Shown here: in pieces, positions 1-64,000 of the stretch
How the letters are laid out: each line of letters starts with the position of its first letter
How positions within the stretch are numbered: the first letter of the stretch is position 1
Source: Oscillospiraceae bacterium
Lineage (GTDB): Bacteria > Bacillota > Clostridia > Oscillospirales > Oscillospiraceae
Reading direction: 5' to 3'
DNA length: 64,000 nucleotides
Assembly (NCBI GenBank): GCA_017622995.1
Contig: JAGAQA010000035.1
Span: 32,359-96,358 of the forward strand
Notes under the pieces: model-generated
The model's database searches: none
Told to the model about the DNA's origin: nothing
Seen by the model: the letters and a program-made list of their open reading frames with translations, nothing else
Position numbers and translations under genes: made by a program

Positions 1-1
1 G

Positions 2-376
2 GAGCACGCAAAGCTCTGGTTCAAGGAGCTGAACGGCATCGGCTCCACCGCCGAGAATCTTGCCGCCGCCGCTGACGGTGAAAACTACGAGTGGACCGAT
101 ATGTACGAGGGCTTTGCCAAAACCGCCGAGGAAGAGGGCTTCCAGGAGCTGGCCCAGCGGTTCCGTCTGGTTGCCGCCATTGAAAAGCACCACGAAGAGC
201 GCTACCGCGCCCTGCTGCGCAATGTGGAGACGGCCCAGGTCTTTGCCAAGAGCGAGGTAAAGGTTTGGGAGTGCCGGAACTGCGGCCATATCGTCGTGGG
301 CGAAAAGGCCCCCGAGGTCTGCCCCACCTGCAACCATCCCCAGAGCTATTTCGAGGTTCACGCGGAAAACTATTGA
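2..376 (+). CDS. rbr: Rubrerythrin, C-terminal part (5' end outside window)
   Basis: Rubrerythrins are cytoplasmic non-haem iron proteins that reduce hydrogen peroxide in anaerobes, using a ferritin-like di-iron site and a rubredoxin-type Fe(Cys)4 centre. The frame is open from base 2. What remains is the second half of the four-helix bundle, with helix-borne acidic and His residues ([10 protein letters not shown], then [11 protein letters not shown]). A C-terminal rubredoxin-like knuckle follows, with two CxxC pairs (CRNCG and CPTCN) about 18 residues apart. It ends in HAENY and TGA. The start and first di-iron ligands lie upstream of the window. A strong hairpin follows 12 bp after the stop. 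Family assignment is secure from the two domain types; the exact subtype cannot be judged without the N-terminus. Confidence 0.95.
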
Positions 377-387
377 TTTTCAAAGCC

Positions 388-414
388 AAAACCCCCGGCT
401 AAGCCGGGGGTTTT
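388..414. terminator. Bidirectional intrinsic terminator between rbr and the Na/Pi cotransporter gene
   Basis: A GC-rich hairpin (arms CCCCCGGCT and AGCCGGGGG) is flanked by AAAA on the left and TTTT on the right, so it can end transcription on both strands. It sits between two convergent genes, about 12 bp after the rubrerythrin stop and 17 bp from the cotransporter stop. Confidence 0.9.
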
Positions 415-430
415 CACTTTGGGGGATGGC

Positions 431-2053
431 TTATTCCATGCCATGGGGAACGGTGGCTGCCTCGGCAATGTTGATGGAGTGGCCGCCCACACGGCTCAGG
501 CTGTTCAGGATCTCGCCGAAGAGGATGCCCGCTTCCACGCCGCACTCGCCTTTGCGCAGCCGTTCCATATGGTTCAGCTGGGACTGGCTGGTGAGCTTGC
601 GGATGTTGCGCTGGGTCTTTGCCATGCGCTTGAGCTCGTCCAGGGAGATATTCTGACGGTAGAAGGCCGCCACAGCCTTTTCAAAGAGCTGGGTGGCATT
701 GTCATTGATCACGGTCAGCTCCTGCATGGCAGCGGCGGAGTAGCTTACCTGCTTCTCCTCCTGCCGCTCGGTCAGGTGCAGCAGCTGCTCGGCATAGTCG
801 CCGATCCGTTCCAGATCGGAAAGAGTCTGGAACACCCGGTTCACATACTGGGCATCCCTGTCCGACATTTCCCGGACATTGAGCTTCACCAGGAAATCGC
901 TGATGGCATCCGTCAGATAGTCGATGACGGCTTCGTTATCCTCAATCTGCTTCGCGTCGGCCACCTTGCCGCTGAGCAGCGCCTGCATGGACAGCTGGAG
1001 GTTGGTGCGGACCAGGCCGGCCATCCGCTCCACCTCATTGCGGATCTGCAGCAGGGTGACGCTGGGAGAGCCCACCAGGTTGACATCGATGAATTCCAGA
1101 CGGCAGGCATCCTCGTGCTTCTGCTTGGGCACCAGCAGATAGGTGAGCTTTACCACCTGATTGGTCAGGGGCAGCAGCACCGCGGCGGAAACCACCTTAA
1201 AGATGATGTGCACCAGGGATACCTGGAACATGGGATCCGGAATCAGGCCCTCAATAAACTGGGTATAGGGCAGCGCCAGGGTGACAACGGTCATAATCAC
1301 CGCGCCCACCAGGTTGTTGATCAGGTAGATCATGGATGCCCGCTTGGCATTGTTCCGGGCATTCATGGAAGCCAGAATGGTGGGCATGGCGGAGCCGATG
1401 TTGATGCCGCAGACCAGGAAGGAGGCAAAGTACAGGGGCATCAGGCCCTGCATGGCCAGCGCCTGCAAAATACCAACCGCCGCGGAGGAGGACTGAATCA
1501 CGGCGCAGAGGGCCGCGCCCACCAGCAGGCCCAGCAGGGGGCTCTTGGCGTTCATAATGAACTCCTGGAACCAGATCACATCCTTCAGGGGCTTCATGGC
1601 GCCGCTCATGGTGTGCAGGCCCTGGAACAGCAGACCGAAGCCCAGAATCACCTGACCGATGTGCTTGGTCTGCTTTTTCTTGGAATAGAGCATCAGGAAC
1701 GCGCCGACAAAAATACAGAAGGGGGCAATTCCGGACACGTCCAGCGCGATGAGGATGCTGGTAATGGTGGTGCCGATGTTGGCGCCGAAGATGACGCCGG
1801 TAGCCTGGGCCAGGTCCATGATTCCGGCATTGATAAAGCCCATGACCATCACCGTGGTGGCAGAGGACGACTGAATCACCACCGTGACAAATACACCCAG
1901 CAGGAAGCCCAGGAACCGGTTCCGGGTCAGCTTTTCCAGCAGATCCTTCATCTTGGAACCGGCCGCCATTTCCAGGCCGTCGCCCATGTACTTCATTCCG
2001 AACAGGAAGGCGCCCAGGCCGCCCAGCAGGGAAATGATGTTTGTAAAGCTCAC
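431..2053 (-). CDS. Na+/phosphate cotransporter family protein with C-terminal PhoU-like domain
   Basis: The 540-residue product belongs to the NptA/YjbB-type Na/Pi cotransporters, inner-membrane proteins thought to move phosphate with sodium. Residues about 1-310 are hydrophobic and carry the duplicated family signature QSSSA twice (VVIQSSSATTV near the N-terminus, AVIQSSSAAVG in the second half), reflecting the internal repeat. Residues about 340-540 form a soluble, helical PhoU-like domain with ERIGDYAEQLLHL and SINIAEAA, typical of this family in Firmicutes. The start is GTG at 2053-2051, chosen because AAGGAGG lies 7 bp upstream. It is a single-gene unit, convergent with rbr. Direction of transport in vivo (uptake or export) cannot be told from sequence. 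Confidence 0.93.
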   Translation of the reverse strand: MSFTNIISLLGGLGAFLFGMKYMGDGLEMAAGSKMKDLLEKLTRNRFLGFLLGVFVTVVIQSSSATTVMVMGFINAGIMDLAQATGVIFGANIGTTITSILIALDVSGIAPFCIFVGAFLMLYSKKKQTKHIGQVILGFGLLFQGLHTMSGAMKPLKDVIWFQEFIMNAKSPLLGLLVGAALCAVIQSSSAAVGILQALAMQGLMPLYFASFLVCGINIGSAMPTILASMNARNNAKRASMIYLINNLVGAVIMTVVTLALPYTQFIEGLIPDPMFQVSLVHIIFKVVSAAVLLPLTNQVVKLTYLLVPKQKHEDACRLEFIDVNLVGSPSVTLLQIRNEVERMAGLVRTNLQLSMQALLSGKVADAKQIEDNEAVIDYLTDAISDFLVKLNVREMSDRDAQYVNRVFQTLSDLERIGDYAEQLLHLTERQEEKQVSYSAAAMQELTVINDNATQLFEKAVAAFYRQNISLDELKRMAKTQRNIRKLTSQSQLNHMERLRKGECGVEAGILFGEILNSLSRVGGHSINIAEAATVPHGME

Positions 2054-2087
2054 GCGTATTCCTCCTTGTAATCTCTATGTAAAAGCA

Positions 2088-2116
2088 ATGATACACGTTC
2101 TTTACAAGTATACCAA
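2088..2116 (-). promoter_or_regulatory. Candidate sigma-A promoter of the Na/Pi cotransporter gene
   Basis: Read on the minus strand there is TTGGTA (2116-2111), a 17-bp spacer and TATCAT (2093-2088), about 35 bp upstream of the GTG start. Both boxes are partial matches, so this is a plausible rather than certain promoter. Confidence 0.5.
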
Positions 2117-2188
2117 CAGGACGCCCCCTTTGCAAACATTATTTTCACGATTGGAAGATTTATGCAGGCAAAATACAGCGAAAGGCAC

Positions 2189-2334
2189 GGCTCCCCCTCC
2201 GGGGGGAACTGCCGCCCACTTCTCTTGGCTCCCCCTTTGGGGGAGCTGTCACGGCAAATGCCGTGACTGAGAGGGTGTCGCCCGAGTGAAAGGCCACTCC
2301 CTCCGGCCCTTCGGGCCACCTGTACCAGCTAGGG
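2189..2334 (+). repeat. Interspersed palindromic repeat, full copy plus a partial copy
   Basis: The core at 2227-2280 contains two adjacent hairpins: GCTCCCCC/GGGGGAGC (2228-2246) and GTCACGGCA/TGCCGTGAC (2248-2267). The line AGAGGGTGTCG follows. A second GGCTCCCCC-type hairpin occurs at 2189-2211 and a GGCCC-TTC-GGGCC hairpin near 2304-2317. A diverged copy of the core lies inverted at 54227-54270. Such non-coding palindromic units are common in gut Clostridia genomes; function is unknown. Confidence 0.75.
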
Positions 2335-2389
2335 AGGCAGGCACTTGCGGCGGAAAACACCGGCTGTTCAATTTCCACAAAAAATCGCG

Positions 2390-2426
2390 GTTTGCGTATG
2401 CTAACTTTTTGTTTGCCATTGCTAAC
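2390..2426 (+). promoter_or_regulatory. Twin operator-like palindromes upstream of the feo promoter
   Basis: Two copies of the imperfect inverted repeat GTTTGC-N4-GCTAAC lie at 2390-2405 and 2411-2426. Their starts are exactly 21 bp apart, two helical turns, and they end 7 bp before the -35 box. Tandem dyads in phase suggest cooperative binding of dimers of one metal-responsive repressor, for example a DtxR- or Fur-family protein. The regulator's identity is inference. Confidence 0.65.
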
Positions 2427-2432
2427 TTTCTC

Positions 2433-2461
2433 TTGCGCGGGGAAATACCCGGTGGTATAAT
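2433..2461 (+). promoter_or_regulatory. Sigma-A promoter of feoAB
   Basis: TTGCGC (2433-2438), a 17-bp spacer and a perfect TATAAT (2456-2461) lie about 50 bp upstream of the feoAB start and just downstream of the twin palindromes. Confidence 0.8.
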
Positions 2462-2511
2462 GGCATCAAAGAAACATTTTATCGCGTTATTCCCTTGGTG
2501 AGGTGTTTTGT

Positions 2512-4872
2512 ATGACAATGGACGAACTGAAGCCCGGCCAATCCGCATTCATCCGGGCGGTGGGCGGCGACGGCGCCCTGCGGCACCATCTGCTGGACAT
2601 GGGGCTGACCCCCCAGACGGAGGTCATGCTCCAAAAGATTGCCCCCATGGGGGACCCGGTGCAGATCGCGCTGCGGGGCTATGAACTGACCCTGCGGCTG
2701 GAAGAGGCCCGGTGGATTGAAATTGAAAACGTACACACAGACCCCCTTCCGGTTCACGGAAAGGAGCCCCGGATTCCGCCCATCCCCCACCCCTGCGTGG
2801 GCGAAAACCGAAGCGGCCATGACCTGCCCCTGAAGGAGGGCCCTCTGACCTTTGCCCTGGCCGGCAACCAGAACTGCGGCAAAACCACCCTGTTTAACCA
2901 GCTCACCGGCGCCAATCAGCACGTGGGCAATTTCCCCGGTGTCACCGTAGACCGGAAGGACGGCACCATCCGCAGCCACCCGGAGGCCACGGTCACGGAC
3001 CTGCCGGGCATCTACTCCCTGTCCCCCTACTCCAACGAGGAAATCGTCACCCGGGACTTTCTCATGAACCAGCGGCCCGACGGCATCATCAACATCGTGG
3101 ACGCCACCAACATCGAGCGAAACCTGTACCTGACCATGCAGCTGATGGAGCTGGAGATTCCCATGGTGCTGGCCCTCAACATGATGGACGAGGTCCGCTC
3201 CAACGGCGGCTCCGTGCGCATCAATCAGCTGGAGGACATTCTGGGCATCCCCGTCATTCCCATCTCCGCCTCCCGGAACGAGGGCATTGACGAACTCATT
3301 GACCACGCCCTGTTTGTGGCCCGGGCGGAGCAGAAGCCCCAGCGCCTTGATTTCTGTCTGGAAAGCGACGATCCCAGCGACCCCGTGGGCGCGGTGCACC
3401 GGTGCATCCACGCCGCAGCCATGCTGCTGGAAGCGGACATCCGGCGCTCCGGAATGCCCGTGCGGTTTGCCACCACCAAGCTGGTGGAGGAGGACGCCCT
3501 GATAAAGAAAAAGGTGAGCCTCAGCAGTGAGAAGCAGCAGGCCTTTTCCCAGCTGGTTTCCATTATGGAGCAGGACACCGGCCTGGACCGGGAGGCCGCC
3601 ATGGCGAATATGCGCTTCCGGTTCCTGGAAACCCTGTGCAGAAAAACCGTGGTCCGGCCCCATGAGAGCAGGGAGCACAAGCGCAGCATAGCCATTGACC
3701 GGGTGCTCACCGGAAAATACACCGCCCTGCCCTGTTTTCTGGGACTTATGGCCCTGGTGTTCGTGATGACCTTTACCGTCATCGGCGGCACCCTGTCGGA
3801 CCTGATGGAGCTGGGCGTGGGCTGGATTACCAATCTCATTGACCTGGCCCTCACCGCCTGGCAGATCAACCCCGTGGTACATGACCTGGTGGTAGGCGGC
3901 ATCTGCGCCGGTGTGGGCAGCGTCCTCAGCTTCCTGCCCACCATTGTGACTCTCTTTTTCTTCCTGTCCATTCTGGAGGATACCGGCTATATGGCAAGAG
4001 TTGCCTTTGTCATGGACCGGCCCCTGCGGAAGCTGGGCCTTTCCGGCCGCAGCTTTGTGCCCATGCTCATCGGCTTCGGTTGCTCCGTGCCCGCCATTAT
4101 GGCCACACGGACCCTGTCCAGTGAGCGGGACCGGAAGATGACCATTCTGCTGACTCCCTTTATGAGCTGCTCTGCCAAGCTGCCCATCTATACTATGCTG
4201 GTTTCCGCCTTCTTCCCCCGGTATTTGCAGCCTGTTGCCATGATCGGGCTCTACGCCCTGGGCATTCTCTGCGGCATCGGCTACGCGTTTCTGCTCAAGC
4301 ACACCGGCTTCTCCGGTGAGCCGGTGCCCTTTGTCATGGAGCTGCCCAACTACCGGCTGCCCAGCGCCAGAAGCGTGGGTCAGCTGATCTGGGAGAAGGC
4401 CAAGGGCTTTGTGCAGAAGGCCTTTACCATCATCTTCGCCGCCTCCGTGATCATCTGGGTACTGCAAAGCTTTGACATCCGCCTGAATGTGGCCGCAAGC
4501 CCGGAGGTAAGCCTGCTGGCCCTGCTGGGCAGCCTGATCGCCCCCCTGTTTGCCCCCCTGGGCTTCGGCGACTGGCGGGCCTCCACCGCCCTCATCACCG
4601 GCTTTACCGCCAAGGAGAGCATGGTTTCCACCCTGACCCTGCTTCTGGGCGGGGACGCTTCCCGGATCACCACCCTGTTCAGCCCCTTTACGGCAGTGGT
4701 ATTTCTGGTGTTTACCCTGCTGTATACCCCCTGTGTGGCGGCCATCTCCACGGTCCGGCAGGAGATGGGCTCCCGGAAAGCCGCGGCCCTTACGGTAATG
4801 GTCCAGTGCGCCATTGCCTGGGTGGTGGCCTTCGCCGTGCGGCTGGTTGGAAGTATGTTTGGACTTGTGTGA
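2512..4872 (+). CDS. feoB: Ferrous iron transporter, FeoA-FeoB fusion
   Basis: This 786-residue polytopic membrane protein imports Fe(II) in a GTP-dependent way. Residues 1-75 are a FeoA SH3-like domain (MTMDELKPGQ, LLDMGLTPQTEV) that is a separate protein in many bacteria. From residue 118 comes the G domain: G1 GNQNCGKTT, G3 DLPGIYSL, G4 NMMD. A cytosolic helical region follows, then the transmembrane part with both Gate regions, including GFGCSVPAIMATRTL. A GTG at 2503 is also in frame, but ATG 2512 is preferred because GGTGAGG lies 8 bp upstream. The 44-residue Cys-rich gene follows 9 bp downstream, giving a two-gene iron unit. Paired operator palindromes before the promoter suggest metal control. 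Confidence 0.97.
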   Translation: MTMDELKPGQSAFIRAVGGDGALRHHLLDMGLTPQTEVMLQKIAPMGDPVQIALRGYELTLRLEEARWIEIENVHTDPLPVHGKEPRIPPIPHPCVGENRSGHDLPLKEGPLTFALAGNQNCGKTTLFNQLTGANQHVGNFPGVTVDRKDGTIRSHPEATVTDLPGIYSLSPYSNEEIVTRDFLMNQRPDGIINIVDATNIERNLYLTMQLMELEIPMVLALNMMDEVRSNGGSVRINQLEDILGIPVIPISASRNEGIDELIDHALFVARAEQKPQRLDFCLESDDPSDPVGAVHRCIHAAAMLLEADIRRSGMPVRFATTKLVEEDALIKKKVSLSSEKQQAFSQLVSIMEQDTGLDREAAMANMRFRFLETLCRKTVVRPHESREHKRSIAIDRVLTGKYTALPCFLGLMALVFVMTFTVIGGTLSDLMELGVGWITNLIDLALTAWQINPVVHDLVVGGICAGVGSVLSFLPTIVTLFFFLSILEDTGYMARVAFVMDRPLRKLGLSGRSFVPMLIGFGCSVPAIMATRTLSSERDRKMTILLTPFMSCSAKLPIYTMLVSAFFPRYLQPVAMIGLYALGILCGIGYAFLLKHTGFSGEPVPFVMELPNYRLPSARSVGQLIWEKAKGFVQKAFTIIFAASVIIWVLQSFDIRLNVAASPEVSLLALLGSLIAPLFAPLGFGDWRASTALITGFTAKESMVSTLTLLLGGDASRITTLFSPFTAVVFLVFTLLYTPCVAAISTVRQEMGSRKAAALTVMVQCAIAWVVAFAVRLVGSMFGLV

Positions 4873-4881
4873 GGGAAGGCT

Positions 4882-5016
4882 ATGAATATACAAAGCATTC
4901 TTTTGCTGCTGGCCGTTGGGCTTCTGGTTGTCCGGGCCCTTCGGTCCGCCGGAAAGAAAAAGTGCGGCTGCTGCGGAGACTGCAAAACCTGCGAAAAAAA
5001 CTGCTGCTCCCGTTAA
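4882..5016 (+). CDS. FeoB-associated Cys-rich membrane peptide (44 aa)
   Basis: This short gene follows feoAB by 9 bp, with GAGGGAAGG as ribosome site. The product has one N-terminal membrane helix (ILLLLAVGLLVVRAL), a basic patch (RSAGKKK) and a Cys-rich tail with seven cysteines (CGCCGDCKTCEKNCC). This matches the FeoB-associated Cys-rich family found next to feoB in many Firmicutes. Its role is not settled; it may pass Fe(II) to or from the transporter or substitute for FeoC. Position, size and the CxCC-x2-C-x2-C pattern make the call firm. Confidence 0.9.
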   Translation: MNIQSILLLLAVGLLVVRALRSAGKKKCGCCGDCKTCEKNCCSR

Positions 5017-5067
5017 AATGCGCTAAGAACCCCGGTTTTCTCACAGAAACTTTTGTTCATGTGCCCG

Positions 5068-5096
5068 TTGACAAAACAGGGGGGATATTGTAGAAT
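5068..5096 (+). promoter_or_regulatory. Sigma-A promoter of the purine block
   Basis: A consensus TTGACA (5068-5073), a 17-bp spacer and TAGAAT (5091-5096) lie 110 bp upstream of purC. Transcription would start near 5103, at the base of the leader hairpin. Confidence 0.85.
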
Positions 5097-5104
5097 TTTG
5101 TGGT

Positions 5105-5158
5105 AGAGACGAAAGGTGTCTACGGGTGAGAGCCCCGGGGGCGGCTTCGTCTCTTTTT
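5105..5158 (+). promoter_or_regulatory. purC leader hairpin with U-tract, candidate attenuator
   Basis: The arms AGAGACGAA (5105-5113) and TTCGTCTCT (5146-5154) pair perfectly and run into TTTT, so the structure looks like an intrinsic terminator. It lies between the promoter and purC, where it would cut off the operon unless relieved. The 32-nt interior is GC-rich (GGGTGAGAGCCC, CCCCGGGG) and could form competing pairings. No known riboswitch consensus was recognised. Confidence 0.6.
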
Positions 5159-5205
5159 CCCTGTCTATCCCTTATTTTTGACCATAAAAGGAGCATATTG
5201 ATACT

Positions 5206-5919
5206 ATGGAGAAACTGGAACAGCTGTACGAAGGAAAAGCCAAGAAGGTTTTTAAGACCGACGATCCCGAGCTGCTGATCGTGGATTACAAGGATGATGC
5301 CACCGCCTTCAACGGTCTCAAAAAGGGCACCATCGCCGGCAAGGGTGTCATCAACAACCAGATGAGCAACCGCCTGATGCAGTACCTGGAAAAGCAGGGC
5401 ATTCCCACCCACTTTGTCAAGGAACTCAGCGCCCGGGAAACCCTGGTGAAGAAAGTCTCCATCGTTCCCCTGGAGGTCATCGTTCGGAATATTTCCGCCG
5501 GTTCCTTTGCCAAGCGCTACGGCGTGGAGGAGGGCATCGTGTTTGATACCCCCACCATCGAGTTCTCCTATAAGAATGACGAGCTGGGCGACCCCCTGCT
5601 GAACACCTATCACGCTCTGGCCCTGAAGCTGGCCACTCCGGAAGAGATCAAGACCATTGAGGACTACTCCTTCCGTGTCAACGAGGCCCTGAAGGCCTTC
5701 TGGCTGACCTGCGGCGTGACCCTGGTGGACTTCAAGCTGGAGTTCGGCCGGCTGAGCGACGGCACCATTGTCCTGGCGGACGAGATCAGCCCCGACACCT
5801 GCCGCCTGTGGGACAGCAAGACCCACGAAAAGCTGGACAAGGACCGCTTCCGCCGGGATCTGGGCGGCGTGGAAGAAGCCTACGCCGAAATCATGCGGCG
5901 TCTGGAAGCGCACCTGTAA
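5206..5919 (+). CDS. purC: SAICAR synthetase (phosphoribosylaminoimidazole-succinocarboxamide synthase)
   Basis: PurC joins CAIR and aspartate with ATP to give SAICAR in de novo purine synthesis. The 237-residue product is the usual bacterial length. Visible motifs are [10 protein letters not shown] near the N-terminus, [11 protein letters not shown], the phosphate-binding stretch [25 protein letters not shown], and [12 protein letters not shown] near the C-terminus. The start is ATG 5206, with AAAGGAG about 13 bp upstream. It is the first gene of the purine block, behind a consensus promoter and a terminator-like leader. purA follows after 108 bp, and that gap contains another hairpin. Confidence 0.98.
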
Positions 5920-5922
5920 TAG

Positions 5923-7302
<1,380 letters not shown>

Positions 7303-7314
7303 TAGGAGGACCCC

Positions 7315-8730
7315 ATGACTGATCGTTACGAATCTCCCCTTTCTTCCCGTTACGCTTCCCCCTATATGCTGAACCTGTTTTCCCAGGATGTGCGCTACCA
7401 GACCTGGCGCAGGCTCTGGGTGAGCCTGGCCAGAGCCGAGCACAAGCTGGGCCTGGGCATCACCGAGGAACAGGTCAAGGAGCTGGAAGCGCACATCACC
7501 GATATTGACTATGAAGTGGCCGCCCAGCGGGAAAAGCTGGTGCGCCACGACGTAATGGCCCATGTATACGCCTACGGTCAGGTTGCCCCCAGCGCCGCCG
7601 GCATCATCCACCTGGGCGCCACCTCCTGCTACGTTACCGACAACGCCGACATCGTGATCTACCGGGACGGCCTGCGCTATCTGCGCACCGAGCTTTTGAA
7701 GGTCCTGGCCAACCTACACGATTTCGCCGACACCTACAAGGCCATGCCCACCCTGGGCTACACCCACTACCAGCCCGCCCAGCTGGTCACCGTGGGCAAG
7801 CGGGCCACCCTGTGGATGCAGGACCTGATGGCCGACCTGGAGGAGCTGGACTTCGTCATTGACCATATGTGCTTCCTGGGCTGCCGGGGCACCACCGGCA
7901 CCGAGGCCAGCTTTATGGAGCTGTTTGACGGGGACACCGCCAAGATCGACGAAATGAACCGGATGATCTCCGCGGACTTTGGCTTTGACAAATGCTTTGC
8001 CGTCTGCGGCCAGACCTACCCCCGGAAGCTGGACAGCCGGATTCTGAACGTCCTGTCCTCCATCGCCCAGAGCTGCTACCGGATGGCAAACGACATCCGC
8101 CTGCTGCAGCATGACCGCCAGGTGGAAGAGCCCTTTGAGAAGAATCAGATTGGCTCCTCCGCCATGCCCTACAAGCGCAACCCCATGCGCTGCGAGCGGA
8201 TCTGCTCCCTGTCCCGCTACCTGATGGCTGACGCTCTGAACGCCCCCATGACCGCCTCCACCCAGTGGCTGGAGCGGACCCTGGACGATTCCGCCAACCG
8301 CCGCATTTCCCTTCCCGAGGGCTTCCTCTGCGCCGATGCCGTGCTCAGACTTGCTCAGAACGTCACCGACGGACTCCACGTCAACGAGAAAATTGTGGAG
8401 CGCACCGTCCGGGAATACCTGCCCTTCATGACCTCCGAGAATCTGATGATGGAGGCTGTCAAGCGGGGCGGCAACCGTCAGGAGCTCCATGAGATCATCC
8501 GTTCCTGCTCCATGGAGGCCACCGCCCGGATGAAAAACGGCGAAAGCTGCAATCTGCTGGAGCTGCTGTCCCAGCGGAAGGAATTCGGCATGACTCCCCA
8601 GGAAATGGAAGCCCTGCTGGATCCCAAGCTCTATGTGGGCCGCTGTCCCCAGCAGGTGGAAGCGTTCCTGAAAACCGTAGAGCCCCTGATCGCCGGTGTC
8701 AAGCGGGAAACCGCGGAAATCAACCTGTAA
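7315..8730 (+). CDS. purB: Adenylosuccinate lyase
   Basis: PurB removes fumarate twice in purine synthesis: from SAICAR (the product of purC) and from adenylosuccinate (the product of purA). Both partner genes lie in the same block. The 471-residue protein belongs to the aspartase/fumarase superfamily. The mobile catalytic loop is clear as GSSAMPYKRNPMRCERI around residues 280-296, with the active serine in SSAMPYKRNP. An N-terminal ESPLSSRYAS and the substrate-binding TLGYTHYQPAQ are also present. Start ATG 7315 has AGGAGG 5 bp upstream. guaA begins 14 bp after the stop. Confidence 0.98.
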   Translation: MTDRYESPLSSRYASPYMLNLFSQDVRYQTWRRLWVSLARAEHKLGLGITEEQVKELEAHITDIDYEVAAQREKLVRHDVMAHVYAYGQVAPSAAGIIHLGATSCYVTDNADIVIYRDGLRYLRTELLKVLANLHDFADTYKAMPTLGYTHYQPAQLVTVGKRATLWMQDLMADLEELDFVIDHMCFLGCRGTTGTEASFMELFDGDTAKIDEMNRMISADFGFDKCFAVCGQTYPRKLDSRILNVLSSIAQSCYRMANDIRLLQHDRQVEEPFEKNQIGSSAMPYKRNPMRCERICSLSRYLMADALNAPMTASTQWLERTLDDSANRRISLPEGFLCADAVLRLAQNVTDGLHVNEKIVERTVREYLPFMTSENLMMEAVKRGGNRQELHEIIRSCSMEATARMKNGESCNLLELLSQRKEFGMTPQEMEALLDPKLYVGRCPQQVEAFLKTVEPLIAGVKRETAEINL

Positions 8731-8744
8731 CGGAGGGAAACAGA

Positions 8745-10283
8745 TTGGAAAAAATTCTGGTATTAGACTTTGGCGGCCAGTACAATCAGCTGATCGCCCG
8801 CAGAGTCCGGGACCTCCATGTCTACGCGGAGATCGAGCAGTATGATGCCATTACCCCGGAGGAAATCAAGGCCCGGGACTACAAGGGCATCATCTTCACC
8901 GGCGGCCCCAACAGCGTATTCGATATGTCCTCCCCCCACTACGATCCCGTGGTGCTGGAGCTGGGCATTCCCGTTCTGGGCATCTGCTACGGCGCCCAGC
9001 TCATCAGCTGGATGGCAAAGGGCAGCGTCATCACCGCCGAGACCTCCGAGTACGGCAAGATTGACATGACCGTGTCCAAGAAAACCTCCCTGCTCTTTGA
9101 AGACGTGCCCGCCGAGAGCGTGGTGTGGATGAGCCACACCGACCGGATCTGTGATCTGCCCCAGGGCTATGAGGTCACCGCCTTTACCGCCAAGTGCCCC
9201 GTGGCCGCCATGGAGAACGCGGAGAAAAAGATCTACGCCATCCAGGCCCACCCCGAGGTCACCCACAGCCGGTACGGCAATCAGATTCTCCGGAACTTCC
9301 TGTACAATGTCTGCCGCTGCCAGGGTCAGTGGCAGATGGATTCCTTTATTGAGGACACCGTAAAGGCTCTGCGGCAGCGCATCGGGGACAAAAAGGTCAT
9401 CCTGGGCCTGTCCGGCGGCGTGGATTCCTCCGTGGCCGCGGGCCTCATCAGCCGGGCCGTGGGCGATCAGCTCACCTGTGTCTTTGTGGATCAGGGCCTC
9501 ATGCGCAAGGATGAGGGGGACTTTGTGGAGAAGACCTTCACCAGCCTCTTTGATATGCACTTCGTCCGGGTCAACTGCCAGGAGCACTTCCTGAGCTGCC
9601 TGAAGGGCGTTACGGACCCCGAGCAGAAGCGGAAAATCATCGGCACCGAGTTCTATAAGGTCTTCTGGGACGAGGTCCGCCGCCAGGGCGGCGACGATGC
9701 CTTCTTCGCCCAGGGCACCATCTACCCCGACTGCATCGAGTCCGGCAAGGGCAGCGCCGATAAGATCAAGACCCACCACAACAAGGTCCAGATGCCCCAG
9801 GACGTGAAGTTCCTGGACATCATCGAGCCCCTGTCCAGCCTCTTTAAGGACGAGGTCCGCCGGGTGGGCGAACAGCTGGGCATCCCCCACGAGCTTGTTT
9901 GGCGTCAGCCCTTCCCCGGCCCCGGCCTGGGTGTCCGGATCATCGGCGAAGTCACCGCTGAAAAGGTAAAGATTCTTCAGGAAGCCGACTGGGTGCTCCG
10001 GGATGAGATGGCAAAGAACGGCTACGAAAAGGAAATGGCCCAGTTCTTCTGCGTCCTGCCCGGTGTCAGCACCGTGGGCGTCATGGGGGACCACCGGACC
10101 TATGACCACCTGCTTGCCATCCGCGCCGTCACCACCGACGACTTCATGACCGCCGACTGGGCCCGGATTCCCTACGACATCCTGGCCACCGTGTCCAACC
10201 GGATCACCAACGAGGTCCGCCACATCAACCGGGTGGTCTACGATGTAACCTCCAAACCCCCCGCCACCGTGGAGTGGGAATAA
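8745..10283 (+). CDS. guaA: GMP synthase (glutamine-hydrolysing)
   Basis: GuaA converts XMP to GMP with ATP and glutamine-derived ammonia. The 512-residue protein has the complete two-domain layout. The class I glutamine amidotransferase comes first, with catalytic Cys in GICYGAQLI and the His/Glu pair in HPEVTHS. The ATP-pyrophosphatase domain with its PP-loop SGGVDSSVAAGLI follows, then the dimerisation domain ending in ATVEWE. Start is TTG 8745, with GGAGGG about 8 bp upstream; no ATG is well placed. It closes the purine block and is followed by a strong terminator. The 3' end of guaA is a known integration hot spot for islands in other bacteria, and foreign-looking DNA begins just beyond it here. 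Confidence 0.98.
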   Translation: MEKILVLDFGGQYNQLIARRVRDLHVYAEIEQYDAITPEEIKARDYKGIIFTGGPNSVFDMSSPHYDPVVLELGIPVLGICYGAQLISWMAKGSVITAETSEYGKIDMTVSKKTSLLFEDVPAESVVWMSHTDRICDLPQGYEVTAFTAKCPVAAMENAEKKIYAIQAHPEVTHSRYGNQILRNFLYNVCRCQGQWQMDSFIEDTVKALRQRIGDKKVILGLSGGVDSSVAAGLISRAVGDQLTCVFVDQGLMRKDEGDFVEKTFTSLFDMHFVRVNCQEHFLSCLKGVTDPEQKRKIIGTEFYKVFWDEVRRQGGDDAFFAQGTIYPDCIESGKGSADKIKTHHNKVQMPQDVKFLDIIEPLSSLFKDEVRRVGEQLGIPHELVWRQPFPGPGLGVRIIGEVTAEKVKILQEADWVLRDEMAKNGYEKEMAQFFCVLPGVSTVGVMGDHRTYDHLLAIRAVTTDDFMTADWARIPYDILATVSNRITNEVRHINRVVYDVTSKPPATVEWE

Positions 10284-10377
10284 ATCGAAATGTAATTGGG
10301 AATCTCATTTATCCTCTAACCGCCCGAAAAAGGCACATTTGCGCATCCTGAGAACTCCCAGGAAAATCTAAAAAATG

Positions 10378-10420
10378 AGACCTTGTGTAGCATTTTCGAG
10401 TGCTGCATGAGGTCTTTTTT
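10378..10420 (+). terminator. Intrinsic terminator of the purine block
   Basis: AGACCT (10378-10383) pairs with AGGTCT (10410-10415), extended by inner AGCA/TGCT pairing, and is followed by a run of T. It lies about 95 bp after the guaA stop and marks the left edge of the accessory island. Confidence 0.85.
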
Positions 10421-10788
10421 GTTCCATATTTGGCCTTGTAAAATCTTCTGTTTTCTCTGCTTTTCCTCTCTTCGAGAAATGAGCAGAACCAGAAAAACGC
10501 AAACAAATCTCTGGTATTTTTCTCAGCAATCTCCCATTATATTCTAGTTCACTTTCAAAGGAACGGGCGGGAAAAAACGAGAAAAAGATGGGATAATCCC
10601 GTTTAATCTCTTCGAGAAAAAGACGGGAAAGGAAAAGAATCAAGACAGAACTTCGTAATATTCTTGAACTCTTCCTATATATTTCTCTTTATTTCCACGC
10701 TAATTTCCCTAATTTTCCATTCTTTTTCTTGTTTCTCTCCAATCATTTTGGGGAAAAGAGAGAAAGAGACAGGAAAGGACTGGATTAT
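10421..10788. other. AT-rich non-coding stretch at the island's left edge
   Basis: This stretch is much richer in A+T and poly-purine/pyrimidine runs than the flanking genes, and no convincing coding frame is seen. The motif CTCTTCGAGAAA occurs twice, near 10475 and 10606. It could be a degraded transposon end, given the adjacent TnsC-like remnant, but no clean terminal inverted repeat was found. Confidence 0.5.
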
Positions 10789-10990
10789 CTAGGGAACCAT
10801 GGCAATGCTGATGCCGCTATTATTAATCAGCTGCGTCAGACAATCCACCAGAGTCTTCCCATTTTTGTGATTCACAACGTGCTGTATTTCATCAACCACC
10901 AGAAGTCCGATGTGATTTAACGCCACTTTTGCTGCCAGTGCTCTGGGAGGCAGACCATACATTTTCAGGTATGGGGTAAGTAACTCACAA
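10789..10990 (-). pseudogene. Remnant of a TnsC/TniB-like transposition ATPase
   Basis: On the minus strand a fragment reads NHIGLLVVDEIQHV, then KNGKTLVDCLTQLINNSGIS and IAMVP before a stop. LLVVDEIQ is the Walker B motif of AAA+ ATPases. The following LTQLINNSGIS block is characteristic of TnsC/TniB-type transposition regulators, which normally continue as MVGTPE. Here the frame breaks at that point. No Walker A motif or C-terminal part is present nearby, so the gene is a decayed piece. It is the main evidence that a Tn7- or Tn5053-like element once occupied the region after guaA. Boundaries are approximate. Confidence 0.75.
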
Positions 10991-11085
10991 AGGCTTGTAG
11001 AAAACGCACTAAAAAGAGAAGTTAAGGGGCAAATCGTTGTAACCATATTGAGGAATATGTAATTGTATATTTTCATCAAAGATTC

Positions 11086-11114
11086 TTGAAATTTAATATT
11101 TGTTGTTGTATAAT
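11086..11114 (+). promoter_or_regulatory. Sigma-A promoter of the signal peptidase-surface protein operon
   Basis: TTGAAA (11086-11091), 17 bp and TATAAT (11109-11114) form a near-consensus promoter. Transcription would start near 11121, which excludes an upstream TTG at 11100 as the start of the next gene. Confidence 0.8.
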
Positions 11115-11147
11115 TTTAAAGATAATCGTCTGAAAAAATGCTTTGAG

Positions 11148-11645
11148 ATGTGTTACACTTGTTTCACTGCATATATAGAAATAATGTTGACAGTTGCCGT
11201 ATTGGTAGCCACCATTTGGATGCCTGTGCTGCAGATTTACGGAGCCTCCATGACGCCGACCCTCTGCGAGGGGGACATTGTGGTTTCCGTGAAAGGGTCG
11301 AATTTTGAACCGGGCGACCTGGTGGCGTTCTATCTTGGAAACAAAATTTTGGTCAAACGCTGTATCGCAGGTTCCGGCCAATGGGTGAATATTGATGAGA
11401 ATGGCAATGCGTATGTGGATGGTGAACTGCTGGACGAGCCGTATCTGACAGATAAAGCGCTTGGCGACTGCAATATAGACTTGCCCTACCAAGTACCGGA
11501 TAATCGTTACTTCTGCATGGGCGATCACCGTTCTGCTTCCGTGGATTCCCGTCACACCAACATAGGTTGTATCGCGGACGAACAAATTGTAGGTAAGATT
11601 GTGCTCCGGATCTGGCCGATAGCAGATTTCGGAGCACTTAAATAG
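11148..11645 (+). CDS. Type I signal peptidase, probably dedicated to the adjacent surface protein
   Basis: The product (165 residues from ATG 11148) is a membrane-bound serine protease that removes signal peptides outside the membrane. It has one N-terminal membrane helix (LTVAVLVATIWMPVLQIYG). The catalytic Ser lies in GASMTPTL and the general-base Lys in KILVKRCIAG, and the MGDHRSASVDSR box is present. A longer frame from TTG 11100 would overlap the promoter -10, so ATG 11148 is preferred, although its ribosome site is weak; ATG 11184 is another option. The LPXTG gene begins 19 bp after its stop. Pilus and surface-protein islands often carry their own peptidase, so a dedicated role is likely but inferred. 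Confidence 0.9.
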   Translation: MCYTCFTAYIEIMLTVAVLVATIWMPVLQIYGASMTPTLCEGDIVVSVKGSNFEPGDLVAFYLGNKILVKRCIAGSGQWVNIDENGNAYVDGELLDEPYLTDKALGDCNIDLPYQVPDNRYFCMGDHRSASVDSRHTNIGCIADEQIVGKIVLRIWPIADFGALK

Positions 11646-11664
11646 AGTGGCAGGTGATGGGCAT

Positions 11665-14600
11665 ATGAAGCACAGTGCGCTGCAGGGCGCAGAAAAATAT
11701 ATGAAAGCGCACATAAGAAAAAAACGCTGGTACAGAGTTGTCACCTGCCTTGCCTGTGTGGTGGTGTTCTGTACCACCTACGCATTGATTCTGCCTGCTA
11801 TTACGCTGGAAAATACGGGATGTGAGATACCGGAGCATACGCATGTTCAGGAGTGCTATGCACAGGTAACGTCGGTTTCACACACGGAACCTGTGTGCAC
11901 CATCGAGGGACTGAATATCCATCAGCATGACAATACCTGTTATGACAGCGAAGGAAATCTGATTTGCCGATATGCGAACTTTGTGGTTCACAGGCACGAT
12001 TCGGCTTGCTTTGACAAAGACGGAAACCTGTGGTGCGCTTTGCCTGAAATTGAGGTGCATCAGCACACGGACAGCTGCTATACGCAGCCGGAAGTCCATG
12101 AACACACGGCGGATTGCTTCACCCTCGAGCAGTGGGAGATGACCTGTGTGGAGCACATGCATACAGAGAATTGCTATGTACAGTCCCAATACCTGACTTG
12201 CGGCAGGGAGGAAAGCGAAGGCCATCAGCACAACGAAACCTGCATGGTTGAGAGATCTGAAATTCAGTGCGGCCAGGAGGAATCGGCGGGTCACCAACAC
12301 AGTGAAAGCTGCATGGGTGAAAACGGTGAAATCCAGTGCGGCATCGCCGAATCCCGGGGACATTTCCATACCGAAAGCTGCATGGGTATAATTCTCGAAG
12401 CGCAGTGCGGCATAGCAGAGTCAGAGGGACATCATCACGATGACAGCTGCTATGAAACCACCCAGGAGCTGGTCTGCGAAATTGAGAGCGACCACCAGCA
12501 CACCGATGCGTGCTACGCATGGGAGCAGGTGCTGATCTGTGACATTTCCACGCAGTTGGAGGCGTCGACAGAGCCGGTACTGACCTGTAGAGAGCCGGAA
12601 GTTATTCTTCATAAACATACCGCAGACTGCTCTGACGGCAATGGATATCTGATCTGCGGAATGCCCCAGGTGCTGGAACACCGGCATACCGATACCTGCT
12701 TTGAGACGGTACAGGAGGCTGCCGATACCGAGTCTTTGACGTGTACGCTTCCCGAGGACGAGACCCACACCCATACGGCCCTATGCTACGGGACTTGGAA
12801 TCTGACGTGCACTTTGCCGGAGCATACCCACACGGAGGAATGCTATGCTTCGGAGGAGGAAACCGGGGACTATGCGGTTATGCTGCTGGATGATGGTGAT
12901 TCGGATGAGGGGATTATGCCGCAGACGGACAGTACCGAAACACTTACCATTACCTCCATCACAGGTTCCGGTACGAAGTATGACGCGAACGGTGACTACT
13001 ATACTTCGGATCTCAGGATCGAGTTTACCTTGACCACCAGTCAAATCAAAACCGACGCTGCTTATATCTATACCTACCCGGAAGGCGTGGTTGTTCCGAC
13101 AGGACTGCTGAACGATCAGAAAGACCTGCTGGATAGCAGCGGCGGTAAAGCCGGTACCTATGAATTCATTGACAATGGCGACGGAACCTATTCGGTGCAA
13201 ATAAGGTTTGATGAATCCTATGTCAAGAGTGCAGGCGAGACAATCACTGGCTATGTGCAATTCAAGGGCGAACTGCATGCGGAGGAAGTTCAGGATGGAG
13301 GTAGTATCTGGCTGGTTGGCCATGATAATATTGGTTTGATAATCCCATCTGATGAGATTGAATACCCAGCAAACGAGACGAATTATTATGACATCGATGT
13401 CAGCAAGGAGGGCAGTTATGTTCAGGACGGGGACAAGCTGGTCTATACCGTCTATGTCCGCACCAGCAAAGGCACCCCGGATCCAATCCTGTTTACGGAT
13501 ACAATCACTGCTGACGGCTTGACTCTTGGCGAACCTACTGTGACAGTGGAGAAGGGCTGTCGCTATTGGTATAATGAGAATACCTACTATGATGATCCCA
13601 CATGGACAAAACAGAATGTGGCGCCCAGCTATAGTAATGGGACAATCAGTATGTCCTTGGATAAATTGAACGTTGCGGAAACCAAGGATCCCAATAATAC
13701 TGACTGCATCAAGCAGGATGTCTACAAAATCACCTACACCTATGACATCACTGGCATGGATGTGTCCAGCGTTACGCCGCAGAACACCGTCACGGTAACC
13801 GCCACCGACACGACCAAGAACCAGACGATCACCGACACAGCCACGGTGGATGTGAATGTCTATAAGGACCAGACCCGAACCCTGGATAAGACAGGCGAAT
13901 ATGTTCCGGAAGATGGAAAAATCAAGTGGACCATTACCGTGAATGCCAATAACAAGGATCTGACGGGCTTTACCCTGACGGACGAGATGCTGGGCGATAT
14001 CTCCCAGGGAACCGAAATTTCCATCCAACCCAATACGGGCTTTGAATGGGTCTACGCTACGGGAACAGACGAGAATGGTGATATCCCCACAACATCCACG
14101 GTCACAGGCCTGACCTTCACCGCTATGGAGGGCGCCCAGACCAACAACAACCAGTACACCATTACATACTATACCAACGCTCCGTCGGATACCTCCACGA
14201 AGACGCCGGTCACCAACACGGTGGAGCTGGAAACCCCTGGCGGCGAGAAGACGGAGAAAAACGTTACCGTTACCGTGGGCGGCTATACGCTGGACAAGAA
14301 CGGTTGGTACAATGCCTCCAACGGGAAAATCGAGTGGACCATCACATTAAATCAGAACCGCAGTGACATTGCCGGGGCAACCTTGGAAGACGCCATGTTC
14401 AAGGGACTTACCAATACGGACTTCACCATTGAACCAAGTGAGGGCTTTAACTGGATTACTGTTGAGGACGGGACCATTACCGGCATCCGGTTCAACGCTG
14501 GGGAAAACGATACAAACACCAACAGCTATACCATTCGGTATTCCACGGAGGTGGAAAGCTCCGGTGAGGCCCAAACCGTTTCCAACACCGCTATCTTTAA

Positions 14601-17600
14601 TCCCAATCCGGGAGGGGTCGGCGGAGAGGTTATCGGAACTGGTGAGGTCACCGTTGGCGGCTATACCATCGAAAAGTCCGGCTCTGCCGACTACTGGAAT
14701 TACAACGGGACCGTCACATGGACCATTAGGATCAACAGCAACCGGCTGGATATTACCAACGCCACCCTGACAGACGAAATGTTCGCTGCACTGAAAACAG
14801 GTGACTTTACCGTCTCGCCCGATTCAGGCTTTGAATGGATTTACGCTGTGGACGGGGATGGTAATAAAACGGATACAATCACCGGCATGAAGTTCACGGC
14901 TGCGGAAGGGGAAAAGAATACCAATTATTATTCCATTTCCTACACCACCAGCAACCCCAGCAGCTGGAGTGACCAGACGATCCAAAACACCGCATTCTTC
15001 ACGCCCGATGGAAAGGACCCCATCCCCGACGATGCGAAGGTGACGATCCCCGGTAAGGGCAGCGTCAGCAAGTCCATGGACGGAGCGATGATCTCTGAAG
15101 ATGGCTCTACTGCCGTAATCACCTGGACCGTTACCCTTGATATTCCGGCGGGCGGCCTCCCTGCGGGTACTGTGATTGAAGACAACGTGACGCAGAGAGA
15201 CCAGTGGACGGTCAACACCAACCAGTGGATGACCCGCGTCCAGATCACTGCCTGGGCAACCAACATGACCTGGAACAACGGCGCAGGCGCAACCAACGTG
15301 TATACCCCGTCTCCCATGAATGTGACCTTCCTGGCCTCCGATGGGAATACGTATAACTATTCGGATATCAGCAACAATCTGAATGGCTACTTTGATAGTC
15401 TGACCTACACAGTCTTCCGAATCACCTTTGCGGACGGCCTGATTCCGCCGGAGGGAGCCACGAAACTATCCTTCACCTACTGCACCACCGCCGACCTGTC
15501 CTCCGGACAAATTGGTAAGAACGAGTATTACAACTCTGTCACGGTAGACGGCAAGAGCAGCAACGCGGCATATACCTATTACAAGCCCGGCGTAGTGAAG
15601 ATGAATGGCAGTTTCCAGACCGGAACCACCTACACCGAATCCGAAGATGGCGTTCTTACCTGGGTGGTTAAGGTCACATTGGGCAGTGAGGAAAGTAAAA
15701 GCCTCACTGTCACCGATACTCTGCCCAATTACGTTGTTCTGGATAAGCTGGAACTGCGGGATGCCAACTGGAATACCAAAGAGCTGACCATCGGGGAGAC
15801 CAGAACCTACGAATGGGGGACTATCGGCGCTTATCGCGTTAACGTCACCCAAAGCGGCAGCAATGTTGTGGCCGTGATGACTCCTGCAACAGAGGATGGT
15901 TTCCTGCCGAAGAACACGGAGCTGAACTTCATTTACACCTGCCATGTGGATAAGGACAGCCTGGCGGATTTGGAGACTGGGAAAACCTACGAGTTTATCA
16001 ATAAAGTCACAGCGAAAACGGACGAGTGCTCCATCGGTTCTTCGGAACAAACCCAGAACTGGACCTACAGTACGGCTACCTCCAGCAGCCAGTATGTAGA
16101 CAAGACCGGCTCCTGGGACAATGACAACCGCCGTGTAAACTACTCTGTGGTTCTCAACCCCGAGGGCAAGGACCTGCTGCCGGACGAAGAAATCTTGACC
16201 ATGACGGACACGCTGACGTACACCAACAGCGTGGATGCCTGGACGGAAACAGGTGGGTTCCAGCAGAAGCGTTTCAACATTGAGGTAACTCTGATTCAGA
16301 ACAGTGTCCGGCTCTTCCGTAGGAATGAGGATGGAAGCAAGGGACAGGAGATCACGGATTGGACTTGGCTTTACAGTGTTTCTTCCGCTCAATATAATCC
16401 AAATAGTATTACCAATACCATCACGGCAACTGGCATCCCGGACAGCACGCCGCTGATCCTGGAATACGCCTACACCGTTTATTCCGACATTGAAAAGGGC
16501 TGGGTCATTAACGATCTGGGTATCAGCAACACCGCCAAGCTGGAGGGCGTGAACAATGCCCAGGACAGCGAGTCCAGCACAAAGGTGTGGAAGGACTCCA
16601 GCTCCTCTGCAGGTGTCACCACGGACAAGACCTTCACCCTGTATAAGGTGGAGGAAGGGAATTACAACAACGGGCTGTCCGGCGCGGTATTCGCTGTTTA
16701 CGCCTATGATACCGAAACGGATGCGTATAACGATTCCGAGGTGAAAACATATACCACGGACAGCAATGGTATGTTCCAGATCAAGTGGTCTGACGGGGGG
16801 TATGCTTACAACACGCTGTACAAGGTTGTGGAGATTACGCCTCCTACGGGCTACAGGCTGCCGGATACGGTGGAGGAATACTACTTCTACTTCTCCAGTG
16901 AGACGGATACCGAGCATACACTGCCTGAAAACCTGCCCGGCGTAGCTGTGGATTTGTCCAAGACAGACAAAACCGTGTATGCGGAAAATGTGAATAACAT
17001 GACCAAAATCACTGTGAACAAGCAGTGGTTCAGCGCAGACGGTAGCGAGATCATCGGCACCAAGGCTGGTTCGGTCAGCTTCGACCTCTACCAGGTCGCA
17101 AGCGCCACGCCGCCCGGGGAAAGCGGCGGTAGTGACAGCGGCGGCAGTTCCGGTGGAACGGGAGTGAGCTATAGGTATACATCAAATTACTATGATGAAG
17201 TTGCCAGCGGTACACTCAGTGGTTTTCAGATTGGCTCTGTGGTAGAGGTTACAGTCACAATGAAAACGCCTAGCCAATGGTGGAAACCTCCAGTAACCTT
17301 AACAGGTCTGAGCGGTACTGGTTATTGGGACGATGATGGTGCAATTTATACTTGCCAGGCAACCATAACAGCGGAAAGCATTGTTGTTGATGTCAGCGAT
17401 TCCAAGGGAAAATTTAGTGTCATGATCACAAAGATTTCCGACCCTGAATCCGGGAACACCGGTTCCGGGGATGAGGAAGAAACTGGCGGCGATACCTCTA
17501 CCACTCCGTCAGGCACGCTATATGGCACCTACACCGTCTCCAATACAGACGGCTGGACTTGGACGAAGGGCGATCTGCCGTTGACCGGAACGGATGCGGA

Positions 17601-17868
17601 CGGCAATACCGTCTACTACACCTACTATGTAGTGGAGCACGGCGTGACCAACTGCACCACCGCTTATGAGAACAACGGAGGCATCGCGTCCGGTACGATT
17701 GTCATCAAGAACACGGAGAGTGAGAATCCCGCATATACGCTCCCTGAAACCGGCGGAGCCGGTACGACCCCGTATACCATGGGAGGTTTGCTGCTGATGG
17801 CAGCGGCAGGATTCTTCCTGCTGTATAACCATTCCAAACGCAGAAGGGAAGATGCTTCACCTTCCTGA
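11665..17868 (+). CDS. LPXTG-anchored multidomain surface protein with His/Cys-rich repeat region (2,067 aa)
   Basis: A probable adhesin or pilin-like protein linked to peptidoglycan by sortase. Order: basic N-terminus and signal helix ending in YALILPAITLE; residues about 57-396 with 15 copies of H-x-H-x3-C, most followed by an L-x-C or I-x-C element; beta-rich Ig-like region (about 426-732); three related repeats of about 125 residues beginning near 736 (WTITVNANN, WTITLNQNRSDI, WTIRINSNRLDI); further beta domains; a SpaA/Cna-B-like domain near 1656; a final Cna-B domain near 1780 split by a Ser/Gly-rich insert; LPETG at 2026, membrane helix and KRRRE tail. ATG 11665 is preferred over GTG 11647 because AGGTGATG lies just upstream. 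Codon use is more AT-rich than in the purine genes, in line with acquisition. A sortase remnant follows. Confidence 0.93.
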   Translation: MKHSALQGAEKYMKAHIRKKRWYRVVTCLACVVVFCTTYALILPAITLENTGCEIPEHTHVQECYAQVTSVSHTEPVCTIEGLNIHQHDNTCYDSEGNLICRYANFVVHRHDSACFDKDGNLWCALPEIEVHQHTDSCYTQPEVHEHTADCFTLEQWEMTCVEHMHTENCYVQSQYLTCGREESEGHQHNETCMVERSEIQCGQEESAGHQHSESCMGENGEIQCGIAESRGHFHTESCMGIILEAQCGIAESEGHHHDDSCYETTQELVCEIESDHQHTDACYAWEQVLICDISTQLEASTEPVLTCREPEVILHKHTADCSDGNGYLICGMPQVLEHRHTDTCFETVQEAADTESLTCTLPEDETHTHTALCYGTWNLTCTLPEHTHTEECYASEEETGDYAVMLLDDGDSDEGIMPQTDSTETLTITSITGSGTKYDANGDYYTSDLRIEFTLTTSQIKTDAAYIYTYPEGVVVPTGLLNDQKDLLDSSGGKAGTYEFIDNGDGTYSVQIRFDESYVKSAGETITGYVQFKGELHAEEVQDGGSIWLVGHDNIGLIIPSDEIEYPANETNYYDIDVSKEGSYVQDGDKLVYTVYVRTSKGTPDPILFTDTITADGLTLGEPTVTVEKGCRYWYNENTYYDDPTWTKQNVAPSYSNGTISMSLDKLNVAETKDPNNTDCIKQDVYKITYTYDITGMDVSSVTPQNTVTVTATDTTKNQTITDTATVDVNVYKDQTRTLDKTGEYVPEDGKIKWTITVNANNKDLTGFTLTDEMLGDISQGTEISIQPNTGFEWVYATGTDENGDIPTTSTVTGLTFTAMEGAQTNNNQYTITYYTNAPSDTSTKTPVTNTVELETPGGEKTEKNVTVTVGGYTLDKNGWYNASNGKIEWTITLNQNRSDIAGATLEDAMFKGLTNTDFTIEPSEGFNWITVEDGTITGIRFNAGENDTNTNSYTIRYSTEVESSGEAQTVSNTAIFNPNPGGVGGEVIGTGEVTVGGYTIEKSGSADYWNYNGTVTWTIRINSNRLDITNATLTDEMFAALKTGDFTVSPDSGFEWIYAVDGDGNKTDTITGMKFTAAEGEKNTNYYSISYTTSNPSSWSDQTIQNTAFFTPDGKDPIPDDAKVTIPGKGSVSKSMDGAMISEDGSTAVITWTVTLDIPAGGLPAGTVIEDNVTQRDQWTVNTNQWMTRVQITAWATNMTWNNGAGATNVYTPSPMNVTFLASDGNTYNYSDISNNLNGYFDSLTYTVFRITFADGLIPPEGATKLSFTYCTTADLSSGQIGKNEYYNSVTVDGKSSNAAYTYYKPGVVKMNGSFQTGTTYTESEDGVLTWVVKVTLGSEESKSLTVTDTLPNYVVLDKLELRDANWNTKELTIGETRTYEWGTIGAYRVNVTQSGSNVVAVMTPATEDGFLPKNTELNFIYTCHVDKDSLADLETGKTYEFINKVTAKTDECSIGSSEQTQNWTYSTATSSSQYVDKTGSWDNDNRRVNYSVVLNPEGKDLLPDEEILTMTDTLTYTNSVDAWTETGGFQQKRFNIEVTLIQNSVRLFRRNEDGSKGQEITDWTWLYSVSSAQYNPNSITNTITATGIPDSTPLILEYAYTVYSDIEKGWVINDLGISNTAKLEGVNNAQDSESSTKVWKDSSSSAGVTTDKTFTLYKVEEGNYNNGLSGAVFAVYAYDTETDAYNDSEVKTYTTDSNGMFQIKWSDGGYAYNTLYKVVEITPPTGYRLPDTVEEYYFYFSSETDTEHTLPENLPGVAVDLSKTDKTVYAENVNNMTKITVNKQWFSADGSEIIGTKAGSVSFDLYQVASATPPGESGGSDSGGSSGGTGVSYRYTSNYYDEVASGTLSGFQIGSVVEVTVTMKTPSQWWKPPVTLTGLSGTGYWDDDGAIYTCQATITAESIVVDVSDSKGKFSVMITKISDPESGNTGSGDEEETGGDTSTTPSGTLYGTYTVSNTDGWTWTKGDLPLTGTDADGNTVYYTYYVVEHGVTNCTTAYENNGGIASGTIVIKNTESENPAYTLPETGGAGTTPYTMGGLLLMAAAGFFLLYNHSKRRREDASPS

Positions 17869-17892
17869 CGTACAAAAAATCCCCAATTCCCA

Positions 17893-18120
17893 AGCGCCCC
17901 TTTTTCAAACAAAGAATTGAAAAGCCTCTCGGAAGGAGATGTTGCTACTTTTACGGATATGGCCGGAAATGTGTTCATCTACAAAATGGTGGAACGGGAG
18001 ACACTGAATCCCACAGATATTGAGGAAATGGAAGATGGAGATTGGGATTTGACACTGTTCACATGTACTGTGGGAGGGAAAACCCGTGTGACAATCCGAT
18101 TCAAGCTGGATAAAGATTGA
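17893..18120 (+). pseudogene. Sortase remnant (C-terminal third only)
   Basis: The frame encodes LKSLSEGDVATFTDMAG, then VFIYKMVERETLNPTDIEEM and GDWDLTLFTCTVGGKTRVTI. TLFTC carries the sortase active-site Cys and the downstream R is the catalytic Arg. The catalytic His and the whole N-terminal half, including its membrane anchor, are missing, and no suitable start with a ribosome site exists. It begins only 25 bp after the LPXTG stop and is in the same reading frame as that gene. The likely history is deletion of a housekeeping-type pilin-sortase pair's second gene. Anchoring of the LPXTG protein would then depend on a sortase encoded elsewhere. Confidence 0.85.
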
Positions 18121-18160
18121 TAGCCACAAGTCCAACTTGCCGTTTTCAAGCCGGTCGTTT

Positions 18161-18181
18161 TTTGCGGTTTTAATCCGCAAA
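18161..18181 (+). other. Short hairpin after the sortase remnant
   Basis: TTTGCGG (18161-18167) pairs with CCGCAAA (18175-18181) around a T-rich loop. The seven-pair stem lacks a downstream U-run on the plus strand, so termination is weak at best. Confidence 0.4.
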
Positions 18182-18186
18182 TACTC

Positions 18187-18215
18187 TTGCTTACTACATT
18201 GAGTTGCGGTATACT
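18187..18215 (+). promoter_or_regulatory. Promoter left in front of the ATPase remnant
   Basis: TTGCTT (18187-18192), 17 bp and TATACT (18210-18215) precede AGCGGAGG and the start of the broken ATPase gene, so the expression signals outlasted the coding sequence. Confidence 0.6.
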
Positions 18216-18229
18216 GTTCACAAGCGGAG

Positions 18230-18509
18230 GTGGTCACGATAATTTCCAGACCCATTTATGTGGACAAGATCATGACATTCACGGATACGCCCTTTGTGAA
18301 GATTCTCACCGGCGTGCGCCGCTGCGGAAAATCTACCATTCTCAAAATGATTATCCGAGAAGACGCAGCGCCGGGAGTATGACCGGCTTCTGAATATCCG
18401 GGACAATTACCCCAAGTATGTTCTGAGAACGGATGACTTCGTCTGCGGGAACTTCGAAGGCATCAAAACCATGCATGTGGCGGACTTCCTTTTGTCCGAT
18501 GAATTCTAG
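18230..18509 (+). pseudogene. AAA ATPase (DUF4143-type) with large internal deletion
   Basis: The first part (GTG 18230 with AGCGGAGG) encodes ISRPIYVDKIM and FVKILTGVRRCGKSTILKMI, the N-terminus and Walker A (GVRRCGKST) of a common ATPase family with a C-terminal DUF4143. Near 18355 it jumps, out of frame, to the family's extreme C-terminus: REYDRLLNIRDNYPKYVL, then GNFEGIKTMHVADFLLSDEF and TAG at 18507-18509. Intact members are roughly 400 residues, so about three quarters of the gene is gone. Walker B and DUF4143 are absent. The first frame stops at a TGA overlapping the junction. It cannot be functional as an ATPase. Confidence 0.85.
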
Positions 18510-18543
18510 GGAAGTATTCCCTACCCACAAACACTAAAGTCTC

Positions 18544-18575
18544 AGCCCGTACTGATCAAATGGTCAGTACGGGCT
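18544..18575. terminator. 12-bp perfect stem between ATPase remnant and TPR gene
   Basis: AGCCCGTACTGA (18544-18555) pairs with TCAGTACGGGCT (18564-18575) around an 8-nt loop, 35 bp beyond the stop of the minus-strand TPR gene. There is no long U-run on either side (GTTGT on plus, GAGACTTT on minus), so efficiency is uncertain. Confidence 0.6.
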
Positions 18576-18610
18576 GTTGTCATGTCATTATGGTTCTGAG
18601 CGCTTTGCGT

Positions 18611-19981
18611 TCACGCTTCTTCCTGCAAAGCAGCCAGCAGCTCCCCGGCAGAGGCTTCCAGGGCTTCATCCCCGCTGTTGTCTATTACATTCTGAAAATC
18701 CGCCAGGGCCTTCTCGTTCTGGCCTATGGCGTAATAGCACACGCCCCGGTTGAAAATGCATTCGAAAACATTTTCTTCCCATTGCAGCGCTTCCGTAAAA
18801 TCCTCCGCCGCCTTTTCAAAGGCGCCCATAGCCAGCCGGGAAAGACCCCGGTAATAATAGGCCCCCGCAACAATTGTTCCGGTGTCCAGCGAAGCGGACA
18901 GAGCCGCTTCCGCTTCCTCATACCGCTCTTCCGAGAACAGCAGAATTCCCTCAATCAGAGAGGAGCTTGCCGTCATTTTTTCCTTTTCCTTGGCTTCTTT
19001 TATGGTCTTCTTGATAAAGTCGTAGTCCTGGGTCAGGTAGCCGCACAGAATCGCCTGCTCATAGTATTCCGCGTTGCCCTCATCCGAAAGCCGGGCAGCC
19101 TTCAAAAAATCTTCCCCTCCGGCGGCATAGTCTTCGGAATTGTATTCCCACAGACCGATAATCGCATAGTGCACACCGGTCATGGCTCCGGAATCCAGTG
19201 CCTTTGCCTTGCGGATATCCGCTGCCGCATTCTCTTCCAGACCCATCAGATACTGTACCCTGCCCCGCTCCGCATAGGCAAGGGCCTTTTCCTCGTCATC
19301 CGCCGCGGCAAGAACCATTCTGTTCATGGCTTCCAGGGCGCCCTCCAGATCGCCTCCCAGCTCACAAAGGGAGGCCGCGGTGGAAAGCATCTGACTGTCA
19401 TTGCCGCCCAATTCCAAATAGGTGCCTGCGTCCTGCGCCGCGCCGGAGGCATCCTGGTTCTGATAGCGCAGCTGGGCCCTGAGCAGGTAGGGCATGGGTT
19501 CTTCCGCATTGCAGGCAATGCTGTCGTCAAAGGCCTGACAGGCCTGTGTGGGGTCCTCCCCCAGCATATACACGCAGCCCAGGCGGCTGTACAACTCGGC
19601 CTTCTGGGCATCCTCCTGGCTCAGGGAAATGCATTTGTTCAGGAACCTGGCCGCCCGGTCGTAGTCGGTTTTCGCAATGGCAATTTCCGCTGCCTGCAAA
19701 TGGATGCTGTAGGCATCCACACCGGTCAGCAGGGATTTCAGCCGCTGAAGCCGGCTGTCGCCAAGATAGGGCGTCGTATCCATCAGATACTGGGCCGCGG
19801 CCATCTGATCCGTTCCCCGATACCGCAGCAGAGAAAAGTCAACATTCGTCAGCATACCCAGAAGCATGGCGATGATCAGGGCAGCGGCGGTCAATCGGAT
19901 CCACAGGCCATAACGTCCGCTTTTTTTCGGCTGCTGTGGCTGCTCGGCAGCTGTGTCCTGTGATTTGATCTGTTCCTCCAT
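18611..19981 (-). CDS. Membrane-anchored tetratricopeptide repeat protein
   Basis: The 456-residue product has a short charged cytoplasmic N-terminus (MEEQIKSQDTAAEQPQQPKK), one membrane helix (LTAAALIIAMLLGML) and an otherwise helical body of about ten degenerate TPR units with typical A-x(n)-Y/F-x-x-A/G spacing. Examples are LYSRLGCVYMLGEDPTQACQ, AYYYRGLSRLAMGAFEKAAE and CIFNRGVCYYAIGQNEKALA. TPR arrays hold protein partners; this one would face outward. It has its own strong promoter (20018-20046). It lies downstream of the giant adhesin gene on the same strand, separated by a hairpin cluster. A role as scaffold or assembly factor for that surface locus is possible but is only inferred from position. 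Confidence 0.88.
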   Translation of the reverse strand: MEEQIKSQDTAAEQPQQPKKSGRYGLWIRLTAAALIIAMLLGMLTNVDFSLLRYRGTDQMAAAQYLMDTTPYLGDSRLQRLKSLLTGVDAYSIHLQAAEIAIAKTDYDRAARFLNKCISLSQEDAQKAELYSRLGCVYMLGEDPTQACQAFDDSIACNAEEPMPYLLRAQLRYQNQDASGAAQDAGTYLELGGNDSQMLSTAASLCELGGDLEGALEAMNRMVLAAADDEEKALAYAERGRVQYLMGLEENAAADIRKAKALDSGAMTGVHYAIIGLWEYNSEDYAAGGEDFLKAARLSDEGNAEYYEQAILCGYLTQDYDFIKKTIKEAKEKEKMTASSSLIEGILLFSEERYEEAEAALSASLDTGTIVAGAYYYRGLSRLAMGAFEKAAEDFTEALQWEENVFECIFNRGVCYYAIGQNEKALADFQNVIDNSGDEALEASAGELLAALQEEA

Positions 19982-20017
19982 GGCTCAATACCTTTCCGCT
20001 TTCATAAGTCTGATTGT

Positions 20018-20046
20018 ATTATACATAACCCGCACCCCGGTGACAA
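20018..20046 (-). promoter_or_regulatory. Sigma-A promoter of the TPR gene
   Basis: On the minus strand TTGTCA (20046-20041), 17 bp and TATAAT (20023-20018) lie about 37 bp upstream of the ATG at 19981. Confidence 0.8.
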
Positions 20047-20061
20047 GCATTTTCGCAGACA

Positions 20062-20326
20062 GTCCTCCGCCATGGAATCCATGGCGGAGGACGCAGTCTG
20101 TCAATAAAGCCTCGCAGAGTTCGCTGCGTCAGCAGCGAAAAGAATCTTAATCATTTTCTGCCGGGGCGCGTACCTGGCAGAAAATACCTCTCAGGCTGCA
20201 AGTGTGGAATTTGTTCGCCTATGGCGAACAAATTATGCGCGCGGCAGACTGCAAAAACTGGCGGAAAAGCCCGAAGGGGTTTTCCGACAAGTTCAGTCCT
20301 CCGCCATGGAATCCATGGCGGAGGAC
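20062..20326. repeat. Cluster of six hairpins bounded by two identical 31-nt palindromes
   Basis: GTCCTCCGCCATGG-AAT-CCATGGCGGAGGAC occurs at 20062-20092 and again, identical, at 20296-20326. Between them are four more stems: 20120-20139 (TTCGCTGC/GCAGCGAA), 20153-20185 (ATTTTCTGCC/GGCAGAAAAT), 20208-20234 (12-bp arms, AATTTGTTCGCC) and 20262-20286 (CGGAAAA/TTTTCCG). The right-hand palindrome begins 12 bp after the giant gene's stop. None has a clear U-tract. No coding sequence is seen. It may act as an mRNA 3' barrier or be a small palindromic mobile unit. Confidence 0.85.
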
Positions 20327-20337
20327 GCTTATGGGGT

Positions 20338-23300
20338 TCAAAGCTCGCTGACAAGGTCAACGGTGATGGAAGACGCTGTGCTTTGTGCCGTAAAGATCAC
20401 GTATCCGTTGGCAACAACGCCGGTCATTTCACGGACAGCTCCATCCTCTTCAACCGTCACCGTATAGCGGCAGCCGTTGTAGGCGCTGCCCACATGGTAG
20501 CGGTAGATCAGGAGCCTGCCTGCGTATCTGCCAGCCGTATCCCGTTCAATCACCGGGATACGCACGCCGTCGGAAAGGATCCGCTCCACAATATGGTCGA
20601 TTGCCACACAGTAGTCAAACAGGGTTTTGCCGGGAACCCTTATGGTGAGACGGGTCAGCTTCTGCGCGTCACCGAACTGGTCCTTCCGCAGCTGCTCCGT
20701 GCCCACCCACAGGAAGGCATCCTTCAGATCGCGGCCGAAGACCTCCAGCCCGGTTCCAGGTCTCAGATACTTCTCCAGCGTGCCATCGGCCCTGCGGACG
20801 AAGTATTCTCTTTGATCCGGGTCGTCCCAGAGTTTGTCAAGCCCATGGCCCTCCGTCTGCTCGCTGGCTCCCGTATCAACGATTCTGCGGATGAAGCTGA
20901 GGCCATAGACAGAGGTTGCGATGATGCCGCCCGCGGCCCGGATTGCAAGCTCCGCATCCACAAAGCCGATATTGCCGCCCATATGGATGGTCACGTTGCC
21001 GCCGGAATCAATATCGATTCCGCCGCCGGATACCAGATTGCCGGGGCCGTCAATGGACACATCAGTGCCAGCCTTGATGCCGTCGATCACCAGATCGCTC
21101 TTTCCGCTTGTGATGTCCACAGCTTCGCCTGCAGTCACCTGAATGCGGTCCACATACACATCCACAGCTACGCTGCCGCCGGCCTGAATCTCCAGTTCCT
21201 CGCCGCGGATGGCTGTACCGGGCTTCTGGTCGATGCTGCCGTCGGTGGTGATGTCCACGGAGCCCTCCGCAATCACGTCACCCAGAGACACGTTGTCTTC
21301 CAGATCAACCGCAATGTTGTCGCCTGCGGCGCTGAATTCCGTGGCATCGGTGGACCCGACGGTCACATCACCCAGAGAAATCAGGTTCAGGCTGTTCCCG
21401 TTGGTAATCGCCTCACCAATTCGGATCTCCTCCGGGCTGATCAGGCTGATTGTACCGTCCGCTTCCATGTTCAGCTCGCCGCCAACCTGGATGCTCACGT
21501 AGTCCTCATCCGGATTCCGGGTGCTGCCTGCGATGCTTCCGCCGGTGTGGATATCGGCATCGCCGCCAACCTGGATGGCCAGGCTGTCGCCCTGCTGCTG
21601 GGATTTCTGGATTTGGCCGATCAAAGCTTCCAGCGCGGCCTTCTCTTCCTCCAGGCGCTGCTGGGCTTCGGCAATGCTTCCCGGCGTATTCGCGTCGCCA
21701 TTGAGCACCTCCAGCCGGGCCTGGGCCTCACGCAACGCCTTCTGGGCGTTGTCAAGCAGCTCCACAATAGGCTGGTACTTGGCCGCCACATCGGCGGGGG
21801 CGTTTTCCAGAGCCGTTCTGTAATCGTCGCCGAAAGCGTTCTTCAGAATCGTTTCCGCGGCGTCCACATCAGCCTTGGCTCGCTCCACATAATCCGTATA
21901 GGGGGCCGCAGCCTCACGGGCAGCGTCGTAAGCCTTCCGTGCCTGATCGATTTCAGCCGGATTGCCGCCGGCATAGGCATTTTCCAGATTCTGCTTGGCC
22001 TTCTCAAGGGCCGTGAACTTGGCCTCGATGGCCTCCGCCGCCTTCAGCCTTTCCTGTGCCGCCTGGTTCTGCGCGTTGGCCTGGGCAAGGGCGTCCGCCT
22101 TCTCGGTCAGCTCCTGCTGGGCCTTGGTCACCGCTTCCTGTGCCGCGGCGATTGCAGTCTTGTCGCCGCTTGCAAGGGCCTGGGAAAGGGCTTTGTTGGC
22201 CTGGGTCAGGGCTTCCTGGGCATTTTGCTTGTTCTCGGCCGCATCGGCGGCCTTCGCCTGGGCCTGAGCCGCGTTGTCTCTGGCATCGGCCAGCTCCTGC
22301 TTCCGCTTGGCATCCATATCATTGTTCATGATGGCGTTCCACTGGGCCTGCAGTTCATCCAAAACCGCCTGCTGGGCGTTGGTGTCCGCCAGCTGCTGAC
22401 GATACTGTCTGAGCAGCTCCGTCAAACGGGAATCGGAAGCATCCAGAAGGTTTCCGCCGACATCCATCCGCAGGTCGCCCTTTGCCGTCACGTTTTCCGC
22501 CAGCAGATCGCCCTGCTTCTGAAGGAGATTTACATCATCGCCGCTGAGGATCAGGGTGCCGCCCTTGGCTGCGTCCGTGACAATCTCAAAGGGATCTGTT
22601 TGCGTACCCACATCCGCCTGGGTGTGCAGCTCCAGGCTGCCCAGAGACTTGGCATAGCCGGTGAGCGTATCGCTTCCGTCCACGGTTCGGTCATTGACTG
22701 TCAGATTCGCAATGCCGTTGGGATTGTCGGCCCCAATCAGCTCGATTTCGATATGGCGGGAGGTATCCTCAAATTCCAGTTCCAGATCGCCGGTACCCTG
22801 TACATAGACACCGTCCTGGCTGGTGGTTGTCATGAGGGGATGCTCGCCGCTGATCTGCACCCGAAGGGGTCTGCCGCTTTCGCCCACACCGCCTGTTCCG
22901 GCATCCACAGTAACCTGAGAATCGCCGCCTGTGGTATGGATGTTCTGCTGGCCGGAGGCAAGCTCTTCTTCTGTCAGAACGCTGTATACACCGTCCGGAG
23001 CCGTGATGGAAATGTCATCCTTGGCCTGAATCCGGCCGATATGCATGGTGCCTGTCAGTTCGCTGAGGTAGACGGAGCCGTTCTCACTCTCGGCATCGGT
23101 ACGGGTACCGGCCTTGGGATCCAGATAGCGGACCCAGTCGTACCGCACCACAACCTGCAGAGCCGCCAGAGTGGCCTTCTCGTCCGTCAGGAAGTTGTAG
23201 ACACAGCCGTCGGTGGTGTTGGCCTGCCTGGTCAACTGGCGCAGATCCTGAAGGGCCATATGGGTCTTCAGCTCCGTTCCGTCTGCCATCAGCAGCGTCA

Positions 23301-26300
23301 CTGCCACCGTCTGCGTTTCATCGGACAGCTCGTCGTAGCGCTGTGCCAGCTGGATTCCAATAACGCCCTTGCCGGGCAGGGCGCTGCCGCTGACTGTCTC
23401 CTCGGCATTCTGGTTCCTGTAGATATCCTCCACAGGCGCTGTAATCTTACTGGGCGTCACATCCCGCTGCTCCGTAACCAGAGGCTGCTGGGCGGAACCG
23501 ATGCTTCCCTGGGCCTTGAGGCTGATCTCATCGGCCACAACGTTGGCTTTCCCGTCCTCCAGCTTCTTTGCATCGATGGCGCCGTTTACATTCTCGATGG
23601 TCACATCGCCCCGGCGGGACAGGATTTCTCCCACCAGCAGGGGATTGGCTTCCACCTGAATATGGCTTGCCGGATTCGGGTCAAATTCCGAGGTAAGGGT
23701 TCTTCCGCTGTCCACCAGAACATGGATATCGCCTTCGTTGTTCAGATACAGCGCTCCCTCAATCTCGCCGATGAGGATCTGGCTGCTTCTGGCCGGTACA
23801 TCCACAAAGATGTTGTTCAGCATCTGCGTTCCGGCATAGGCATCCAGGGCCAGATCGCCCATTGCCGCCGCCAGGGAAGCCATGGCATTCAGGTTTTCCG
23901 CCGCCGCCTTCCGATCCTGTTCCTCACAGGAGACCGCCAGGGCCAGGGCCGCCTGTTCGGCAGCGTTGACCTTTTCCCCGGCAAGCTTCGCCGCGTTCAG
24001 AACCACTTCCGCCGCTTTTCTCCCGGTCTCCAGACTGGTTTCATGGAATGCGTCATGATTCAAAAGCTTTGTCAGCAGCGCGTCCAGAGCGGTCTGAAGG
24101 GCCGTAGCCTCAGCGGTAAGCTGATCACTGTCGGCTTCCAGCTGCTGTGCCTGGGCGTACAGAGCCTCTGCCTGGTCCATCAGGCCGTTCATTTCCGGAT
24201 CCTCCGCCGCGTAGGCGCGGTAGCTGTCCTCAATGTCCGCCTTGCGCTTGCTCAGCTCCTGAATTCTGGCACGAATGCCCTTTTCCTGTTCCACAAGACT
24301 GTCGTACCTTGCCTTGCATTGGGCCAGCTCTTCCGCCTTTAGGGGCTTCTCCTGTCCCATGCGCTGGGCCAGCTTCTGCTTTTCGGCAAGAATGCTCCGC
24401 AGGGCATCCTCCTGCTCGGTGAGCGCCGTTTCAATGTCCGAAAGACCCTGTCCGTTGGACACCGCGGCGTTGTACAGGGAGGAAAGCACATCCGTTCTGG
24501 TCTGATCGTCCAGAAGCGCAAAGCCATTGACCAGATCATCCGCCGTAAGAGCCTCTCCGTCCTTCCGGTTCAGCGCTGTCCGGATGGCCCCGAGGGTCTC
24601 CTCGGAAAGGAGGACGTTGTAGAACCGCAGATCGGAATGACCCAGGTAGTCCTCTTCACGGATGGAAATCAGCTTTTGTACCATGGCATCCGCATCGGAG
24701 GCCAGGTAGCCCTGGGTAATCGCGTAGTCCCTGATCTCGCTATAAATCCGGTTGTCATCGGAATCCCGCAGGTTGAGATCCGCGTAGAAGCCGCTGACCT
24801 TATCCACCACGATGGTGCAGGGTACGTCTATGTGGGCGAACTGCTCCGGTGTTCCGATGTCCCCCGCGGCGGCCAGCCGCAGCGAGGTGTCACCGTCCAG
24901 CTTCAGCAGCAGGCTGCTGTTGCCGGTAAGGGCGTTGATGCTTCCTGCGGAATCCAGCTCCGCGGCCACATCGGTGCCGACAATCCGGTCCACCCGGATG
25001 TCGTTGTCCTCGGCATCCGCTTCCGCGCCGGTGGTTCTCAGATAGAGCTTCGCGCTGCTTGCCGTGATGGAACCGGTTTCCAGCCCATCGTCCGCAATCA
25101 TCTGAAGCACAGCGTTTTCCCCGGAGGTGCCTGCCAGCAGGATATCCTCCCGGCAGACATCGGCATCATGTCCCAGCACGGAAACCCCGCCCTTTTCGGA
25201 CTGGAGCCGGACCTTGGACCCATCCTGGATGGTCAGTGCCCGATCCGCAATGTTCTGGCCGTACTGGTCAATGTGCTCCTGGGTTCTGTCGGAGAGATTG
25301 TAGCTGATGTCAATTGCTCCGCCCGTCTGCACGTTCAGCTCGCTGATTCCGTGGGCCGTATAGACCTCACCCTGGGGCGTCAGCGCACCACTCACCTTAA
25401 TATTGTTCGCGATGAAGCCGCCGTCTGTAGCGGTAATGTTCATCACGGTGCCGTAGGCGTGCTCCGCGGGATCGGGAATGGCTGCTTCCGTCATCTGGGT
25501 GTATTGGCCGTCCACCAGCTTATAGACCCGGTCATGGTACACATTGCCGGTAGCCGGAGTCAAGCCGTCATCCAGTTTGATCCGGTCGTTGGGGGTATTC
25601 AGCTCCATTTCGGGGATCCGAACACCCTTTGCCGCCTGAATATCCACAGTGGACGCAGTTGCATACAGATCCAGGGTATTGGAGGAAGAAACGTCTCCGT
25701 CCATATTTTCAATGTGGACCATGCCGTTTCTGGAGGTGATGTCCACACCGGTCTGGACGTACTCATAAACGCCATCCATCAGCAGGTGGATGTAGAAATC
25801 CTCGTTGGACCAGAGGATCTGTGCGGCGGGTACCGCGCTGGCGCTGTCCGCGTCCAGGCAGACCACAGTCACATCGCCATCCAGGTTGATGGGGAATTTG
25901 CTGCCCAGAATGTACCAGGTCTTGGAATTGACATCTCCGGTGCAGTCATCAATGGCCGCGAAGCTGGTCTCCACATACACCCGGTCCGTGCGGACATCGC
26001 CGCCCAGTGCCGTCAGCTCTGCCACACTGTTCTTGACCAGGTAGCGGCTGGGCTGGAGCTTGTCGCCGATGCCGTCTCCGTCGGTGTCCATGAAGTAGTC
26101 CGCCACAATGATGCCGCCGGCGTTGGAGGTCAGGTTCGCATTGGTACTGTTGGTCAGCAGAAGGCCGTCTCTTACCTGAATGTCGCCAAGGGCGGAGACC
26201 GTCAGATCCGCGTTGTCCGTGAACCAGCTGTCATAGTAATTCCGGGCGCCCACATTCAGCAGCTTCTGGGCATCTATGAAGTCGGAGGAGAGATGATCGT

Positions 26301-29300
26301 CCTTCTGGATGCCGTCGGCCGCGATCTGGTAGAAGTCTCCGCTTCTTTCCAGAACGAGGACACCGGCATAGTCCGGAAGGTAACCGGAAGCATTTTCATC
26401 AGAGGAGCCGATGTAGAGGCTGTATCTTCCTCTGTCGGTATATCCCGTCAGGTCGGGAGCGGTCTCCAGCTTCACAAACCGCAGGCTGTCGCCGCTGCCC
26501 TCCAGGGCATACCACTGGCCGTCCTGCAGGAAGAAGGCGCTTCCGTCCCCGGCGGTGTAGACACTGTAATCGTCGTGGGTGCTGTCCACCGCGCCGTTCC
26601 GGCTGGTGAGGAACGCACCCCGCTTCTGCTGGGTATTGCCCACCGTCTGGCTGCCGTGCATATCCCGCAGGACAAGCACATTCTCCATCCGGTCCTCACC
26701 GGAAGCCTCGTCACCGGTTTCGTTGAAGATCCGCAGATCCTGCCATACGTCAATCTCCAGACGGCTCCGGTCCGCTTCCACGTAGTCTGCCGTAAACTTG
26801 CCGCCTCCGGTGATGCTGCCGGAACCGGGAAGGGCATAGCCATTGGCATCGCTCAGGCTGGTGAATGCCGCCGTGGCGTCTTCCAGATCCAGGGTGCCAA
26901 GGGTGATGTCGCCCGCCGTATGCACCTGGACAGCAGCGCTGTCGGATGCGGTCAAATCGGTAATCTGCGCGGTGCCGTCACTGGTAACGGTGACTGCGGA
27001 GCCTGTGAGATCCATGCTTTCGGATTCAAAGGCCGTGGCCACATCTACGGTGACGTTGGCGCTTTCGGTTGCCGTCAGATTTGTGATCTTCCCGGTGCCG
27101 TCACTGGTAACGCTGACCGTGGAGCCTGTGACTTCCATGCGTTCGGATTCAAAGGCCGTGGCCACGTCTACTGTGACGTTGGCGCTTTCGGTTGCCGTCA
27201 AATCGGTGATCTTTCCGGTGCCGCCGCCGGTGACGCTGACCTCGGAACCCGTCACCTTCATGGTTTCGGATTCGAAGTTAGAGTCCACGTCTACGGTAAC
27301 GCTGGCCTTTTCGGTGGCTGTCAGATTGGTGATCTTTCCGGTGCCGCCGCCGGTGACGCTGACCGTGGAGCCCGTCACATCCATGGTTTCGGATTCAAAG
27401 GCCGTGGCCGCGTTTACGGTGACGCTGGCATTGTCGGATGCGGTCAGCTCCGTTACCGTTACGCTTCCGCCGGTGCTGGTAAGCTCGGTGGTTCCGCCCG
27501 CGGTGTTCAGCTCTTCTACGGTGATGCTTTCGGCCGCCTGAAGAACCGCCTTGCTGTTGCCGGTGCTGTTCTGGTCATCCACACCCAGATAGGTGAAATA
27601 CAGTGTTCCGTCGGTGGAAATGTCCGCCAGGCCGCCGTTGATGACCCGCAGGCTGCCGCAGGTAATATCCACCTTGTCCGTAGAATCCTGGGCTTTGCCC
27701 ACCACCTTGTACTCCACACCATCCACGATGATGTTTTCCGGTGTCAGTGTGGTATCCTGGGTCAACACCAGATAGGTATTTACCGCGATTGTCTCGGCGT
27801 TATCGGGGGTCCGGACCTTCACGGTGCCGTTTGCCGCGTCGATGATCAGCGGATCGGTGCCGCTGGTGCCAAGGGATGCCTTGTCACCCTGGGCGATGAG
27901 GATCACATCGCCGCCGTTGGTCTGGATGTTCTGCAGGGTCTTGTCGGTATTGCCGTTTACCAGGCTTGCCACAGGGCTGCCCAGCGTAACGGTAACATCC
28001 TCGAGGGCGCCTTCCGTCCCAATCTGGCCGATGGCATAGTCTGTCTTCGTGGTGGTGTTTTCCACGATCTTGACATCCATCTGGGAATCATCCGTTCTGG
28101 TGATGACACCGTTGGACTTGGCCAGCACACCGCTCTGGGGCATAGCGAAGCAGAGATTGCCGTCATTATCGTGGCTGATGACCAGATAGACCTTACCGCC
28201 AAAGGTGACGGTGGTGGTGCCTGCGGCTCTGAGACGGAAGGAAGAAGTCTCCTGTGCGGCTGCCCAGCAAGGCGTTTCGGCATCCTTGGGCAGATACCAG
28301 TAACTGCCTTGAATATCCACACAGATTTCCGGTGTCAGCCGTTCCAGGAAGACTTTCTCTTTCTCCAGAATCTGGATGGCAGGGACATTGTCGGTGGTGG
28401 GTGCAACGGTATAGAGAATTTCGTTGGATTCACCCACGCTCAGCGGTGTCAGAACGCCGTCCTCGAACAGAGCCAGAAGGTTGCCCATCCGCAGGTACAG
28501 CTTGCCGTTATGGCGAATCATACCGTTGATGTCGTACTCCAGCTCCCGGGCCTGCCCCATGGTGCCAAAGCTTGTGGCAGTGATGTGATCGGAAGTATAA
28601 TTCGTGCCGTCGAATCTGGACTCGAATACCACACTTCCGTTTTCCATCACCAGATTCACCGCCAGACCGCTCTTCGTCAGGTAGAGCGTGTCGGTGATGC
28701 GGTAGCCGGGGGCCGGGGTTTGGTTCTTCGTGGGAACCAGTACGGTCTTGATGGGAACGGGCTGTTCCTTTGCAATGGGGCCGTCAATGGTCAGGGTGGA
28801 GCTGCCGCCGGGGTTGCTGCTGCCCGGACGGAGCACCAGAACGCCGGATGCCAGGTTCTCATTTGTCACATAGCTCTTGGGAACGAAGGTAGGCGCGCCC
28901 TCGCCACCTCTGTAGATGGCGCCGCCTGCAAACTGGGTGCCGTCTGCATAGGTAAGAATCTCCTTACCGGTAGGTTTATAGAGTTCTTCCTTGGCAGTGC
29001 TCAGATCCTCATTTCCATCATAGGTATTGTACTTTGTCTCACTGTAATAAAGGCCTTTGCTGCCGCTCTTGTACTGGATTTCATTGTACTTCGTGAACGT
29101 ATGCGCCGTCTCATCAGAAAGATAGTACAGATACCCATCCTTGGTGCTGGTGTTATAGAACAGGGGCTTGCCGGGATCCACGACGTTGTTATCGGAACCC
29201 AGTTTGACCCCCTCCAGGTTGAACTGGAATTTGTTTCCGGTTTCCGCATCCGCCTGGGCATAGACCAGAGCCGCGTAGTCCGTAACAACGATTTCCTTTC

Positions 29301-32300
29301 CGTTGTTGGTCAGTTCCGTGTCGGTGGTGGTCTGTGCCCCCTGGTCATCGGTGGTAACCGTTCTCAGATAGTACTTGCCGTCGCTCTTGATCACAATGGT
29401 CACGCCGGTGGTGCCGGTGTCCGCAACGTGCGATACAGTTACCTCTCCATTTTGTCCGGCTGCGGGTGCTTCCACAGGGGTAACCGTGTAGGTTGTATCA
29501 CTGCTCTGGAGAATGATCTTGCCGGTTTCATACTGGTATTTCACGTCGCTTTCTTCGATCTTTTCATAGATCTTCTGCTCTGTGACCAGACGGACCTTAC
29601 CATTCTGAACCTCCGCCAGGATGCCGGAAATGCCGTCCAGCTTGTAGCGGTCGGTGCCTTTGATCTTCGCGCTCTCGTAGAAGACCACTTCCACTTCCGT
29701 ATCGGCAACCTTGATCTTCAGGGTTTGGCCATCTTTGGTAACGGTATACTTGTCATCATACTTTTCAAGCTCCGCCTGGAAGGCAAGCTTCTCTTCCGGC
29801 TTGAAATCCTCGCTGGTATAGAGCTCGCCGTCCTCCGGGTTTTCGAATACGGTGATGGTGCTGCCGTTGACCGTGATCTCATACTTCTTGCCGGTGGCGT
29901 AGTACTCCATGGACAGGGACGCGTCGGTGGGCAGAAGCTCAGTGTAGTCCAGCAGCATTTTGTAGCCGTGCATGGTGATGCTGCCGTACTGATACCGGGG
30001 TGTCAGCACATCCTTGGCAAGGAAGTCGATGCCGATAAATTTCTTCACTTCCCGGTGGGTCCAGGTGTACTCTGCCAGCTTGAAGTTATCGCCGTCGTTG
30101 GCAGTAATCTCCTTCGAATTAGACCAGCTTTCGTTGTAGGCCGTTACGGTGGTTACCACTTCAGATTCTGTCTCGGTGCGGAAGATCCGTGTCCGGAGCT
30201 TTGCCAGGAAGGCCTTCTCGTTGGCAGTCAGATTGTTGGTCTCCGCGCCTGCGGTATAGCCCATGCCCGGAACCTTCACCAGGGGGATCGCATTGCTGCC
30301 GTTTACCAGCTTCAGAACGGGTTCGCCATTCCGATATTCCAGAGTCGCGCCGTAACCGGTTCCGGCGAAGTTGTTGAAGGTAAAGGTCATGTTGGCATTT
30401 TGCTTTGCCTTGTGGATATAGTAGGCGGGCTGCTCGGATTCCTCACTCTTATCGGGGCCGTCCTTTGTCAGGTAAGCGCCGTCATCGTGGGTATTGCCGG
30501 TGAGATACCAGAAATAATCCCGGTTGTCGGAATCGTCCTCGATCTGCGTGCTCGAACCCAGGGAGAACAGCTCCACGGAATTGGCCCCGGAATCGTAGAC
30601 CAGAATGTAGTAGGTCTTCCCTTCGGCGTTGTCCAGCTTCCCGAAGGCAGGCTCCAGACCGGTAAGGTAGTAATAGGTCAGGGAACCGGCCGTATACAGC
30701 TTTACGGGTTTAACATCCCATTCAACCACGTCTTTCACATTTTCGCTGTCGACGCTTCCGGTCAGAACATTCCCGTTGGCGTCCTTGGAGCTGCTCAGAC
30801 GTACCTTGATGTTGGGGAACAGCACGCCCTGGGCATTGACAAAATACGCCTGGGCATTCACAACGGAGAACAGCACATCGAAGGAAGCGTTGGCATCCAC
30901 GTAGAGCTGGCCGGTGGCAAGATCGATGTGAACACCGTTGTTCAGGCCGATGCTGGTAACCTGGCCCTGATCATTGCGCTGGAAGGTGTAGTCCCCCACC
31001 GCCATGGTGGTTTTGCTTTCTTCAATCCGGCTGACGTTGTGGAACGCGTCCATCCAGAACACCGTTCCGTTGGGCAGCAGATATCTGTACAGCCCGGTGG
31101 CGGCATCGTAGCCGTTCAGGTAGCGGTCCAGCAGTTCAAGGCCGTTGATGGAACTGTCCGCTGTCAGGGCTACGGTCTGGGTCTCATAGCTCAGGGTCCC
31201 GGGCACCGGCATGGTAACCATCATGGTATCGGGTTCCATGGTGATGTCGAGTACGCTGCCCAGTGTCAGCTCCACGCTGCCGGCCTGGGACCGGACCTCT
31301 TTCACCAGAACGGGTGCCGCGCTGTTGCCGCTTCCCACGTTTTTGATGGTCATAACGGCAGGAACCACGTTCAGGAAGATATCTCCCTGGGCGGTGGCGC
31401 TGATAACGGCGGAAGCCGCGTTATAGGAGGTCATCCACACGTTGAGCGGAATTTCCTTTGTTCCGATGCTGGCAGCATGGATGATGTTCAGCTCGTTTGC
31501 CCAGATGGGGGCGGTTTTATCCTTGGAATTAAGGATGGACACCTCTTTCTCCGCGGTCAGCTTGCCGCCGGTTTCACCGGTCCACTCAATGGTGAGCTTT
31601 CCGTTGTACAGCGCCAGCAAGTTCTTGATTTCCACATCGCCCTTGCCGCTGGTGGTGATGGTAAAGGTGGGCGCGCCATAGCCGGGTGCCTTGTAATCCA
31701 CGCTGTAGGCCGCGCCGTTCACAATCACACTGGGGTAAATGTAACCGCTGTTGGTTCCGGAGAATTCCGGCACGATCAGCTTCAGATCCGTACCGTTGGT
31801 AATGGTTGCGCCGGAAATGCTGCGCTGGTCGTAAACGTTTATTGCATCCACGGTTCCGTACAGGAACGCCTTGCCGGGCAGGTTGTTTACCAGGTCCTTC
31901 AGGGTAATCTGATCCGCGCCCAGCGTGTAATAGCTGCTTCCGCGGACACCCGCCTGACGGACGATCACGCCGCCTCCGGGATTGCCGCCGTTGTAGGCAA
32001 TATCCACATACATACCGCCTGCCGCGTCACCCAGATAGAAGCTGGCGCCGCTTGCCACCGTAGAAGTATAGGGATTTCCGCCGAAGCCGGTATCGTTTAC
32101 GCTGTGGTGGTAGATGAAGCCCCGGTCTCTCAGGTTGCATTCGATTCTGGCCTCGTCAAAGTCGTAGCCGGTGATGGTAACCTGAGCGCCTCTGTAGACA
32201 AAGCGGCTGCCGATGGTGGTCTTTGCCTGGGCGTTCACTTCGCCAAGAGCGTGGGCCTTGCCCTCGCCGATGGCGTTCAGCTGCACCGCGGCGTAGTAGC

Positions 32301-35300
32301 GGATATTGGCGGATCTGTACTCCGGCTTGACGGAGGCATAGATGTCTGCCCGGTCGTGGGCGGTAATATCCGCGTTGTCGATTTCGGTGTTGGCCTTCAG
32401 CCGGATGGTCTGGTTGCTGATGGCATCCACATCGGCGCCCAGGGCGGAGCCCTTGGCGTAGGCCTGACCGTTGATGTACAGGCTGCCGATGTAGGAAACG
32501 ATGTTGACCACGGTACCCTCAATCACAGCCTTGCTGTTGGGCTTGATGGCCGTATTGGCCGTAAGGGTGATGTTGTTGCAGATGTCTGCTCTGGGTGCCG
32601 TGCCCAGACCGGAGGCATCGGTACTGCCAATACTGTTGACGCTGTTTTCAGAGCTGTCGGCTCCGATGGTAACCGTACCAAACCGGTTCCGGATCTCGGC
32701 GGCGCCCACAATCACCTGCGCGGTGGATTCAACCGTCACATCAATATCGATTTTGGCGGTGGAAATCACGCCGTCGGAATCGATTTTCGCGTTGGTGGTG
32801 ATGATGTCGCCCCGGCCTGCCTCGGCAAGAATATCCAGCTTGCCGAAGTTGGCCTTGATCACGGTGCCGTCCAGAACACGGATGGTGGCGCTGCGCGTCA
32901 GCGTATTCTTGGCGCTGATCTTGCTCGCCGCGTAGAAGCCTTTCCCGTCCTTGGAGGATCTGGCCGTCATGTTGGCATTGGAGATGGTGCGGGCCGTAAA
33001 GTGGGCATAGGCATCCATGGTGCCCTTCAGCTCAATGGCATTCACCACATCCACCTGGTTTTCGCCCTTTGTATAATCCAGATTGATGATGCCGCCTGCG
33101 GAAACGTTGGCGCCGGATACGATGCTCTGGGCTCTGGCATCGTCCTCCGTGGTGATGCTGATGCTGCCCAGCTCGGAAACCAGCTTGGTATCTCCGTTTG
33201 CGTATGCCTTGGTGTTGTAATAGCTGGCGGTGGGCAGAGTCTTATTCTCCACATTGCCAAAGACGGATTCTTGCGCGCCGGACTTGATGTTGGCTGTGGC
33301 GGAGCCCTTGTTGAAGGCGCGGACAACAATATCCTTCCGGGCCTTGACGGAGCCGCCGGTAATGCCGGCCTGGGCGCTTTGGCGTCCATTGGCGCCGGTG
33401 CCGATGCCGGCGTTGGTATCGGCCTTGGTGAACTTCACGCCGGACAAACCGCTTCCGGTTTCGGCAAGGGCGTTGGCAACGGAGGTCGCCACACCCTCAA
33501 CGGTCAGACTGACCGCCTCCAGATTCACACCGGACAGATAGGCATGGACGGAGTCATTGGTATAGGCGTTGCTGCTCACATTGTTGAAGGCGATTCCCGC
33601 GATCTCATCCGGCATACTGCTGTGGGTATCCGCGCCGGTGACGGAGCGGGCAAAGACCTTGACCTTACCGGCCTTCATGGTGTTGGTGCCGGTGCCTTTG
33701 AGATAGGCATTGTTGACACTGACCGTTTTGGCTTCCGTTTTGACAGAGTCCGACCCGAACAGCGTGATCTTTTCCCTGTCTTCTTCCTTGGTCTGGTAAT
33801 CGTCATTGGTCGCCTGACCGCCGGAGGCATTGGCGGTGCCGTAATTGACCTTTCCGTCGTAGGAGCTGCTGTCAATCAAGGATTCCACCGTCACATTGCC
33901 GGCTGTAAAGCTGCCGCTGTTTTGGATATACGCATCCTGCTTCATCTGCAAGTAGGCGTATACATCCGTAACCGCAATGCCCATCAAGCTCAGGCTGAGC
34001 TTGGAGCCGATGCTTCTGGCATTGGCCAGGCCCTTGCCGGTGACCTGAACCGTCACATCATTGCCGATGGTCACATTTCCGCCGGAGGTCAGGGAGGCCC
34101 TGCCGGAAACCGTTGTGGAATCGGCATTGACCGTTGCCTGCGCCAGATTGACGGTACCACTGGCCAGCGCCACATCGACGCCCTTGCCGGGGGTGGTGGT
34201 GCAGGCATCGGCGACGGCAGTATACTGGGACAAAATCTCCAGAGATGCCGCACCGATGTTCTGCGCTCCATTGTTGACATAAGCCCGGAAGCTGCCGCTG
34301 GTAGCTGCCTTGCTGACGAATACGCCGAAGGCCAGCAGAGCCGCCGCGTTCTCGCTTCCGCTGTAGTCGGACTTGGCAATGGCATTCCCCAAAGTCTTGA
34401 CGGAGAGCTTTCCTTTTGCATCGACCGACGCGTTCTCAATCAGGGATGTTACCTTGGAAGCGGCATCGGCAATGGCCGTGTTGGTATTGATGGAGATACC
34501 GGAAACGGAGAGGCTGCCGCCGCCGCCCTGGCCGCCGCCGGCAATGGTGGCGCTGGCAGCGACCTGCCTGTCGCTTTCATTGAAGCTGGAATAGACGCTG
34601 ACATCATAAGCCGTAACAGTGGCGTCCTTGATATAAGCATCCTGCTGATCCAGCAGCCGCGCTTCCACGAAATTCACTGCCAGATTTGCCGCGCTCAACT
34701 TGGCCAGGGGGCCGTAGAAGCTGGCTTCTGCCTTTGCGTTACCTGTGAGGGAAACCTGTATGTCTCCCTCCTCAGAGGTTTGGTTTGCTTCCGCTTCGCC
34801 GCCGGAAATGCCCGCCTTGGATATAACCCTGGTATGGGCCAGGGCCACGTTGGCTCCCGCGCTCACAAGGCTGGCGTCTATTCCGGAGTCGGACTGGGCG
34901 CTCATGGACTTTGCCCGGGCCGTGTAGGTGTTGCTGATTTTCACAGACTTGCCCTTGACCTTCTTGCCGGTGGAATTGCTCACATAGGAGCCGAAGTCGC
35001 CGCCGGCATAGGCGTAAATCTCGGTCAGGAACAGGGATACCAGGCCCAGCTTACTGTCCTGCATCACGTCGCCCCTGGCAAAGGAACGGCTTTCGGCACT
35101 GAGCGCCACCGCTCCGGCAATATCCAGATTGGCATTGCTGACATAGCTATGGTTCTTGCCGCTGAACAGCGCGTTGGCGGAATTGGCCGTGGCAGCGACT
35201 TTCGAAATGCTGACACCGGTCACATCTTTTCCCAGAGCGTAGCTGCCGCCGATCACTGCCAGGGCGCCGCTGTACTTGCTGTCATCGTCGAAGACGCTGT

Positions 35301-38300
35301 CCTTGTTCAGCTCGGATTTCACGGTGAGGCTGTCGGCCGTCAGGGTAACGTTCTCAATCAGGGTCTCCTGGGTAACCTTCACGTCTGCCGTTGCCGCGTT
35401 GGCTGTGAGGGATACGCTGGAAATGCTGATCACCGGCGTGTTCACCCTTGCCTCAGACAAGGCGGTACCGGTAGCGGTAATGTCCACAGCCCCCGTCACG
35501 TTGATCACACCGCCGGAGGTCTCGCCGCCCAGAATGCCGGTTCTGGCCTTCGTCAGGTTTCTGGCCGTGGCCACATTGACCTTTTCTTCACTCAGGCTGG
35601 CGTTGACGCCGCCCACTGCCGGGGTGATGACCGCTTTGGCATTGCTGACATAGGTATTGGAAATGTTCAGCCCGGCCGCGTCGATGTTGGTCTTCACATC
35701 GCTGAGGCCGCCCTTGGTCTGGACCAAGGCTTCGAAGGTTCCCTTTGCGTAGGCATAGCCGGAGTGAAGTCCTTCGGATTTCAGGCCAAAGCCGATGCTT
35801 CCGATATTCGCCGCCGCGGTGGACTCGGCGTTGTTGGTCACCTCGATGTTCACGGCGGTGAGCTGCTCGGCTCTCACCAGCGCTCTGCTGGTGGCGTCGG
35901 AAATGGCGTTCGCCGTGCTGGCGGTTGCCGTCAGCGCGCCTGCGCCCGCGGTAAACACCAGTGCCTGGGCCATGGTGGTAAAGGCGCCGCCGAGCTTCTT
36001 GTTATCCTTGGAGACGGTCAGTTCGAAGCTGCCGAAGTCAAAGTCGCTGCCGCTGGTCTTCTGGGTGGATTTGACGGTCACATTGCCGTTGAGGCCCGTG
36101 TCTCCCTTCTGAATGTTCACCACGCTCTGGCAGTCCATTTTGGCTTCCTGTACGTTCTTCAGGTATGCCACCGCCACAGAGACCTGCGCACTCAGAACGC
36201 CCGCTGCCGCGCCGGCAAGCACCGCATAGGCTCTGCCAAGGCCGATGGCATCGATTTGCAGACTGTTGGCTGTGAGGCTGCCGCCGGCGCCCGTAACCAG
36301 AGCTCTGTTGTAACCGGAATTCCTGGCAATGCCAATGTTCAGGTTGGCAGCCGCACCGCCTGCCGCGCCGGTAACACCGAAGACCAACGCCTGATTGTTG
36401 TTGGGCTTTTCTTCTGTGCCCGCATGGATAAAGACTTCATCAATCTCCATCACGGAATCGCTCAGGTCCAGCCGGGCCGTATTGTCGGCTTCCGAGAATG
36501 CCGCAGACACGATGGCGCCAAAGCCAACCGCGCCTGCCGCCAGGCTGGTTGCCCAGATGGTGGTGTCGCCGTCGATGGTGGAGGTAATGGTCAGGCAGTC
36601 GGCAGTGATGCTCTTCCGGGCCACAGAGGCCTTGTTCCCGGTGGTATTGAAGGCCAGGGCCACCAGCGCATTTCCGGCTACGCCGCCGGCCGCCGCTGCC
36701 GTGCCGATTCCCTCGGTGACGGTATTGGCATAGGCGGAAACCCGAACATTCTTTGCGGTAAGCTTGCCGCTTTCAGAGGACAGGATGGTATCGGAGGGAT
36801 CGCCGATCCAGCTGTGTGCCACAAAGTTGTTGATGATCAGAACAACGTTGGCATTCACCGCAACCAGGCCGCCGGACAGGGCGATGTTGTAGGCCCTGGC
36901 TTCCGCGGTAATGTTGTGGTATACTTCCACATCGCTGTTCTTCGCGGTGATGGTCACGTCTCTTCCGATGTAGGTTTCCGCAGTGCTGCGGTTGACGGCC
37001 ATGACAAAGGTTGCGTTGCCGCTGCCCACACCGGCCGCCGCGGAGGCCGCCGCGCCGATGGCTCTGGTAACGCCCGTGGTATAGACCCGGATGTTGCCCG
37101 TGATATTTTGGATGGTGCCACTGCCCTCAATGGCCGCCTTGGTCTTGCCGCCGAAGTAGGTTCCGGCAGAGGAGCAATTGACAGCCGCCACACCGCCGCT
37201 GAGGGTGCCGTTGGCGGTCATCACCTGACCGAAGTCCATGTTGCTGTGAACGGTTACCGCGTAACCGGGCACGTTTGCTTCCCCAGTGGGCGCCGTTGCC
37301 TTTACAACGGAGCCTGCCAGCACCGCGTTGGACTGGCTGAATACCTGCAGCACGGCAATGCACGCGTTCACGGACACCATACCGCCGGAAACCATCAGGG
37401 ACATCAGGCGGATGGCGGACTGGCCGGATTCGTACTTGGCCTTGCTGTAGTCCCCCTCTTTTGCGTTTTTGTCCACTTCGAAGGTATCGTCGCTGACGTT
37501 CACGCAGTATTTGGGGGTGATGTTATTTTCACTATAATCGGCTTCACCGGTGGCTCTGGGCTGATTGGCCATACGCGCGCTGCTGTCCTGCACCGGCTCA
37601 AGCTCGGTCATGGGCTTGGCGCCCGCGGAGGCCTCCACCAGAATGGCGCCGTCCGCGCTGAGGGTGGTTTCCTCGCAGACTTCCGCGTTCACATTGGAGT
37701 GGAGAATGGCTACAGAGATACCGACACCCACACCGCCCATACCGGCAGATACAACGCCGGAGGCAATGTTGGCATTGAGCACATCACCGGCGGTAACGCT
37801 GATGTTGCCCGTGGCCGTGACGGTGCTGCCGGAACCAATGATGGCAGATACGGCATCCTTATAGGTCTTGCTGCCGAGAGCGGCGGCGGAACCGGTATAC
37901 TGGACAGAATCCCTGGCATCGTCGATGTCCTGGTTTTCTTTTACAGTATTCTTGTTCTCGTCATAGACCGTGGTATCCGCGCTCGCACTCTGGCCGAAAT
38001 CATTGTAATCGCCGCCCTGGGTGCTCTGACCGTTGCCCTTCAGCAGGGCGGTCATTTCTCCGTTTTCCCGCTGTTTGTCCTTCAGGGCATTGGTTCTGGC
38101 GGCCTGGCTGGAATTGCTTTCATCCGTCTTGAAGCCTTCGGTCACCTGTGCTTCGGGATCCATGCCGTCCTTATAAATACCGTCATGGGCATCCTGGGTC
38201 ATTTCGTTGCCCACCAGGACTACGGTAACGGTCAGCGCCACACCGGCAGTGGCACCGCCGCCGATGTTGGCGGTAACACCCAGAACGTTCCGGTCGGCAA

Positions 38301-41300
38301 GGGCCGCCACCTTCACGTCTCTGCCGTCGATGGTATTGTAGGTGCCGATGCTGGCTTCCACGGTGGAGTAGGAAACACTGACCAGCGTCACCACACCGAG
38401 TCCCACGCCGCCGGCGCCGATGGACAGACCTGCCACAACCGCGTAGACATCGAAGGCATCGCTGCCATGGATGGTCACATCACCGGTGGCGTAAATGTCC
38501 ACATAATCGCCGGTGTAGGCCTTGGTGGTGAACTGAGTGACGATCACGTCGACAGCGCCGTTTACGGCCACGGTGCCGCTGCCGGAAGCACCCGCCGCGT
38601 CGGCGGTGACCATTTCCCGGGAGATGGCCTCAATGTCCACATCGCCGGAAATCTTCTGCTCGTCGCTTCCAATGACGGTGTGGGCACCCTCCGCACCGGC
38701 AAGGACATGGGCCAGGGTTTCGTTTTCAAAATAGGTTACCACGGCAACCGCCGTTGCGGCTACGGCGCCGGAGAGTGCGGCGCTTGTGGCAATATTGTAG
38801 AGGTTTGCGTTGGACTCCGCGTGTACCGTCACGCTCTTTGCCATGGAAACGGAGCCGATTGCCGCCTCGATGGCGCTGCCGAATACCAGAACATTGACGT
38901 TTCCGGCAACACCCGTGCTGCCGCTGGCGCCAAAGCTGATGGCCAGCAGGAACACATCGTCATCGCTGTTGGCGGTGACGGAAACGGCTTTCTCCGCGCT
39001 GACGGTCTGGGCATCCAGAATGGCACGGACGGACTTGTTGTAAACCAGCGTCACAACCGTAGCGCCGGCACCGGCAGAACCGCCCACAGCCAGGGCGCCC
39101 GCCGCGTCTGCCAGATCACTGTCGTCTTCGGCATCCACGGCAATCTCGCCGCCGGTGGTCAGGGAAACATAACCTTTCTGTCTGCCGGAACCTTCCTGAC
39201 TGCCCTCGGTTTCCTCATCCGCGTCGGACAGCTCTTCGTTTCTGCCCACCAGGGCTCTCACGTTGTTTTCCACCACCAGGGTGTTCACAACGCCGGTAAT
39301 GGCCATGCTTCCGCCCGCGCCGCCGCTGACGGCGAAGGTCATAATGCTGTTGTCGGCGGTGGCGGAAACGGTAATGCCCCGTCTGCGGGTCACCCGATTG
39401 GGCGCTCTGTCCGCCAGGTTGGAAAGATACCGGCAGGACGCGGTGAGCACCGCGTTGTCCACAGCTGCCGTAACCCTATTGCTGTACACAGCCGTATCAA
39501 TGGTAGCGCCAATGGCCGTGCTGCCGCTGGCGGACAAAGCGCCCGCGGCCATATAGGACTTTCCGGCCAGATCGGCAATGACGCTGATGCTGTCGCCGGC
39601 GGTAAGGGTCGCGCGTCCGTTGGCAGCATCGTCGCCATTGACAACGGCTTCAACGGTACTGGAGCTGACAATCACGGGAATGCTGCCGGAAATGGCCATG
39701 CTGCCGGAGCCGCCGGCTGCCAGAACCACGTTGACAAAGAAGTCATCGCCGTAGGCTTCCACCAGAATGGAGCCCTGCTCCGCGGTGAGCTTGGCGTTTC
39801 CGGTCACCTTCGCGCCCACATAGCGGTTGAAGATGCTCACGGCAACGGAGCCCGCGGCCGCCGTATTGCTGCTGGCGGAGGCGGCGAGGATGGTAGTCAG
39901 GGTCCAGGTGTCGCCCTGGGCCAGTACGATCACATCCCGTTTTGCATTCAGGGTGCTGCCCTTAACGGCAGCTTCGGTACGGGAGTTGCTGATAACCACG
40001 GCAAAGGAGGCGGACCCGGCAATATTGCCGCTGGTGGCAGCCGCCGCGGTGGTAAAGGCCATCAGGCCCTCGTCGGTCAGCGCGCGGACCGCCACACTGC
40101 CGCCTTTGCTCGTCAGCTTGGCGCCGGACCCGGTCCAGGCCTGGGTATCGGTGCCGGTGACGATTACGGAAACGGCAGCGCCGCCCGCAACCTTGCTGCC
40201 CAAACCGGCTGCGACTGCCAGAGGAACAATGATCAGTCTGGCGTGATTCAGGGCCAGAACGTCCACAGCTTCTTCCGCAGTAACTTCGCCGGTAACTGCG
40301 GACTGTACGTGATTCTGCATATCAATCACGTTCACGGCGCCGCCAACCGCGTTGCCGCTGGCACCGTCGGCCACACTGGCCGCAACGGTAACACTGAGAT
40401 AATCCGTATCGTTTTCGGCCCGCTGTGTAAAGCTGCCGCCCACGGACAGCTTGCCCGCGGTCTCCGCTCTGGTGATGTCGGTAAGGGAATTGGCGCTGTT
40501 GCAGATGGAGCCCACGGTCAGGCCCACGCCCAGTGTTGCCGGGCTGACATTGAGGGAACCCGCAATCAGTCTGGCAGTGGTTTCGTTCCTTGCCAGAACC
40601 TCGGCGCTGCCGTCTACGGTGATCTGGGCATCCTTCTCCAGCTTGCCCACATAGGCCTTCACCTGGTTGCCGTAGAACAGCATGGCGAAGGAGCCTGCCA
40701 GGGCGAATTTGCTGTCTCCGGAGGGGGCGACAATGGCACCGGCCACAGCCTCCGCGTAATAGTTCACGGAGGACAGGAAGTTCAGAAGATCGATGGCATC
40801 GATGAGCTTGTCGGTGCTCATGTTGATGGTGACTTCATACCCGCTGCCGCCCTTCTTCAGGTTCAGGACGCCCTTCGTAACCTGCGCTTCCTCTTCGGCA
40901 GTCAGTCCGGTGGTATCCGTGATCAGCATGGATTTGTCCAGAGACAGATCATAGTCCGCCATGGTCACCTTATGCTTGATGGCGTTGACCTTCAGATCGC
41001 CGCCGCACTTCAGGGTCTTGGTGCCGTCCTCAACGAGGGCCAGAACCTGGTTTTCCGCGTAAATCAGGGCGAAGGAGGCTCCCACACCGATGGAGGTGCC
41101 TGTGCTGACGCTGACACCGCCGGCACGGACTGCCAGCTTTGTCTTGTCGGAAGCCGTGATCTCCAGATCGCCCCGGGCATTCAGAACGCTGCCTTCCATG
41201 GTTGCGGCTCTGGTCTCAGCCTTGGATCTGAGCACCGCGAAGGCACCGCTGATGGTGGCGTTGCTGCCTTTGCCGGTGACACTGCCTGCCAGCGCCTGGG

Positions 41301-44300
41301 CGCCCAGCGTGCCCCGGTAGATTCCATCCATGTTGGCGGTATGGACGGCAACGATAACCAGATTGCCGGGCTCCTCCGGATTCCCGCCTTCGGGCAGACG
41401 GGTGATGATGGTGCCGGAATTTTCGGCAATGGCTTTGTTCTGGTTGACGGAAACCGCCACGCCTGCCGCGATGGCCAGGTTGGAGCTGGCCAGAGTCACC
41501 GTAGCACCGTTGGCACGGGACCGGAAATTGGCGTTGTTCTCCGCGTGGAGCTTCACGTCCAGGGCGGTCAGACTGCCGCTGACCAGCGCCTTGGCCTGAT
41601 GCTTTGTGATGTTGATGCCCACGGCCGCAGCCACCTGGACGCCTTTATCCTGGGTAGCGGGCACATTGGCCCCGCCGCCGGGGATATTGCTGTTTTGCTG
41701 GTTGGCGCCGCTGGGGACGCCGGGCTGGGTCAGACCGCCGGCGTTCTGGATGGCTCTGGTGGAGCTGGACTGGGTCCTGGGGTTATTGGCCAGGCCATAA
41801 TCACCGTTGGCAATGTCTTCCGCCTTGGTTACACCGGCACCCAGCCGATCCAGATACCGCTGAATATCCGCGCCCATAGCCGTAGCGGTGGCAAAGGCAT
41901 CGTCGGTATTGTAGGTTTGGGACAGAATCCGGGCCTTTCCGGGGGCCGTAACGGTTCCCTGGAGCTGTGCGCACACATCGGAATTGGCGTAGTTCACCGC
42001 CGCGCAGGCGCCAACCGCTGCCGAGGCGCCGATTGCGAAGGAACCGGCGGTAGCCAGGGTATGACCCTCCTGCCGGGAGGACAGATACACGGAAACCAGA
42101 TCCTGAGCCTGAGAGCGTGCCTGCTCCAGAGCCGCCTGCTTTTCTTCTTCCGTATATTCGCCGGGCAGAGAGGCCAGATATTCTTCCTCATCAAAGCTGC
42201 CGATGTCCAGATCGCTCTTATAGGCAGTCACCTTGGCGCCTTCGGCAATATAGGTGTATACCTTATTATTGATCTCGCCGATGGCAACCGCCGCATCCAG
42301 GGCAATGTCCATGGGATCTTCGGAAGGAGTACCATCTTCGGATCTGTCTGCCAGAGGATCCGCGCCTGCGGCGGCAGAGGTTCTGAGGTCATTCTGGAGC
42401 ATGGCTACCATGCTGATGGTGCCGGTATGAACGGTACGGTATTTTCCGATGAAGGAAGCGGTCCGGGCATCCTCGTTCTTGTTTACATAATTGAACGCAA
42501 AGCTGGCGCCAATACCGATGCTGGTGCCGGTGGCCGCGGAATTGGCAGCCGCGGCGGCATTCGCAGCCCCGGCGGGGGTTGTGACGGGAGCCACATCCAC
42601 CATGTTAACCTCCATGGTGACCTTGGCATTTGCTTCAACGCCGTCCTGATTGATTTCTGGCATCCGGAACCAGTAGGTCTTCTCCCCGGTGGCTGCAGCG
42701 GCAGCCGCGCCCGCAGCGGAAGTACCGGCGGCGGAAGCCGCAGTCTCCATGGTTTTGACCGTTACCTTCTTGGCGATACCGCCGGGGGCCGTATAGGTCA
42801 GCACAATGCCATCCACAAATTTGGTGGTGGCAGCGCCGCCATTCGGCGCAGAGGGATCGTTGGGCTTGATCTTAACCGTGATCTTTGTACCGGCCTTCAC
42901 CGTCTCATTGTTCCCGGCGTTGGCGGTTCCCTGGGTGGCCTGACCGTTGGCGCCGGTGGTGGTAACCTCCTTTTCCACGGTGAAGGTAAAGCCATCGATC
43001 TTATAGGTGGTGAGGGCGGGGGCCGTAGTGGTGCCCGTGCCGCCGGTGGTTCCGGTACCTCCGGTGCTTCCGGTGCCGCCGGTGGTGCCGCCGGTCTGGT
43101 TGTCAACCTGGCCCACAATCACCAGCTTGGGCTCCAGAATCTTGGAGAAGGTTACGGTGACATTCACCGTTGTACCGGAATAGGTCTGCCCTGCGGCAGG
43201 GGCGGGAAGGTCCTGATTCACCGTGAACCGGAACTGGCTGTTGGCAAAGTTCACCTGTACGGGGGCGGAGGTGGTGGGGGTGCCGCCGCCAGTTCCGGGG
43301 GTGGTGATGGTATAGGTTACCTTTTCAACCTTATAGCCCGGGTTGGGGGTAATCACCAGAGTATAGGTGGGCTTGTTGCCGTCTCTGGTAACGGTTACAT
43401 TGTTCACCAGACCGTTTTCGGTTTCCCCAACGGTCAGCACACCGCCGTCATAGGTCTTTGCGGGAGCCTGGGGACCGGTACCGGCAGCGTTGGTCTGGGT
43501 GCTGTTTTGGGTGGCAGGAGCCGCATCCTCCTCGGCATTGACCGCGGAGCTGGCGATGGTATCCTCATACTGCTTGTTCTGGGACCGGATGATAAAGCCG
43601 TTTTCCACGGAAATTGGGTAGGCTTCGCCGGACCCGGCAGAGGCCGCGTCTTTTACATATGCCAGAGTCTGGGTGTTGATGATGGCAAGGGCCAGACTTC
43701 CGGCCACACCAATATTGGTTGCGCCGGCGCCGGACACCGCATGGGTCCGGAAAGTGTGGGTGGGATATTCCCTTGCCGGGACAACCTGGGCGTCCGTCCA
43801 TTCGGACAGAGCGGACAGCACACTGTCGGTGGCCGCCTTACCGGAGTCGGTCAGGGCGTTGATGATGGACGCAGTGACATTCTGTCCAAAGCCCGCGGTG
43901 AAGTAGGTTTTCAGCTGGGTAACGTTGACAAAATCCCCAAAGAGCTGGTTCGCAAAGGTCTCCAGCGCCACACCGCTCATGAGACCCAGTTCCCGCAGTT
44001 CTGTCTGCTGGTTCTGGGGCAGTCCGTTAATGATTCTCTGGATCTCGCCCACCGCGCCGGTAGACGCCGCAGGCGTTTGGCCGGTGGTGCCGGAGGCCGC
44101 GCTGTTGTTGGGCGCGGGCACACCGGGAATATTCACGGTGCCGGTCAGTTTGTTGATCGCAGTGTTCAGCGGGGTTTTTGCCAGGTGGGAGAATCTGTTC
44201 AGAACATAGGTCAGCAGAACGTTCTTCATGACGCTCATGGCAGAATCGCTGACTTTCGTTCCGAAGCTGTCCGCGAAGTTCTTAAATTTGGTCTCGATGT

Positions 44301-47300
44301 CGTTGGACAGCATCTTCTCCAGGCCCATATGGGTGAGCAGGGTCTGGGTGAACTGGCCAACCATGGCGCCCACAAGATCCGCGGCAAAGTTGCCCAGACC
44401 TTCCAGGATTTCCCGGGAGGCGCCGTCCAGCTTGGAGACAGCGTCTTCCACACTTTCCCGGATGGCCTTTTCGATCAGGAAGTCCAGAATGTTGATGCCC
44501 TTGTTGGACTGGGCCTCTTTGATGGCTTCTTTGGACAGGGCCTTGGCATAGGAGCCGTCGTCATACATTTCCGCGATCAGCTTGATCTCGTCGGCAGTAA
44601 TGGAGCAGAGGCCGATTACGGCTCTGTTGACCGCCTTTACCATGTTGATGGCCACGCCGACGCCCACACCCACAGAGGAATTGACGGCGCTGGCAATGGC
44701 ATAGACCGCGGCATCCGTATCATTGTAGGCAGTCACCTCCAGGGCGCCGTCCAGCTCAACGGAAATGCCGTCGTCAATCACGGATTCGTTCAGGTTTTCC
44801 TGAATGTTGAGGTTAAAGGCCGCCGCGATCTGAACACTGCCCTCGTCCGCGGTCTGGGCCATGCTGCGGTCCCTGGCCATGGTCTGCACCTTGTTGCCGC
44901 TGAGTCCCCGGTTGCCGGTGTTGGCCAGGTTGGAAGTACCGCTGATTGCCTGGTTTGCCTGGGCATCAGACGTGCCGGAGGCAGGGGACGACGCCGTGCC
45001 CGTACCTGACCCCGAGCCTGACCCCGAGCCTGACCCCGAGCCTGACCCCGAGCCTGTTGACCCCGAGCCGGAGCTCGAGCCCGCGCCCGAGTTGTCACTG
45101 GCCGCGCCCTGGGCACCTGCCCGGGAGGTGGACCTGACAGAGGAACGGCCCGTGGTGGAAATCTTCAGATTGTCGCCCTTATAGGAGTTGCGGAGCTTTG
45201 CTCTGGTGGTATCGTTGAGCACGGTGATGGCAAAGGAGCCGCCCAGGCCCACACTGCCGCCTACCGCGGCGGCGTTGGCGGCAACCTGTCTGTCAATGAT
45301 GCTCCTGGCCGCAATGCTGCCATCCAGGGCCTCAATCCGCTTGTTTTCCCGGGTGCGGCCCAGCAGGGCCTCACTGGTCACGGAAGAAATCACCAGCCCC
45401 AGAACGGGGGTGACGGAAATGCCGCCTGCGGAGCCCGCCTTGGCATTCATCACTTCCACGTTTTCGGAATCCGCGGAAATCGTGAGCTTCTGCAGTGGGG
45501 CTGTGGCATCCAGATGGAGGGTGGTGTTTTCACAGACTTCCGCCACCGCGTCCACACCGATGACCGCCACCGCGATCCCCGCGCCCACACCGGCAGTGGA
45601 GCCTTCCGCATCGTCCGGGTTGGCGCCTTCCGCGGCGGTGTTGAATTGGCTCTTGCTCTTGGCTTCCAGGGACAGTGCTCCGCTTCCCAGGTTCACCTCG
45701 GCGGCTTCACGGATCTGCGCATAGGTCTTTGCGCTGACCACATGGACGGTGATGGCACCGGCCACACCGAAGTCACCGGCGGAATAGCCCGCCAGAGAGG
45801 AGGCGGAGGAAACGATGCCCTCCGAAGAGACCGCGCTCAGCGCCGCGCCCTCAGCGGTGACCTTGCCCTTGGAAATGGTAGCCTCGTTGGTGTGATTGGT
45901 GATGGCCACATCCACGGCAACACCGGCGGAGAAGGTCTTGGCGTCGGAGGTTCTTGTGCCGCAGGCATCGGTGGCAAACTGGCCGGTAATGGCGATGGGT
46001 GTTATTCCCGTTGATCTGTCATAGGCCCGCAGGGTCTTGCCCTCAGGAAGCTGCTGATTCAGCGTGAACTTGTATACGCCGTTGTTGTCCAGCCCCAGAA
46101 CCTGGGTCAGCTCGCTGTTATCCGTAAACCGGAAGGTGATCTTCAGGGAATTGGACACCAGACGGTAGCCGGTGTAGGGCGTTACGGTTACATAAATCGT
46201 ATCGCCCAAATCAACGGCAGGCGCCACGCTGATCATGCCGCCGGTGGTTTCCGCCACATTGAGCTTGGCGTTGGCGGGCGGGGTTGTTGTACCGGTACCG
46301 GGAGTCGTGGTGGTTCCGGTGCCGATTCTGGGCTTGGTGGTTGCCTGGGCGCTGAGCATGTGGGCCTTATCGGTGCCAAACTGATATTTGATGCGAAGGC
46401 CTGTCAGAGCAAGGGTTTCCGTAGCAGAGCCCTGAACGGGGAACAGGTTGCCGCCGGACAGATCCGGCAGGGTGAAGCTGTACAGACCGTTTCCGTCATT
46501 GTTGACGGGGATCGACAGCTCCAGATTTTTCTGAATGTTCTGATTATTGATGTCGCTCCCGTAGGCTTCCACGGTGATGACGACCCGCTTGGCGTTTTCG
46601 TAAGCCGCCTGGGACAGATTGAGAACCACTTTGTCCTTGCTGTCGGCCACGCCTTCCACCTTTGCCAGATAGGAAACCACACCGTTGCTGTCGGTGGACT
46701 GCTGGAACTGGCCAAGGCTCAGCTGGCTCTGCTCGGGGGTGGGCTCGTAAATTTCGCTGCTACTGTTGCCGTCGTAGATCTTCAGCTGTACGCCCTTGGA
46801 CGCGAACTTCAGCGTCACATCGTAAAGGGGCATCACAAAGGAGAAGCCGCCGGTGCTGTTGGGCGTTACCTCCAGATTCTTGGTGGCGCCGTTTTCCACA
46901 TAGGTGACAAGCAGCTTGATGTCATCGCTGGTCAGGCTCACATTGTAGTCGTACTTCTTTGTGACATCATTCAGGGTGCCCTTCTTGATGGAATGGATGA
47001 CCACCGTTGTGCCGCCGCGAACCTGGGCGTTGCCGTTGTCATCGACGCCGGAAGCGCCGCTGACCTGATAGCTGTATTCCGCCGCGGGCTTGCTGCCGGG
47101 CGCAGTGGTATTGACGGGCTTCTGGACGCTGTAGAGGATCGGCAGGAATTCCGCGTAGACCCAGTACTTCTGAGACGCTCTGTTAAACAGTTCCGCTTCA
47201 AAGCTGCCCTCTGTCTTCTTCTCTTCCGTGGTGGCTGCGAAGTCGTAGATACCCAGCTTCTCGCTTTGCACCTCTTCGCCTGAGGTTTTTATGTTGTCAA

Positions 47301-50300
47301 GATAGGTAAACCATACCTTACTGATATAGTAACCCTCCCGGGCGGTGAGGTTAAAGGTGATCTTCTTTGCGTTCCCGTCAAAGTTCTCGTTGGAGAAACG
47401 ACCGTTGGTCATTGTGGTGTAGACAACGGTCTTGGTTTCACTTGTTTGTGGATACTCGATTTGCTTCTCGGCGGTCTTCTCATCCTGGACGGTGGCCGCG
47501 CCGTCATTGATATGGATGGTGGTGGTGGCCTTGGGATCCCGGTCAATGGGAGAGGCATCCGCCAGAGACTCGGACTGGGTGGAGGCATCCGCTTTCACAT
47601 TGACGCTGCCCTTCGCCGTTACAAAGCACTTTCTGAGCTCCGTGCCCGTTTCGTCCAGCAGCGCCTGGCCCAGGGAGATGTCCGCCTTGTTGTCGTTTTT
47701 CACGAAGGCAACCGCCACGGAACCAACCAGCTGGCCCTTGTTCTTGTGGGCGGTGCCGGTGGAGCCCATGAAGGATTCCTGGGGGCCGGAGGCGCCGCCG
47801 GCAGACTTGCGGAAGGTGGCCATTACGTCCACATCGCCTTCGCCCATGGTGAAGATGTACCGGCCATTGGTGTCCGCCGCGAGCTCTTCTTCGGAGCTGA
47901 TCACCAAGCCGTTTACGGTATTGCGTTTCTTCAGGGTCAGCTTTTCCAGCTCATAGCCGTCTGCCGGATTGACCCTCACCAGAACCTTCTGATCCTTCTT
48001 TGCGTAGCCGGTATCAAGAGAGATGCTGCCGGTGCCGGCGCTGCTCAAGGTCTCCGGGGTAATCTTATAGACACCCGGGCCGATGCCGGTGGGATACTTG
48101 GGCGGATCGAAGGGCTCTGTGGCGCTTCCGGTTGCCGTTTCCACAGCACCGGCGATACCGGCGTTGCTGTCAATGGCGCCGGTGCCCAGGGTCAGGGGCT
48201 GTTCGTTCTGTTTCAGCTGTCTGAAAACAACCGTCAGCGTTACGGAGTTATCCGGCATAACGAAGGTGAAGTCCGTGGTATCGGGTCTTCCCTCGCCGGT
48301 TTCGGGAACCACGGTCAGGTTTTTCACCCAGTTGGTTTTGGGATCCGTATAGGTGATGGAGGCGGTATCAATGGTATAGCCGCTGTCGGGAACGGCACGG
48401 ACCGTAACGGTGTCGCCGGTGTTGGTTTTCACGGGGGTGGTAACGGTGCCGTGCTCCGTGGGCTTGACGGTGACGGTCAGCTTGCCGCCGCTGATCTGCT
48501 TGATTCCGTTGTCCACCAGGCCGCCCAGCTTTGCCTTGCCAACGGCGGTCAGGGTGTCCTTCTCACCGGTCAGCAGCTTCAGAATACCGGTCATAATGCC
48601 GGTGATGGAGTTCAGGTCCATGGCCTGGCTCTGGCCGTCCGCGTTGTTCATGGATGCCTGGGCCACAGTCCGTGCCTGCTCAACGGACTTGCTGAGAATG
48701 TTGATGTCTCCGCCGGAGGTAAGCTGGGCCCCTTCGGTCACCAGGGCCTTGCAGTTCTGAAGCACCACTGCCACGGCGAAGAAGCCGCCGAAGCTGATGG
48801 TCCCTTCGCTGGGAGCCGGGGGTGTGGTGGTGGTGCCGCCCTCGCCGGTGGAGATGTCCGCCTTCAGCAGCTCCGCGGGAGGATCCTCCTGGGAAATGGT
48901 GGTAACGGAGGAGGTGCCCTCTGCCAGGATGTCAATGTTTCCGCCGGCGTTGATCACGCCGTCCACGGTGGTCACCGCGTCCAGGGATACCACGCTCAGC
49001 GCCAGGGACAGGGGCACGATGCCGATGGTGGCTACGGAGGAGGTGGTGACCTCGGCCTTGCTGGACAGCCGGGTCAGGCTGCCGGAGGTGATGGTGCCGG
49101 TGGAGGTCAATCCCGTGCGGGCGTCAGCCGCGGCCACAACCACGGACAGGGGAACACGGATTCGCTTGTAGAGCTCATTGTTGGATTTCACAATGATTTG
49201 GGCGGTGCTTTCCGCTTCCACCTTGCCGCCTGCCGTCAGGATGCCGTCAATGCCGATTTCGGCCAGGCCAACCTTGACGATGATGGGGAAGGTAGATTCC
49301 TGTAGGCCCGTGTTCAGATGGAAGACGGGCTGGGTCTGAATGCTGGAGGCGGACAGGGCGATGTTCTTCAGGGCCGTCAGCCTTGCGTCTTTGGTGATCT
49401 GAATCTTCGCGCCGGTTTCCAGATCGAAATTCAGGAAGTCGAAATTCAGGCCGGTGTTCACATCGCCCAGCTGCAGGGAACCGGGCTGGGACAGTGCGTT
49501 CTTGTCATCGTCGCTGGCCTGAATGATGATGTTGTCGGCGGTCAGGGCGCCGTCCACCCGGATCTCCTTGCCGTTGATTTCCAGATCCAGGCCGGTTACG
49601 TCGATGCTGCCGATTTCCAGCTGATCTCCGCTGAGCACCAGTCTGGCAAAGTACAGCCGCTTGCCTTCCTCTGCCCGCATGGTAAGGGTGCCGGTTTTCA
49701 TGGTATCGAGAATGCTGTCATCCTCGATCACATAGTTGGTGAAGGAGTTGGATACGTAGATGGTGCCGTCAATGATGTCGCTGTCGGTGATCTCCTGCTG
49801 GGGCTTGTTGGTGATGCCGTCGGCCAGGGCCTGGATGCTGTCGGCATCGATGGTGATGGGCTTGCCGGCCTTGCTTGCCGCGTGGATAACAAAGTTGTAG
49901 TCCACAACCTGCTGGCCCAGCATGACCGCTTCTTCGGCCACCGTGTTTTCGCCATTGCTGTCAATCTCGCCGCTGAGGGTCAGCACATCATAGCCGTCGG
50001 CGCCGTCAATCTTCAGCTTGGAAACGGCATTGGCGGTGTTCATATCCACATTGACGCTGTCGGCGCCTGCGCCCAGATTGACGCTGAGCTCCGATTTCTG
50101 ACCGCTGGCTTTTTCCCCGGAGACAGACACGGTATCGTCGCCGTCGCCGCTGTCCACGGTCACCGACGTTTTTTCGCTTCCGGTGAAGGCCAGGGTCACG
50201 GTGTCCGCGCCGTCGCCGCCTTCAATGGCAAGGCTGCCGCTGCCGCCGCAGGCGGCGGCAATGGTATCGTCCCCGTCACCGGTATGGATGGCGGCATCGC

Positions 50301-51390
50301 CTTCCCCGCTCTGGGTATAGGTAACGGTATCGGCCTCCTGGGTGCCGTAAATGGTGACGCTGGCCTTATTCTTTGCTTCCACAAGGCTGTTGACGGAGAG
50401 GTAGAGACCCGCCATGATCAGCTCAAAATTCTTGGCCGCGTTGACCGTAATGTTGCCGGTCACATTGGCTCCGCCCTCGCTCTGGGCGCCTACGGTGGTC
50501 TTGTCAATGATGCCGCCCTCTTCCGGGGCCTCGTAGGAATCCTCCGCCAGGACGTAGAGCTTGAAGCCGTCGGCCAGATTGTCGCCGGTGGCGTCCACGG
50601 TGATGTCGCCGTCGTACTGGCCTTCGCTGACCACGATGGTAATATACTTGCTGTCTGTTGTGGCTCTTGCCAGGGCTTCCTGGACGGCCTTGTTGATGGC
50701 ATTGTCGGTGGTGGTTTCTCTGGTTCTGACGTATGTATCGTCGGTGGTATCCTGGGGGGTGTTGTTGTCGTTTTTCTGCAGAGCGCCGAACTCGATCCCT
50801 TCCAGCTGCTCCTGTACCTCTTCGGGAGGAACCACCGTCTCGTTGGTGCCCTTGATGACAATGTCGGTGGAAACGGGCTCCGCGCCGGTCTTGGGCTCAT
50901 ACAGCTCGCTGATGACGGAAGTGCCCGGAGTCTGGGTGCCCGTGCCTGAGCCGGTGCCTGAGCCTGAGCCGGTGCCGGGTGTGTAGGGAGGCACCACGGT
51001 TTTGTGGACGACACCGGCATTGTCATAGACCTGGGTCTCAACCACCGCGGGGAAATCGTTGGAGTAGGACAGATCGTCGGTTTCCTCGTTGTTACCCAGC
51101 AGCGCTTCCAGATTGTTGGTTTCCGTTGCCGGTGCGCCCGCAACAGCGGGCGTTTCCACCACGTTTTCAACGATGGTGGCACTGCCCTCCGGAGCCGCGG
51201 TTTCGGACTGCGCAATATCCTCCGCCTCCGGGATAGGGCTCTCCTCGCCCTCCTCCGCCAGGGCCGTCATGGGCAAAAAAGCGCAAAACAGACTCAGGCA
51301 AAGAATCAGCGCCAAAAGCTTGGCGATTCCTTTCCTCAGTCTGTCCCCATAAAGGCGGCCGTCATGGTTTATCCCAAAAGCAGTTTTCAT
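20338..51390 (-). CDS. Giant secreted filamentous adhesin-like protein (about 10,350 aa, LktA-like)
   Basis: One uninterrupted frame of 31 kb. ATG 51390 is chosen over TTG 51405 because GGAGGG sits 7 bp before it. Layout: signal peptide (LLALILCLSLFCAFLPMTALA); Gly/Ser/Thr linker (about 136-150); RTX-like turns GDGDDT, GGDGADT, GDGDDT (about 370-475); beta-helix; InlB-like/bacterial-repeat modules (first near 970-1060, more to about 2750); (SG)n linker (about 2100-2130); helical insert (about 2280-2440); then thousands of residues of repeats with G-x-A/S-x-A-V-x3-N-x3-A, as in leukotoxin LktA-family adhesins; a less repetitive beta region; four 41-residue tandem repeats (about 7970-8160); two coiled coils (about 8970-9180 and 9655-9935) set in beta-solenoid; C-terminus ITVDLVSEL. 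No LPXTG, S-layer or membrane anchor was found. Likely a surface or released adhesin; ligand unknown. Confidence 0.93.
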   Translation of the reverse strand: MKTAFGINHDGRLYGDRLRKGIAKLLALILCLSLFCAFLPMTALAEEGEESPIPEAEDIAQSETAAPEGSATIVENVVETPAVAGAPATETNNLEALLGNNEETDDLSYSNDFPAVVETQVYDNAGVVHKTVVPPYTPGTGSGSGTGSGTGTQTPGTSVISELYEPKTGAEPVSTDIVIKGTNETVVPPEEVQEQLEGIEFGALQKNDNNTPQDTTDDTYVRTRETTTDNAINKAVQEALARATTDSKYITIVVSEGQYDGDITVDATGDNLADGFKLYVLAEDSYEAPEEGGIIDKTTVGAQSEGGANVTGNITVNAAKNFELIMAGLYLSVNSLVEAKNKASVTIYGTQEADTVTYTQSGEGDAAIHTGDGDDTIAAACGGSGSLAIEGGDGADTVTLAFTGSEKTSVTVDSGDGDDTVSVSGEKASGQKSELSVNLGAGADSVNVDMNTANAVSKLKIDGADGYDVLTLSGEIDSNGENTVAEEAVMLGQQVVDYNFVIHAASKAGKPITIDADSIQALADGITNKPQQEITDSDIIDGTIYVSNSFTNYVIEDDSILDTMKTGTLTMRAEEGKRLYFARLVLSGDQLEIGSIDVTGLDLEINGKEIRVDGALTADNIIIQASDDDKNALSQPGSLQLGDVNTGLNFDFLNFDLETGAKIQITKDARLTALKNIALSASSIQTQPVFHLNTGLQESTFPIIVKVGLAEIGIDGILTAGGKVEAESTAQIIVKSNNELYKRIRVPLSVVVAAADARTGLTSTGTITSGSLTRLSSKAEVTTSSVATIGIVPLSLALSVVSLDAVTTVDGVINAGGNIDILAEGTSSVTTISQEDPPAELLKADISTGEGGTTTTPPAPSEGTISFGGFFAVAVVLQNCKALVTEGAQLTSGGDINILSKSVEQARTVAQASMNNADGQSQAMDLNSITGIMTGILKLLTGEKDTLTAVGKAKLGGLVDNGIKQISGGKLTVTVKPTEHGTVTTPVKTNTGDTVTVRAVPDSGYTIDTASITYTDPKTNWVKNLTVVPETGEGRPDTTDFTFVMPDNSVTLTVVFRQLKQNEQPLTLGTGAIDSNAGIAGAVETATGSATEPFDPPKYPTGIGPGVYKITPETLSSAGTGSISLDTGYAKKDQKVLVRVNPADGYELEKLTLKKRNTVNGLVISSEEELAADTNGRYIFTMGEGDVDVMATFRKSAGGASGPQESFMGSTGTAHKNKGQLVGSVAVAFVKNDNKADISLGQALLDETGTELRKCFVTAKGSVNVKADASTQSESLADASPIDRDPKATTTIHINDGAATVQDEKTAEKQIEYPQTSETKTVVYTTMTNGRFSNENFDGNAKKITFNLTAREGYYISKVWFTYLDNIKTSGEEVQSEKLGIYDFAATTEEKKTEGSFEAELFNRASQKYWVYAEFLPILYSVQKPVNTTAPGSKPAAEYSYQVSGASGVDDNGNAQVRGGTTVVIHSIKKGTLNDVTKKYDYNVSLTSDDIKLLVTYVENGATKNLEVTPNSTGGFSFVMPLYDVTLKFASKGVQLKIYDGNSSSEIYEPTPEQSQLSLGQFQQSTDSNGVVSYLAKVEGVADSKDKVVLNLSQAAYENAKRVVITVEAYGSDINNQNIQKNLELSIPVNNDGNGLYSFTLPDLSGGNLFPVQGSATETLALTGLRIKYQFGTDKAHMLSAQATTKPRIGTGTTTTPGTGTTTPPANAKLNVAETTGGMISVAPAVDLGDTIYVTVTPYTGYRLVSNSLKITFRFTDNSELTQVLGLDNNGVYKFTLNQQLPEGKTLRAYDRSTGITPIAITGQFATDACGTRTSDAKTFSAGVAVDVAITNHTNEATISKGKVTAEGAALSAVSSEGIVSSASSLAGYSAGDFGVAGAITVHVVSAKTYAQIREAAEVNLGSGALSLEAKSKSQFNTAAEGANPDDAEGSTAGVGAGIAVAVIGVDAVAEVCENTTLHLDATAPLQKLTISADSENVEVMNAKAGSAGGISVTPVLGLVISSVTSEALLGRTRENKRIEALDGSIAARSIIDRQVAANAAAVGGSVGLGGSFAITVLNDTTRAKLRNSYKGDNLKISTTGRSSVRSTSRAGAQGAASDNSGAGSSSGSGSTGSGSGSGSGSGSGSGSGTGTASSPASGTSDAQANQAISGTSNLANTGNRGLSGNKVQTMARDRSMAQTADEGSVQIAAAFNLNIQENLNESVIDDGISVELDGALEVTAYNDTDAAVYAIASAVNSSVGVGVGVAINMVKAVNRAVIGLCSITADEIKLIAEMYDDGSYAKALSKEAIKEAQSNKGINILDFLIEKAIRESVEDAVSKLDGASREILEGLGNFAADLVGAMVGQFTQTLLTHMGLEKMLSNDIETKFKNFADSFGTKVSDSAMSVMKNVLLTYVLNRFSHLAKTPLNTAINKLTGTVNIPGVPAPNNSAASGTTGQTPAASTGAVGEIQRIINGLPQNQQTELRELGLMSGVALETFANQLFGDFVNVTQLKTYFTAGFGQNVTASIINALTDSGKAATDSVLSALSEWTDAQVVPAREYPTHTFRTHAVSGAGATNIGVAGSLALAIINTQTLAYVKDAASAGSGEAYPISVENGFIIRSQNKQYEDTIASSAVNAEEDAAPATQNSTQTNAAGTGPQAPAKTYDGGVLTVGETENGLVNNVTVTRDGNKPTYTLVITPNPGYKVEKVTYTITTPGTGGGTPTTSAPVQVNFANSQFRFTVNQDLPAPAAGQTYSGTTVNVTVTFSKILEPKLVIVGQVDNQTGGTTGGTGSTGGTGTTGGTGTTTAPALTTYKIDGFTFTVEKEVTTTGANGQATQGTANAGNNETVKAGTKITVKIKPNDPSAPNGGAATTKFVDGIVLTYTAPGGIAKKVTVKTMETAASAAGTSAAGAAAAAATGEKTYWFRMPEINQDGVEANAKVTMEVNMVDVAPVTTPAGAANAAAAANSAATGTSIGIGASFAFNYVNKNEDARTASFIGKYRTVHTGTISMVAMLQNDLRTSAAAGADPLADRSEDGTPSEDPMDIALDAAVAIGEINNKVYTYIAEGAKVTAYKSDLDIGSFDEEEYLASLPGEYTEEEKQAALEQARSQAQDLVSVYLSSRQEGHTLATAGSFAIGASAAVGACAAVNYANSDVCAQLQGTVTAPGKARILSQTYNTDDAFATATAMGADIQRYLDRLGAGVTKAEDIANGDYGLANNPRTQSSSTRAIQNAGGLTQPGVPSGANQQNSNIPGGGANVPATQDKGVQVAAAVGINITKHQAKALVSGSLTALDVKLHAENNANFRSRANGATVTLASSNLAIAAGVAVSVNQNKAIAENSGTIITRLPEGGNPEEPGNLVIVAVHTANMDGIYRGTLGAQALAGSVTGKGSNATISGAFAVLRSKAETRAATMEGSVLNARGDLEITASDKTKLAVRAGGVSVSTGTSIGVGASFALIYAENQVLALVEDGTKTLKCGGDLKVNAIKHKVTMADYDLSLDKSMLITDTTGLTAEEEAQVTKGVLNLKKGGSGYEVTINMSTDKLIDAIDLLNFLSSVNYYAEAVAGAIVAPSGDSKFALAGSFAMLFYGNQVKAYVGKLEKDAQITVDGSAEVLARNETTARLIAGSLNVSPATLGVGLTVGSICNSANSLTDITRAETAGKLSVGGSFTQRAENDTDYLSVTVAASVADGASGNAVGGAVNVIDMQNHVQSAVTGEVTAEEAVDVLALNHARLIIVPLAVAAGLGSKVAGGAAVSVIVTGTDTQAWTGSGAKLTSKGGSVAVRALTDEGLMAFTTAAAATSGNIAGSASFAVVISNSRTEAAVKGSTLNAKRDVIVLAQGDTWTLTTILAASASSNTAAAGSVAVSIFNRYVGAKVTGNAKLTAEQGSILVEAYGDDFFVNVVLAAGGSGSMAISGSIPVIVSSSTVEAVVNGDDAANGRATLTAGDSISVIADLAGKSYMAAGALSASGSTAIGATIDTAVYSNRVTAAVDNAVLTASCRYLSNLADRAPNRVTRRRGITVSATADNSIMTFAVSGGAGGSMAITGVVNTLVVENNVRALVGRNEELSDADEETEGSQEGSGRQKGYVSLTTGGEIAVDAEDDSDLADAAGALAVGGSAGAGATVVTLVYNKSVRAILDAQTVSAEKAVSVTANSDDDVFLLAISFGASGSTGVAGNVNVLVFGSAIEAAIGSVSMAKSVTVHAESNANLYNIATSAALSGAVAATAVAVVTYFENETLAHVLAGAEGAHTVIGSDEQKISGDVDIEAISREMVTADAAGASGSGTVAVNGAVDVIVTQFTTKAYTGDYVDIYATGDVTIHGSDAFDVYAVVAGLSIGAGGVGLGVVTLVSVSYSTVEASIGTYNTIDGRDVKVAALADRNVLGVTANIGGGATAGVALTVTVVLVGNEMTQDAHDGIYKDGMDPEAQVTEGFKTDESNSSQAARTNALKDKQRENGEMTALLKGNGQSTQGGDYNDFGQSASADTTVYDENKNTVKENQDIDDARDSVQYTGSAAALGSKTYKDAVSAIIGSGSTVTATGNISVTAGDVLNANIASGVVSAGMGGVGVGISVAILHSNVNAEVCEETTLSADGAILVEASAGAKPMTELEPVQDSSARMANQPRATGEADYSENNITPKYCVNVSDDTFEVDKNAKEGDYSKAKYESGQSAIRLMSLMVSGGMVSVNACIAVLQVFSQSNAVLAGSVVKATAPTGEANVPGYAVTVHSNMDFGQVMTANGTLSGGVAAVNCSSAGTYFGGKTKAAIEGSGTIQNITGNIRVYTTGVTRAIGAAASAAAGVGSGNATFVMAVNRSTAETYIGRDVTITAKNSDVEVYHNITAEARAYNIALSGGLVAVNANVVLIINNFVAHSWIGDPSDTILSSESGKLTAKNVRVSAYANTVTEGIGTAAAAGGVAGNALVALAFNTTGNKASVARKSITADCLTITSTIDGDTTIWATSLAAGAVGFGAIVSAAFSEADNTARLDLSDSVMEIDEVFIHAGTEEKPNNNQALVFGVTGAAGGAAANLNIGIARNSGYNRALVTGAGGSLTANSLQIDAIGLGRAYAVLAGAAAGVLSAQVSVAVAYLKNVQEAKMDCQSVVNIQKGDTGLNGNVTVKSTQKTSGSDFDFGSFELTVSKDNKKLGGAFTTMAQALVFTAGAGALTATASTANAISDATSRALVRAEQLTAVNIEVTNNAESTAAANIGSIGFGLKSEGLHSGYAYAKGTFEALVQTKGGLSDVKTNIDAAGLNISNTYVSNAKAVITPAVGGVNASLSEEKVNVATARNLTKARTGILGGETSGGVINVTGAVDITATGTALSEARVNTPVISISSVSLTANAATADVKVTQETLIENVTLTADSLTVKSELNKDSVFDDDSKYSGALAVIGGSYALGKDVTGVSISKVAATANSANALFSGKNHSYVSNANLDIAGAVALSAESRSFARGDVMQDSKLGLVSLFLTEIYAYAGGDFGSYVSNSTGKKVKGKSVKISNTYTARAKSMSAQSDSGIDASLVSAGANVALAHTRVISKAGISGGEAEANQTSEEGDIQVSLTGNAKAEASFYGPLAKLSAANLAVNFVEARLLDQQDAYIKDATVTAYDVSVYSSFNESDRQVAASATIAGGGQGGGGSLSVSGISINTNTAIADAASKVTSLIENASVDAKGKLSVKTLGNAIAKSDYSGSENAAALLAFGVFVSKAATSGSFRAYVNNGAQNIGAASLEILSQYTAVADACTTTPGKGVDVALASGTVNLAQATVNADSTTVSGRASLTSGGNVTIGNDVTVQVTGKGLANARSIGSKLSLSLMGIAVTDVYAYLQMKQDAYIQNSGSFTAGNVTVESLIDSSSYDGKVNYGTANASGGQATNDDYQTKEEDREKITLFGSDSVKTEAKTVSVNNAYLKGTGTNTMKAGKVKVFARSVTGADTHSSMPDEIAGIAFNNVSSNAYTNDSVHAYLSGVNLEAVSLTVEGVATSVANALAETGSGLSGVKFTKADTNAGIGTGANGRQSAQAGITGGSVKARKDIVVRAFNKGSATANIKSGAQESVFGNVENKTLPTASYYNTKAYANGDTKLVSELGSISITTEDDARAQSIVSGANVSAGGIINLDYTKGENQVDVVNAIELKGTMDAYAHFTARTISNANMTARSSKDGKGFYAASKISAKNTLTRSATIRVLDGTVIKANFGKLDILAEAGRGDIITTNAKIDSDGVISTAKIDIDVTVESTAQVIVGAAEIRNRFGTVTIGADSSENSVNSIGSTDASGLGTAPRADICNNITLTANTAIKPNSKAVIEGTVVNIVSYIGSLYINGQAYAKGSALGADVDAISNQTIRLKANTEIDNADITAHDRADIYASVKPEYRSANIRYYAAVQLNAIGEGKAHALGEVNAQAKTTIGSRFVYRGAQVTITGYDFDEARIECNLRDRGFIYHHSVNDTGFGGNPYTSTVASGASFYLGDAAGGMYVDIAYNGGNPGGGVIVRQAGVRGSSYYTLGADQITLKDLVNNLPGKAFLYGTVDAINVYDQRSISGATITNGTDLKLIVPEFSGTNSGYIYPSVIVNGAAYSVDYKAPGYGAPTFTITTSGKGDVEIKNLLALYNGKLTIEWTGETGGKLTAEKEVSILNSKDKTAPIWANELNIIHAASIGTKEIPLNVWMTSYNAASAVISATAQGDIFLNVVPAVMTIKNVGSGNSAAPVLVKEVRSQAGSVELTLGSVLDITMEPDTMMVTMPVPGTLSYETQTVALTADSSINGLELLDRYLNGYDAATGLYRYLLPNGTVFWMDAFHNVSRIEESKTTMAVGDYTFQRNDQGQVTSIGLNNGVHIDLATGQLYVDANASFDVLFSVVNAQAYFVNAQGVLFPNIKVRLSSSKDANGNVLTGSVDSENVKDVVEWDVKPVKLYTAGSLTYYYLTGLEPAFGKLDNAEGKTYYILVYDSGANSVELFSLGSSTQIEDDSDNRDYFWYLTGNTHDDGAYLTKDGPDKSEESEQPAYYIHKAKQNANMTFTFNNFAGTGYGATLEYRNGEPVLKLVNGSNAIPLVKVPGMGYTAGAETNNLTANEKAFLAKLRTRIFRTETESEVVTTVTAYNESWSNSKEITANDGDNFKLAEYTWTHREVKKFIGIDFLAKDVLTPRYQYGSITMHGYKMLLDYTELLPTDASLSMEYYATGKKYEITVNGSTITVFENPEDGELYTSEDFKPEEKLAFQAELEKYDDKYTVTKDGQTLKIKVADTEVEVVFYESAKIKGTDRYKLDGISGILAEVQNGKVRLVTEQKIYEKIEESDVKYQYETGKIILQSSDTTYTVTPVEAPAAGQNGEVTVSHVADTGTTGVTIVIKSDGKYYLRTVTTDDQGAQTTTDTELTNNGKEIVVTDYAALVYAQADAETGNKFQFNLEGVKLGSDNNVVDPGKPLFYNTSTKDGYLYYLSDETAHTFTKYNEIQYKSGSKGLYYSETKYNTYDGNEDLSTAKEELYKPTGKEILTYADGTQFAGGAIYRGGEGAPTFVPKSYVTNENLASGVLVLRPGSSNPGGSSTLTIDGPIAKEQPVPIKTVLVPTKNQTPAPGYRITDTLYLTKSGLAVNLVMENGSVVFESRFDGTNYTSDHITATSFGTMGQARELEYDINGMIRHNGKLYLRMGNLLALFEDGVLTPLSVGESNEILYTVAPTTDNVPAIQILEKEKVFLERLTPEICVDIQGSYWYLPKDAETPCWAAAQETSSFRLRAAGTTTVTFGGKVYLVISHDNDGNLCFAMPQSGVLAKSNGVITRTDDSQMDVKIVENTTTKTDYAIGQIGTEGALEDVTVTLGSPVASLVNGNTDKTLQNIQTNGGDVILIAQGDKASLGTSGTDPLIIDAANGTVKVRTPDNAETIAVNTYLVLTQDTTLTPENIIVDGVEYKVVGKAQDSTDKVDITCGSLRVINGGLADISTDGTLYFTYLGVDDQNSTGNSKAVLQAAESITVEELNTAGGTTELTSTGGSVTVTELTASDNASVTVNAATAFESETMDVTGSTVSVTGGGTGKITNLTATEKASVTVDVDSNFESETMKVTGSEVSVTGGGTGKITDLTATESANVTVDVATAFESERMEVTGSTVSVTSDGTGKITNLTATESANVTVDVATAFESESMDLTGSAVTVTSDGTAQITDLTASDSAAVQVHTAGDITLGTLDLEDATAAFTSLSDANGYALPGSGSITGGGKFTADYVEADRSRLEIDVWQDLRIFNETGDEASGEDRMENVLVLRDMHGSQTVGNTQQKRGAFLTSRNGAVDSTHDDYSVYTAGDGSAFFLQDGQWYALEGSGDSLRFVKLETAPDLTGYTDRGRYSLYIGSSDENASGYLPDYAGVLVLERSGDFYQIAADGIQKDDHLSSDFIDAQKLLNVGARNYYDSWFTDNADLTVSALGDIQVRDGLLLTNSTNANLTSNAGGIIVADYFMDTDGDGIGDKLQPSRYLVKNSVAELTALGGDVRTDRVYVETSFAAIDDCTGDVNSKTWYILGSKFPINLDGDVTVVCLDADSASAVPAAQILWSNEDFYIHLLMDGVYEYVQTGVDITSRNGMVHIENMDGDVSSSNTLDLYATASTVDIQAAKGVRIPEMELNTPNDRIKLDDGLTPATGNVYHDRVYKLVDGQYTQMTEAAIPDPAEHAYGTVMNITATDGGFIANNIKVSGALTPQGEVYTAHGISELNVQTGGAIDISYNLSDRTQEHIDQYGQNIADRALTIQDGSKVRLQSEKGGVSVLGHDADVCREDILLAGTSGENAVLQMIADDGLETGSITASSAKLYLRTTGAEADAEDNDIRVDRIVGTDVAAELDSAGSINALTGNSSLLLKLDGDTSLRLAAAGDIGTPEQFAHIDVPCTIVVDKVSGFYADLNLRDSDDNRIYSEIRDYAITQGYLASDADAMVQKLISIREEDYLGHSDLRFYNVLLSEETLGAIRTALNRKDGEALTADDLVNGFALLDDQTRTDVLSSLYNAAVSNGQGLSDIETALTEQEDALRSILAEKQKLAQRMGQEKPLKAEELAQCKARYDSLVEQEKGIRARIQELSKRKADIEDSYRAYAAEDPEMNGLMDQAEALYAQAQQLEADSDQLTAEATALQTALDALLTKLLNHDAFHETSLETGRKAAEVVLNAAKLAGEKVNAAEQAALALAVSCEEQDRKAAAENLNAMASLAAAMGDLALDAYAGTQMLNNIFVDVPARSSQILIGEIEGALYLNNEGDIHVLVDSGRTLTSEFDPNPASHIQVEANPLLVGEILSRRGDVTIENVNGAIDAKKLEDGKANVVADEISLKAQGSIGSAQQPLVTEQRDVTPSKITAPVEDIYRNQNAEETVSGSALPGKGVIGIQLAQRYDELSDETQTVAVTLLMADGTELKTHMALQDLRQLTRQANTTDGCVYNFLTDEKATLAALQVVVRYDWVRYLDPKAGTRTDAESENGSVYLSELTGTMHIGRIQAKDDISITAPDGVYSVLTEEELASGQQNIHTTGGDSQVTVDAGTGGVGESGRPLRVQISGEHPLMTTTSQDGVYVQGTGDLELEFEDTSRHIEIELIGADNPNGIANLTVNDRTVDGSDTLTGYAKSLGSLELHTQADVGTQTDPFEIVTDAAKGGTLILSGDDVNLLQKQGDLLAENVTAKGDLRMDVGGNLLDASDSRLTELLRQYRQQLADTNAQQAVLDELQAQWNAIMNNDMDAKRKQELADARDNAAQAQAKAADAAENKQNAQEALTQANKALSQALASGDKTAIAAAQEAVTKAQQELTEKADALAQANAQNQAAQERLKAAEAIEAKFTALEKAKQNLENAYAGGNPAEIDQARKAYDAAREAAAPYTDYVERAKADVDAAETILKNAFGDDYRTALENAPADVAAKYQPIVELLDNAQKALREAQARLEVLNGDANTPGSIAEAQQRLEEEKAALEALIGQIQKSQQQGDSLAIQVGGDADIHTGGSIAGSTRNPDEDYVSIQVGGELNMEADGTISLISPEEIRIGEAITNGNSLNLISLGDVTVGSTDATEFSAAGDNIAVDLEDNVSLGDVIAEGSVDITTDGSIDQKPGTAIRGEELEIQAGGSVAVDVYVDRIQVTAGEAVDITSGKSDLVIDGIKAGTDVSIDGPGNLVSGGGIDIDSGGNVTIHMGGNIGFVDAELAIRAAGGIIATSVYGLSFIRRIVDTGASEQTEGHGLDKLWDDPDQREYFVRRADGTLEKYLRPGTGLEVFGRDLKDAFLWVGTEQLRKDQFGDAQKLTRLTIRVPGKTLFDYCVAIDHIVERILSDGVRIPVIERDTAGRYAGRLLIYRYHVGSAYNGCRYTVTVEEDGAVREMTGVVANGYVIFTAQSTASSITVDLVSEL
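26915..27485 (-). repeat. Four 123-bp tandem repeats inside the giant gene
   Basis: The anchor GGATTCAAAG or a close variant recurs on the plus strand at 27022, 27145, 27268 and 27391, exactly 123 bp apart, with partial units on both sides. Each encodes 41 residues of the form FESExMxVTGSxVSVT, GTGKITxLTATExAxV. The period is a multiple of three, so copy-number change keeps the frame. Near-identity between units points to recent duplication. Confidence 0.92.
45005..45052 (-). repeat. 12-bp x 4 microsatellite encoding a Ser-Gly linker
   Basis: CCTGACCCCGAG (plus strand) is repeated four times without change at 45005-45052, followed by a degenerate unit to about 45075. It encodes an alternating Ser-Gly stretch in the giant protein. 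Slippage by whole units would lengthen or shorten the linker in frame. Confidence 0.92.
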
Positions 51391-51546
51391 AGGAAATCCC
51401 TCCAACGAAATGCAGCTGTGAATCGCATTCGTGTTTACTGTTATTTTTCAGCAGCAAATTGCGGAAAACGTACCATATCGTGTTGCGGAGCCCGGTCTGT
51501 GCCCCCTGATCCGGGCGCAGCCTCCCCGTCCCATTTATACACCAAT

Positions 51547-51575
51547 ATCCTATCATGAACAGGTGCAGATTTCAA
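51547..51575 (-). promoter_or_regulatory. Candidate proximal promoter of the giant gene
   Basis: On the minus strand TTGAAA (51575-51570), 17 bp and TAGGAT (51552-51547). The resulting 5' leader would be about 150 nt. The leader region 51391-51540 shows no coding sequence. Confidence 0.6.
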
Positions 51576-51689
51576 GAAAATTTTTCCATCATTCAACTGA
51601 GCGTTGTGGGCATTTCCCCAAAAATGCGGCAGGGTTTCCCAAATTCCATCCGCCGGTTCCTCAGGAAGAAGCCGCCGGTGCGCGGTGCC

Positions 51690-51775
51690 GCGATACAAAC
51701 ACCCACACTACCATTATAGCAGAAAACCGGCCGGCGGGAATACCCGCCAGCCGGTAAAAATGGGTAGTTTTCATT
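51690..51775 (-). promoter_or_regulatory. Distal promoter module of the giant gene (copy 1 of duplicated module)
   Basis: On the minus strand: ACTACCCATTTTTACCGG, then a 12-bp-arm palindrome around TATT (51727-51754, one mismatch), then TTTTCTGC-TATAAT-GGTAG with an extended -10 (51718-51713). No good -35 is seen; the palindrome occupies that place, which suggests a regulator binds there. A similar module precedes the 722-residue protein gene. Confidence 0.7.
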
Positions 51776-51888
51776 TGTCCTGTCCGGGGCGACTTCCCTA
51801 CCGGGGTCAGACCAAAGCCGTCAACTGCCCTTTGGGGCGGCGCGCATTCCCGGAACACTTATCAGACTTTTCACCCGCTTTGAGCTAT

Positions 51889-54057
51889 TTAAAGAAGTTC
51901 GTCCGCGGGGATGATCACATTCCCGTCTTTGACAACTGTTTCTGGCCAAATTTTTGCCTCGTCATTCGCGAAAGGTTTGTCGGTTACTGTGGCTGTGCTG
52001 CCCAGCTGGGAATCCTGGATCTGTTTCAGCAGGTTGCTGTTTTTGAAGCTGGTGGTTTTGCCGTTTGCAGAAAGGGCGGTTGCCTCAACGCCTTGATCAA
52101 TCAGAGACTGAAGGGCGCTTCCGGGAACTTTCAGAGAAGCAGACTGCAGGGAGGCTTTCGGATTGACTTCTACGACCATCGCAGAGCTACCCTGGGGCTG
52201 GTTCTCCGTTTTAAGCTGGTTCTCCGTTTTGAACTTGATATTGTTCAGCAAGTCGGTCAGCTTATCGTTTTCGGAGGAATCCCCCGCAGAGAATTCGATG
52301 CCGTTCATATTGACGGTATTGTTGCCGATGCTGATGGAACCGCTGCCGTTCACGGTGGTATTCGCCGCCAGTAAGCTGTCGACTGCGGCAAGGACTTTTC
52401 CCACCTTAAGGACGAGATTCCTCAATTCCGAATCCATCAGGGTCTGGAGGTATTGCTGATCGCAGGTAAGGGTTGCCTCGGGGGCGTTGGTACTCACCTG
52501 CAGCGTTTTGGTGAGGGATTCACGGACGTCCCCGGCGCCCTCCTTGGATTCTTCCGAACAAAAATCGGCCTGCAATTTGCCCTTTTCCGGCAGTTTGTCG
52601 GCGGTCAGCTTCAGACCGGGGTTCTTCTGGTTATTCCCGGCGGTGGAGGAAATGCTGACGGTCGTGTCGTCCGCGGTCAGCTGGAAGCTTTCGCCGGACC
52701 CGGTGATTTTCTCCAGAACCTGATTGCTGACACTGACGTTTACGCGGTTTGTTTGCAGGTTGATTTTTTTGACGCCCTCCTCTTTCAGTTGTAGAAGATC
52801 AGCCTTGTTGCCGGTGACCAGGACGTTATCCGCCGGAGCGGTAATATTCAACGCGTCTTCCGCCAGCAAGTACTCATTGGCCAGACCATTGCCGTTATTA
52901 TCGGATACCTTAAGTCCCCCTATGCCAGTCGCCTTATGCCCAACAATGCTGGGGATGCTGGGGACGCTGTTGATGCTGCCGTTGCTGGCGTGGTAGCCGC
53001 CGTCGCTGCCGGAGACTCCATTGACTTTGCCGAATGAAGACAGACCGCTGAGATCCACATTGTCCGGCTGCTGCTTTCCCTCGTATTTATTGTCGTAACC
53101 ATTACCGATATTGGCAGCGTTGCCCTTACCCGTTGCCGTCACTTGCGCAGTGTATTTGACGGCGATGTTGTTGCCTTCGCCATAGGCGCCGCCGCCGATG
53201 CCCGCGCCTCCGCCCGGTGCTTCTTCTACAACGTTACCATCATCGTTTACAATCTTTTGGGGATCGCCGCCGATGGCAGTTGTAGTGCTGCCGCTGATGG
53301 TGATGTTGTTGCCATTGCCGCCTGTACCGCCACCGATGCCTGCGGCATTTTCGCCGCCGGTGGCAGTCACTGTGCCGCCGGAAATGGTGATGTTGCTGCC
53401 ATTGCCGCCGCCACCACCACCGATGCCTGCGCCTGCTAATATTTCAACTGCGTCTCCATGTTCAATCTTTAGAACATTACCGCCGGCAGCGGTTACTTCG
53501 CCGCCGCTGATGGTGATGTTGCTGGCGGAACCATTGGCACCGCCGCCGATACCGGCACCGCCCTCGCCGCCGTTGGCTTTCAGACTGCCATCGGCTCCCT
53601 TTTCGTCCGTGATGGTGAGTTTGCCGTTACCGCTGCCGGGAACGGTATCCGTAGGGGCAACGGTGTTCTTCTCCACACCGGCGTGTTTTTCGCCGCTCTT
53701 GACGGTGTTATTTCCATCCAGCTCAATGACCACGTCGCCATTGCCAGTGACTTCCACAGCAGCCTGATCAGTGCCGCTGGTGTCAATATTCACGCCGCTC
53801 AGGGTGACGTTGGCAGTGGCCCATGCATCTGCATGGATGGTGACGGTGTTGGCGGTGGTTTCGGTAGACTGGGTAATGACGGGCGCGCTGTCATTCACCG
53901 CATCGTTGGTGCCGTGGGTCACAGTCTGCCCGCTTTCCGAGGCATTCACGGTGACGCTTCCTTCGGCAACGTCATAGGTTCCCGCAAAAGCCGTCAGGGG
54001 CATGGTGGCTGCCAGCAGCAGCGCCATCATACAGGAAAGAATTCTTCTCGGTTTCAT
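51889..54057 (-). CDS. Secreted Gly-rich beta-helix protein, carbohydrate-binding (Cthe_2159-like) type
   Basis: The 722-residue product begins with a signal peptide (MKPRRILSCMMALLLAATMP, cleavage near TAFAGTYD). Residues about 30-180 are beta-rich with DVVIELDGNNTVKSG and GNGKLTITDEKG. Then come three near repeats with G-AGIGGG-x-G-x-NITISGG-xTA-xGG, the pattern of Gly-rich parallel beta-helix proteins in the Cthe_2159-like carbohydrate-binding group. The C-terminal half is less repetitive and ends IIPADELL without an anchor. The longer frame to 54216 is rejected: it runs through the promoter, while ATG 54057 follows AAAGGAG. It lies directly upstream of the giant gene and shares its promoter module, so joint expression is likely. 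Ligand is unknown. Confidence 0.85.
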   Translation of the reverse strand: MKPRRILSCMMALLLAATMPLTAFAGTYDVAEGSVTVNASESGQTVTHGTNDAVNDSAPVITQSTETTANTVTIHADAWATANVTLSGVNIDTSGTDQAAVEVTGNGDVVIELDGNNTVKSGEKHAGVEKNTVAPTDTVPGSGNGKLTITDEKGADGSLKANGGEGGAGIGGGANGSASNITISGGEVTAAGGNVLKIEHGDAVEILAGAGIGGGGGGNGSNITISGGTVTATGGENAAGIGGGTGGNGNNITISGSTTTAIGGDPQKIVNDDGNVVEEAPGGGAGIGGGAYGEGNNIAVKYTAQVTATGKGNAANIGNGYDNKYEGKQQPDNVDLSGLSSFGKVNGVSGSDGGYHASNGSINSVPSIPSIVGHKATGIGGLKVSDNNGNGLANEYLLAEDALNITAPADNVLVTGNKADLLQLKEEGVKKINLQTNRVNVSVSNQVLEKITGSGESFQLTADDTTVSISSTAGNNQKNPGLKLTADKLPEKGKLQADFCSEESKEGAGDVRESLTKTLQVSTNAPEATLTCDQQYLQTLMDSELRNLVLKVGKVLAAVDSLLAANTTVNGSGSISIGNNTVNMNGIEFSAGDSSENDKLTDLLNNIKFKTENQLKTENQPQGSSAMVVEVNPKASLQSASLKVPGSALQSLIDQGVEATALSANGKTTSFKNSNLLKQIQDSQLGSTATVTDKPFANDEAKIWPETVVKDGNVIIPADELL

Positions 54058-54122
54058 GGGGTTTTCGTCTCCTTTCTTGCCCGAAAGCGGACCCTGTTGC
54101 CGGGCCGCCGGGGCACGCGGAT

Positions 54123-54215
54123 ATGGTATACGCATCCACCCTATCATTGTAGCAGAAAAACGGGCTTCCGGGAATACCCGTCCGGCCGGTAAAAACGGGT
54201 AGTTTTTCTGTTCCA
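54123..54215 (-). promoter_or_regulatory. Promoter module (copy 2) of the beta-helix protein gene
   Basis: On the minus strand: ACTACCCGTTTTTACCGG, CGGGTATTCCCG, then GTTTTTCTGC-TACAAT-GATAG, with the extended -10 hexamer at 54151-54146. It matches the module upstream of the giant gene over roughly 80-90 bp, including the CGGG-TATT-CCCG dyad at the -35 position. The 5' leader would be about 80 nt. Confidence 0.7.
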
Positions 54216-54226
54216 AGCCCCAACGG

Positions 54227-54270
54227 ACGACACCCTCTCAGCCTGCGGCAGCTCCCCCAAAGGGAGAGCC
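54227..54270 (-). repeat. Interspersed palindromic repeat, second copy (inverted)
   Basis: GACACCCTCTCAGCC..GCAGCTCCCCCAAAGGGAGAGCC is the reverse complement of the unit at 2227-2280, with the inner GTCACGGCA hairpin replaced by a short GCCTGCGGC stem. Confidence 0.75.
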
Positions 54271-54313
54271 GAGTTTGCCGGTGTACCGCAAGTCGCGGTA
54301 CACCGGCAAACTC
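54271..54313. repeat. Perfect 19-bp-arm hairpin
   Basis: GAGTTTGCCGGTGTACCGC (54271-54289) pairs without mismatch with 54295-54313 around a 5-nt loop. It abuts the interspersed repeat on one side and the LuxR-gene terminator on the other, and lacks a U-tract. Confidence 0.85.
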
Positions 54314-54316
54314 TAT

Positions 54317-54353
54317 GGCAGCACCGCATAATGGGGCATTGTGCGGTGCTGCC
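54317..54353 (-). terminator. Terminator-like hairpin after the LuxR-type gene
   Basis: GGCAGCACCGCA (54317-54328) pairs with TGCGGTGCTGCC (54342-54353), 7 bp beyond the stop of the regulator gene. The stem is strong but the U-tract is poor. Confidence 0.6.
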
Positions 54354-54360
54354 CTGTCAT

Positions 54361-55353
54361 TTATCTGTTCAAATACTGTTCCAGCTCTTTGCGGTTGCTG
54401 ACCCCCACCTTCTGATAAATGCCCGACAGGTGAAATTTCACGGTATTGACGGAGATGTGCAGATAATCCGCAATCTCCTGATTGCTTTTGCCCCTGGCGG
54501 CCATCATGGCGATGGAAAACTCGTAGGGGGACAGGCGGTCCGTCACCTTGTTGACGGAATCCGGGTTGTGAATCTTCATCCACCCCCGGGAGAAGGCCAT
54601 GACCTTTTCCGAAATCCGGTTGTATTCCTCGGGCTGAGCGACCCGGGTATACTTTTCAATCTGCCCCTGCAGCATTCCATGATGCTCCACAAAGGGCTGA
54701 ATGTAATGCTCCGGCTCCGCAAGCTGCCAGGCCCGGTGGAAAAACTGCGCCGCCAAATCCGCGTCATGCAGGTTGGTCGCCACCATGGAGCCCACCAGAT
54801 TCAGGTACACGCACACCGAAGGAAACCGCCCTGCCGCCATCATCAGCGCCGATCTGGCCACACCCAGCGCCTCCTGATACTTCTTTTGCAGATACAGCCC
54901 ATGGGCTACGGCGTACAGCAGGTACAGCCTGGTTCCCTCGGGCAGGAGGGCGGCGTGAGCTTCCTCTACAGGTTTTATTTCCCCGTCCGTGTGAAAAAAC
55001 ACGGACATCAGATACCGCAGCGCATCGTAAACCGCGGCCATCTTTTCATCCTCCGGCTGCCGGGCGGACCGCTTCAGCGCCACGAAATCCTCCCGGAACT
55101 GCTCCGCGTTTCCCAGACCCACATTGGCCATGCTGTGCAGCAGCAGCGCCGTGGCCCGGATCTCCGGGCAGGGGCTGTTGAGGAAGCGCTGGCTCTCCCG
55201 CGCCGCGTCCTCGTACTTCGCCTGAAAATAATGATGGGCTGCCAAAGCAACCCTCCGTTCTTCCTCATCCGAAAGGGACCCGATCATGGTTTCCGCCCGG
55301 ATGCCTGTGAACGGCTGCCAGAGGGGCATAAACAGCTTTTCTGTTCGATCCAT
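54361..55353 (-). CDS. LuxR-family transcriptional regulator with helical N-terminal sensor region
   Basis: The 330-residue protein ends in a clear LuxR-type DNA-binding domain (about residues 270-328). It contains LSPYEFSIAMMAARGKSNQE, then IADYLHISVNTVKFHLSGIY with the recognition helix, and QKVGVSNRKELEQYL. The N-terminal 260 residues are all-helical with TPR-like pairs (HGLYLQKKYQEALGVARSAL, FFHRAWQLAEPEHYI), as in MalT-like regulators without the ATPase part. No receiver domain or signal-binding pocket was recognised. It is the first gene upstream of the beta-helix and giant genes on the same strand, separated by repeats, so it is the natural candidate to control their shared promoter module. 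That link is inference. Confidence 0.9.
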   Translation of the reverse strand: MDRTEKLFMPLWQPFTGIRAETMIGSLSDEEERRVALAAHHYFQAKYEDAARESQRFLNSPCPEIRATALLLHSMANVGLGNAEQFREDFVALKRSARQPEDEKMAAVYDALRYLMSVFFHTDGEIKPVEEAHAALLPEGTRLYLLYAVAHGLYLQKKYQEALGVARSALMMAAGRFPSVCVYLNLVGSMVATNLHDADLAAQFFHRAWQLAEPEHYIQPFVEHHGMLQGQIEKYTRVAQPEEYNRISEKVMAFSRGWMKIHNPDSVNKVTDRLSPYEFSIAMMAARGKSNQEIADYLHISVNTVKFHLSGIYQKVGVSNRKELEQYLNR

Positions 55354-55556
55354 TTCCGCTTCCTCACCTCCGTCTGACCGCGCCCTGTTTCTTTATCGTC
55401 AGTTTATCATGTTCCGGTGAAAGTGTCAAGGAACCCGGCTCCGCCCCTTTGCAGACCCGTCTCCGCCCCTATGCAGCATATCGCGCCGCACGGGGGCTTT
55501 GCCTCTGCACCGGCAGCGGGAGCCCTTTCCCGGCAGGAATGCCGCGGCTGTCCGGT

Positions 55557-55612
55557 ACTTGTTGACTTTTCAACAAGTTTGGGGCATACTGTATCCTGTT
55601 GATAAAATCAAC
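55557..55612 (+). promoter_or_regulatory. Promoter with two operator-like palindromes before a micro-gene
   Basis: TTGACT (55562-55567), 17 bp and CATACT (55585-55590) form a candidate promoter. The -35 lies inside the palindrome ACTTGTTGA-CTT-TTCAACAAGT (about 55557-55578). A second dyad, GTTGAT-AAA-ATCAAC (55598-55612), follows the start point. Paired GTTGA/TCAAC sites resemble those of MarR- or TetR-type repressors. Confidence 0.6.
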
Positions 55613-55646
55613 AACCGCGTGGGGCGGTGCGATAAGGAGTCTTTTT

Positions 55647-55766
55647 ATGTTTTTCCAAAAGCAGTATTTTGCCGTGTATTTCAGGCGGCCTTCCGTATGG
55701 CCCTGCCGGTGCTTTCCTACCGGCAGCCCCCTCTACGAAAAGCTCCTGCATCTCTTCCTGAAATAA
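55647..55766 (+). CDS. Possible 39-residue small protein
   Basis: ATG 55647 follows AAGGAG by 7 bp and the frame runs 39 codons to TAA. The peptide is basic and aromatic, starts MFFQKQYFAVYFRRPSVW, contains two cysteines and ends EKLLHLFLK. It resembles nothing I recognise. The reason to list it is its complete setting: promoter, paired palindromes, ribosome site and a strong terminator directly after the stop. It could equally be a small regulatory RNA, or the leftover of a larger gene. Confidence 0.4.
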   Translation: MFFQKQYFAVYFRRPSVWPCRCFPTGSPLYEKLLHLFLK

Positions 55767-55771
55767 TCCGT

Positions 55772-55815
55772 AAAAAACCTCTGCCTCGTTCCGGGAACGG
55801 GGCAGAGGGTTTTTG
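55772..55815. terminator. Bidirectional intrinsic terminator
   Basis: AAAAACCTCTGCC pairs with GGCAGAGGGTTTTT, with an inner CGTTCC/GGAACG extension. A-run and T-run flank the stem on opposite sides. It separates the micro-gene (plus) from the sigma-factor operon (minus). Confidence 0.92.
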
Positions 55816-55830
55816 TTCGCGGTATGGGTA

Positions 55831-56571
55831 TTATTTCTCCAGCAGCTCCCGCGCCGCGGAGAAGAGGGCATTCACGCTTACCCTGGCGCCGGGATCCATA
55901 ATCGAGTAGGAAACACCGTCCTTTTCCCAGCAGAGGAAGGCCACATCCTCCTCTTCCTTCGCCTCACTGCCGTAGCTGATATAATTGCCCAGCTGCTGCT
56001 CCCACCGGGCGTCCTCGTCCGTGAGCTTGTAGTCCGCCGGCATGAACCTGTAGTGGTCCAGCCGGTAGCTCAGGACAATGCCGTTTACGGTTTCCGTCCG
56101 GTCCGGTGCCCGGTCGCTCTGGAACACGCCCTTTTGGTTGGCGTAGGCTCCGAATACCAGGCGGGTGCCGGAGGGGTCCATATAATAGACATTGAGCTCC
56201 TGGAAGGTCAGCAGCTTTTTCCGGTTTTCATCCCGGCCGATGACCTCCTGAACCTCCGCGTCCCGGAAGGAAAAGCCGCCGCCCAGAGTCTCCGGCACCT
56301 CCAGGCAGAGCCCTGCCTGGGCAACCGCCCGGTTCACATCGGCAAAGTTTTCATAGTGTGTGCATCTGCCGGTCTCCAGAGAAGAGAGCTTCAGCATATC
56401 CGCGGCGTAGGCCGTTACGCAGAGCAGGGCGATCAACGCCGCGGCAGCAAACATTCGAAGGGTTTTTTTCCGGTTTTTCATAGGTTTACACTCCTTTTCC
56501 GGAGCTTCCATTTCCAGAAGATACGCATCGTCCACATGATTCAGGGCTTCTGACAAATCGGTTGCTTTCAT
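55831..56571 (-). CDS. Single-pass membrane protein, putative anti-sigma partner
   Basis: The 246-residue product has a short cytoplasmic part (MKATDLSEALNHVDDAYLLE), a basic stretch (KNRKK) and one membrane helix (FAAAALIALLCVTAYAA), then a roughly 180-residue outer domain. The N-terminal ALNHVDDAYL motif is common in Firmicutes proteins encoded right after ECF sigma factors, which act as anti-sigma factors or sensors. The start codon overlaps the sigma factor's stop as ATGA, so translation is coupled and amounts are likely matched. A longer frame to 56733 is rejected because it would overlap most of the sigma gene's end. The external domain has no recognised ligand. Anti-sigma function is inferred from arrangement. 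Confidence 0.8.
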   Translation of the reverse strand: MKATDLSEALNHVDDAYLLEMEAPEKECKPMKNRKKTLRMFAAAALIALLCVTAYAADMLKLSSLETGRCTHYENFADVNRAVAQAGLCLEVPETLGGGFSFRDAEVQEVIGRDENRKKLLTFQELNVYYMDPSGTRLVFGAYANQKGVFQSDRAPDRTETVNGIVLSYRLDHYRFMPADYKLTDEDARWEQQLGNYISYGSEAKEEEDVAFLCWEKDGVSYSIMDPGARVSVNALFSAARELLEK

Positions 56572-57128
56572 ACAGGGATTCCTTCCTTTTCCAGATGATG
56601 TTTCAGTTTTCCCCGGAGCTTTTCCAGCCGGTATTTGATCTGCCGGGGAGAGCAGCCATATTCCTCCGCCAGCTGCTGCGCGGTCCTGGCGTAGTAGTAT
56701 CGGGACAGAAACAGCTTCCGCTCCTCCCGGCAAAGACCCGCCAGGAAAGCATTGAGGCTCCGGCCCAGCTCCCTGGCCTCCAGGGCTTCTTCCAGGTTTT
56801 TCCGGTTGTCCGGGATGCAGTCTTCCAGCTCCGACAGCAAAACCTCCGCACTGCCGCTCCGCTTTTCGGCGGAAAGATACTCGATTCTCTTGAAGCAGAG
56901 ATTCCGGGTAATCCGGCTCAGGTAGTATTTGAGCATCCGGGGCCTTTCCGGCGGGATGGAATCCCAGGCCGCCAGATACACATCATTGAGCACCTCTTCC
57001 GCATCCTCCGCGCTGGGCAGGATGTTCCCGGCAATGGTTTTCAGATACCTGCCGTACCGGATTGCCGTCTGAGAAATGGCCGTCTCTGAACGGGCAAGAA
57101 ACAAATCGATGATTTGCGCATCTTCCAA
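56568..57128 (-). CDS. ECF-type RNA polymerase sigma factor
   Basis: The 186-residue protein has sigma region 2 near residues 25-95 (YLKTIAGNILPSAEDAEEVL, NDVYLAAWDSIP) and region 4 near 125-180 (LCREERKLFLSRYYYARTAQ, then QLAEEYGCSPRQIKYRLEKL). It would redirect RNA polymerase to a specific promoter set in response to an outside signal. Start is TTG 57128, with AAAGGAG 7 bp upstream; the longer frame to 57281 is unlikely because it ignores this site and translates through a palindrome. Its stop overlaps the start of the membrane partner gene. The dyad 57148-57162 just upstream may be an autoregulatory site. Confidence 0.9.
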   Translation of the reverse strand: MEDAQIIDLFLARSETAISQTAIRYGRYLKTIAGNILPSAEDAEEVLNDVYLAAWDSIPPERPRMLKYYLSRITRNLCFKRIEYLSAEKRSGSAEVLLSELEDCIPDNRKNLEEALEARELGRSLNAFLAGLCREERKLFLSRYYYARTAQQLAEEYGCSPRQIKYRLEKLRGKLKHHLEKEGIPV

Positions 57129-57147
57129 TGGGTTCACTCCTTTGTTA

Positions 57148-57162
57148 TGTAAGGACCTTACA
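57148..57162. promoter_or_regulatory. Perfect 15-bp palindrome before the sigma factor gene
   Basis: TGTAAGG-A-CCTTACA lies about 20 bp upstream of the TTG start, in the probable 5' leader or promoter. It has operator form; the binding protein is unknown. Confidence 0.5.
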
Positions 57163-57262
57163 CCTATACAGTACGAAAACGCGGGCAGGCGGACAAAGAA
57201 ATATGAAAACCGGGACCGCTTCCGCGATCCCGGCAGGGGGCAGTGTCCTTTCGTGGCAGCGC

Positions 57263-57760
57263 TTACTGCGTCCGGAGCCATTCCAGAACCTCCGAAAGGT
57301 TCTCAAGGCTCACATAGCAGTCGTCCCTGGTCAGCAGCGCCAGCATTTCCTCATCTGCCGGGCTGCGCTGGTCCTGCCCCTGCAGGCCCTTTGTGAGCAT
57401 GGAAATGGCCAGCTTGTTCATACCCCGGAGCTTGCCCCGGTCCATGCCGCCCTGAAGGGTGAACAAAGGGATGTCCTCCGGGGCCTTGCTGGCCTTGCGG
57501 ACCTCCTCCCTTCTGCCGCCGGTGGGCGTCAGGCCCACGCCGCAAAGGGCGCAGACCCGGTACCGCCCGGCGGCCTTCCCGTATCCCTTGATCTGGCTGG
57601 CGAAAATCCAGCCCAGGTACACAATCGCCTCCCCGGCGGGGAGGGCTTTCTTTGCTTCCTCCAGAGCGTACACCGGAAGACCGGTCTGCTCCCCCAAAAG
57701 AAAGGCGTACTGGCGGGTAAACCCGGTAGAGGATGTATAGACAATGGCGTTGGGCTTCAT
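57263..57760 (-). CDS. Flavodoxin-domain protein
   Basis: The 165-residue product begins MKPNAIVYTSSTGFTRQYA. The T-S-S-T-G-F-T loop is where flavodoxin-like proteins hold the FMN phosphate. A LGWIFASQIKG segment and CALCGVGLTPTGG follow in the region of the isoalloxazine contacts. It most resembles the flavodoxin-like/HemG-type group, but the redox partner and role are unknown. ATG 57760 has GAAAGGAG 8 bp upstream; the longer frame lacks support. It is transcribed divergently from the GNAT gene. Confidence 0.8.
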   Translation of the reverse strand: MKPNAIVYTSSTGFTRQYAFLLGEQTGLPVYALEEAKKALPAGEAIVYLGWIFASQIKGYGKAAGRYRVCALCGVGLTPTGGRREEVRKASKAPEDIPLFTLQGGMDRGKLRGMNKLAISMLTKGLQGQDQRSPADEEMLALLTRDDCYVSLENLSEVLEWLRTQ

Positions 57761-57804
57761 AAAAGGGCTCCTTTCTGTTTCCGGAAGGGTTGGTTTCTGC
57801 TCCC

Positions 57805-57832
57805 ATTGTATCAGCATTTTCCCCTCTGTCAA
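57805..57832 (-). promoter_or_regulatory. Promoter of the flavodoxin-domain gene
   Basis: On the minus strand TTGACA (57832-57827), 16 bp and TACAAT (57810-57805), 45 bp before the start codon. Confidence 0.8.
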
Positions 57833-57884
57833 CGCACAACCAAAAAAGAAACACATATGGGTCAAGCCCGGAAACATGGGTCAC

Positions 57885-57913
57885 TTGACAACCGTTTTTG
57901 GGAAATCTATAAT
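57885..57913 (+). promoter_or_regulatory. Consensus sigma-A promoter of the GNAT gene
   Basis: TTGACA (57885-57890), exactly 17 bp, TATAAT (57908-57913): a perfect consensus. Upstream, ATGGGTCA occurs twice 18 bp apart (near 57857 and 57875), possibly a site shared with the divergent gene. Confidence 0.9.
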
Positions 57914-57990
57914 TTCTTGCAGATACAAAACACCTGTTATCGGAAAACCGCTGCGATTTTCCGGCAATACAAGCAAAGGAGGCTGTTGCT

Positions 57991-58536
57991 TTGAAATACG
58001 AAAAAGAAATCCGTTTGAAGGACGGAAGGACCTGCCTGCTTCGCTCCGGCACCGCCGCCGACGGGCAGGCTGTGCTGGAAAACTTCAATCAGGCCCACGG
58101 GGAAACGGACTACCTGCTCTCCTACCCGGATGAAAACAGCTTTAATGCCCGGCAGGAAAGCGAATTTCTGGAAAAGATGCTGTGCAGCGAAACCGGGGCG
58201 GAGATCCTGGCCATTGTGGAGGGCCAGGTGGCGGGAACCGCCGGAATTGAGGCCGTAGGCAGCAAGTATAAGGTCCGCCACCGGGCCGAGTTCGGCATCA
58301 GCATTCTGGAAGACTTCTGGCGCCTGGGCATTGGCAGGGCGCTGGCGGAAAGCTGTATCGAGCTTGCCCGGCAGGCAGGCTATCGGCAGCTGGAGCTGGA
58401 GGTGGTGGCGGACAACCACCGGGCCGTATCACTCTACGGAAGCCTGGGCTTCCGGGAATACGGCCGCAACCCCAAGGGCTTTCTCTCCCGCACAGCCGGG
58501 TATCAGACGCTGGTGTATATGCGGCTGGAGCTGTAA
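57991..58536 (+). CDS. GNAT-family N-acetyltransferase
   Basis: The 181-residue protein transfers an acetyl group from acetyl-CoA to an unknown amine. The acetyl-CoA pyrophosphate loop is RLGIGRALAE (motif A), preceded by the strand RAEFGISI. Motif B follows as ELEVVADNHRAVSLYGSLGF. Start is TTG 57991, with AAAGGAGG about 9 bp upstream. It is a single-gene unit driven by a perfect consensus promoter and closed by a bidirectional terminator. Such GNATs may modify proteins, antibiotics or small metabolites; the sequence does not say which. Confidence 0.92.
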   Translation: MKYEKEIRLKDGRTCLLRSGTAADGQAVLENFNQAHGETDYLLSYPDENSFNARQESEFLEKMLCSETGAEILAIVEGQVAGTAGIEAVGSKYKVRHRAEFGISILEDFWRLGIGRALAESCIELARQAGYRQLELEVVADNHRAVSLYGSLGFREYGRNPKGFLSRTAGYQTLVYMRLEL

Positions 58537-58538
58537 AC

Positions 58539-58569
58539 AAAAAGCATCCGCAAACCGCGGATGCTTTTT
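58539..58569. terminator. Bidirectional intrinsic terminator
   Basis: AAAAAGCATCCGC pairs with GCGGATGCTTTTT over 13 bp around a 5-nt loop. It ends both the GNAT gene and the convergent murI operon. Confidence 0.95.
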
Positions 58570-58570
58570 C

Positions 58571-59449
58571 TTATCGTTGGTCCAGCTCTCTTACCAGCAT
58601 GGGGGTCATCAGGGGTCTGCGCATTATGTGCACAAACCGGGCGCACTTTACCAGGAAGGCATAGTAGATATTCTTCCCGCAGCCCAGCAGGGTTTCCGCG
58701 TTGCCCATGCCCTTGGCAAAGATCACATCTGCCCCTTCCATGGCAGCCTTCGCCTCCTGCCCCAGCTGCTCAAGCACGGTGCCTGCCACCAGGTTGCCGT
58801 TGTCAATCACGGGGAAGGGAATGCCTACCGCCGCCGCGTCCTCCCGGGTGGCATCGTTGGCCGCGATACCGCCCCGGACACAGAAGGTGATGGAAAGATT
58901 GGGATACTTCCGCTGAAGCTCCTCCGCCAGCAGCCGGTCAAAGGCAATCTCGCCTGCGTTGTCCGTCAGGTACAGCAGGCTCTTCCCCTTTTCCAGATCC
59001 CGGCACAGGTGTTCGTACACCTCCCGGTCGATTTCCATATTGTGCACCTGATCCAGTAGGTTCCTCAGCTCCTCAAAGCTGACCTTTCCCTGCAGGGCGG
59101 AAAAATCCAGATAGTTGCCCGCGATGGCAAACTGGATTCCGGCGAATACCCGGTCCTCCGCCTTTTCAATGCGGCTGCGTACATCCTCCAGATGGGCCAG
59201 GGCAAATTCGTTGGACTGCCGCTTTTCTTCCCTATACCGGTCCAGGTCCAGGCCGTACATCTGGTGCAGCAGCTGATTGGTGGCCGGGCCGGAACAGGGG
59301 GAGGGGGCCTCCGGGGGCAGGGCGGTTACGATCTGCATCCATTTGCGCAGAAAGGCAGTGGCGGTTGCTTCATCGCCCAGAGAACGGGCCAGCTCCGCGT
59401 TCCGGCGAAGCTGGCATTCCAGGCACATGGTATCCATGGGAATGCTCAT
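58571..59449 (-). CDS. DUF89/ARMT1-like metal-dependent phosphatase
   Basis: DUF89 proteins are metal-dependent damage-control phosphatases that clear aberrant sugar-phosphates and related metabolites. The 292-residue protein shows the family's CxxC near the start (MCLECQLRR), the metal-binding DNAGEIAFD, RGGIAANDATREDA, PVIDNGN and AKGMGNAETL. It is the last gene of the murI operon. Its ATG overlaps the upstream HAD gene's stop by four bases (ATGA), so translation is coupled. Pairing two phosphatases with a nucleoside kinase suggests metabolite clean-up, but the substrate is not known. Confidence 0.9.
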   Translation of the reverse strand: MSIPMDTMCLECQLRRNAELARSLGDEATATAFLRKWMQIVTALPPEAPSPCSGPATNQLLHQMYGLDLDRYREEKRQSNEFALAHLEDVRSRIEKAEDRVFAGIQFAIAGNYLDFSALQGKVSFEELRNLLDQVHNMEIDREVYEHLCRDLEKGKSLLYLTDNAGEIAFDRLLAEELQRKYPNLSITFCVRGGIAANDATREDAAAVGIPFPVIDNGNLVAGTVLEQLGQEAKAAMEGADVIFAKGMGNAETLLGCGKNIYYAFLVKCARFVHIMRRPLMTPMLVRELDQR

Positions 59450-60081
59450 AATGTAATCTCCTTCAAAAGAGCCGGAAGCTCCGCCGGGGCGGAAATCCGG
59501 GCTTCATAGGTTTCCGGTGTTCCGAAGCCGTAGCTGGCCCAGACAAAGGGCAGTCCGGCATAGTGGGCGGCCTCCATATCCCCCTGGGTATCGCCGATAT
59601 AGCAGGCCGCGTGAATGTGATATTGCTCCATCAGCCGCAGAATGGTCTCCCCCTTGGGGGTCTGGGTGTCTCCATAGCACAGCCAGCCGGTGAACAGGTG
59701 GGTGACGCCCAGCTTCTCCATCACCAGCTCCGGGTAGCCCTTCTGGCAGTTGCTGACAATAAACAGCCGGTAATCCCGGGAAAGGGCCTCCAGAGCCTCC
59801 ACAATTCCCTCATAGCCCACGCGGCAGGGGGACTGGGCAAGGTAAGCGTTTTCCCGGTCCATGCACCGCTGCATCAGCTCGTAGCGCTGCTGCTGGGGAA
59901 TGTCCGGGAACAGAATATCCGCAATCTCCGTCATGGTTTTGCCGAAGAGAGTTTTCAGCTCCTCCGCGTCGGTATCGTAGCCCACCAGGCCCTCATCATG
60001 GAGCTGCAGGTTGTAGCCCTCCGCCACCAGGGCCCGGGAATCCCAGAGGGTTCCGTCAATATCAAAGATCAGACTTTCCAA
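59446..60081 (-). CDS. HAD-family phosphatase (phosphoglycolate phosphatase-like)
   Basis: The 211-residue protein has the HAD motifs in order: FDIDGTLWDS with the nucleophile Asp (motif I), SNCQKGYPELV (motif II), a Lys in TPKGETIL (motif III) and YIGDTQGDMEAA (motif IV). A helical cap of subclass I lies between I and II. Likely reaction is hydrolysis of a small phosphate ester such as phosphoglycolate or a sugar phosphate. Start is TTG 60081 with AAGGAGG upstream, 20 bp inside the end of udk, so the two genes overlap in different frames. Confidence 0.9.
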   Translation of the reverse strand: MESLIFDIDGTLWDSRALVAEGYNLQLHDEGLVGYDTDAEELKTLFGKTMTEIADILFPDIPQQQRYELMQRCMDRENAYLAQSPCRVGYEGIVEALEALSRDYRLFIVSNCQKGYPELVMEKLGVTHLFTGWLCYGDTQTPKGETILRLMEQYHIHAACYIGDTQGDMEAAHYAGLPFVWASYGFGTPETYEARISAPAELPALLKEITL

Positions 60082-60706
60082 GGGGTTCCTCCTTCAGGTG
60101 ACGGCGGATCCGGCTGATGATCATGTCCAGGGCCACCATATTTTTTCCGCCCTCCGGCACCACCAGATGGGCAAACTTTTTGCTGGGCTCCACATAGCGC
60201 TCGTGCATGGGCTTGACGGTCTGCTGATACTGGTTCAGCACACTTTCCAGAGAGCGGCCCCGCTTGTTCACATCCCGTTTGATCCGGCGGCACAGGCGGA
60301 CATCCGCGTCGGAATCCACAAAAATCCGGATGTCCATCAGATTGCGCAGATCCTCGTTTTCAAAAATCAGGATGCCCTCCACAATGATCACCCTCCGGGA
60401 CTCCAGGTGGATGGTCTGCTCACTGCGGTTGTGGACGGTAAAATCGTACACCGGGCACTCAATGGCATGGCCGTGGCGCAGCTGATCCAGGTGGTAGACC
60501 ATCAGGCTGGTGTCAAAGGCGTCGGGCTCGTCGTAGTTCAGCTTGCAGCGCTCCTCGTAGCTCAGCTCGTCGTGGCGCTTGTAGTAATTGTCGTGGCTCA
60601 GCACCGTTACTTCGTCTTCACAGTCGGCAATCAGGTTTTTCATCAGCGTGGTCTTGCCGCTGGCGGTGCCGCCTGCAATACCGATTACCAGAATGTCGTT
60701 TTCCAT
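60062..60706 (-). CDS. udk: Uridine kinase
   Basis: Udk phosphorylates uridine and cytidine with ATP or GTP in pyrimidine salvage. The 214-residue length is typical. It has the P-loop GGTASGKTTL, SHDNYYKRHDELS, YDEPDAFDT, the lid and nucleoside-binding region YDFTVHNRSE, and VIIVEGILIFE. The lid arginines are in RLCRRIKRDVNKRGRS. It starts only 2 bp after murI ends and overlaps the HAD gene, all on one transcript. Confidence 0.95.
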   Translation of the reverse strand: MENDILVIGIAGGTASGKTTLMKNLIADCEDEVTVLSHDNYYKRHDELSYEERCKLNYDEPDAFDTSLMVYHLDQLRHGHAIECPVYDFTVHNRSEQTIHLESRRVIIVEGILIFENEDLRNLMDIRIFVDSDADVRLCRRIKRDVNKRGRSLESVLNQYQQTVKPMHERYVEPSKKFAHLVVPEGGKNMVALDMIISRIRRHLKEEPLGKSDL

Positions 60707-60708
60707 CT

Positions 60709-61491
60709 TTATTTCTCCCTTTCCCTGGGCTGTCCCAGCAGACGCCAGGAAAGCTCCAAAATCTGCGGGGACGGGCAGCTGTTTTCGATGATTACCTCTC
60801 CCGGCCCTTCCGAAAGCAATCCCGCTTCCTCCAGCCGCCGCCGGGTTTCCCGGGCGGTGCCGTCGCCGCCGTCCAGGATCTCCACCTGGGGGCCCAGGAT
60901 TTTCCCGATGGTATGGGAGGAAAAGGGGTAGTGGGTGCAGCCCAGCACCAGGGCGTCCAGCCGCCCCCGGTAGGGGTCAAAGAGCTTCTGGAGCATATTG
61001 ATATTCTGTCTGGTATCCACCAGGCCATGCTCCACAATCTCCACCAGCCGGGGCGCCGGGATCTTATAGATGCTGCACTCCGATTCATACCGGTGCATCA
61101 GCCTTGCGAACTTTTCTTCCCGCAGGGTCATGGGAGTGGCCATCACCCCGATGCCGCCGCCGGGGAACCGGTCCGCCGCCAGCTTCAGGGCGGGTTCGAT
61201 GCCCACGATGATCAGGTCCGGATACCGTTCCCGCAGATCGCCGATGGCTGCCGAGGTGGCGGTATTGCAGGCCACCACCAGGGCCTTCAGCCCCCGGGCC
61301 ATCAGCTTTTCGGCCACCGCCAGGCTCAGGCATTTGACCTCTTCTTTGGTGCGGGTGCCGTAGGGGGCGTTGGCGGAGTCGCCGTAGTAGATAAACCTTT
61401 CCCCGGGCATAAGCCGCCGCAGGTGCCGCAGAACGCTGATGCCGCCCACGCCGGAATCAAATACGCCAATATAATCCTCTATCCTGTTCAC
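60709..61491 (-). CDS. murI: Glutamate racemase
   Basis: MurI makes D-glutamate for peptidoglycan. The 260-residue protein has the N-terminal FDSGVGGISVL, the first catalytic Cys in VACNTATSAA and the second in LGCTHYPF, both with correct spacing. Start is GTG 61491, with GATGAGG 4 bp upstream. It heads the murI-udk-HAD-DUF89 operon, driven by an extended -10 promoter. Confidence 0.96.
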   Translation of the reverse strand: MNRIEDYIGVFDSGVGGISVLRHLRRLMPGERFIYYGDSANAPYGTRTKEEVKCLSLAVAEKLMARGLKALVVACNTATSAAIGDLRERYPDLIIVGIEPALKLAADRFPGGGIGVMATPMTLREEKFARLMHRYESECSIYKIPAPRLVEIVEHGLVDTRQNINMLQKLFDPYRGRLDALVLGCTHYPFSSHTIGKILGPQVEILDGGDGTARETRRRLEEAGLLSEGPGEVIIENSCPSPQILELSWRLLGQPREREK

Positions 61492-61522
61492 GCCTCATCC
61501 CTGCCCTTCCGGTCTTTTTTCT

Positions 61523-61551
61523 ATCATAGCAAAAAAGCAGGAAAAATGCAA
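61523..61551 (-). promoter_or_regulatory. Promoter of the murI operon
   Basis: On the minus strand TTGCAT (61551-61546), 17 bp and TATGAT (61528-61523), with an extended TGC just before the -10. Confidence 0.75.
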
Positions 61552-61581
61552 TCATCCTCCGTGGGCAGAATGGACGGAAAG

Positions 61582-61613
61582 CCCCCCGCGGTTTTGGGAC
61601 CGCGGGGGGGTTC
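61582..61613 (-). terminator. Terminator of the SH3 lipoprotein operon
   Basis: CCCCCCGCGGT (61582-61592) pairs with ACCGCGGGGGG (61599-61609), about 35 bp after the lipoprotein stop, with short T-runs around it. Confidence 0.8.
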
Positions 61614-61643
61614 ATTCGTTCTGTTGGTTCTTTGAAACCGGGC

Positions 61644-62816
61644 TTATAGCACCGCCGGGGTCCATTCCGGGGCGCTGCTGCCGCCGCCGGAGCTGCCGCC
61701 GCCTCCGCCTCCGCCGCCCTCCTGGGGCTGCTGGACGGGAAGCCGGGTGGTCCGCAGGGTCTGCGTGGAAGCGTAGCCCGTGAGCTCACCTGCCTGAATC
61801 AGGCTCACCTCCCCTGCCGTCCACAATACGCGGATGGCGGTATTGCCGTAGACGTGCTTCACCGGCTGGCCCTTCAGCAGAATGTTGTCGTAGAGATAGC
61901 AGTTGATCCCCGCGAAGCCGTCCCAGCTTTCAAAGGCCGGGTCGGCGTCCCTGTGTACCCAGGCCTCCGGCAAGTAGACATAAGTGTCCTCTTCCAGAAT
62001 GGTCACATAGCCCGGCAGCTCCGGGGCAAAGCCCTCCTCGGCCACCAGCTGCACGGTTTCGCCCGGCTGGTAATACCTGTAAACCAGGCGGGCGTTGTCC
62101 GCCAGCACCTGGGCGCTGCCGGTTTTTACCTCGTCGGCCAGCAGGTGGAGCCTGCCGAAGACGGCCATCTGAATGTCTCCGCCGTCCTGGCCCGTGGCGC
62201 TGCCGCCGGAGGAGCTGCCCCCGGAGGAACCGCCGGAACCGCCGGAGCTGCCGCTGTCGGAGCTGACGGCGCCGGAGCCGATGGGCCATTTGCTGACCTG
62301 CTTTTGGGCCACATAGCCGGTTTCTCCGTTCACCGATACCAGATAGCAGTCCTGCAAATCCTCCAGGACCTCCACTTTGGTATTGGTTTTCAGGGTGGTG
62401 GGAGCGGTTCCCGCCAGATCATAGTCGCTGTAGAAGCCGGTGTTCCACCGGGCGTAGCCGGTCCAGCTCTCCGGCTGGGCTTCCCCGGCGAAGCGGAGCA
62501 GCCAGATTTCCAGGGTGCCGGTGCCCAGGTCGGTTTTCACGGTGGCGTGGGTTTCGTCGGTGTAGCCCGTCACCTCCACCCGGTCCCCCCGGTTCAGCAG
62601 GGCCAGCACACCGGGGACATTGCTGCCCTGGACGGTGCCCGGTTCCAGTTTGGGCTTGGGGGGCTCCGTCTCCGGCGGGGTGGTCTCCGGTACGGTAGTC
62701 TCCGGGGCAGCGGTGGCCTCGGTGACGGTGGGGGCGGGCTGCTCCTCTTTCTTGGAGCAGCCTGCCGCGAACAGGATCGTCAGCGCCGGCAGCAGCGCAA
62801 TTGCTTTTTTCATCAT
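61644..62816 (-). CDS. SH3-domain lipoprotein
   Basis: The 390-residue product has a lipoprotein signal (MMKKAIALLPALTILFAAGC, lipobox FAAGC) followed by KKEEQ and a Thr/Pro/Glu-rich linker, so it should be tethered outside the membrane. Bacterial SH3-type segments follow, for example LKTNTKVEVLEDLQDCYLVS with NGETGYVAQKQVSKWP. A Ser/Gly tract then separates a second SH3-like beta region. The C-terminus has an eight-Gly run and SSGGGSSAPEW. SH3_3 domains usually bind cell-wall peptides. The start overlaps the stop of the preceding Ig-like gene, so the two are co-translated. Confidence 0.85.
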   Translation of the reverse strand: MMKKAIALLPALTILFAAGCSKKEEQPAPTVTEATAAPETTVPETTPPETEPPKPKLEPGTVQGSNVPGVLALLNRGDRVEVTGYTDETHATVKTDLGTGTLEIWLLRFAGEAQPESWTGYARWNTGFYSDYDLAGTAPTTLKTNTKVEVLEDLQDCYLVSVNGETGYVAQKQVSKWPIGSGAVSSDSGSSGGSGGSSGGSSSGGSATGQDGGDIQMAVFGRLHLLADEVKTGSAQVLADNARLVYRYYQPGETVQLVAEEGFAPELPGYVTILEEDTYVYLPEAWVHRDADPAFESWDGFAGINCYLYDNILLKGQPVKHVYGNTAIRVLWTAGEVSLIQAGELTGYASTQTLRTTRLPVQQPQEGGGGGGGGSSGGGSSAPEWTPAVL

Positions 62817-64000
62817 CCGTTACCTCCCGTGGTTGTATTGGTGCCGGTGGAGGAATTGAGGGCATTGACCTTGTCGATGATCTCATGCACATACTTGTAG
62901 CCCGCGGTGCCCTTGGAGAAGGTGTTGGCGTTCTGCTGGGCCACATAGCCGATGCTGCGGATGACGGTGCCGCCGTAGAGGACAACCGTCTGCCCCTCCT
63001 TGTTGATCAGCTTGATGTAGGGCCGCATGACAATATCCTCATCGTACTTTTGGTCCTCCAGGGAATCCCACACCAGCACATTGGTGTACTGGGTAAGGGC
63101 GCCCACATTGGCGAAGACCGGGTCGGAAACCCCCTTCTTATAGGCGTAGCTGGATTTGCCGGTGCTGAGGGTCAGGGGCTGATCGCCCAGCTCGGTGGTC
63201 CAGGCCACCACGGTGCCGTACTCCTCCAGGGTGTAGCCCGCCAGCTCACCCTTCTTCAGGGCCTCCTTGGCCTCCTTGGTCAGGCTGGTGATCATCCGGA
63301 TACCGGGCTTGCCGGTGATGCGGATGGAGCAGCCGGAGTAGCGCAGCAGATTGCCCAGCTCGGCAACGGGAGCGACGGTTGTCTGCCCCTGGTCATCGGT
63401 TCCAACACTGTAAACCTCCATGCCGGTGGGGTAGTTCTGGTGAACGTCCGTGCTTGCTCCGTTGTAGGTGTAACTGGTCAGGAGGAAGGAGCTGGGGGAT
63501 TTCAGGTGGATGGAGTTATCAACCAAGGGCATCTCACCGCCCTCTGCCCACAGACCCGAGGGCAGAGGGGAGGTGGTGGGCAGGCTCTCCTGAACCGCCG
63601 TGACGGTGACCGTGGCCTTGCCGCTGGTTTCGCTGTAGTCGCCGCAGGTGACGACGCAGGCGTATACATATTTTCCCGCGTTGGGCTTGGTCAGGGTCAG
63701 CTCGCTTCTGGTTTCACCCTCCAGCGGCGTATAGATTTCCTTGCTGTCCTCCACGGTGACCAGGCACCACTGGTAGGTGATACCGGAAACGTCAGCCGCC
63801 TTGGGGTTCAGGGTCACGGACAGCGCCGTGGATTCGCCATAGTCCATGCTCTTGGCCTGGGGCTGGGCAGTAATCTCAAAGGGCAGAATCCGGGCCTTGA
63901 GGGACTGCTGGGCGGTGTCTTCGTGGTTGCCGTCACCCTTTACATAGTAGTAGACGGTGTATTCGCCGTGGGCAGCCGCCTGGGGAAGCAGTTCGGTCCA
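62813..64000 (-). CDS. Ig-like domain surface protein, C-terminal part (5' end outside window)
   Basis: The frame is open to the window edge and gives 395 residues. Visible are a beta-sandwich segment (EYTVYYYVKGDG) and an Ig-like domain with the pattern YQW-C...LTKPNAGKYVYACVVT. A larger globular part with GCSIRITGKPGIRMITSLTK, then YIKLINKEGQTVVLYGGTVI, follows. It ends in a Ser/Thr/Gly tail (SSTGTNTTTGGNG). No anchor is seen in this part. It sits upstream of and overlaps the SH3 lipoprotein gene; the two probably work together at the cell wall. Length and N-terminal domains are unknown. Confidence 0.85.
   Translation of the reverse strand, partial: WTELLPQAAAHGEYTVYYYVKGDGNHEDTAQQSLKARILPFEITAQPQAKSMDYGESTALSVTLNPKAADVSGITYQWCLVTVEDSKEIYTPLEGETRSELTLTKPNAGKYVYACVVTCGDYSETSGKATVTVTAVQESLPTTSPLPSGLWAEGGEMPLVDNSIHLKSPSSFLLTSYTYNGASTDVHQNYPTGMEVYSVGTDDQGQTTVAPVAELGNLLRYSGCSIRITGKPGIRMITSLTKEAKEALKKGELAGYTLEEYGTVVAWTTELGDQPLTLSTGKSSYAYKKGVSDPVFANVGALTQYTNVLVWDSLEDQKYDEDIVMRPYIKLINKEGQTVVLYGGTVIRSIGYVAQQNANTFSKGTAGYKYVHEIIDKVNALNSSTGTNTTTGGNG

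What the first reader, a model, noticed from the sequence alone, without database searches (positions are those of the whole stretch)
20338..51390. Single 31-kb gene for a secreted protein of about 10,350 residues
The frame is unbroken, has a good ribosome site and signal peptide, and fills nearly half of the window. It combines RTX-like turns, InlB-like modules, LktA-type solenoid repeats and coiled coils in one chain. Proteins of this size are rare, and keeping such a frame intact implies selection. Architecture and family resemblance are read from sequence motifs; function is unknown.
Basis: partly seen in the sequence, partly recalled or inferred. Interest (0 to 1): 0.9.

Follow-up and report, generated by a model that had tools for sequence, protein, structure and literature searches.

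The report
Giant gut-bacterium surface protein with partner
This is a real, intact gene for a secreted protein of about 10,350 amino acids, one of a family of giant proteins in gut-type bacteria that often sits beside a gene for a membrane-anchored helper-like protein, so it raises the question of how bacteria export and use such huge chains.

Summary
The minus-strand frame from ATG 51390 to the stop at 20338-20340 encodes 10,350 residues with a signal-peptide-like start. An orthologue lying on two contigs of a water-buffalo MAG covers nearly the whole length at 64% identity, with dN/dS of 0.16-0.32 in 22 of 22 windows: the frame is kept by purifying selection. The gene belongs to a family of mostly 6,000-13,700-residue proteins: 8 of 121 same-genus genomes have it, and a scan of named species gave 52 loci in Bacillota and Coriobacteriia, six of them contigs already seen. 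The core carries LktA-type 53-residue repeats above NCBI's curated cut-off (101 bits against 50; 37 of 38 members match at E<=0.01). InlB-like modules are supported; RTX repeats are matched by no model; a solenoid fold could not be tested. New here: a membrane-anchored TPR protein lies next to the giant in 28 of 38 loci whose 5' side could be read, and in the genus the two genes nearly coincide. Best reading: a Sec-exported surface fibre, probably an adhesin, whose export, assembly or retention the TPR partner assists. Both functions are inferred, not shown.

The parts
20338..51390 (-). Giant secreted protein gene, 10,350 residues plus stop
   Evidence: Open frame; purifying selection along the length; family
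51256..51390 (-). Sec-type signal peptide, residues 1-45 (cleavage inferred after MTALA)
   Evidence: Sequence read by eye; no predictor was run
48565..50742 (-). N-terminal region, residues about 217-942, shared with the same-genus giants; holds a few DGDD turns at about 365-470
   Evidence: blastp collinearity; motif positions
48220..48477 (-). Divergent InlB B-repeat domain (Flg_new_2), best of three stretches, residues 972-1057
   Evidence: PF18998, E 5.4e-10, over the cut-off
38260..41634 (-). Core of LktA-type tandem repeats, residues about 3253-4377; units start 41-78 residues apart in the densest part (3563-4337)
   Evidence: NF012206 101.4 bits on residues 3250-4250; own repeat HMM, 17 of the protein's 25 units at E<1e-3 lie here
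44986..45093 (-). Gly-Ser linker, residues about 2100-2135
   Evidence: Translation; tandem repeat
26936..27447 (-). Array of 4.2 copies of a 123-bp (41-residue) repeat, residues about 7982-8151
   Evidence: Tandem Repeats Finder
24001..24435 (-). Helix-rich stretch, residues 8986-9130
   Evidence: Composition; weak match to an SMC-related model
21571..22494 (-). Helix-rich, probably coiled-coil stretch, residues 9633-9940
   Evidence: Composition; SMC-type match far under cut-off; alignment A3
20341..20913 (-). C-terminal region, residues 10160-10350; no LPXTG motif and no transmembrane anchor found
   Evidence: Hydropathy and motif scan of the last 70 residues; LP.TG search of the whole protein negative
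18611..19981 (-). TPR companion: 456 residues, one N-terminal transmembrane segment, then TPR repeats expected outside the cell
   Evidence: Pfam TPR_2 E 6.7e-15; conserved neighbour; TM read by eye, topology inferred from the positive-inside rule

Best explanation
The gene encodes a giant cell-surface (or shed) fibre. It is exported through Sec by its signal peptide, is built in part of LktA-type tandem repeats plus InlB-like modules and helical segments, and most likely works in attachment: to host mucus or epithelium, to digesta particles, or to other cells in the gut. In most of the loci that could be read it stands beside a gene for a membrane-anchored TPR protein whose TPR domain should face outward. 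That partner probably handles the chain at the membrane during or after export (folding, assembly or retention). Shown: intact frame, purifying selection, family spread, repeat type, recurrent TPR neighbour. Inferred: export route, surface location of this member, role of the TPR protein, adhesive function.
For: Intact frame of 10,350 codons with a ribosome site and a signal-peptide-like start. dN/dS of 0.16-0.32 in 22 of 22 windows against the buffalo-MAG orthologue. LktA_tand_53 repeats above cut-off on the window's core; 37 of 38 members match at E<=0.01 (how many of them pass the cut-off was not told). Surface anchors in part of the family: a hydrophobic segment over 1.8 in 9 of 29 C-terminal ends examined, two of those 9 with a sortase-type motif, LPKTG or IPQTG. 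The TPR gene lies directly upstream on the same strand in 26 of 38 loci and downstream in 2 of those 38, and downstream in the orthologue G531, outside the 38. Searched with the window's TPR protein alone, the eight best-matching of 121 genomes of the genus are G000, G007, G126, G031, G136, G074, G080 and G019; seven of these hold the giant core, and the eighth, G136, shows a giant-like signal-peptide start at the end of the TPR contig. TPR and giant-core distances correlate over 20 loci (r=0.632, 0 of 5,000 permutations).
Against: No expression, localisation or binding data. No fold: prediction was off, and neither Pfam nor solved structures recognise the core. This member has no sortase motif and no C-terminal TM anchor, so it may be shed. 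In 10 of 38 loci no TPR gene was found upstream (5 of 5 Coriobacteriia loci read, and 5 Clostridia); nine of these ten were also negative in the downstream flank read. So the partner is not universal. The TPR model was built from six companions, four of which are among the 26 and two are the downstream cases, so those six match by construction; in two more of the 26 (G126/L165, G136/L164) only a giant-like start stands on the TPR contig. Other TPR proteins match weakly in genomes of the genus without a giant core (G023, G085), and G110 has the giant but no TPR match (its giant is cut at the 5' contig end). TPR presence and lack of an anchor do not go together. The correlation can come from joint inheritance alone, and in one genome (G537) the TPRs of its two giants are closer to each other than their giants are.
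Confidence: 0.6

Rival explanations
1. A secreted cytotoxin of the LktA (Fusobacterium leukotoxin) kind that damages host cells.
For: Shares the LktA_tand_53 repeat above the curated cut-off; this member has no cell anchor.
Against: No Pfam domain, TPS included, matched the core of any of 38 members at E<=0.01. Several relatives carry a C-terminal anchor. The toxicity of LktA itself is recalled, not tested here.
Confidence: 0.12
2. A contact-dependent or polymorphic toxin in which the giant stalk delivers a variable C-terminal toxin to rival bacteria.
For: C-termini differ strongly between members of one genus; long stalks are used this way in other bacteria (recalled).
Against: No Pfam domain of any kind matched the last 2,050 residues at E<=0.1. 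Nine of 29 ends are TM segments. The neighbour is a TPR protein that is mostly upstream (26 of 28), not a small variable gene after the C-terminus as expected of an immunity gene.
Confidence: 0.1
3. An inert giant surface layer or matrix protein (shield or phage decoy, biofilm scaffold) rather than an adhesin with a specific ligand.
For: Repeat-rich, low cysteine (0.34%), patchy distribution (8 of 121 in the genus), several giants in one genome.
Against: Purifying selection outside the repeat core (dN/dS 0.16-0.32) is nearly as strong as in it (0.17-0.22 for residues 3001-4500), which a pure bulk function would not obviously need.
Confidence: 0.15
4. An annotation or assembly artefact, or a decaying gene.
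For: The genome is a draft (66 contigs); a few relatives look broken or split (L065, L077), and two of four class-level matches hold a stop.
Against: No stop in 10,350 codons, dN/dS far below 1 along the length, no stop within the listed core matches of 44 of 44 further genomes.
Confidence: 0.02

Closest known systems
LktA-repeat filamentous proteins (NCBIfam NF012206 LktA_tand_53; the link of the name to Fusobacterium leukotoxin LktA is recalled)
   Same: The core scores 101.4 bits against a cut-off of 50, and 37 of 38 family members match at E<=0.01.
   Different: Hosts here are Bacillota and Coriobacteriia; the proteins are mostly 6,000-13,700 residues; no TPS domain was matched; a TPR gene is the usual neighbour. 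Toxicity untested.
Giant1-5 of Apilactobacillus kunkeei (PMC12863079, abstract and introduction read)
   Same: Gram-positive bacterium of a gut; secreted proteins of thousands of residues with signal peptide and long internal repeats.
   Different: Those are 3,000-8,000 residues, four of the five with a predicted N-terminal beta-solenoid like that of serine-rich repeat proteins, in a cluster of consecutive genes. Homology to the present family was not tested.
Huge proteins (>5,000 residues) in UniProt (PMC11573180, passages read)
   Same: Falls in that size class; the abstract names attachment or recognition surface proteins as the second major bacterial group.
   Different: The words leukotoxin, adhesin and Clostridia do not occur in its main text; a TPR partner was not looked for there.
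InlB-type surface proteins of Gram-positives
   Same: Carries Flg_new_2 (divergent InlB B-repeat) modules.
   Different: No leucine-rich-repeat model matched residues 1-8300 at E<=1 or the rest at E<=0.1; the modules are a small part of the chain.

Membership tests
LktA-repeat filamentous proteins (NF012206) | 53-residue tandem repeat over the curated cut-off of 50 bits | tested here: met
   101.4 bits on residues 3250-4250. Scanned in longer pieces the score stays under the cut-off (23.0 and 31.9 bits; 27.3 bits).
Fusobacterium LktA leukotoxin proper | Two-partner secretion domain with an outer-membrane partner (feature recalled) | tested here: not met
   No such Pfam family at E<=1 in residues 1-8300 or at E<=0.1 in the rest and in the eight neighbours scanned.
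Fusobacterium LktA leukotoxin proper | Toxicity to leukocytes | not testable with these tools
   Needs an experiment.
RTX proteins | Glycine-aspartate-rich Ca-binding nonapeptide repeats (model match) | tested here: not met
   No such model at E<=1 in residues 1-8300 or at E<=0.1 in the rest; a few DGDD motifs only.
InlB B-repeat-containing surface proteins | PF18998/Flg_new_2 module over cut-off | tested here: met
   39.6 bits against 23.6, three stretches.
LPXTG sortase-anchored surface proteins | C-terminal LPXTG, hydrophobic segment, positive tail | tested here: not met
   Absent in this protein; a sortase-type motif with a TM segment is present at two relatives' ends, L130 and L139.
Giant plus TPR pair described here | Membrane-anchored TPR gene beside the giant | tested here: met
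   18611-19981, downstream; 28 of 38 loci in all, six of them used to build the model.
Beta-solenoid fibres | Solenoid fold | not testable with these tools
   Structure prediction switched off; no solved relative by sequence.

The most novel reading that the evidence does not exclude
Giant and TPR protein form a dedicated two-component export and assembly system of single-membrane bacteria: an outward-facing, membrane-tethered TPR partner receives the emerging chain of about 10,000 residues and controls its folding or holds its end at the cell, a Gram-positive counterpart in logic (not in parts) to two-partner secretion, in some lineages preceded by an ECF-sigma and PrsW signalling cassette.
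Probability: 0.3. Interest if true: 0.78.

Novelty: new variant of a known kind. Interest (0 to 1): 0.57.

Why it matters
Single genes of 20-41 kb kept under purifying selection are a large investment for bacteria with genomes of 2-3 Mb, and how a chain of over 10,000 residues passes Sec and is folded or held is an open question. The recurrent TPR neighbour gives a concrete candidate for a helper, and named strains among the relatives (Blautia sp. Marseille-P3087, Faecalicatena contorta ET52) make it testable.

Tried and rejected
Antisense gene: the + strand frame 24637-45009 is open for 6,790 codons, and the longest antisense run exceeds 200 of 200 synonymous shuffles. I reject a second gene because TTA/CTA/TCA are rare in the sense gene (12 of 10,350 codons) and cluster (3 at residues 142-148, 5 at 2111-2128, in linkers), which the shuffles do not keep. 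In G074, G007, G031 and G126, 23-78 of 100 shuffles reach the observed run. Against this: in G080 (0 of 100) and the 5' piece of G531 (0 of 200) none do, and in the 3' piece of G531 4 of 200. Not settled by a coding test of the antisense frame.

Genomic island: guaA and udk, which flank the region, were searched in 30 relatives each (18 and 19 of 30 matched, the window's own included). In the other genomes where both matched they lie on different contigs, so no empty site could be shown.

TPR as a substitute for an anchor: not supported; giants with TM ends also have the TPR gene and some giants have neither.

Phage or plasmid origin: no match of residues 3701-5300 in 50,697 phage and 72,556 plasmid records. 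Rfam: none in 10200-57500. Solved structures: only matches to the low-complexity linker and chance-level scores. Comparing the protein with itself gave only the trivial full-length match and told nothing. Promoter scan upstream of the giant: one sigma-70-like site where 0.8 is expected, so no evidence.

Print: searches listed no paper on this giant-TPR pair. The library is open access only; lists 49 and 81 were cut to 15 of 26,461 and 15 of 272 papers. Apart from PMC12863079 and PMC11573180 the papers were seen as listings only, included.

Full report
The frame. The minus-strand ORF from ATG 51390 to the stop codon at 20338-20340 gives 10,350 residues without an internal stop, with GGAGGG before the ATG and a signal-peptide-like start. 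At 59% GC a random stretch of this length would hold about 342 stops; the other sense frames hold 417 and 268. The window is stretch 32359-96358 of contig C25 of a draft genome of 2.55 Mb in 66 contigs. Six same-genus contigs have the same lengths as contigs titled uncultured Oscillospiraceae (four) or uncultured Clostridia (two) MAGs, so I infer Oscillospiraceae or near kin.

Selection. A MAG from water-buffalo rectum (L040; genome G531) carries an orthologue on two contigs, pieces of 4,221 and 6,338 codons without stops. Compared apart with the window gene, their BLAST matches cover residues 17-4201 and 4155-10347. Aligned codons: 4,125 and 6,129; identity 63.7% and 64.0%. dN/dS (Nei-Gojobori) is 0.16-0.32 in 22 of 22 windows of up to 500 residues. 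dS is about 0.8-1.5, near saturation, so the ratios are approximate, but none comes near 1.

Family. The core (residues 3250-4250) was found in 8 of 121 genomes of the genus at E<=1e-10, the window's own included, in open frames of 7,300-13,720 codons. Besides the window gene three are complete at both ends: G074 with 13,697 residues from its ATG, G080 with 8,330 and G007 with 7,597; the other four are cut by contig ends. The C-terminal 400 residues were found in only 2 of 60 genomes: the window's own, and G019 weakly, on contigs other than that of its giant's core. In the class 4 of 391 genomes match, the window's own included, two of them with a stop inside a matched stretch. A scan of the collection of 84,980 species gave 52 loci: Oscillospiraceae, Lachnospiraceae (including Blautia sp. 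Marseille-P3087 and Faecalicatena contorta strains), Pullichristensenella, other Clostridia, and six titled Coriobacteriia, Coriobacteriales, Atopobiaceae, Atopobium or Eggerthellaceae; many titles name rumen, intestine or rectum, not all. I gave 46 of the 52 loci to a whole-genome search (six are contigs already held); 44 of 44 genomes matched, none with a stop inside the listed core matches, with open frames up to 13,007 codons and several genomes with more than one giant. Core stretches of 34 loci could each be read without a stop. On a tree of 38 cores the window groups with L040 and then L042, a Lachnospiraceae MAG (100/100), not with the giants of its own genus; the core of G080 groups with that of Candidatus Fournierella, 86% identical. 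Together with the patchy distribution this suggests horizontal transfer or old paralogy; the two were not separated.

Architecture. In residues 1-8300 Pfam finds over its cut-off only Flg_new_2 (divergent InlB B-repeat, three stretches), and in the rest nothing at E<=0.1. NCBIfam LktA_tand_53 scores under its cut-off on long pieces but 101.4 bits against 50 on the core; 37 of 38 members match at E<=0.01. My own repeat model places 25 units at E<1e-3 in the protein, 17 of them between residues 3253 and 4377, with starts 41-78 residues apart in the densest part. Helix-rich stretches lie near the C-terminal end. Pfam matches nothing in the 38 cores, and no solved structure is convincingly related by sequence. 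RTX is not supported by any model match.

The partner. Downstream of the giant in the window lies a 456-residue protein with one N-terminal TM segment (read by eye) followed by TPR repeats (18611-19981). Among the eight same-genus giants, the six with a readable flank on the relevant side have such a gene next to the giant on the same strand: downstream in G000 and G074, upstream in G007, G031, G080 and G019; G110 and G126 are cut at the giant's 5' end. Over 38 giant loci with 576-4,000 nt readable before the giant, a TPR gene is directly upstream in 26. G000 and G074 have it downstream. The other 10 show none upstream: five Coriobacteriia loci (L046, L047, L062, L067, L070), which are all those read, and five Clostridia loci (L064, L066, L075, L079, L086). 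Nine of these ten were also negative in the downstream flank read; L070 was not seen. G531, outside that count, has it downstream. The remaining loci are cut by contig ends on that side or were not fetched. Limits of the count: the TPR model came from six companions (G000, G074, G007, G031, G080, G019), which match by construction; G126/L165 and G136/L164 are TPR contigs that end in a giant-like start only.

Co-occurrence. With a profile of seven giant-side TPRs, 8 of 121 genomes of the genus match at E<=1e-80 and two more weakly. Because six of those rows are from the genus, I repeated the search with the window's TPR protein alone: 10 of 121 at E<=1e-5, and the eight best are the same eight, G000, G007, G126, G031, G136, G074, G080 and G019, with E from 3e-297 to 1.5e-9; G023 (1.1e-8) and G085 (1.0e-7) follow closely and have no giant core. 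Seven of the eight have the giant core. In G136 the TPR gene is followed at the contig end by a giant-like signal-peptide start; G110 has the giant and no TPR match. In ten giant genomes reached through named loci, 8 had a match to the window's TPR protein at E<=0.001; the two without were Coriobacteriia. Distances of TPR and core correlate over 20 of the 29 available pairs (eight lacked a core row in A2, L069 was dropped as partial): r=0.632, 0 of 5,000 permutations; nearest neighbour the same in 13 of 20. Joint inheritance alone would also give this.

Anchors. Of 29 C-terminal ends examined (one, L077, perhaps broken), nine have a hydrophobic segment over 1.8 in the last 70 residues and two of those a sortase-type motif (LPKTG, IPQTG); three Lachnospiraceae ends have an x-TGD motif before a hydrophobic stretch, two of them among the nine. 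The window protein has none of these. It may be held by other means or shed.

Mechanism. Most likely a Sec-exported surface fibre for attachment, with the TPR partner acting at the outer face of the membrane on export, assembly or retention. The first step rests on the signal peptide and on anchors in relatives; the partner's role rests on neighbourhood, co-occurrence and topology only; adhesion rests on analogy with other giant repeat proteins. If the chain were a solenoid over most of its length it could be of the order of 0.2 micrometre long (my estimate from recalled coil sizes).

Known or new. LktA-type repeats and giant secreted proteins of Gram-positives are known kinds (NF012206; PMC12863079, abstract and introduction read; PMC11573180, passages read). 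Searches showed no paper on this family with its TPR partner. I call it a new variant of a known kind.

Noticed in passing
L138, L140, L119, L120, L111, L121 (upstream of giants): A PrsW-type intramembrane protease gene lies upstream of the giant in 6 of 38 loci, and an ECF sigma factor gene within the stretch read in 5 of those 6, in both Coriobacteriia and Clostridia; Pfam confirms PrsW in L111 and L138 and the sigma factor in L119 and L138 (the models were built from some of these loci). Suggests envelope-stress control of the giant there.
   Followed up: partly
window 20062-20325: Two copies of a palindrome CCTCCGCCATGGATTCCATGGCGGAGG lie between giant and TPR gene; the nearby stretch 20200-20295 has 13 further long copies (91-97% identical) elsewhere in the genome.
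   Followed up: no
window 11100-17868: A signal peptidase I gene directly before a 2,073-residue LPXTG protein with collagen-binding-like domains and many H-x-H...C motifs near its N-terminus; GC is lower than around it.
   Followed up: no
window 24637-45009 (+): Antisense frame open for 6,790 codons, longer than in all synonymous shuffles; best explained by rare, clustered TTA/CTA/TCA codons, though two relatives' genes show the same excess.
   Followed up: partly
window 51889-54216: A protein with beta-helix repeats and a signal-peptide-like start upstream of the giant on the same strand, separated from it by a terminator-like hairpin (51726-51755).
   Followed up: no
L118 (G564:C8): Two TPR genes in tandem (499 and 594 codons) stand before a giant with an open frame of 13,007 codons; the same genome has a second giant of 6,690 codons without one in the flanks read.
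   Followed up: partly
G552, G556, G572: Giant-core matches on four to five different contigs in one genome.
   Followed up: no
L077, L065: Giant frames that end early or are split, either broken genes or assembly errors.
   Followed up: no
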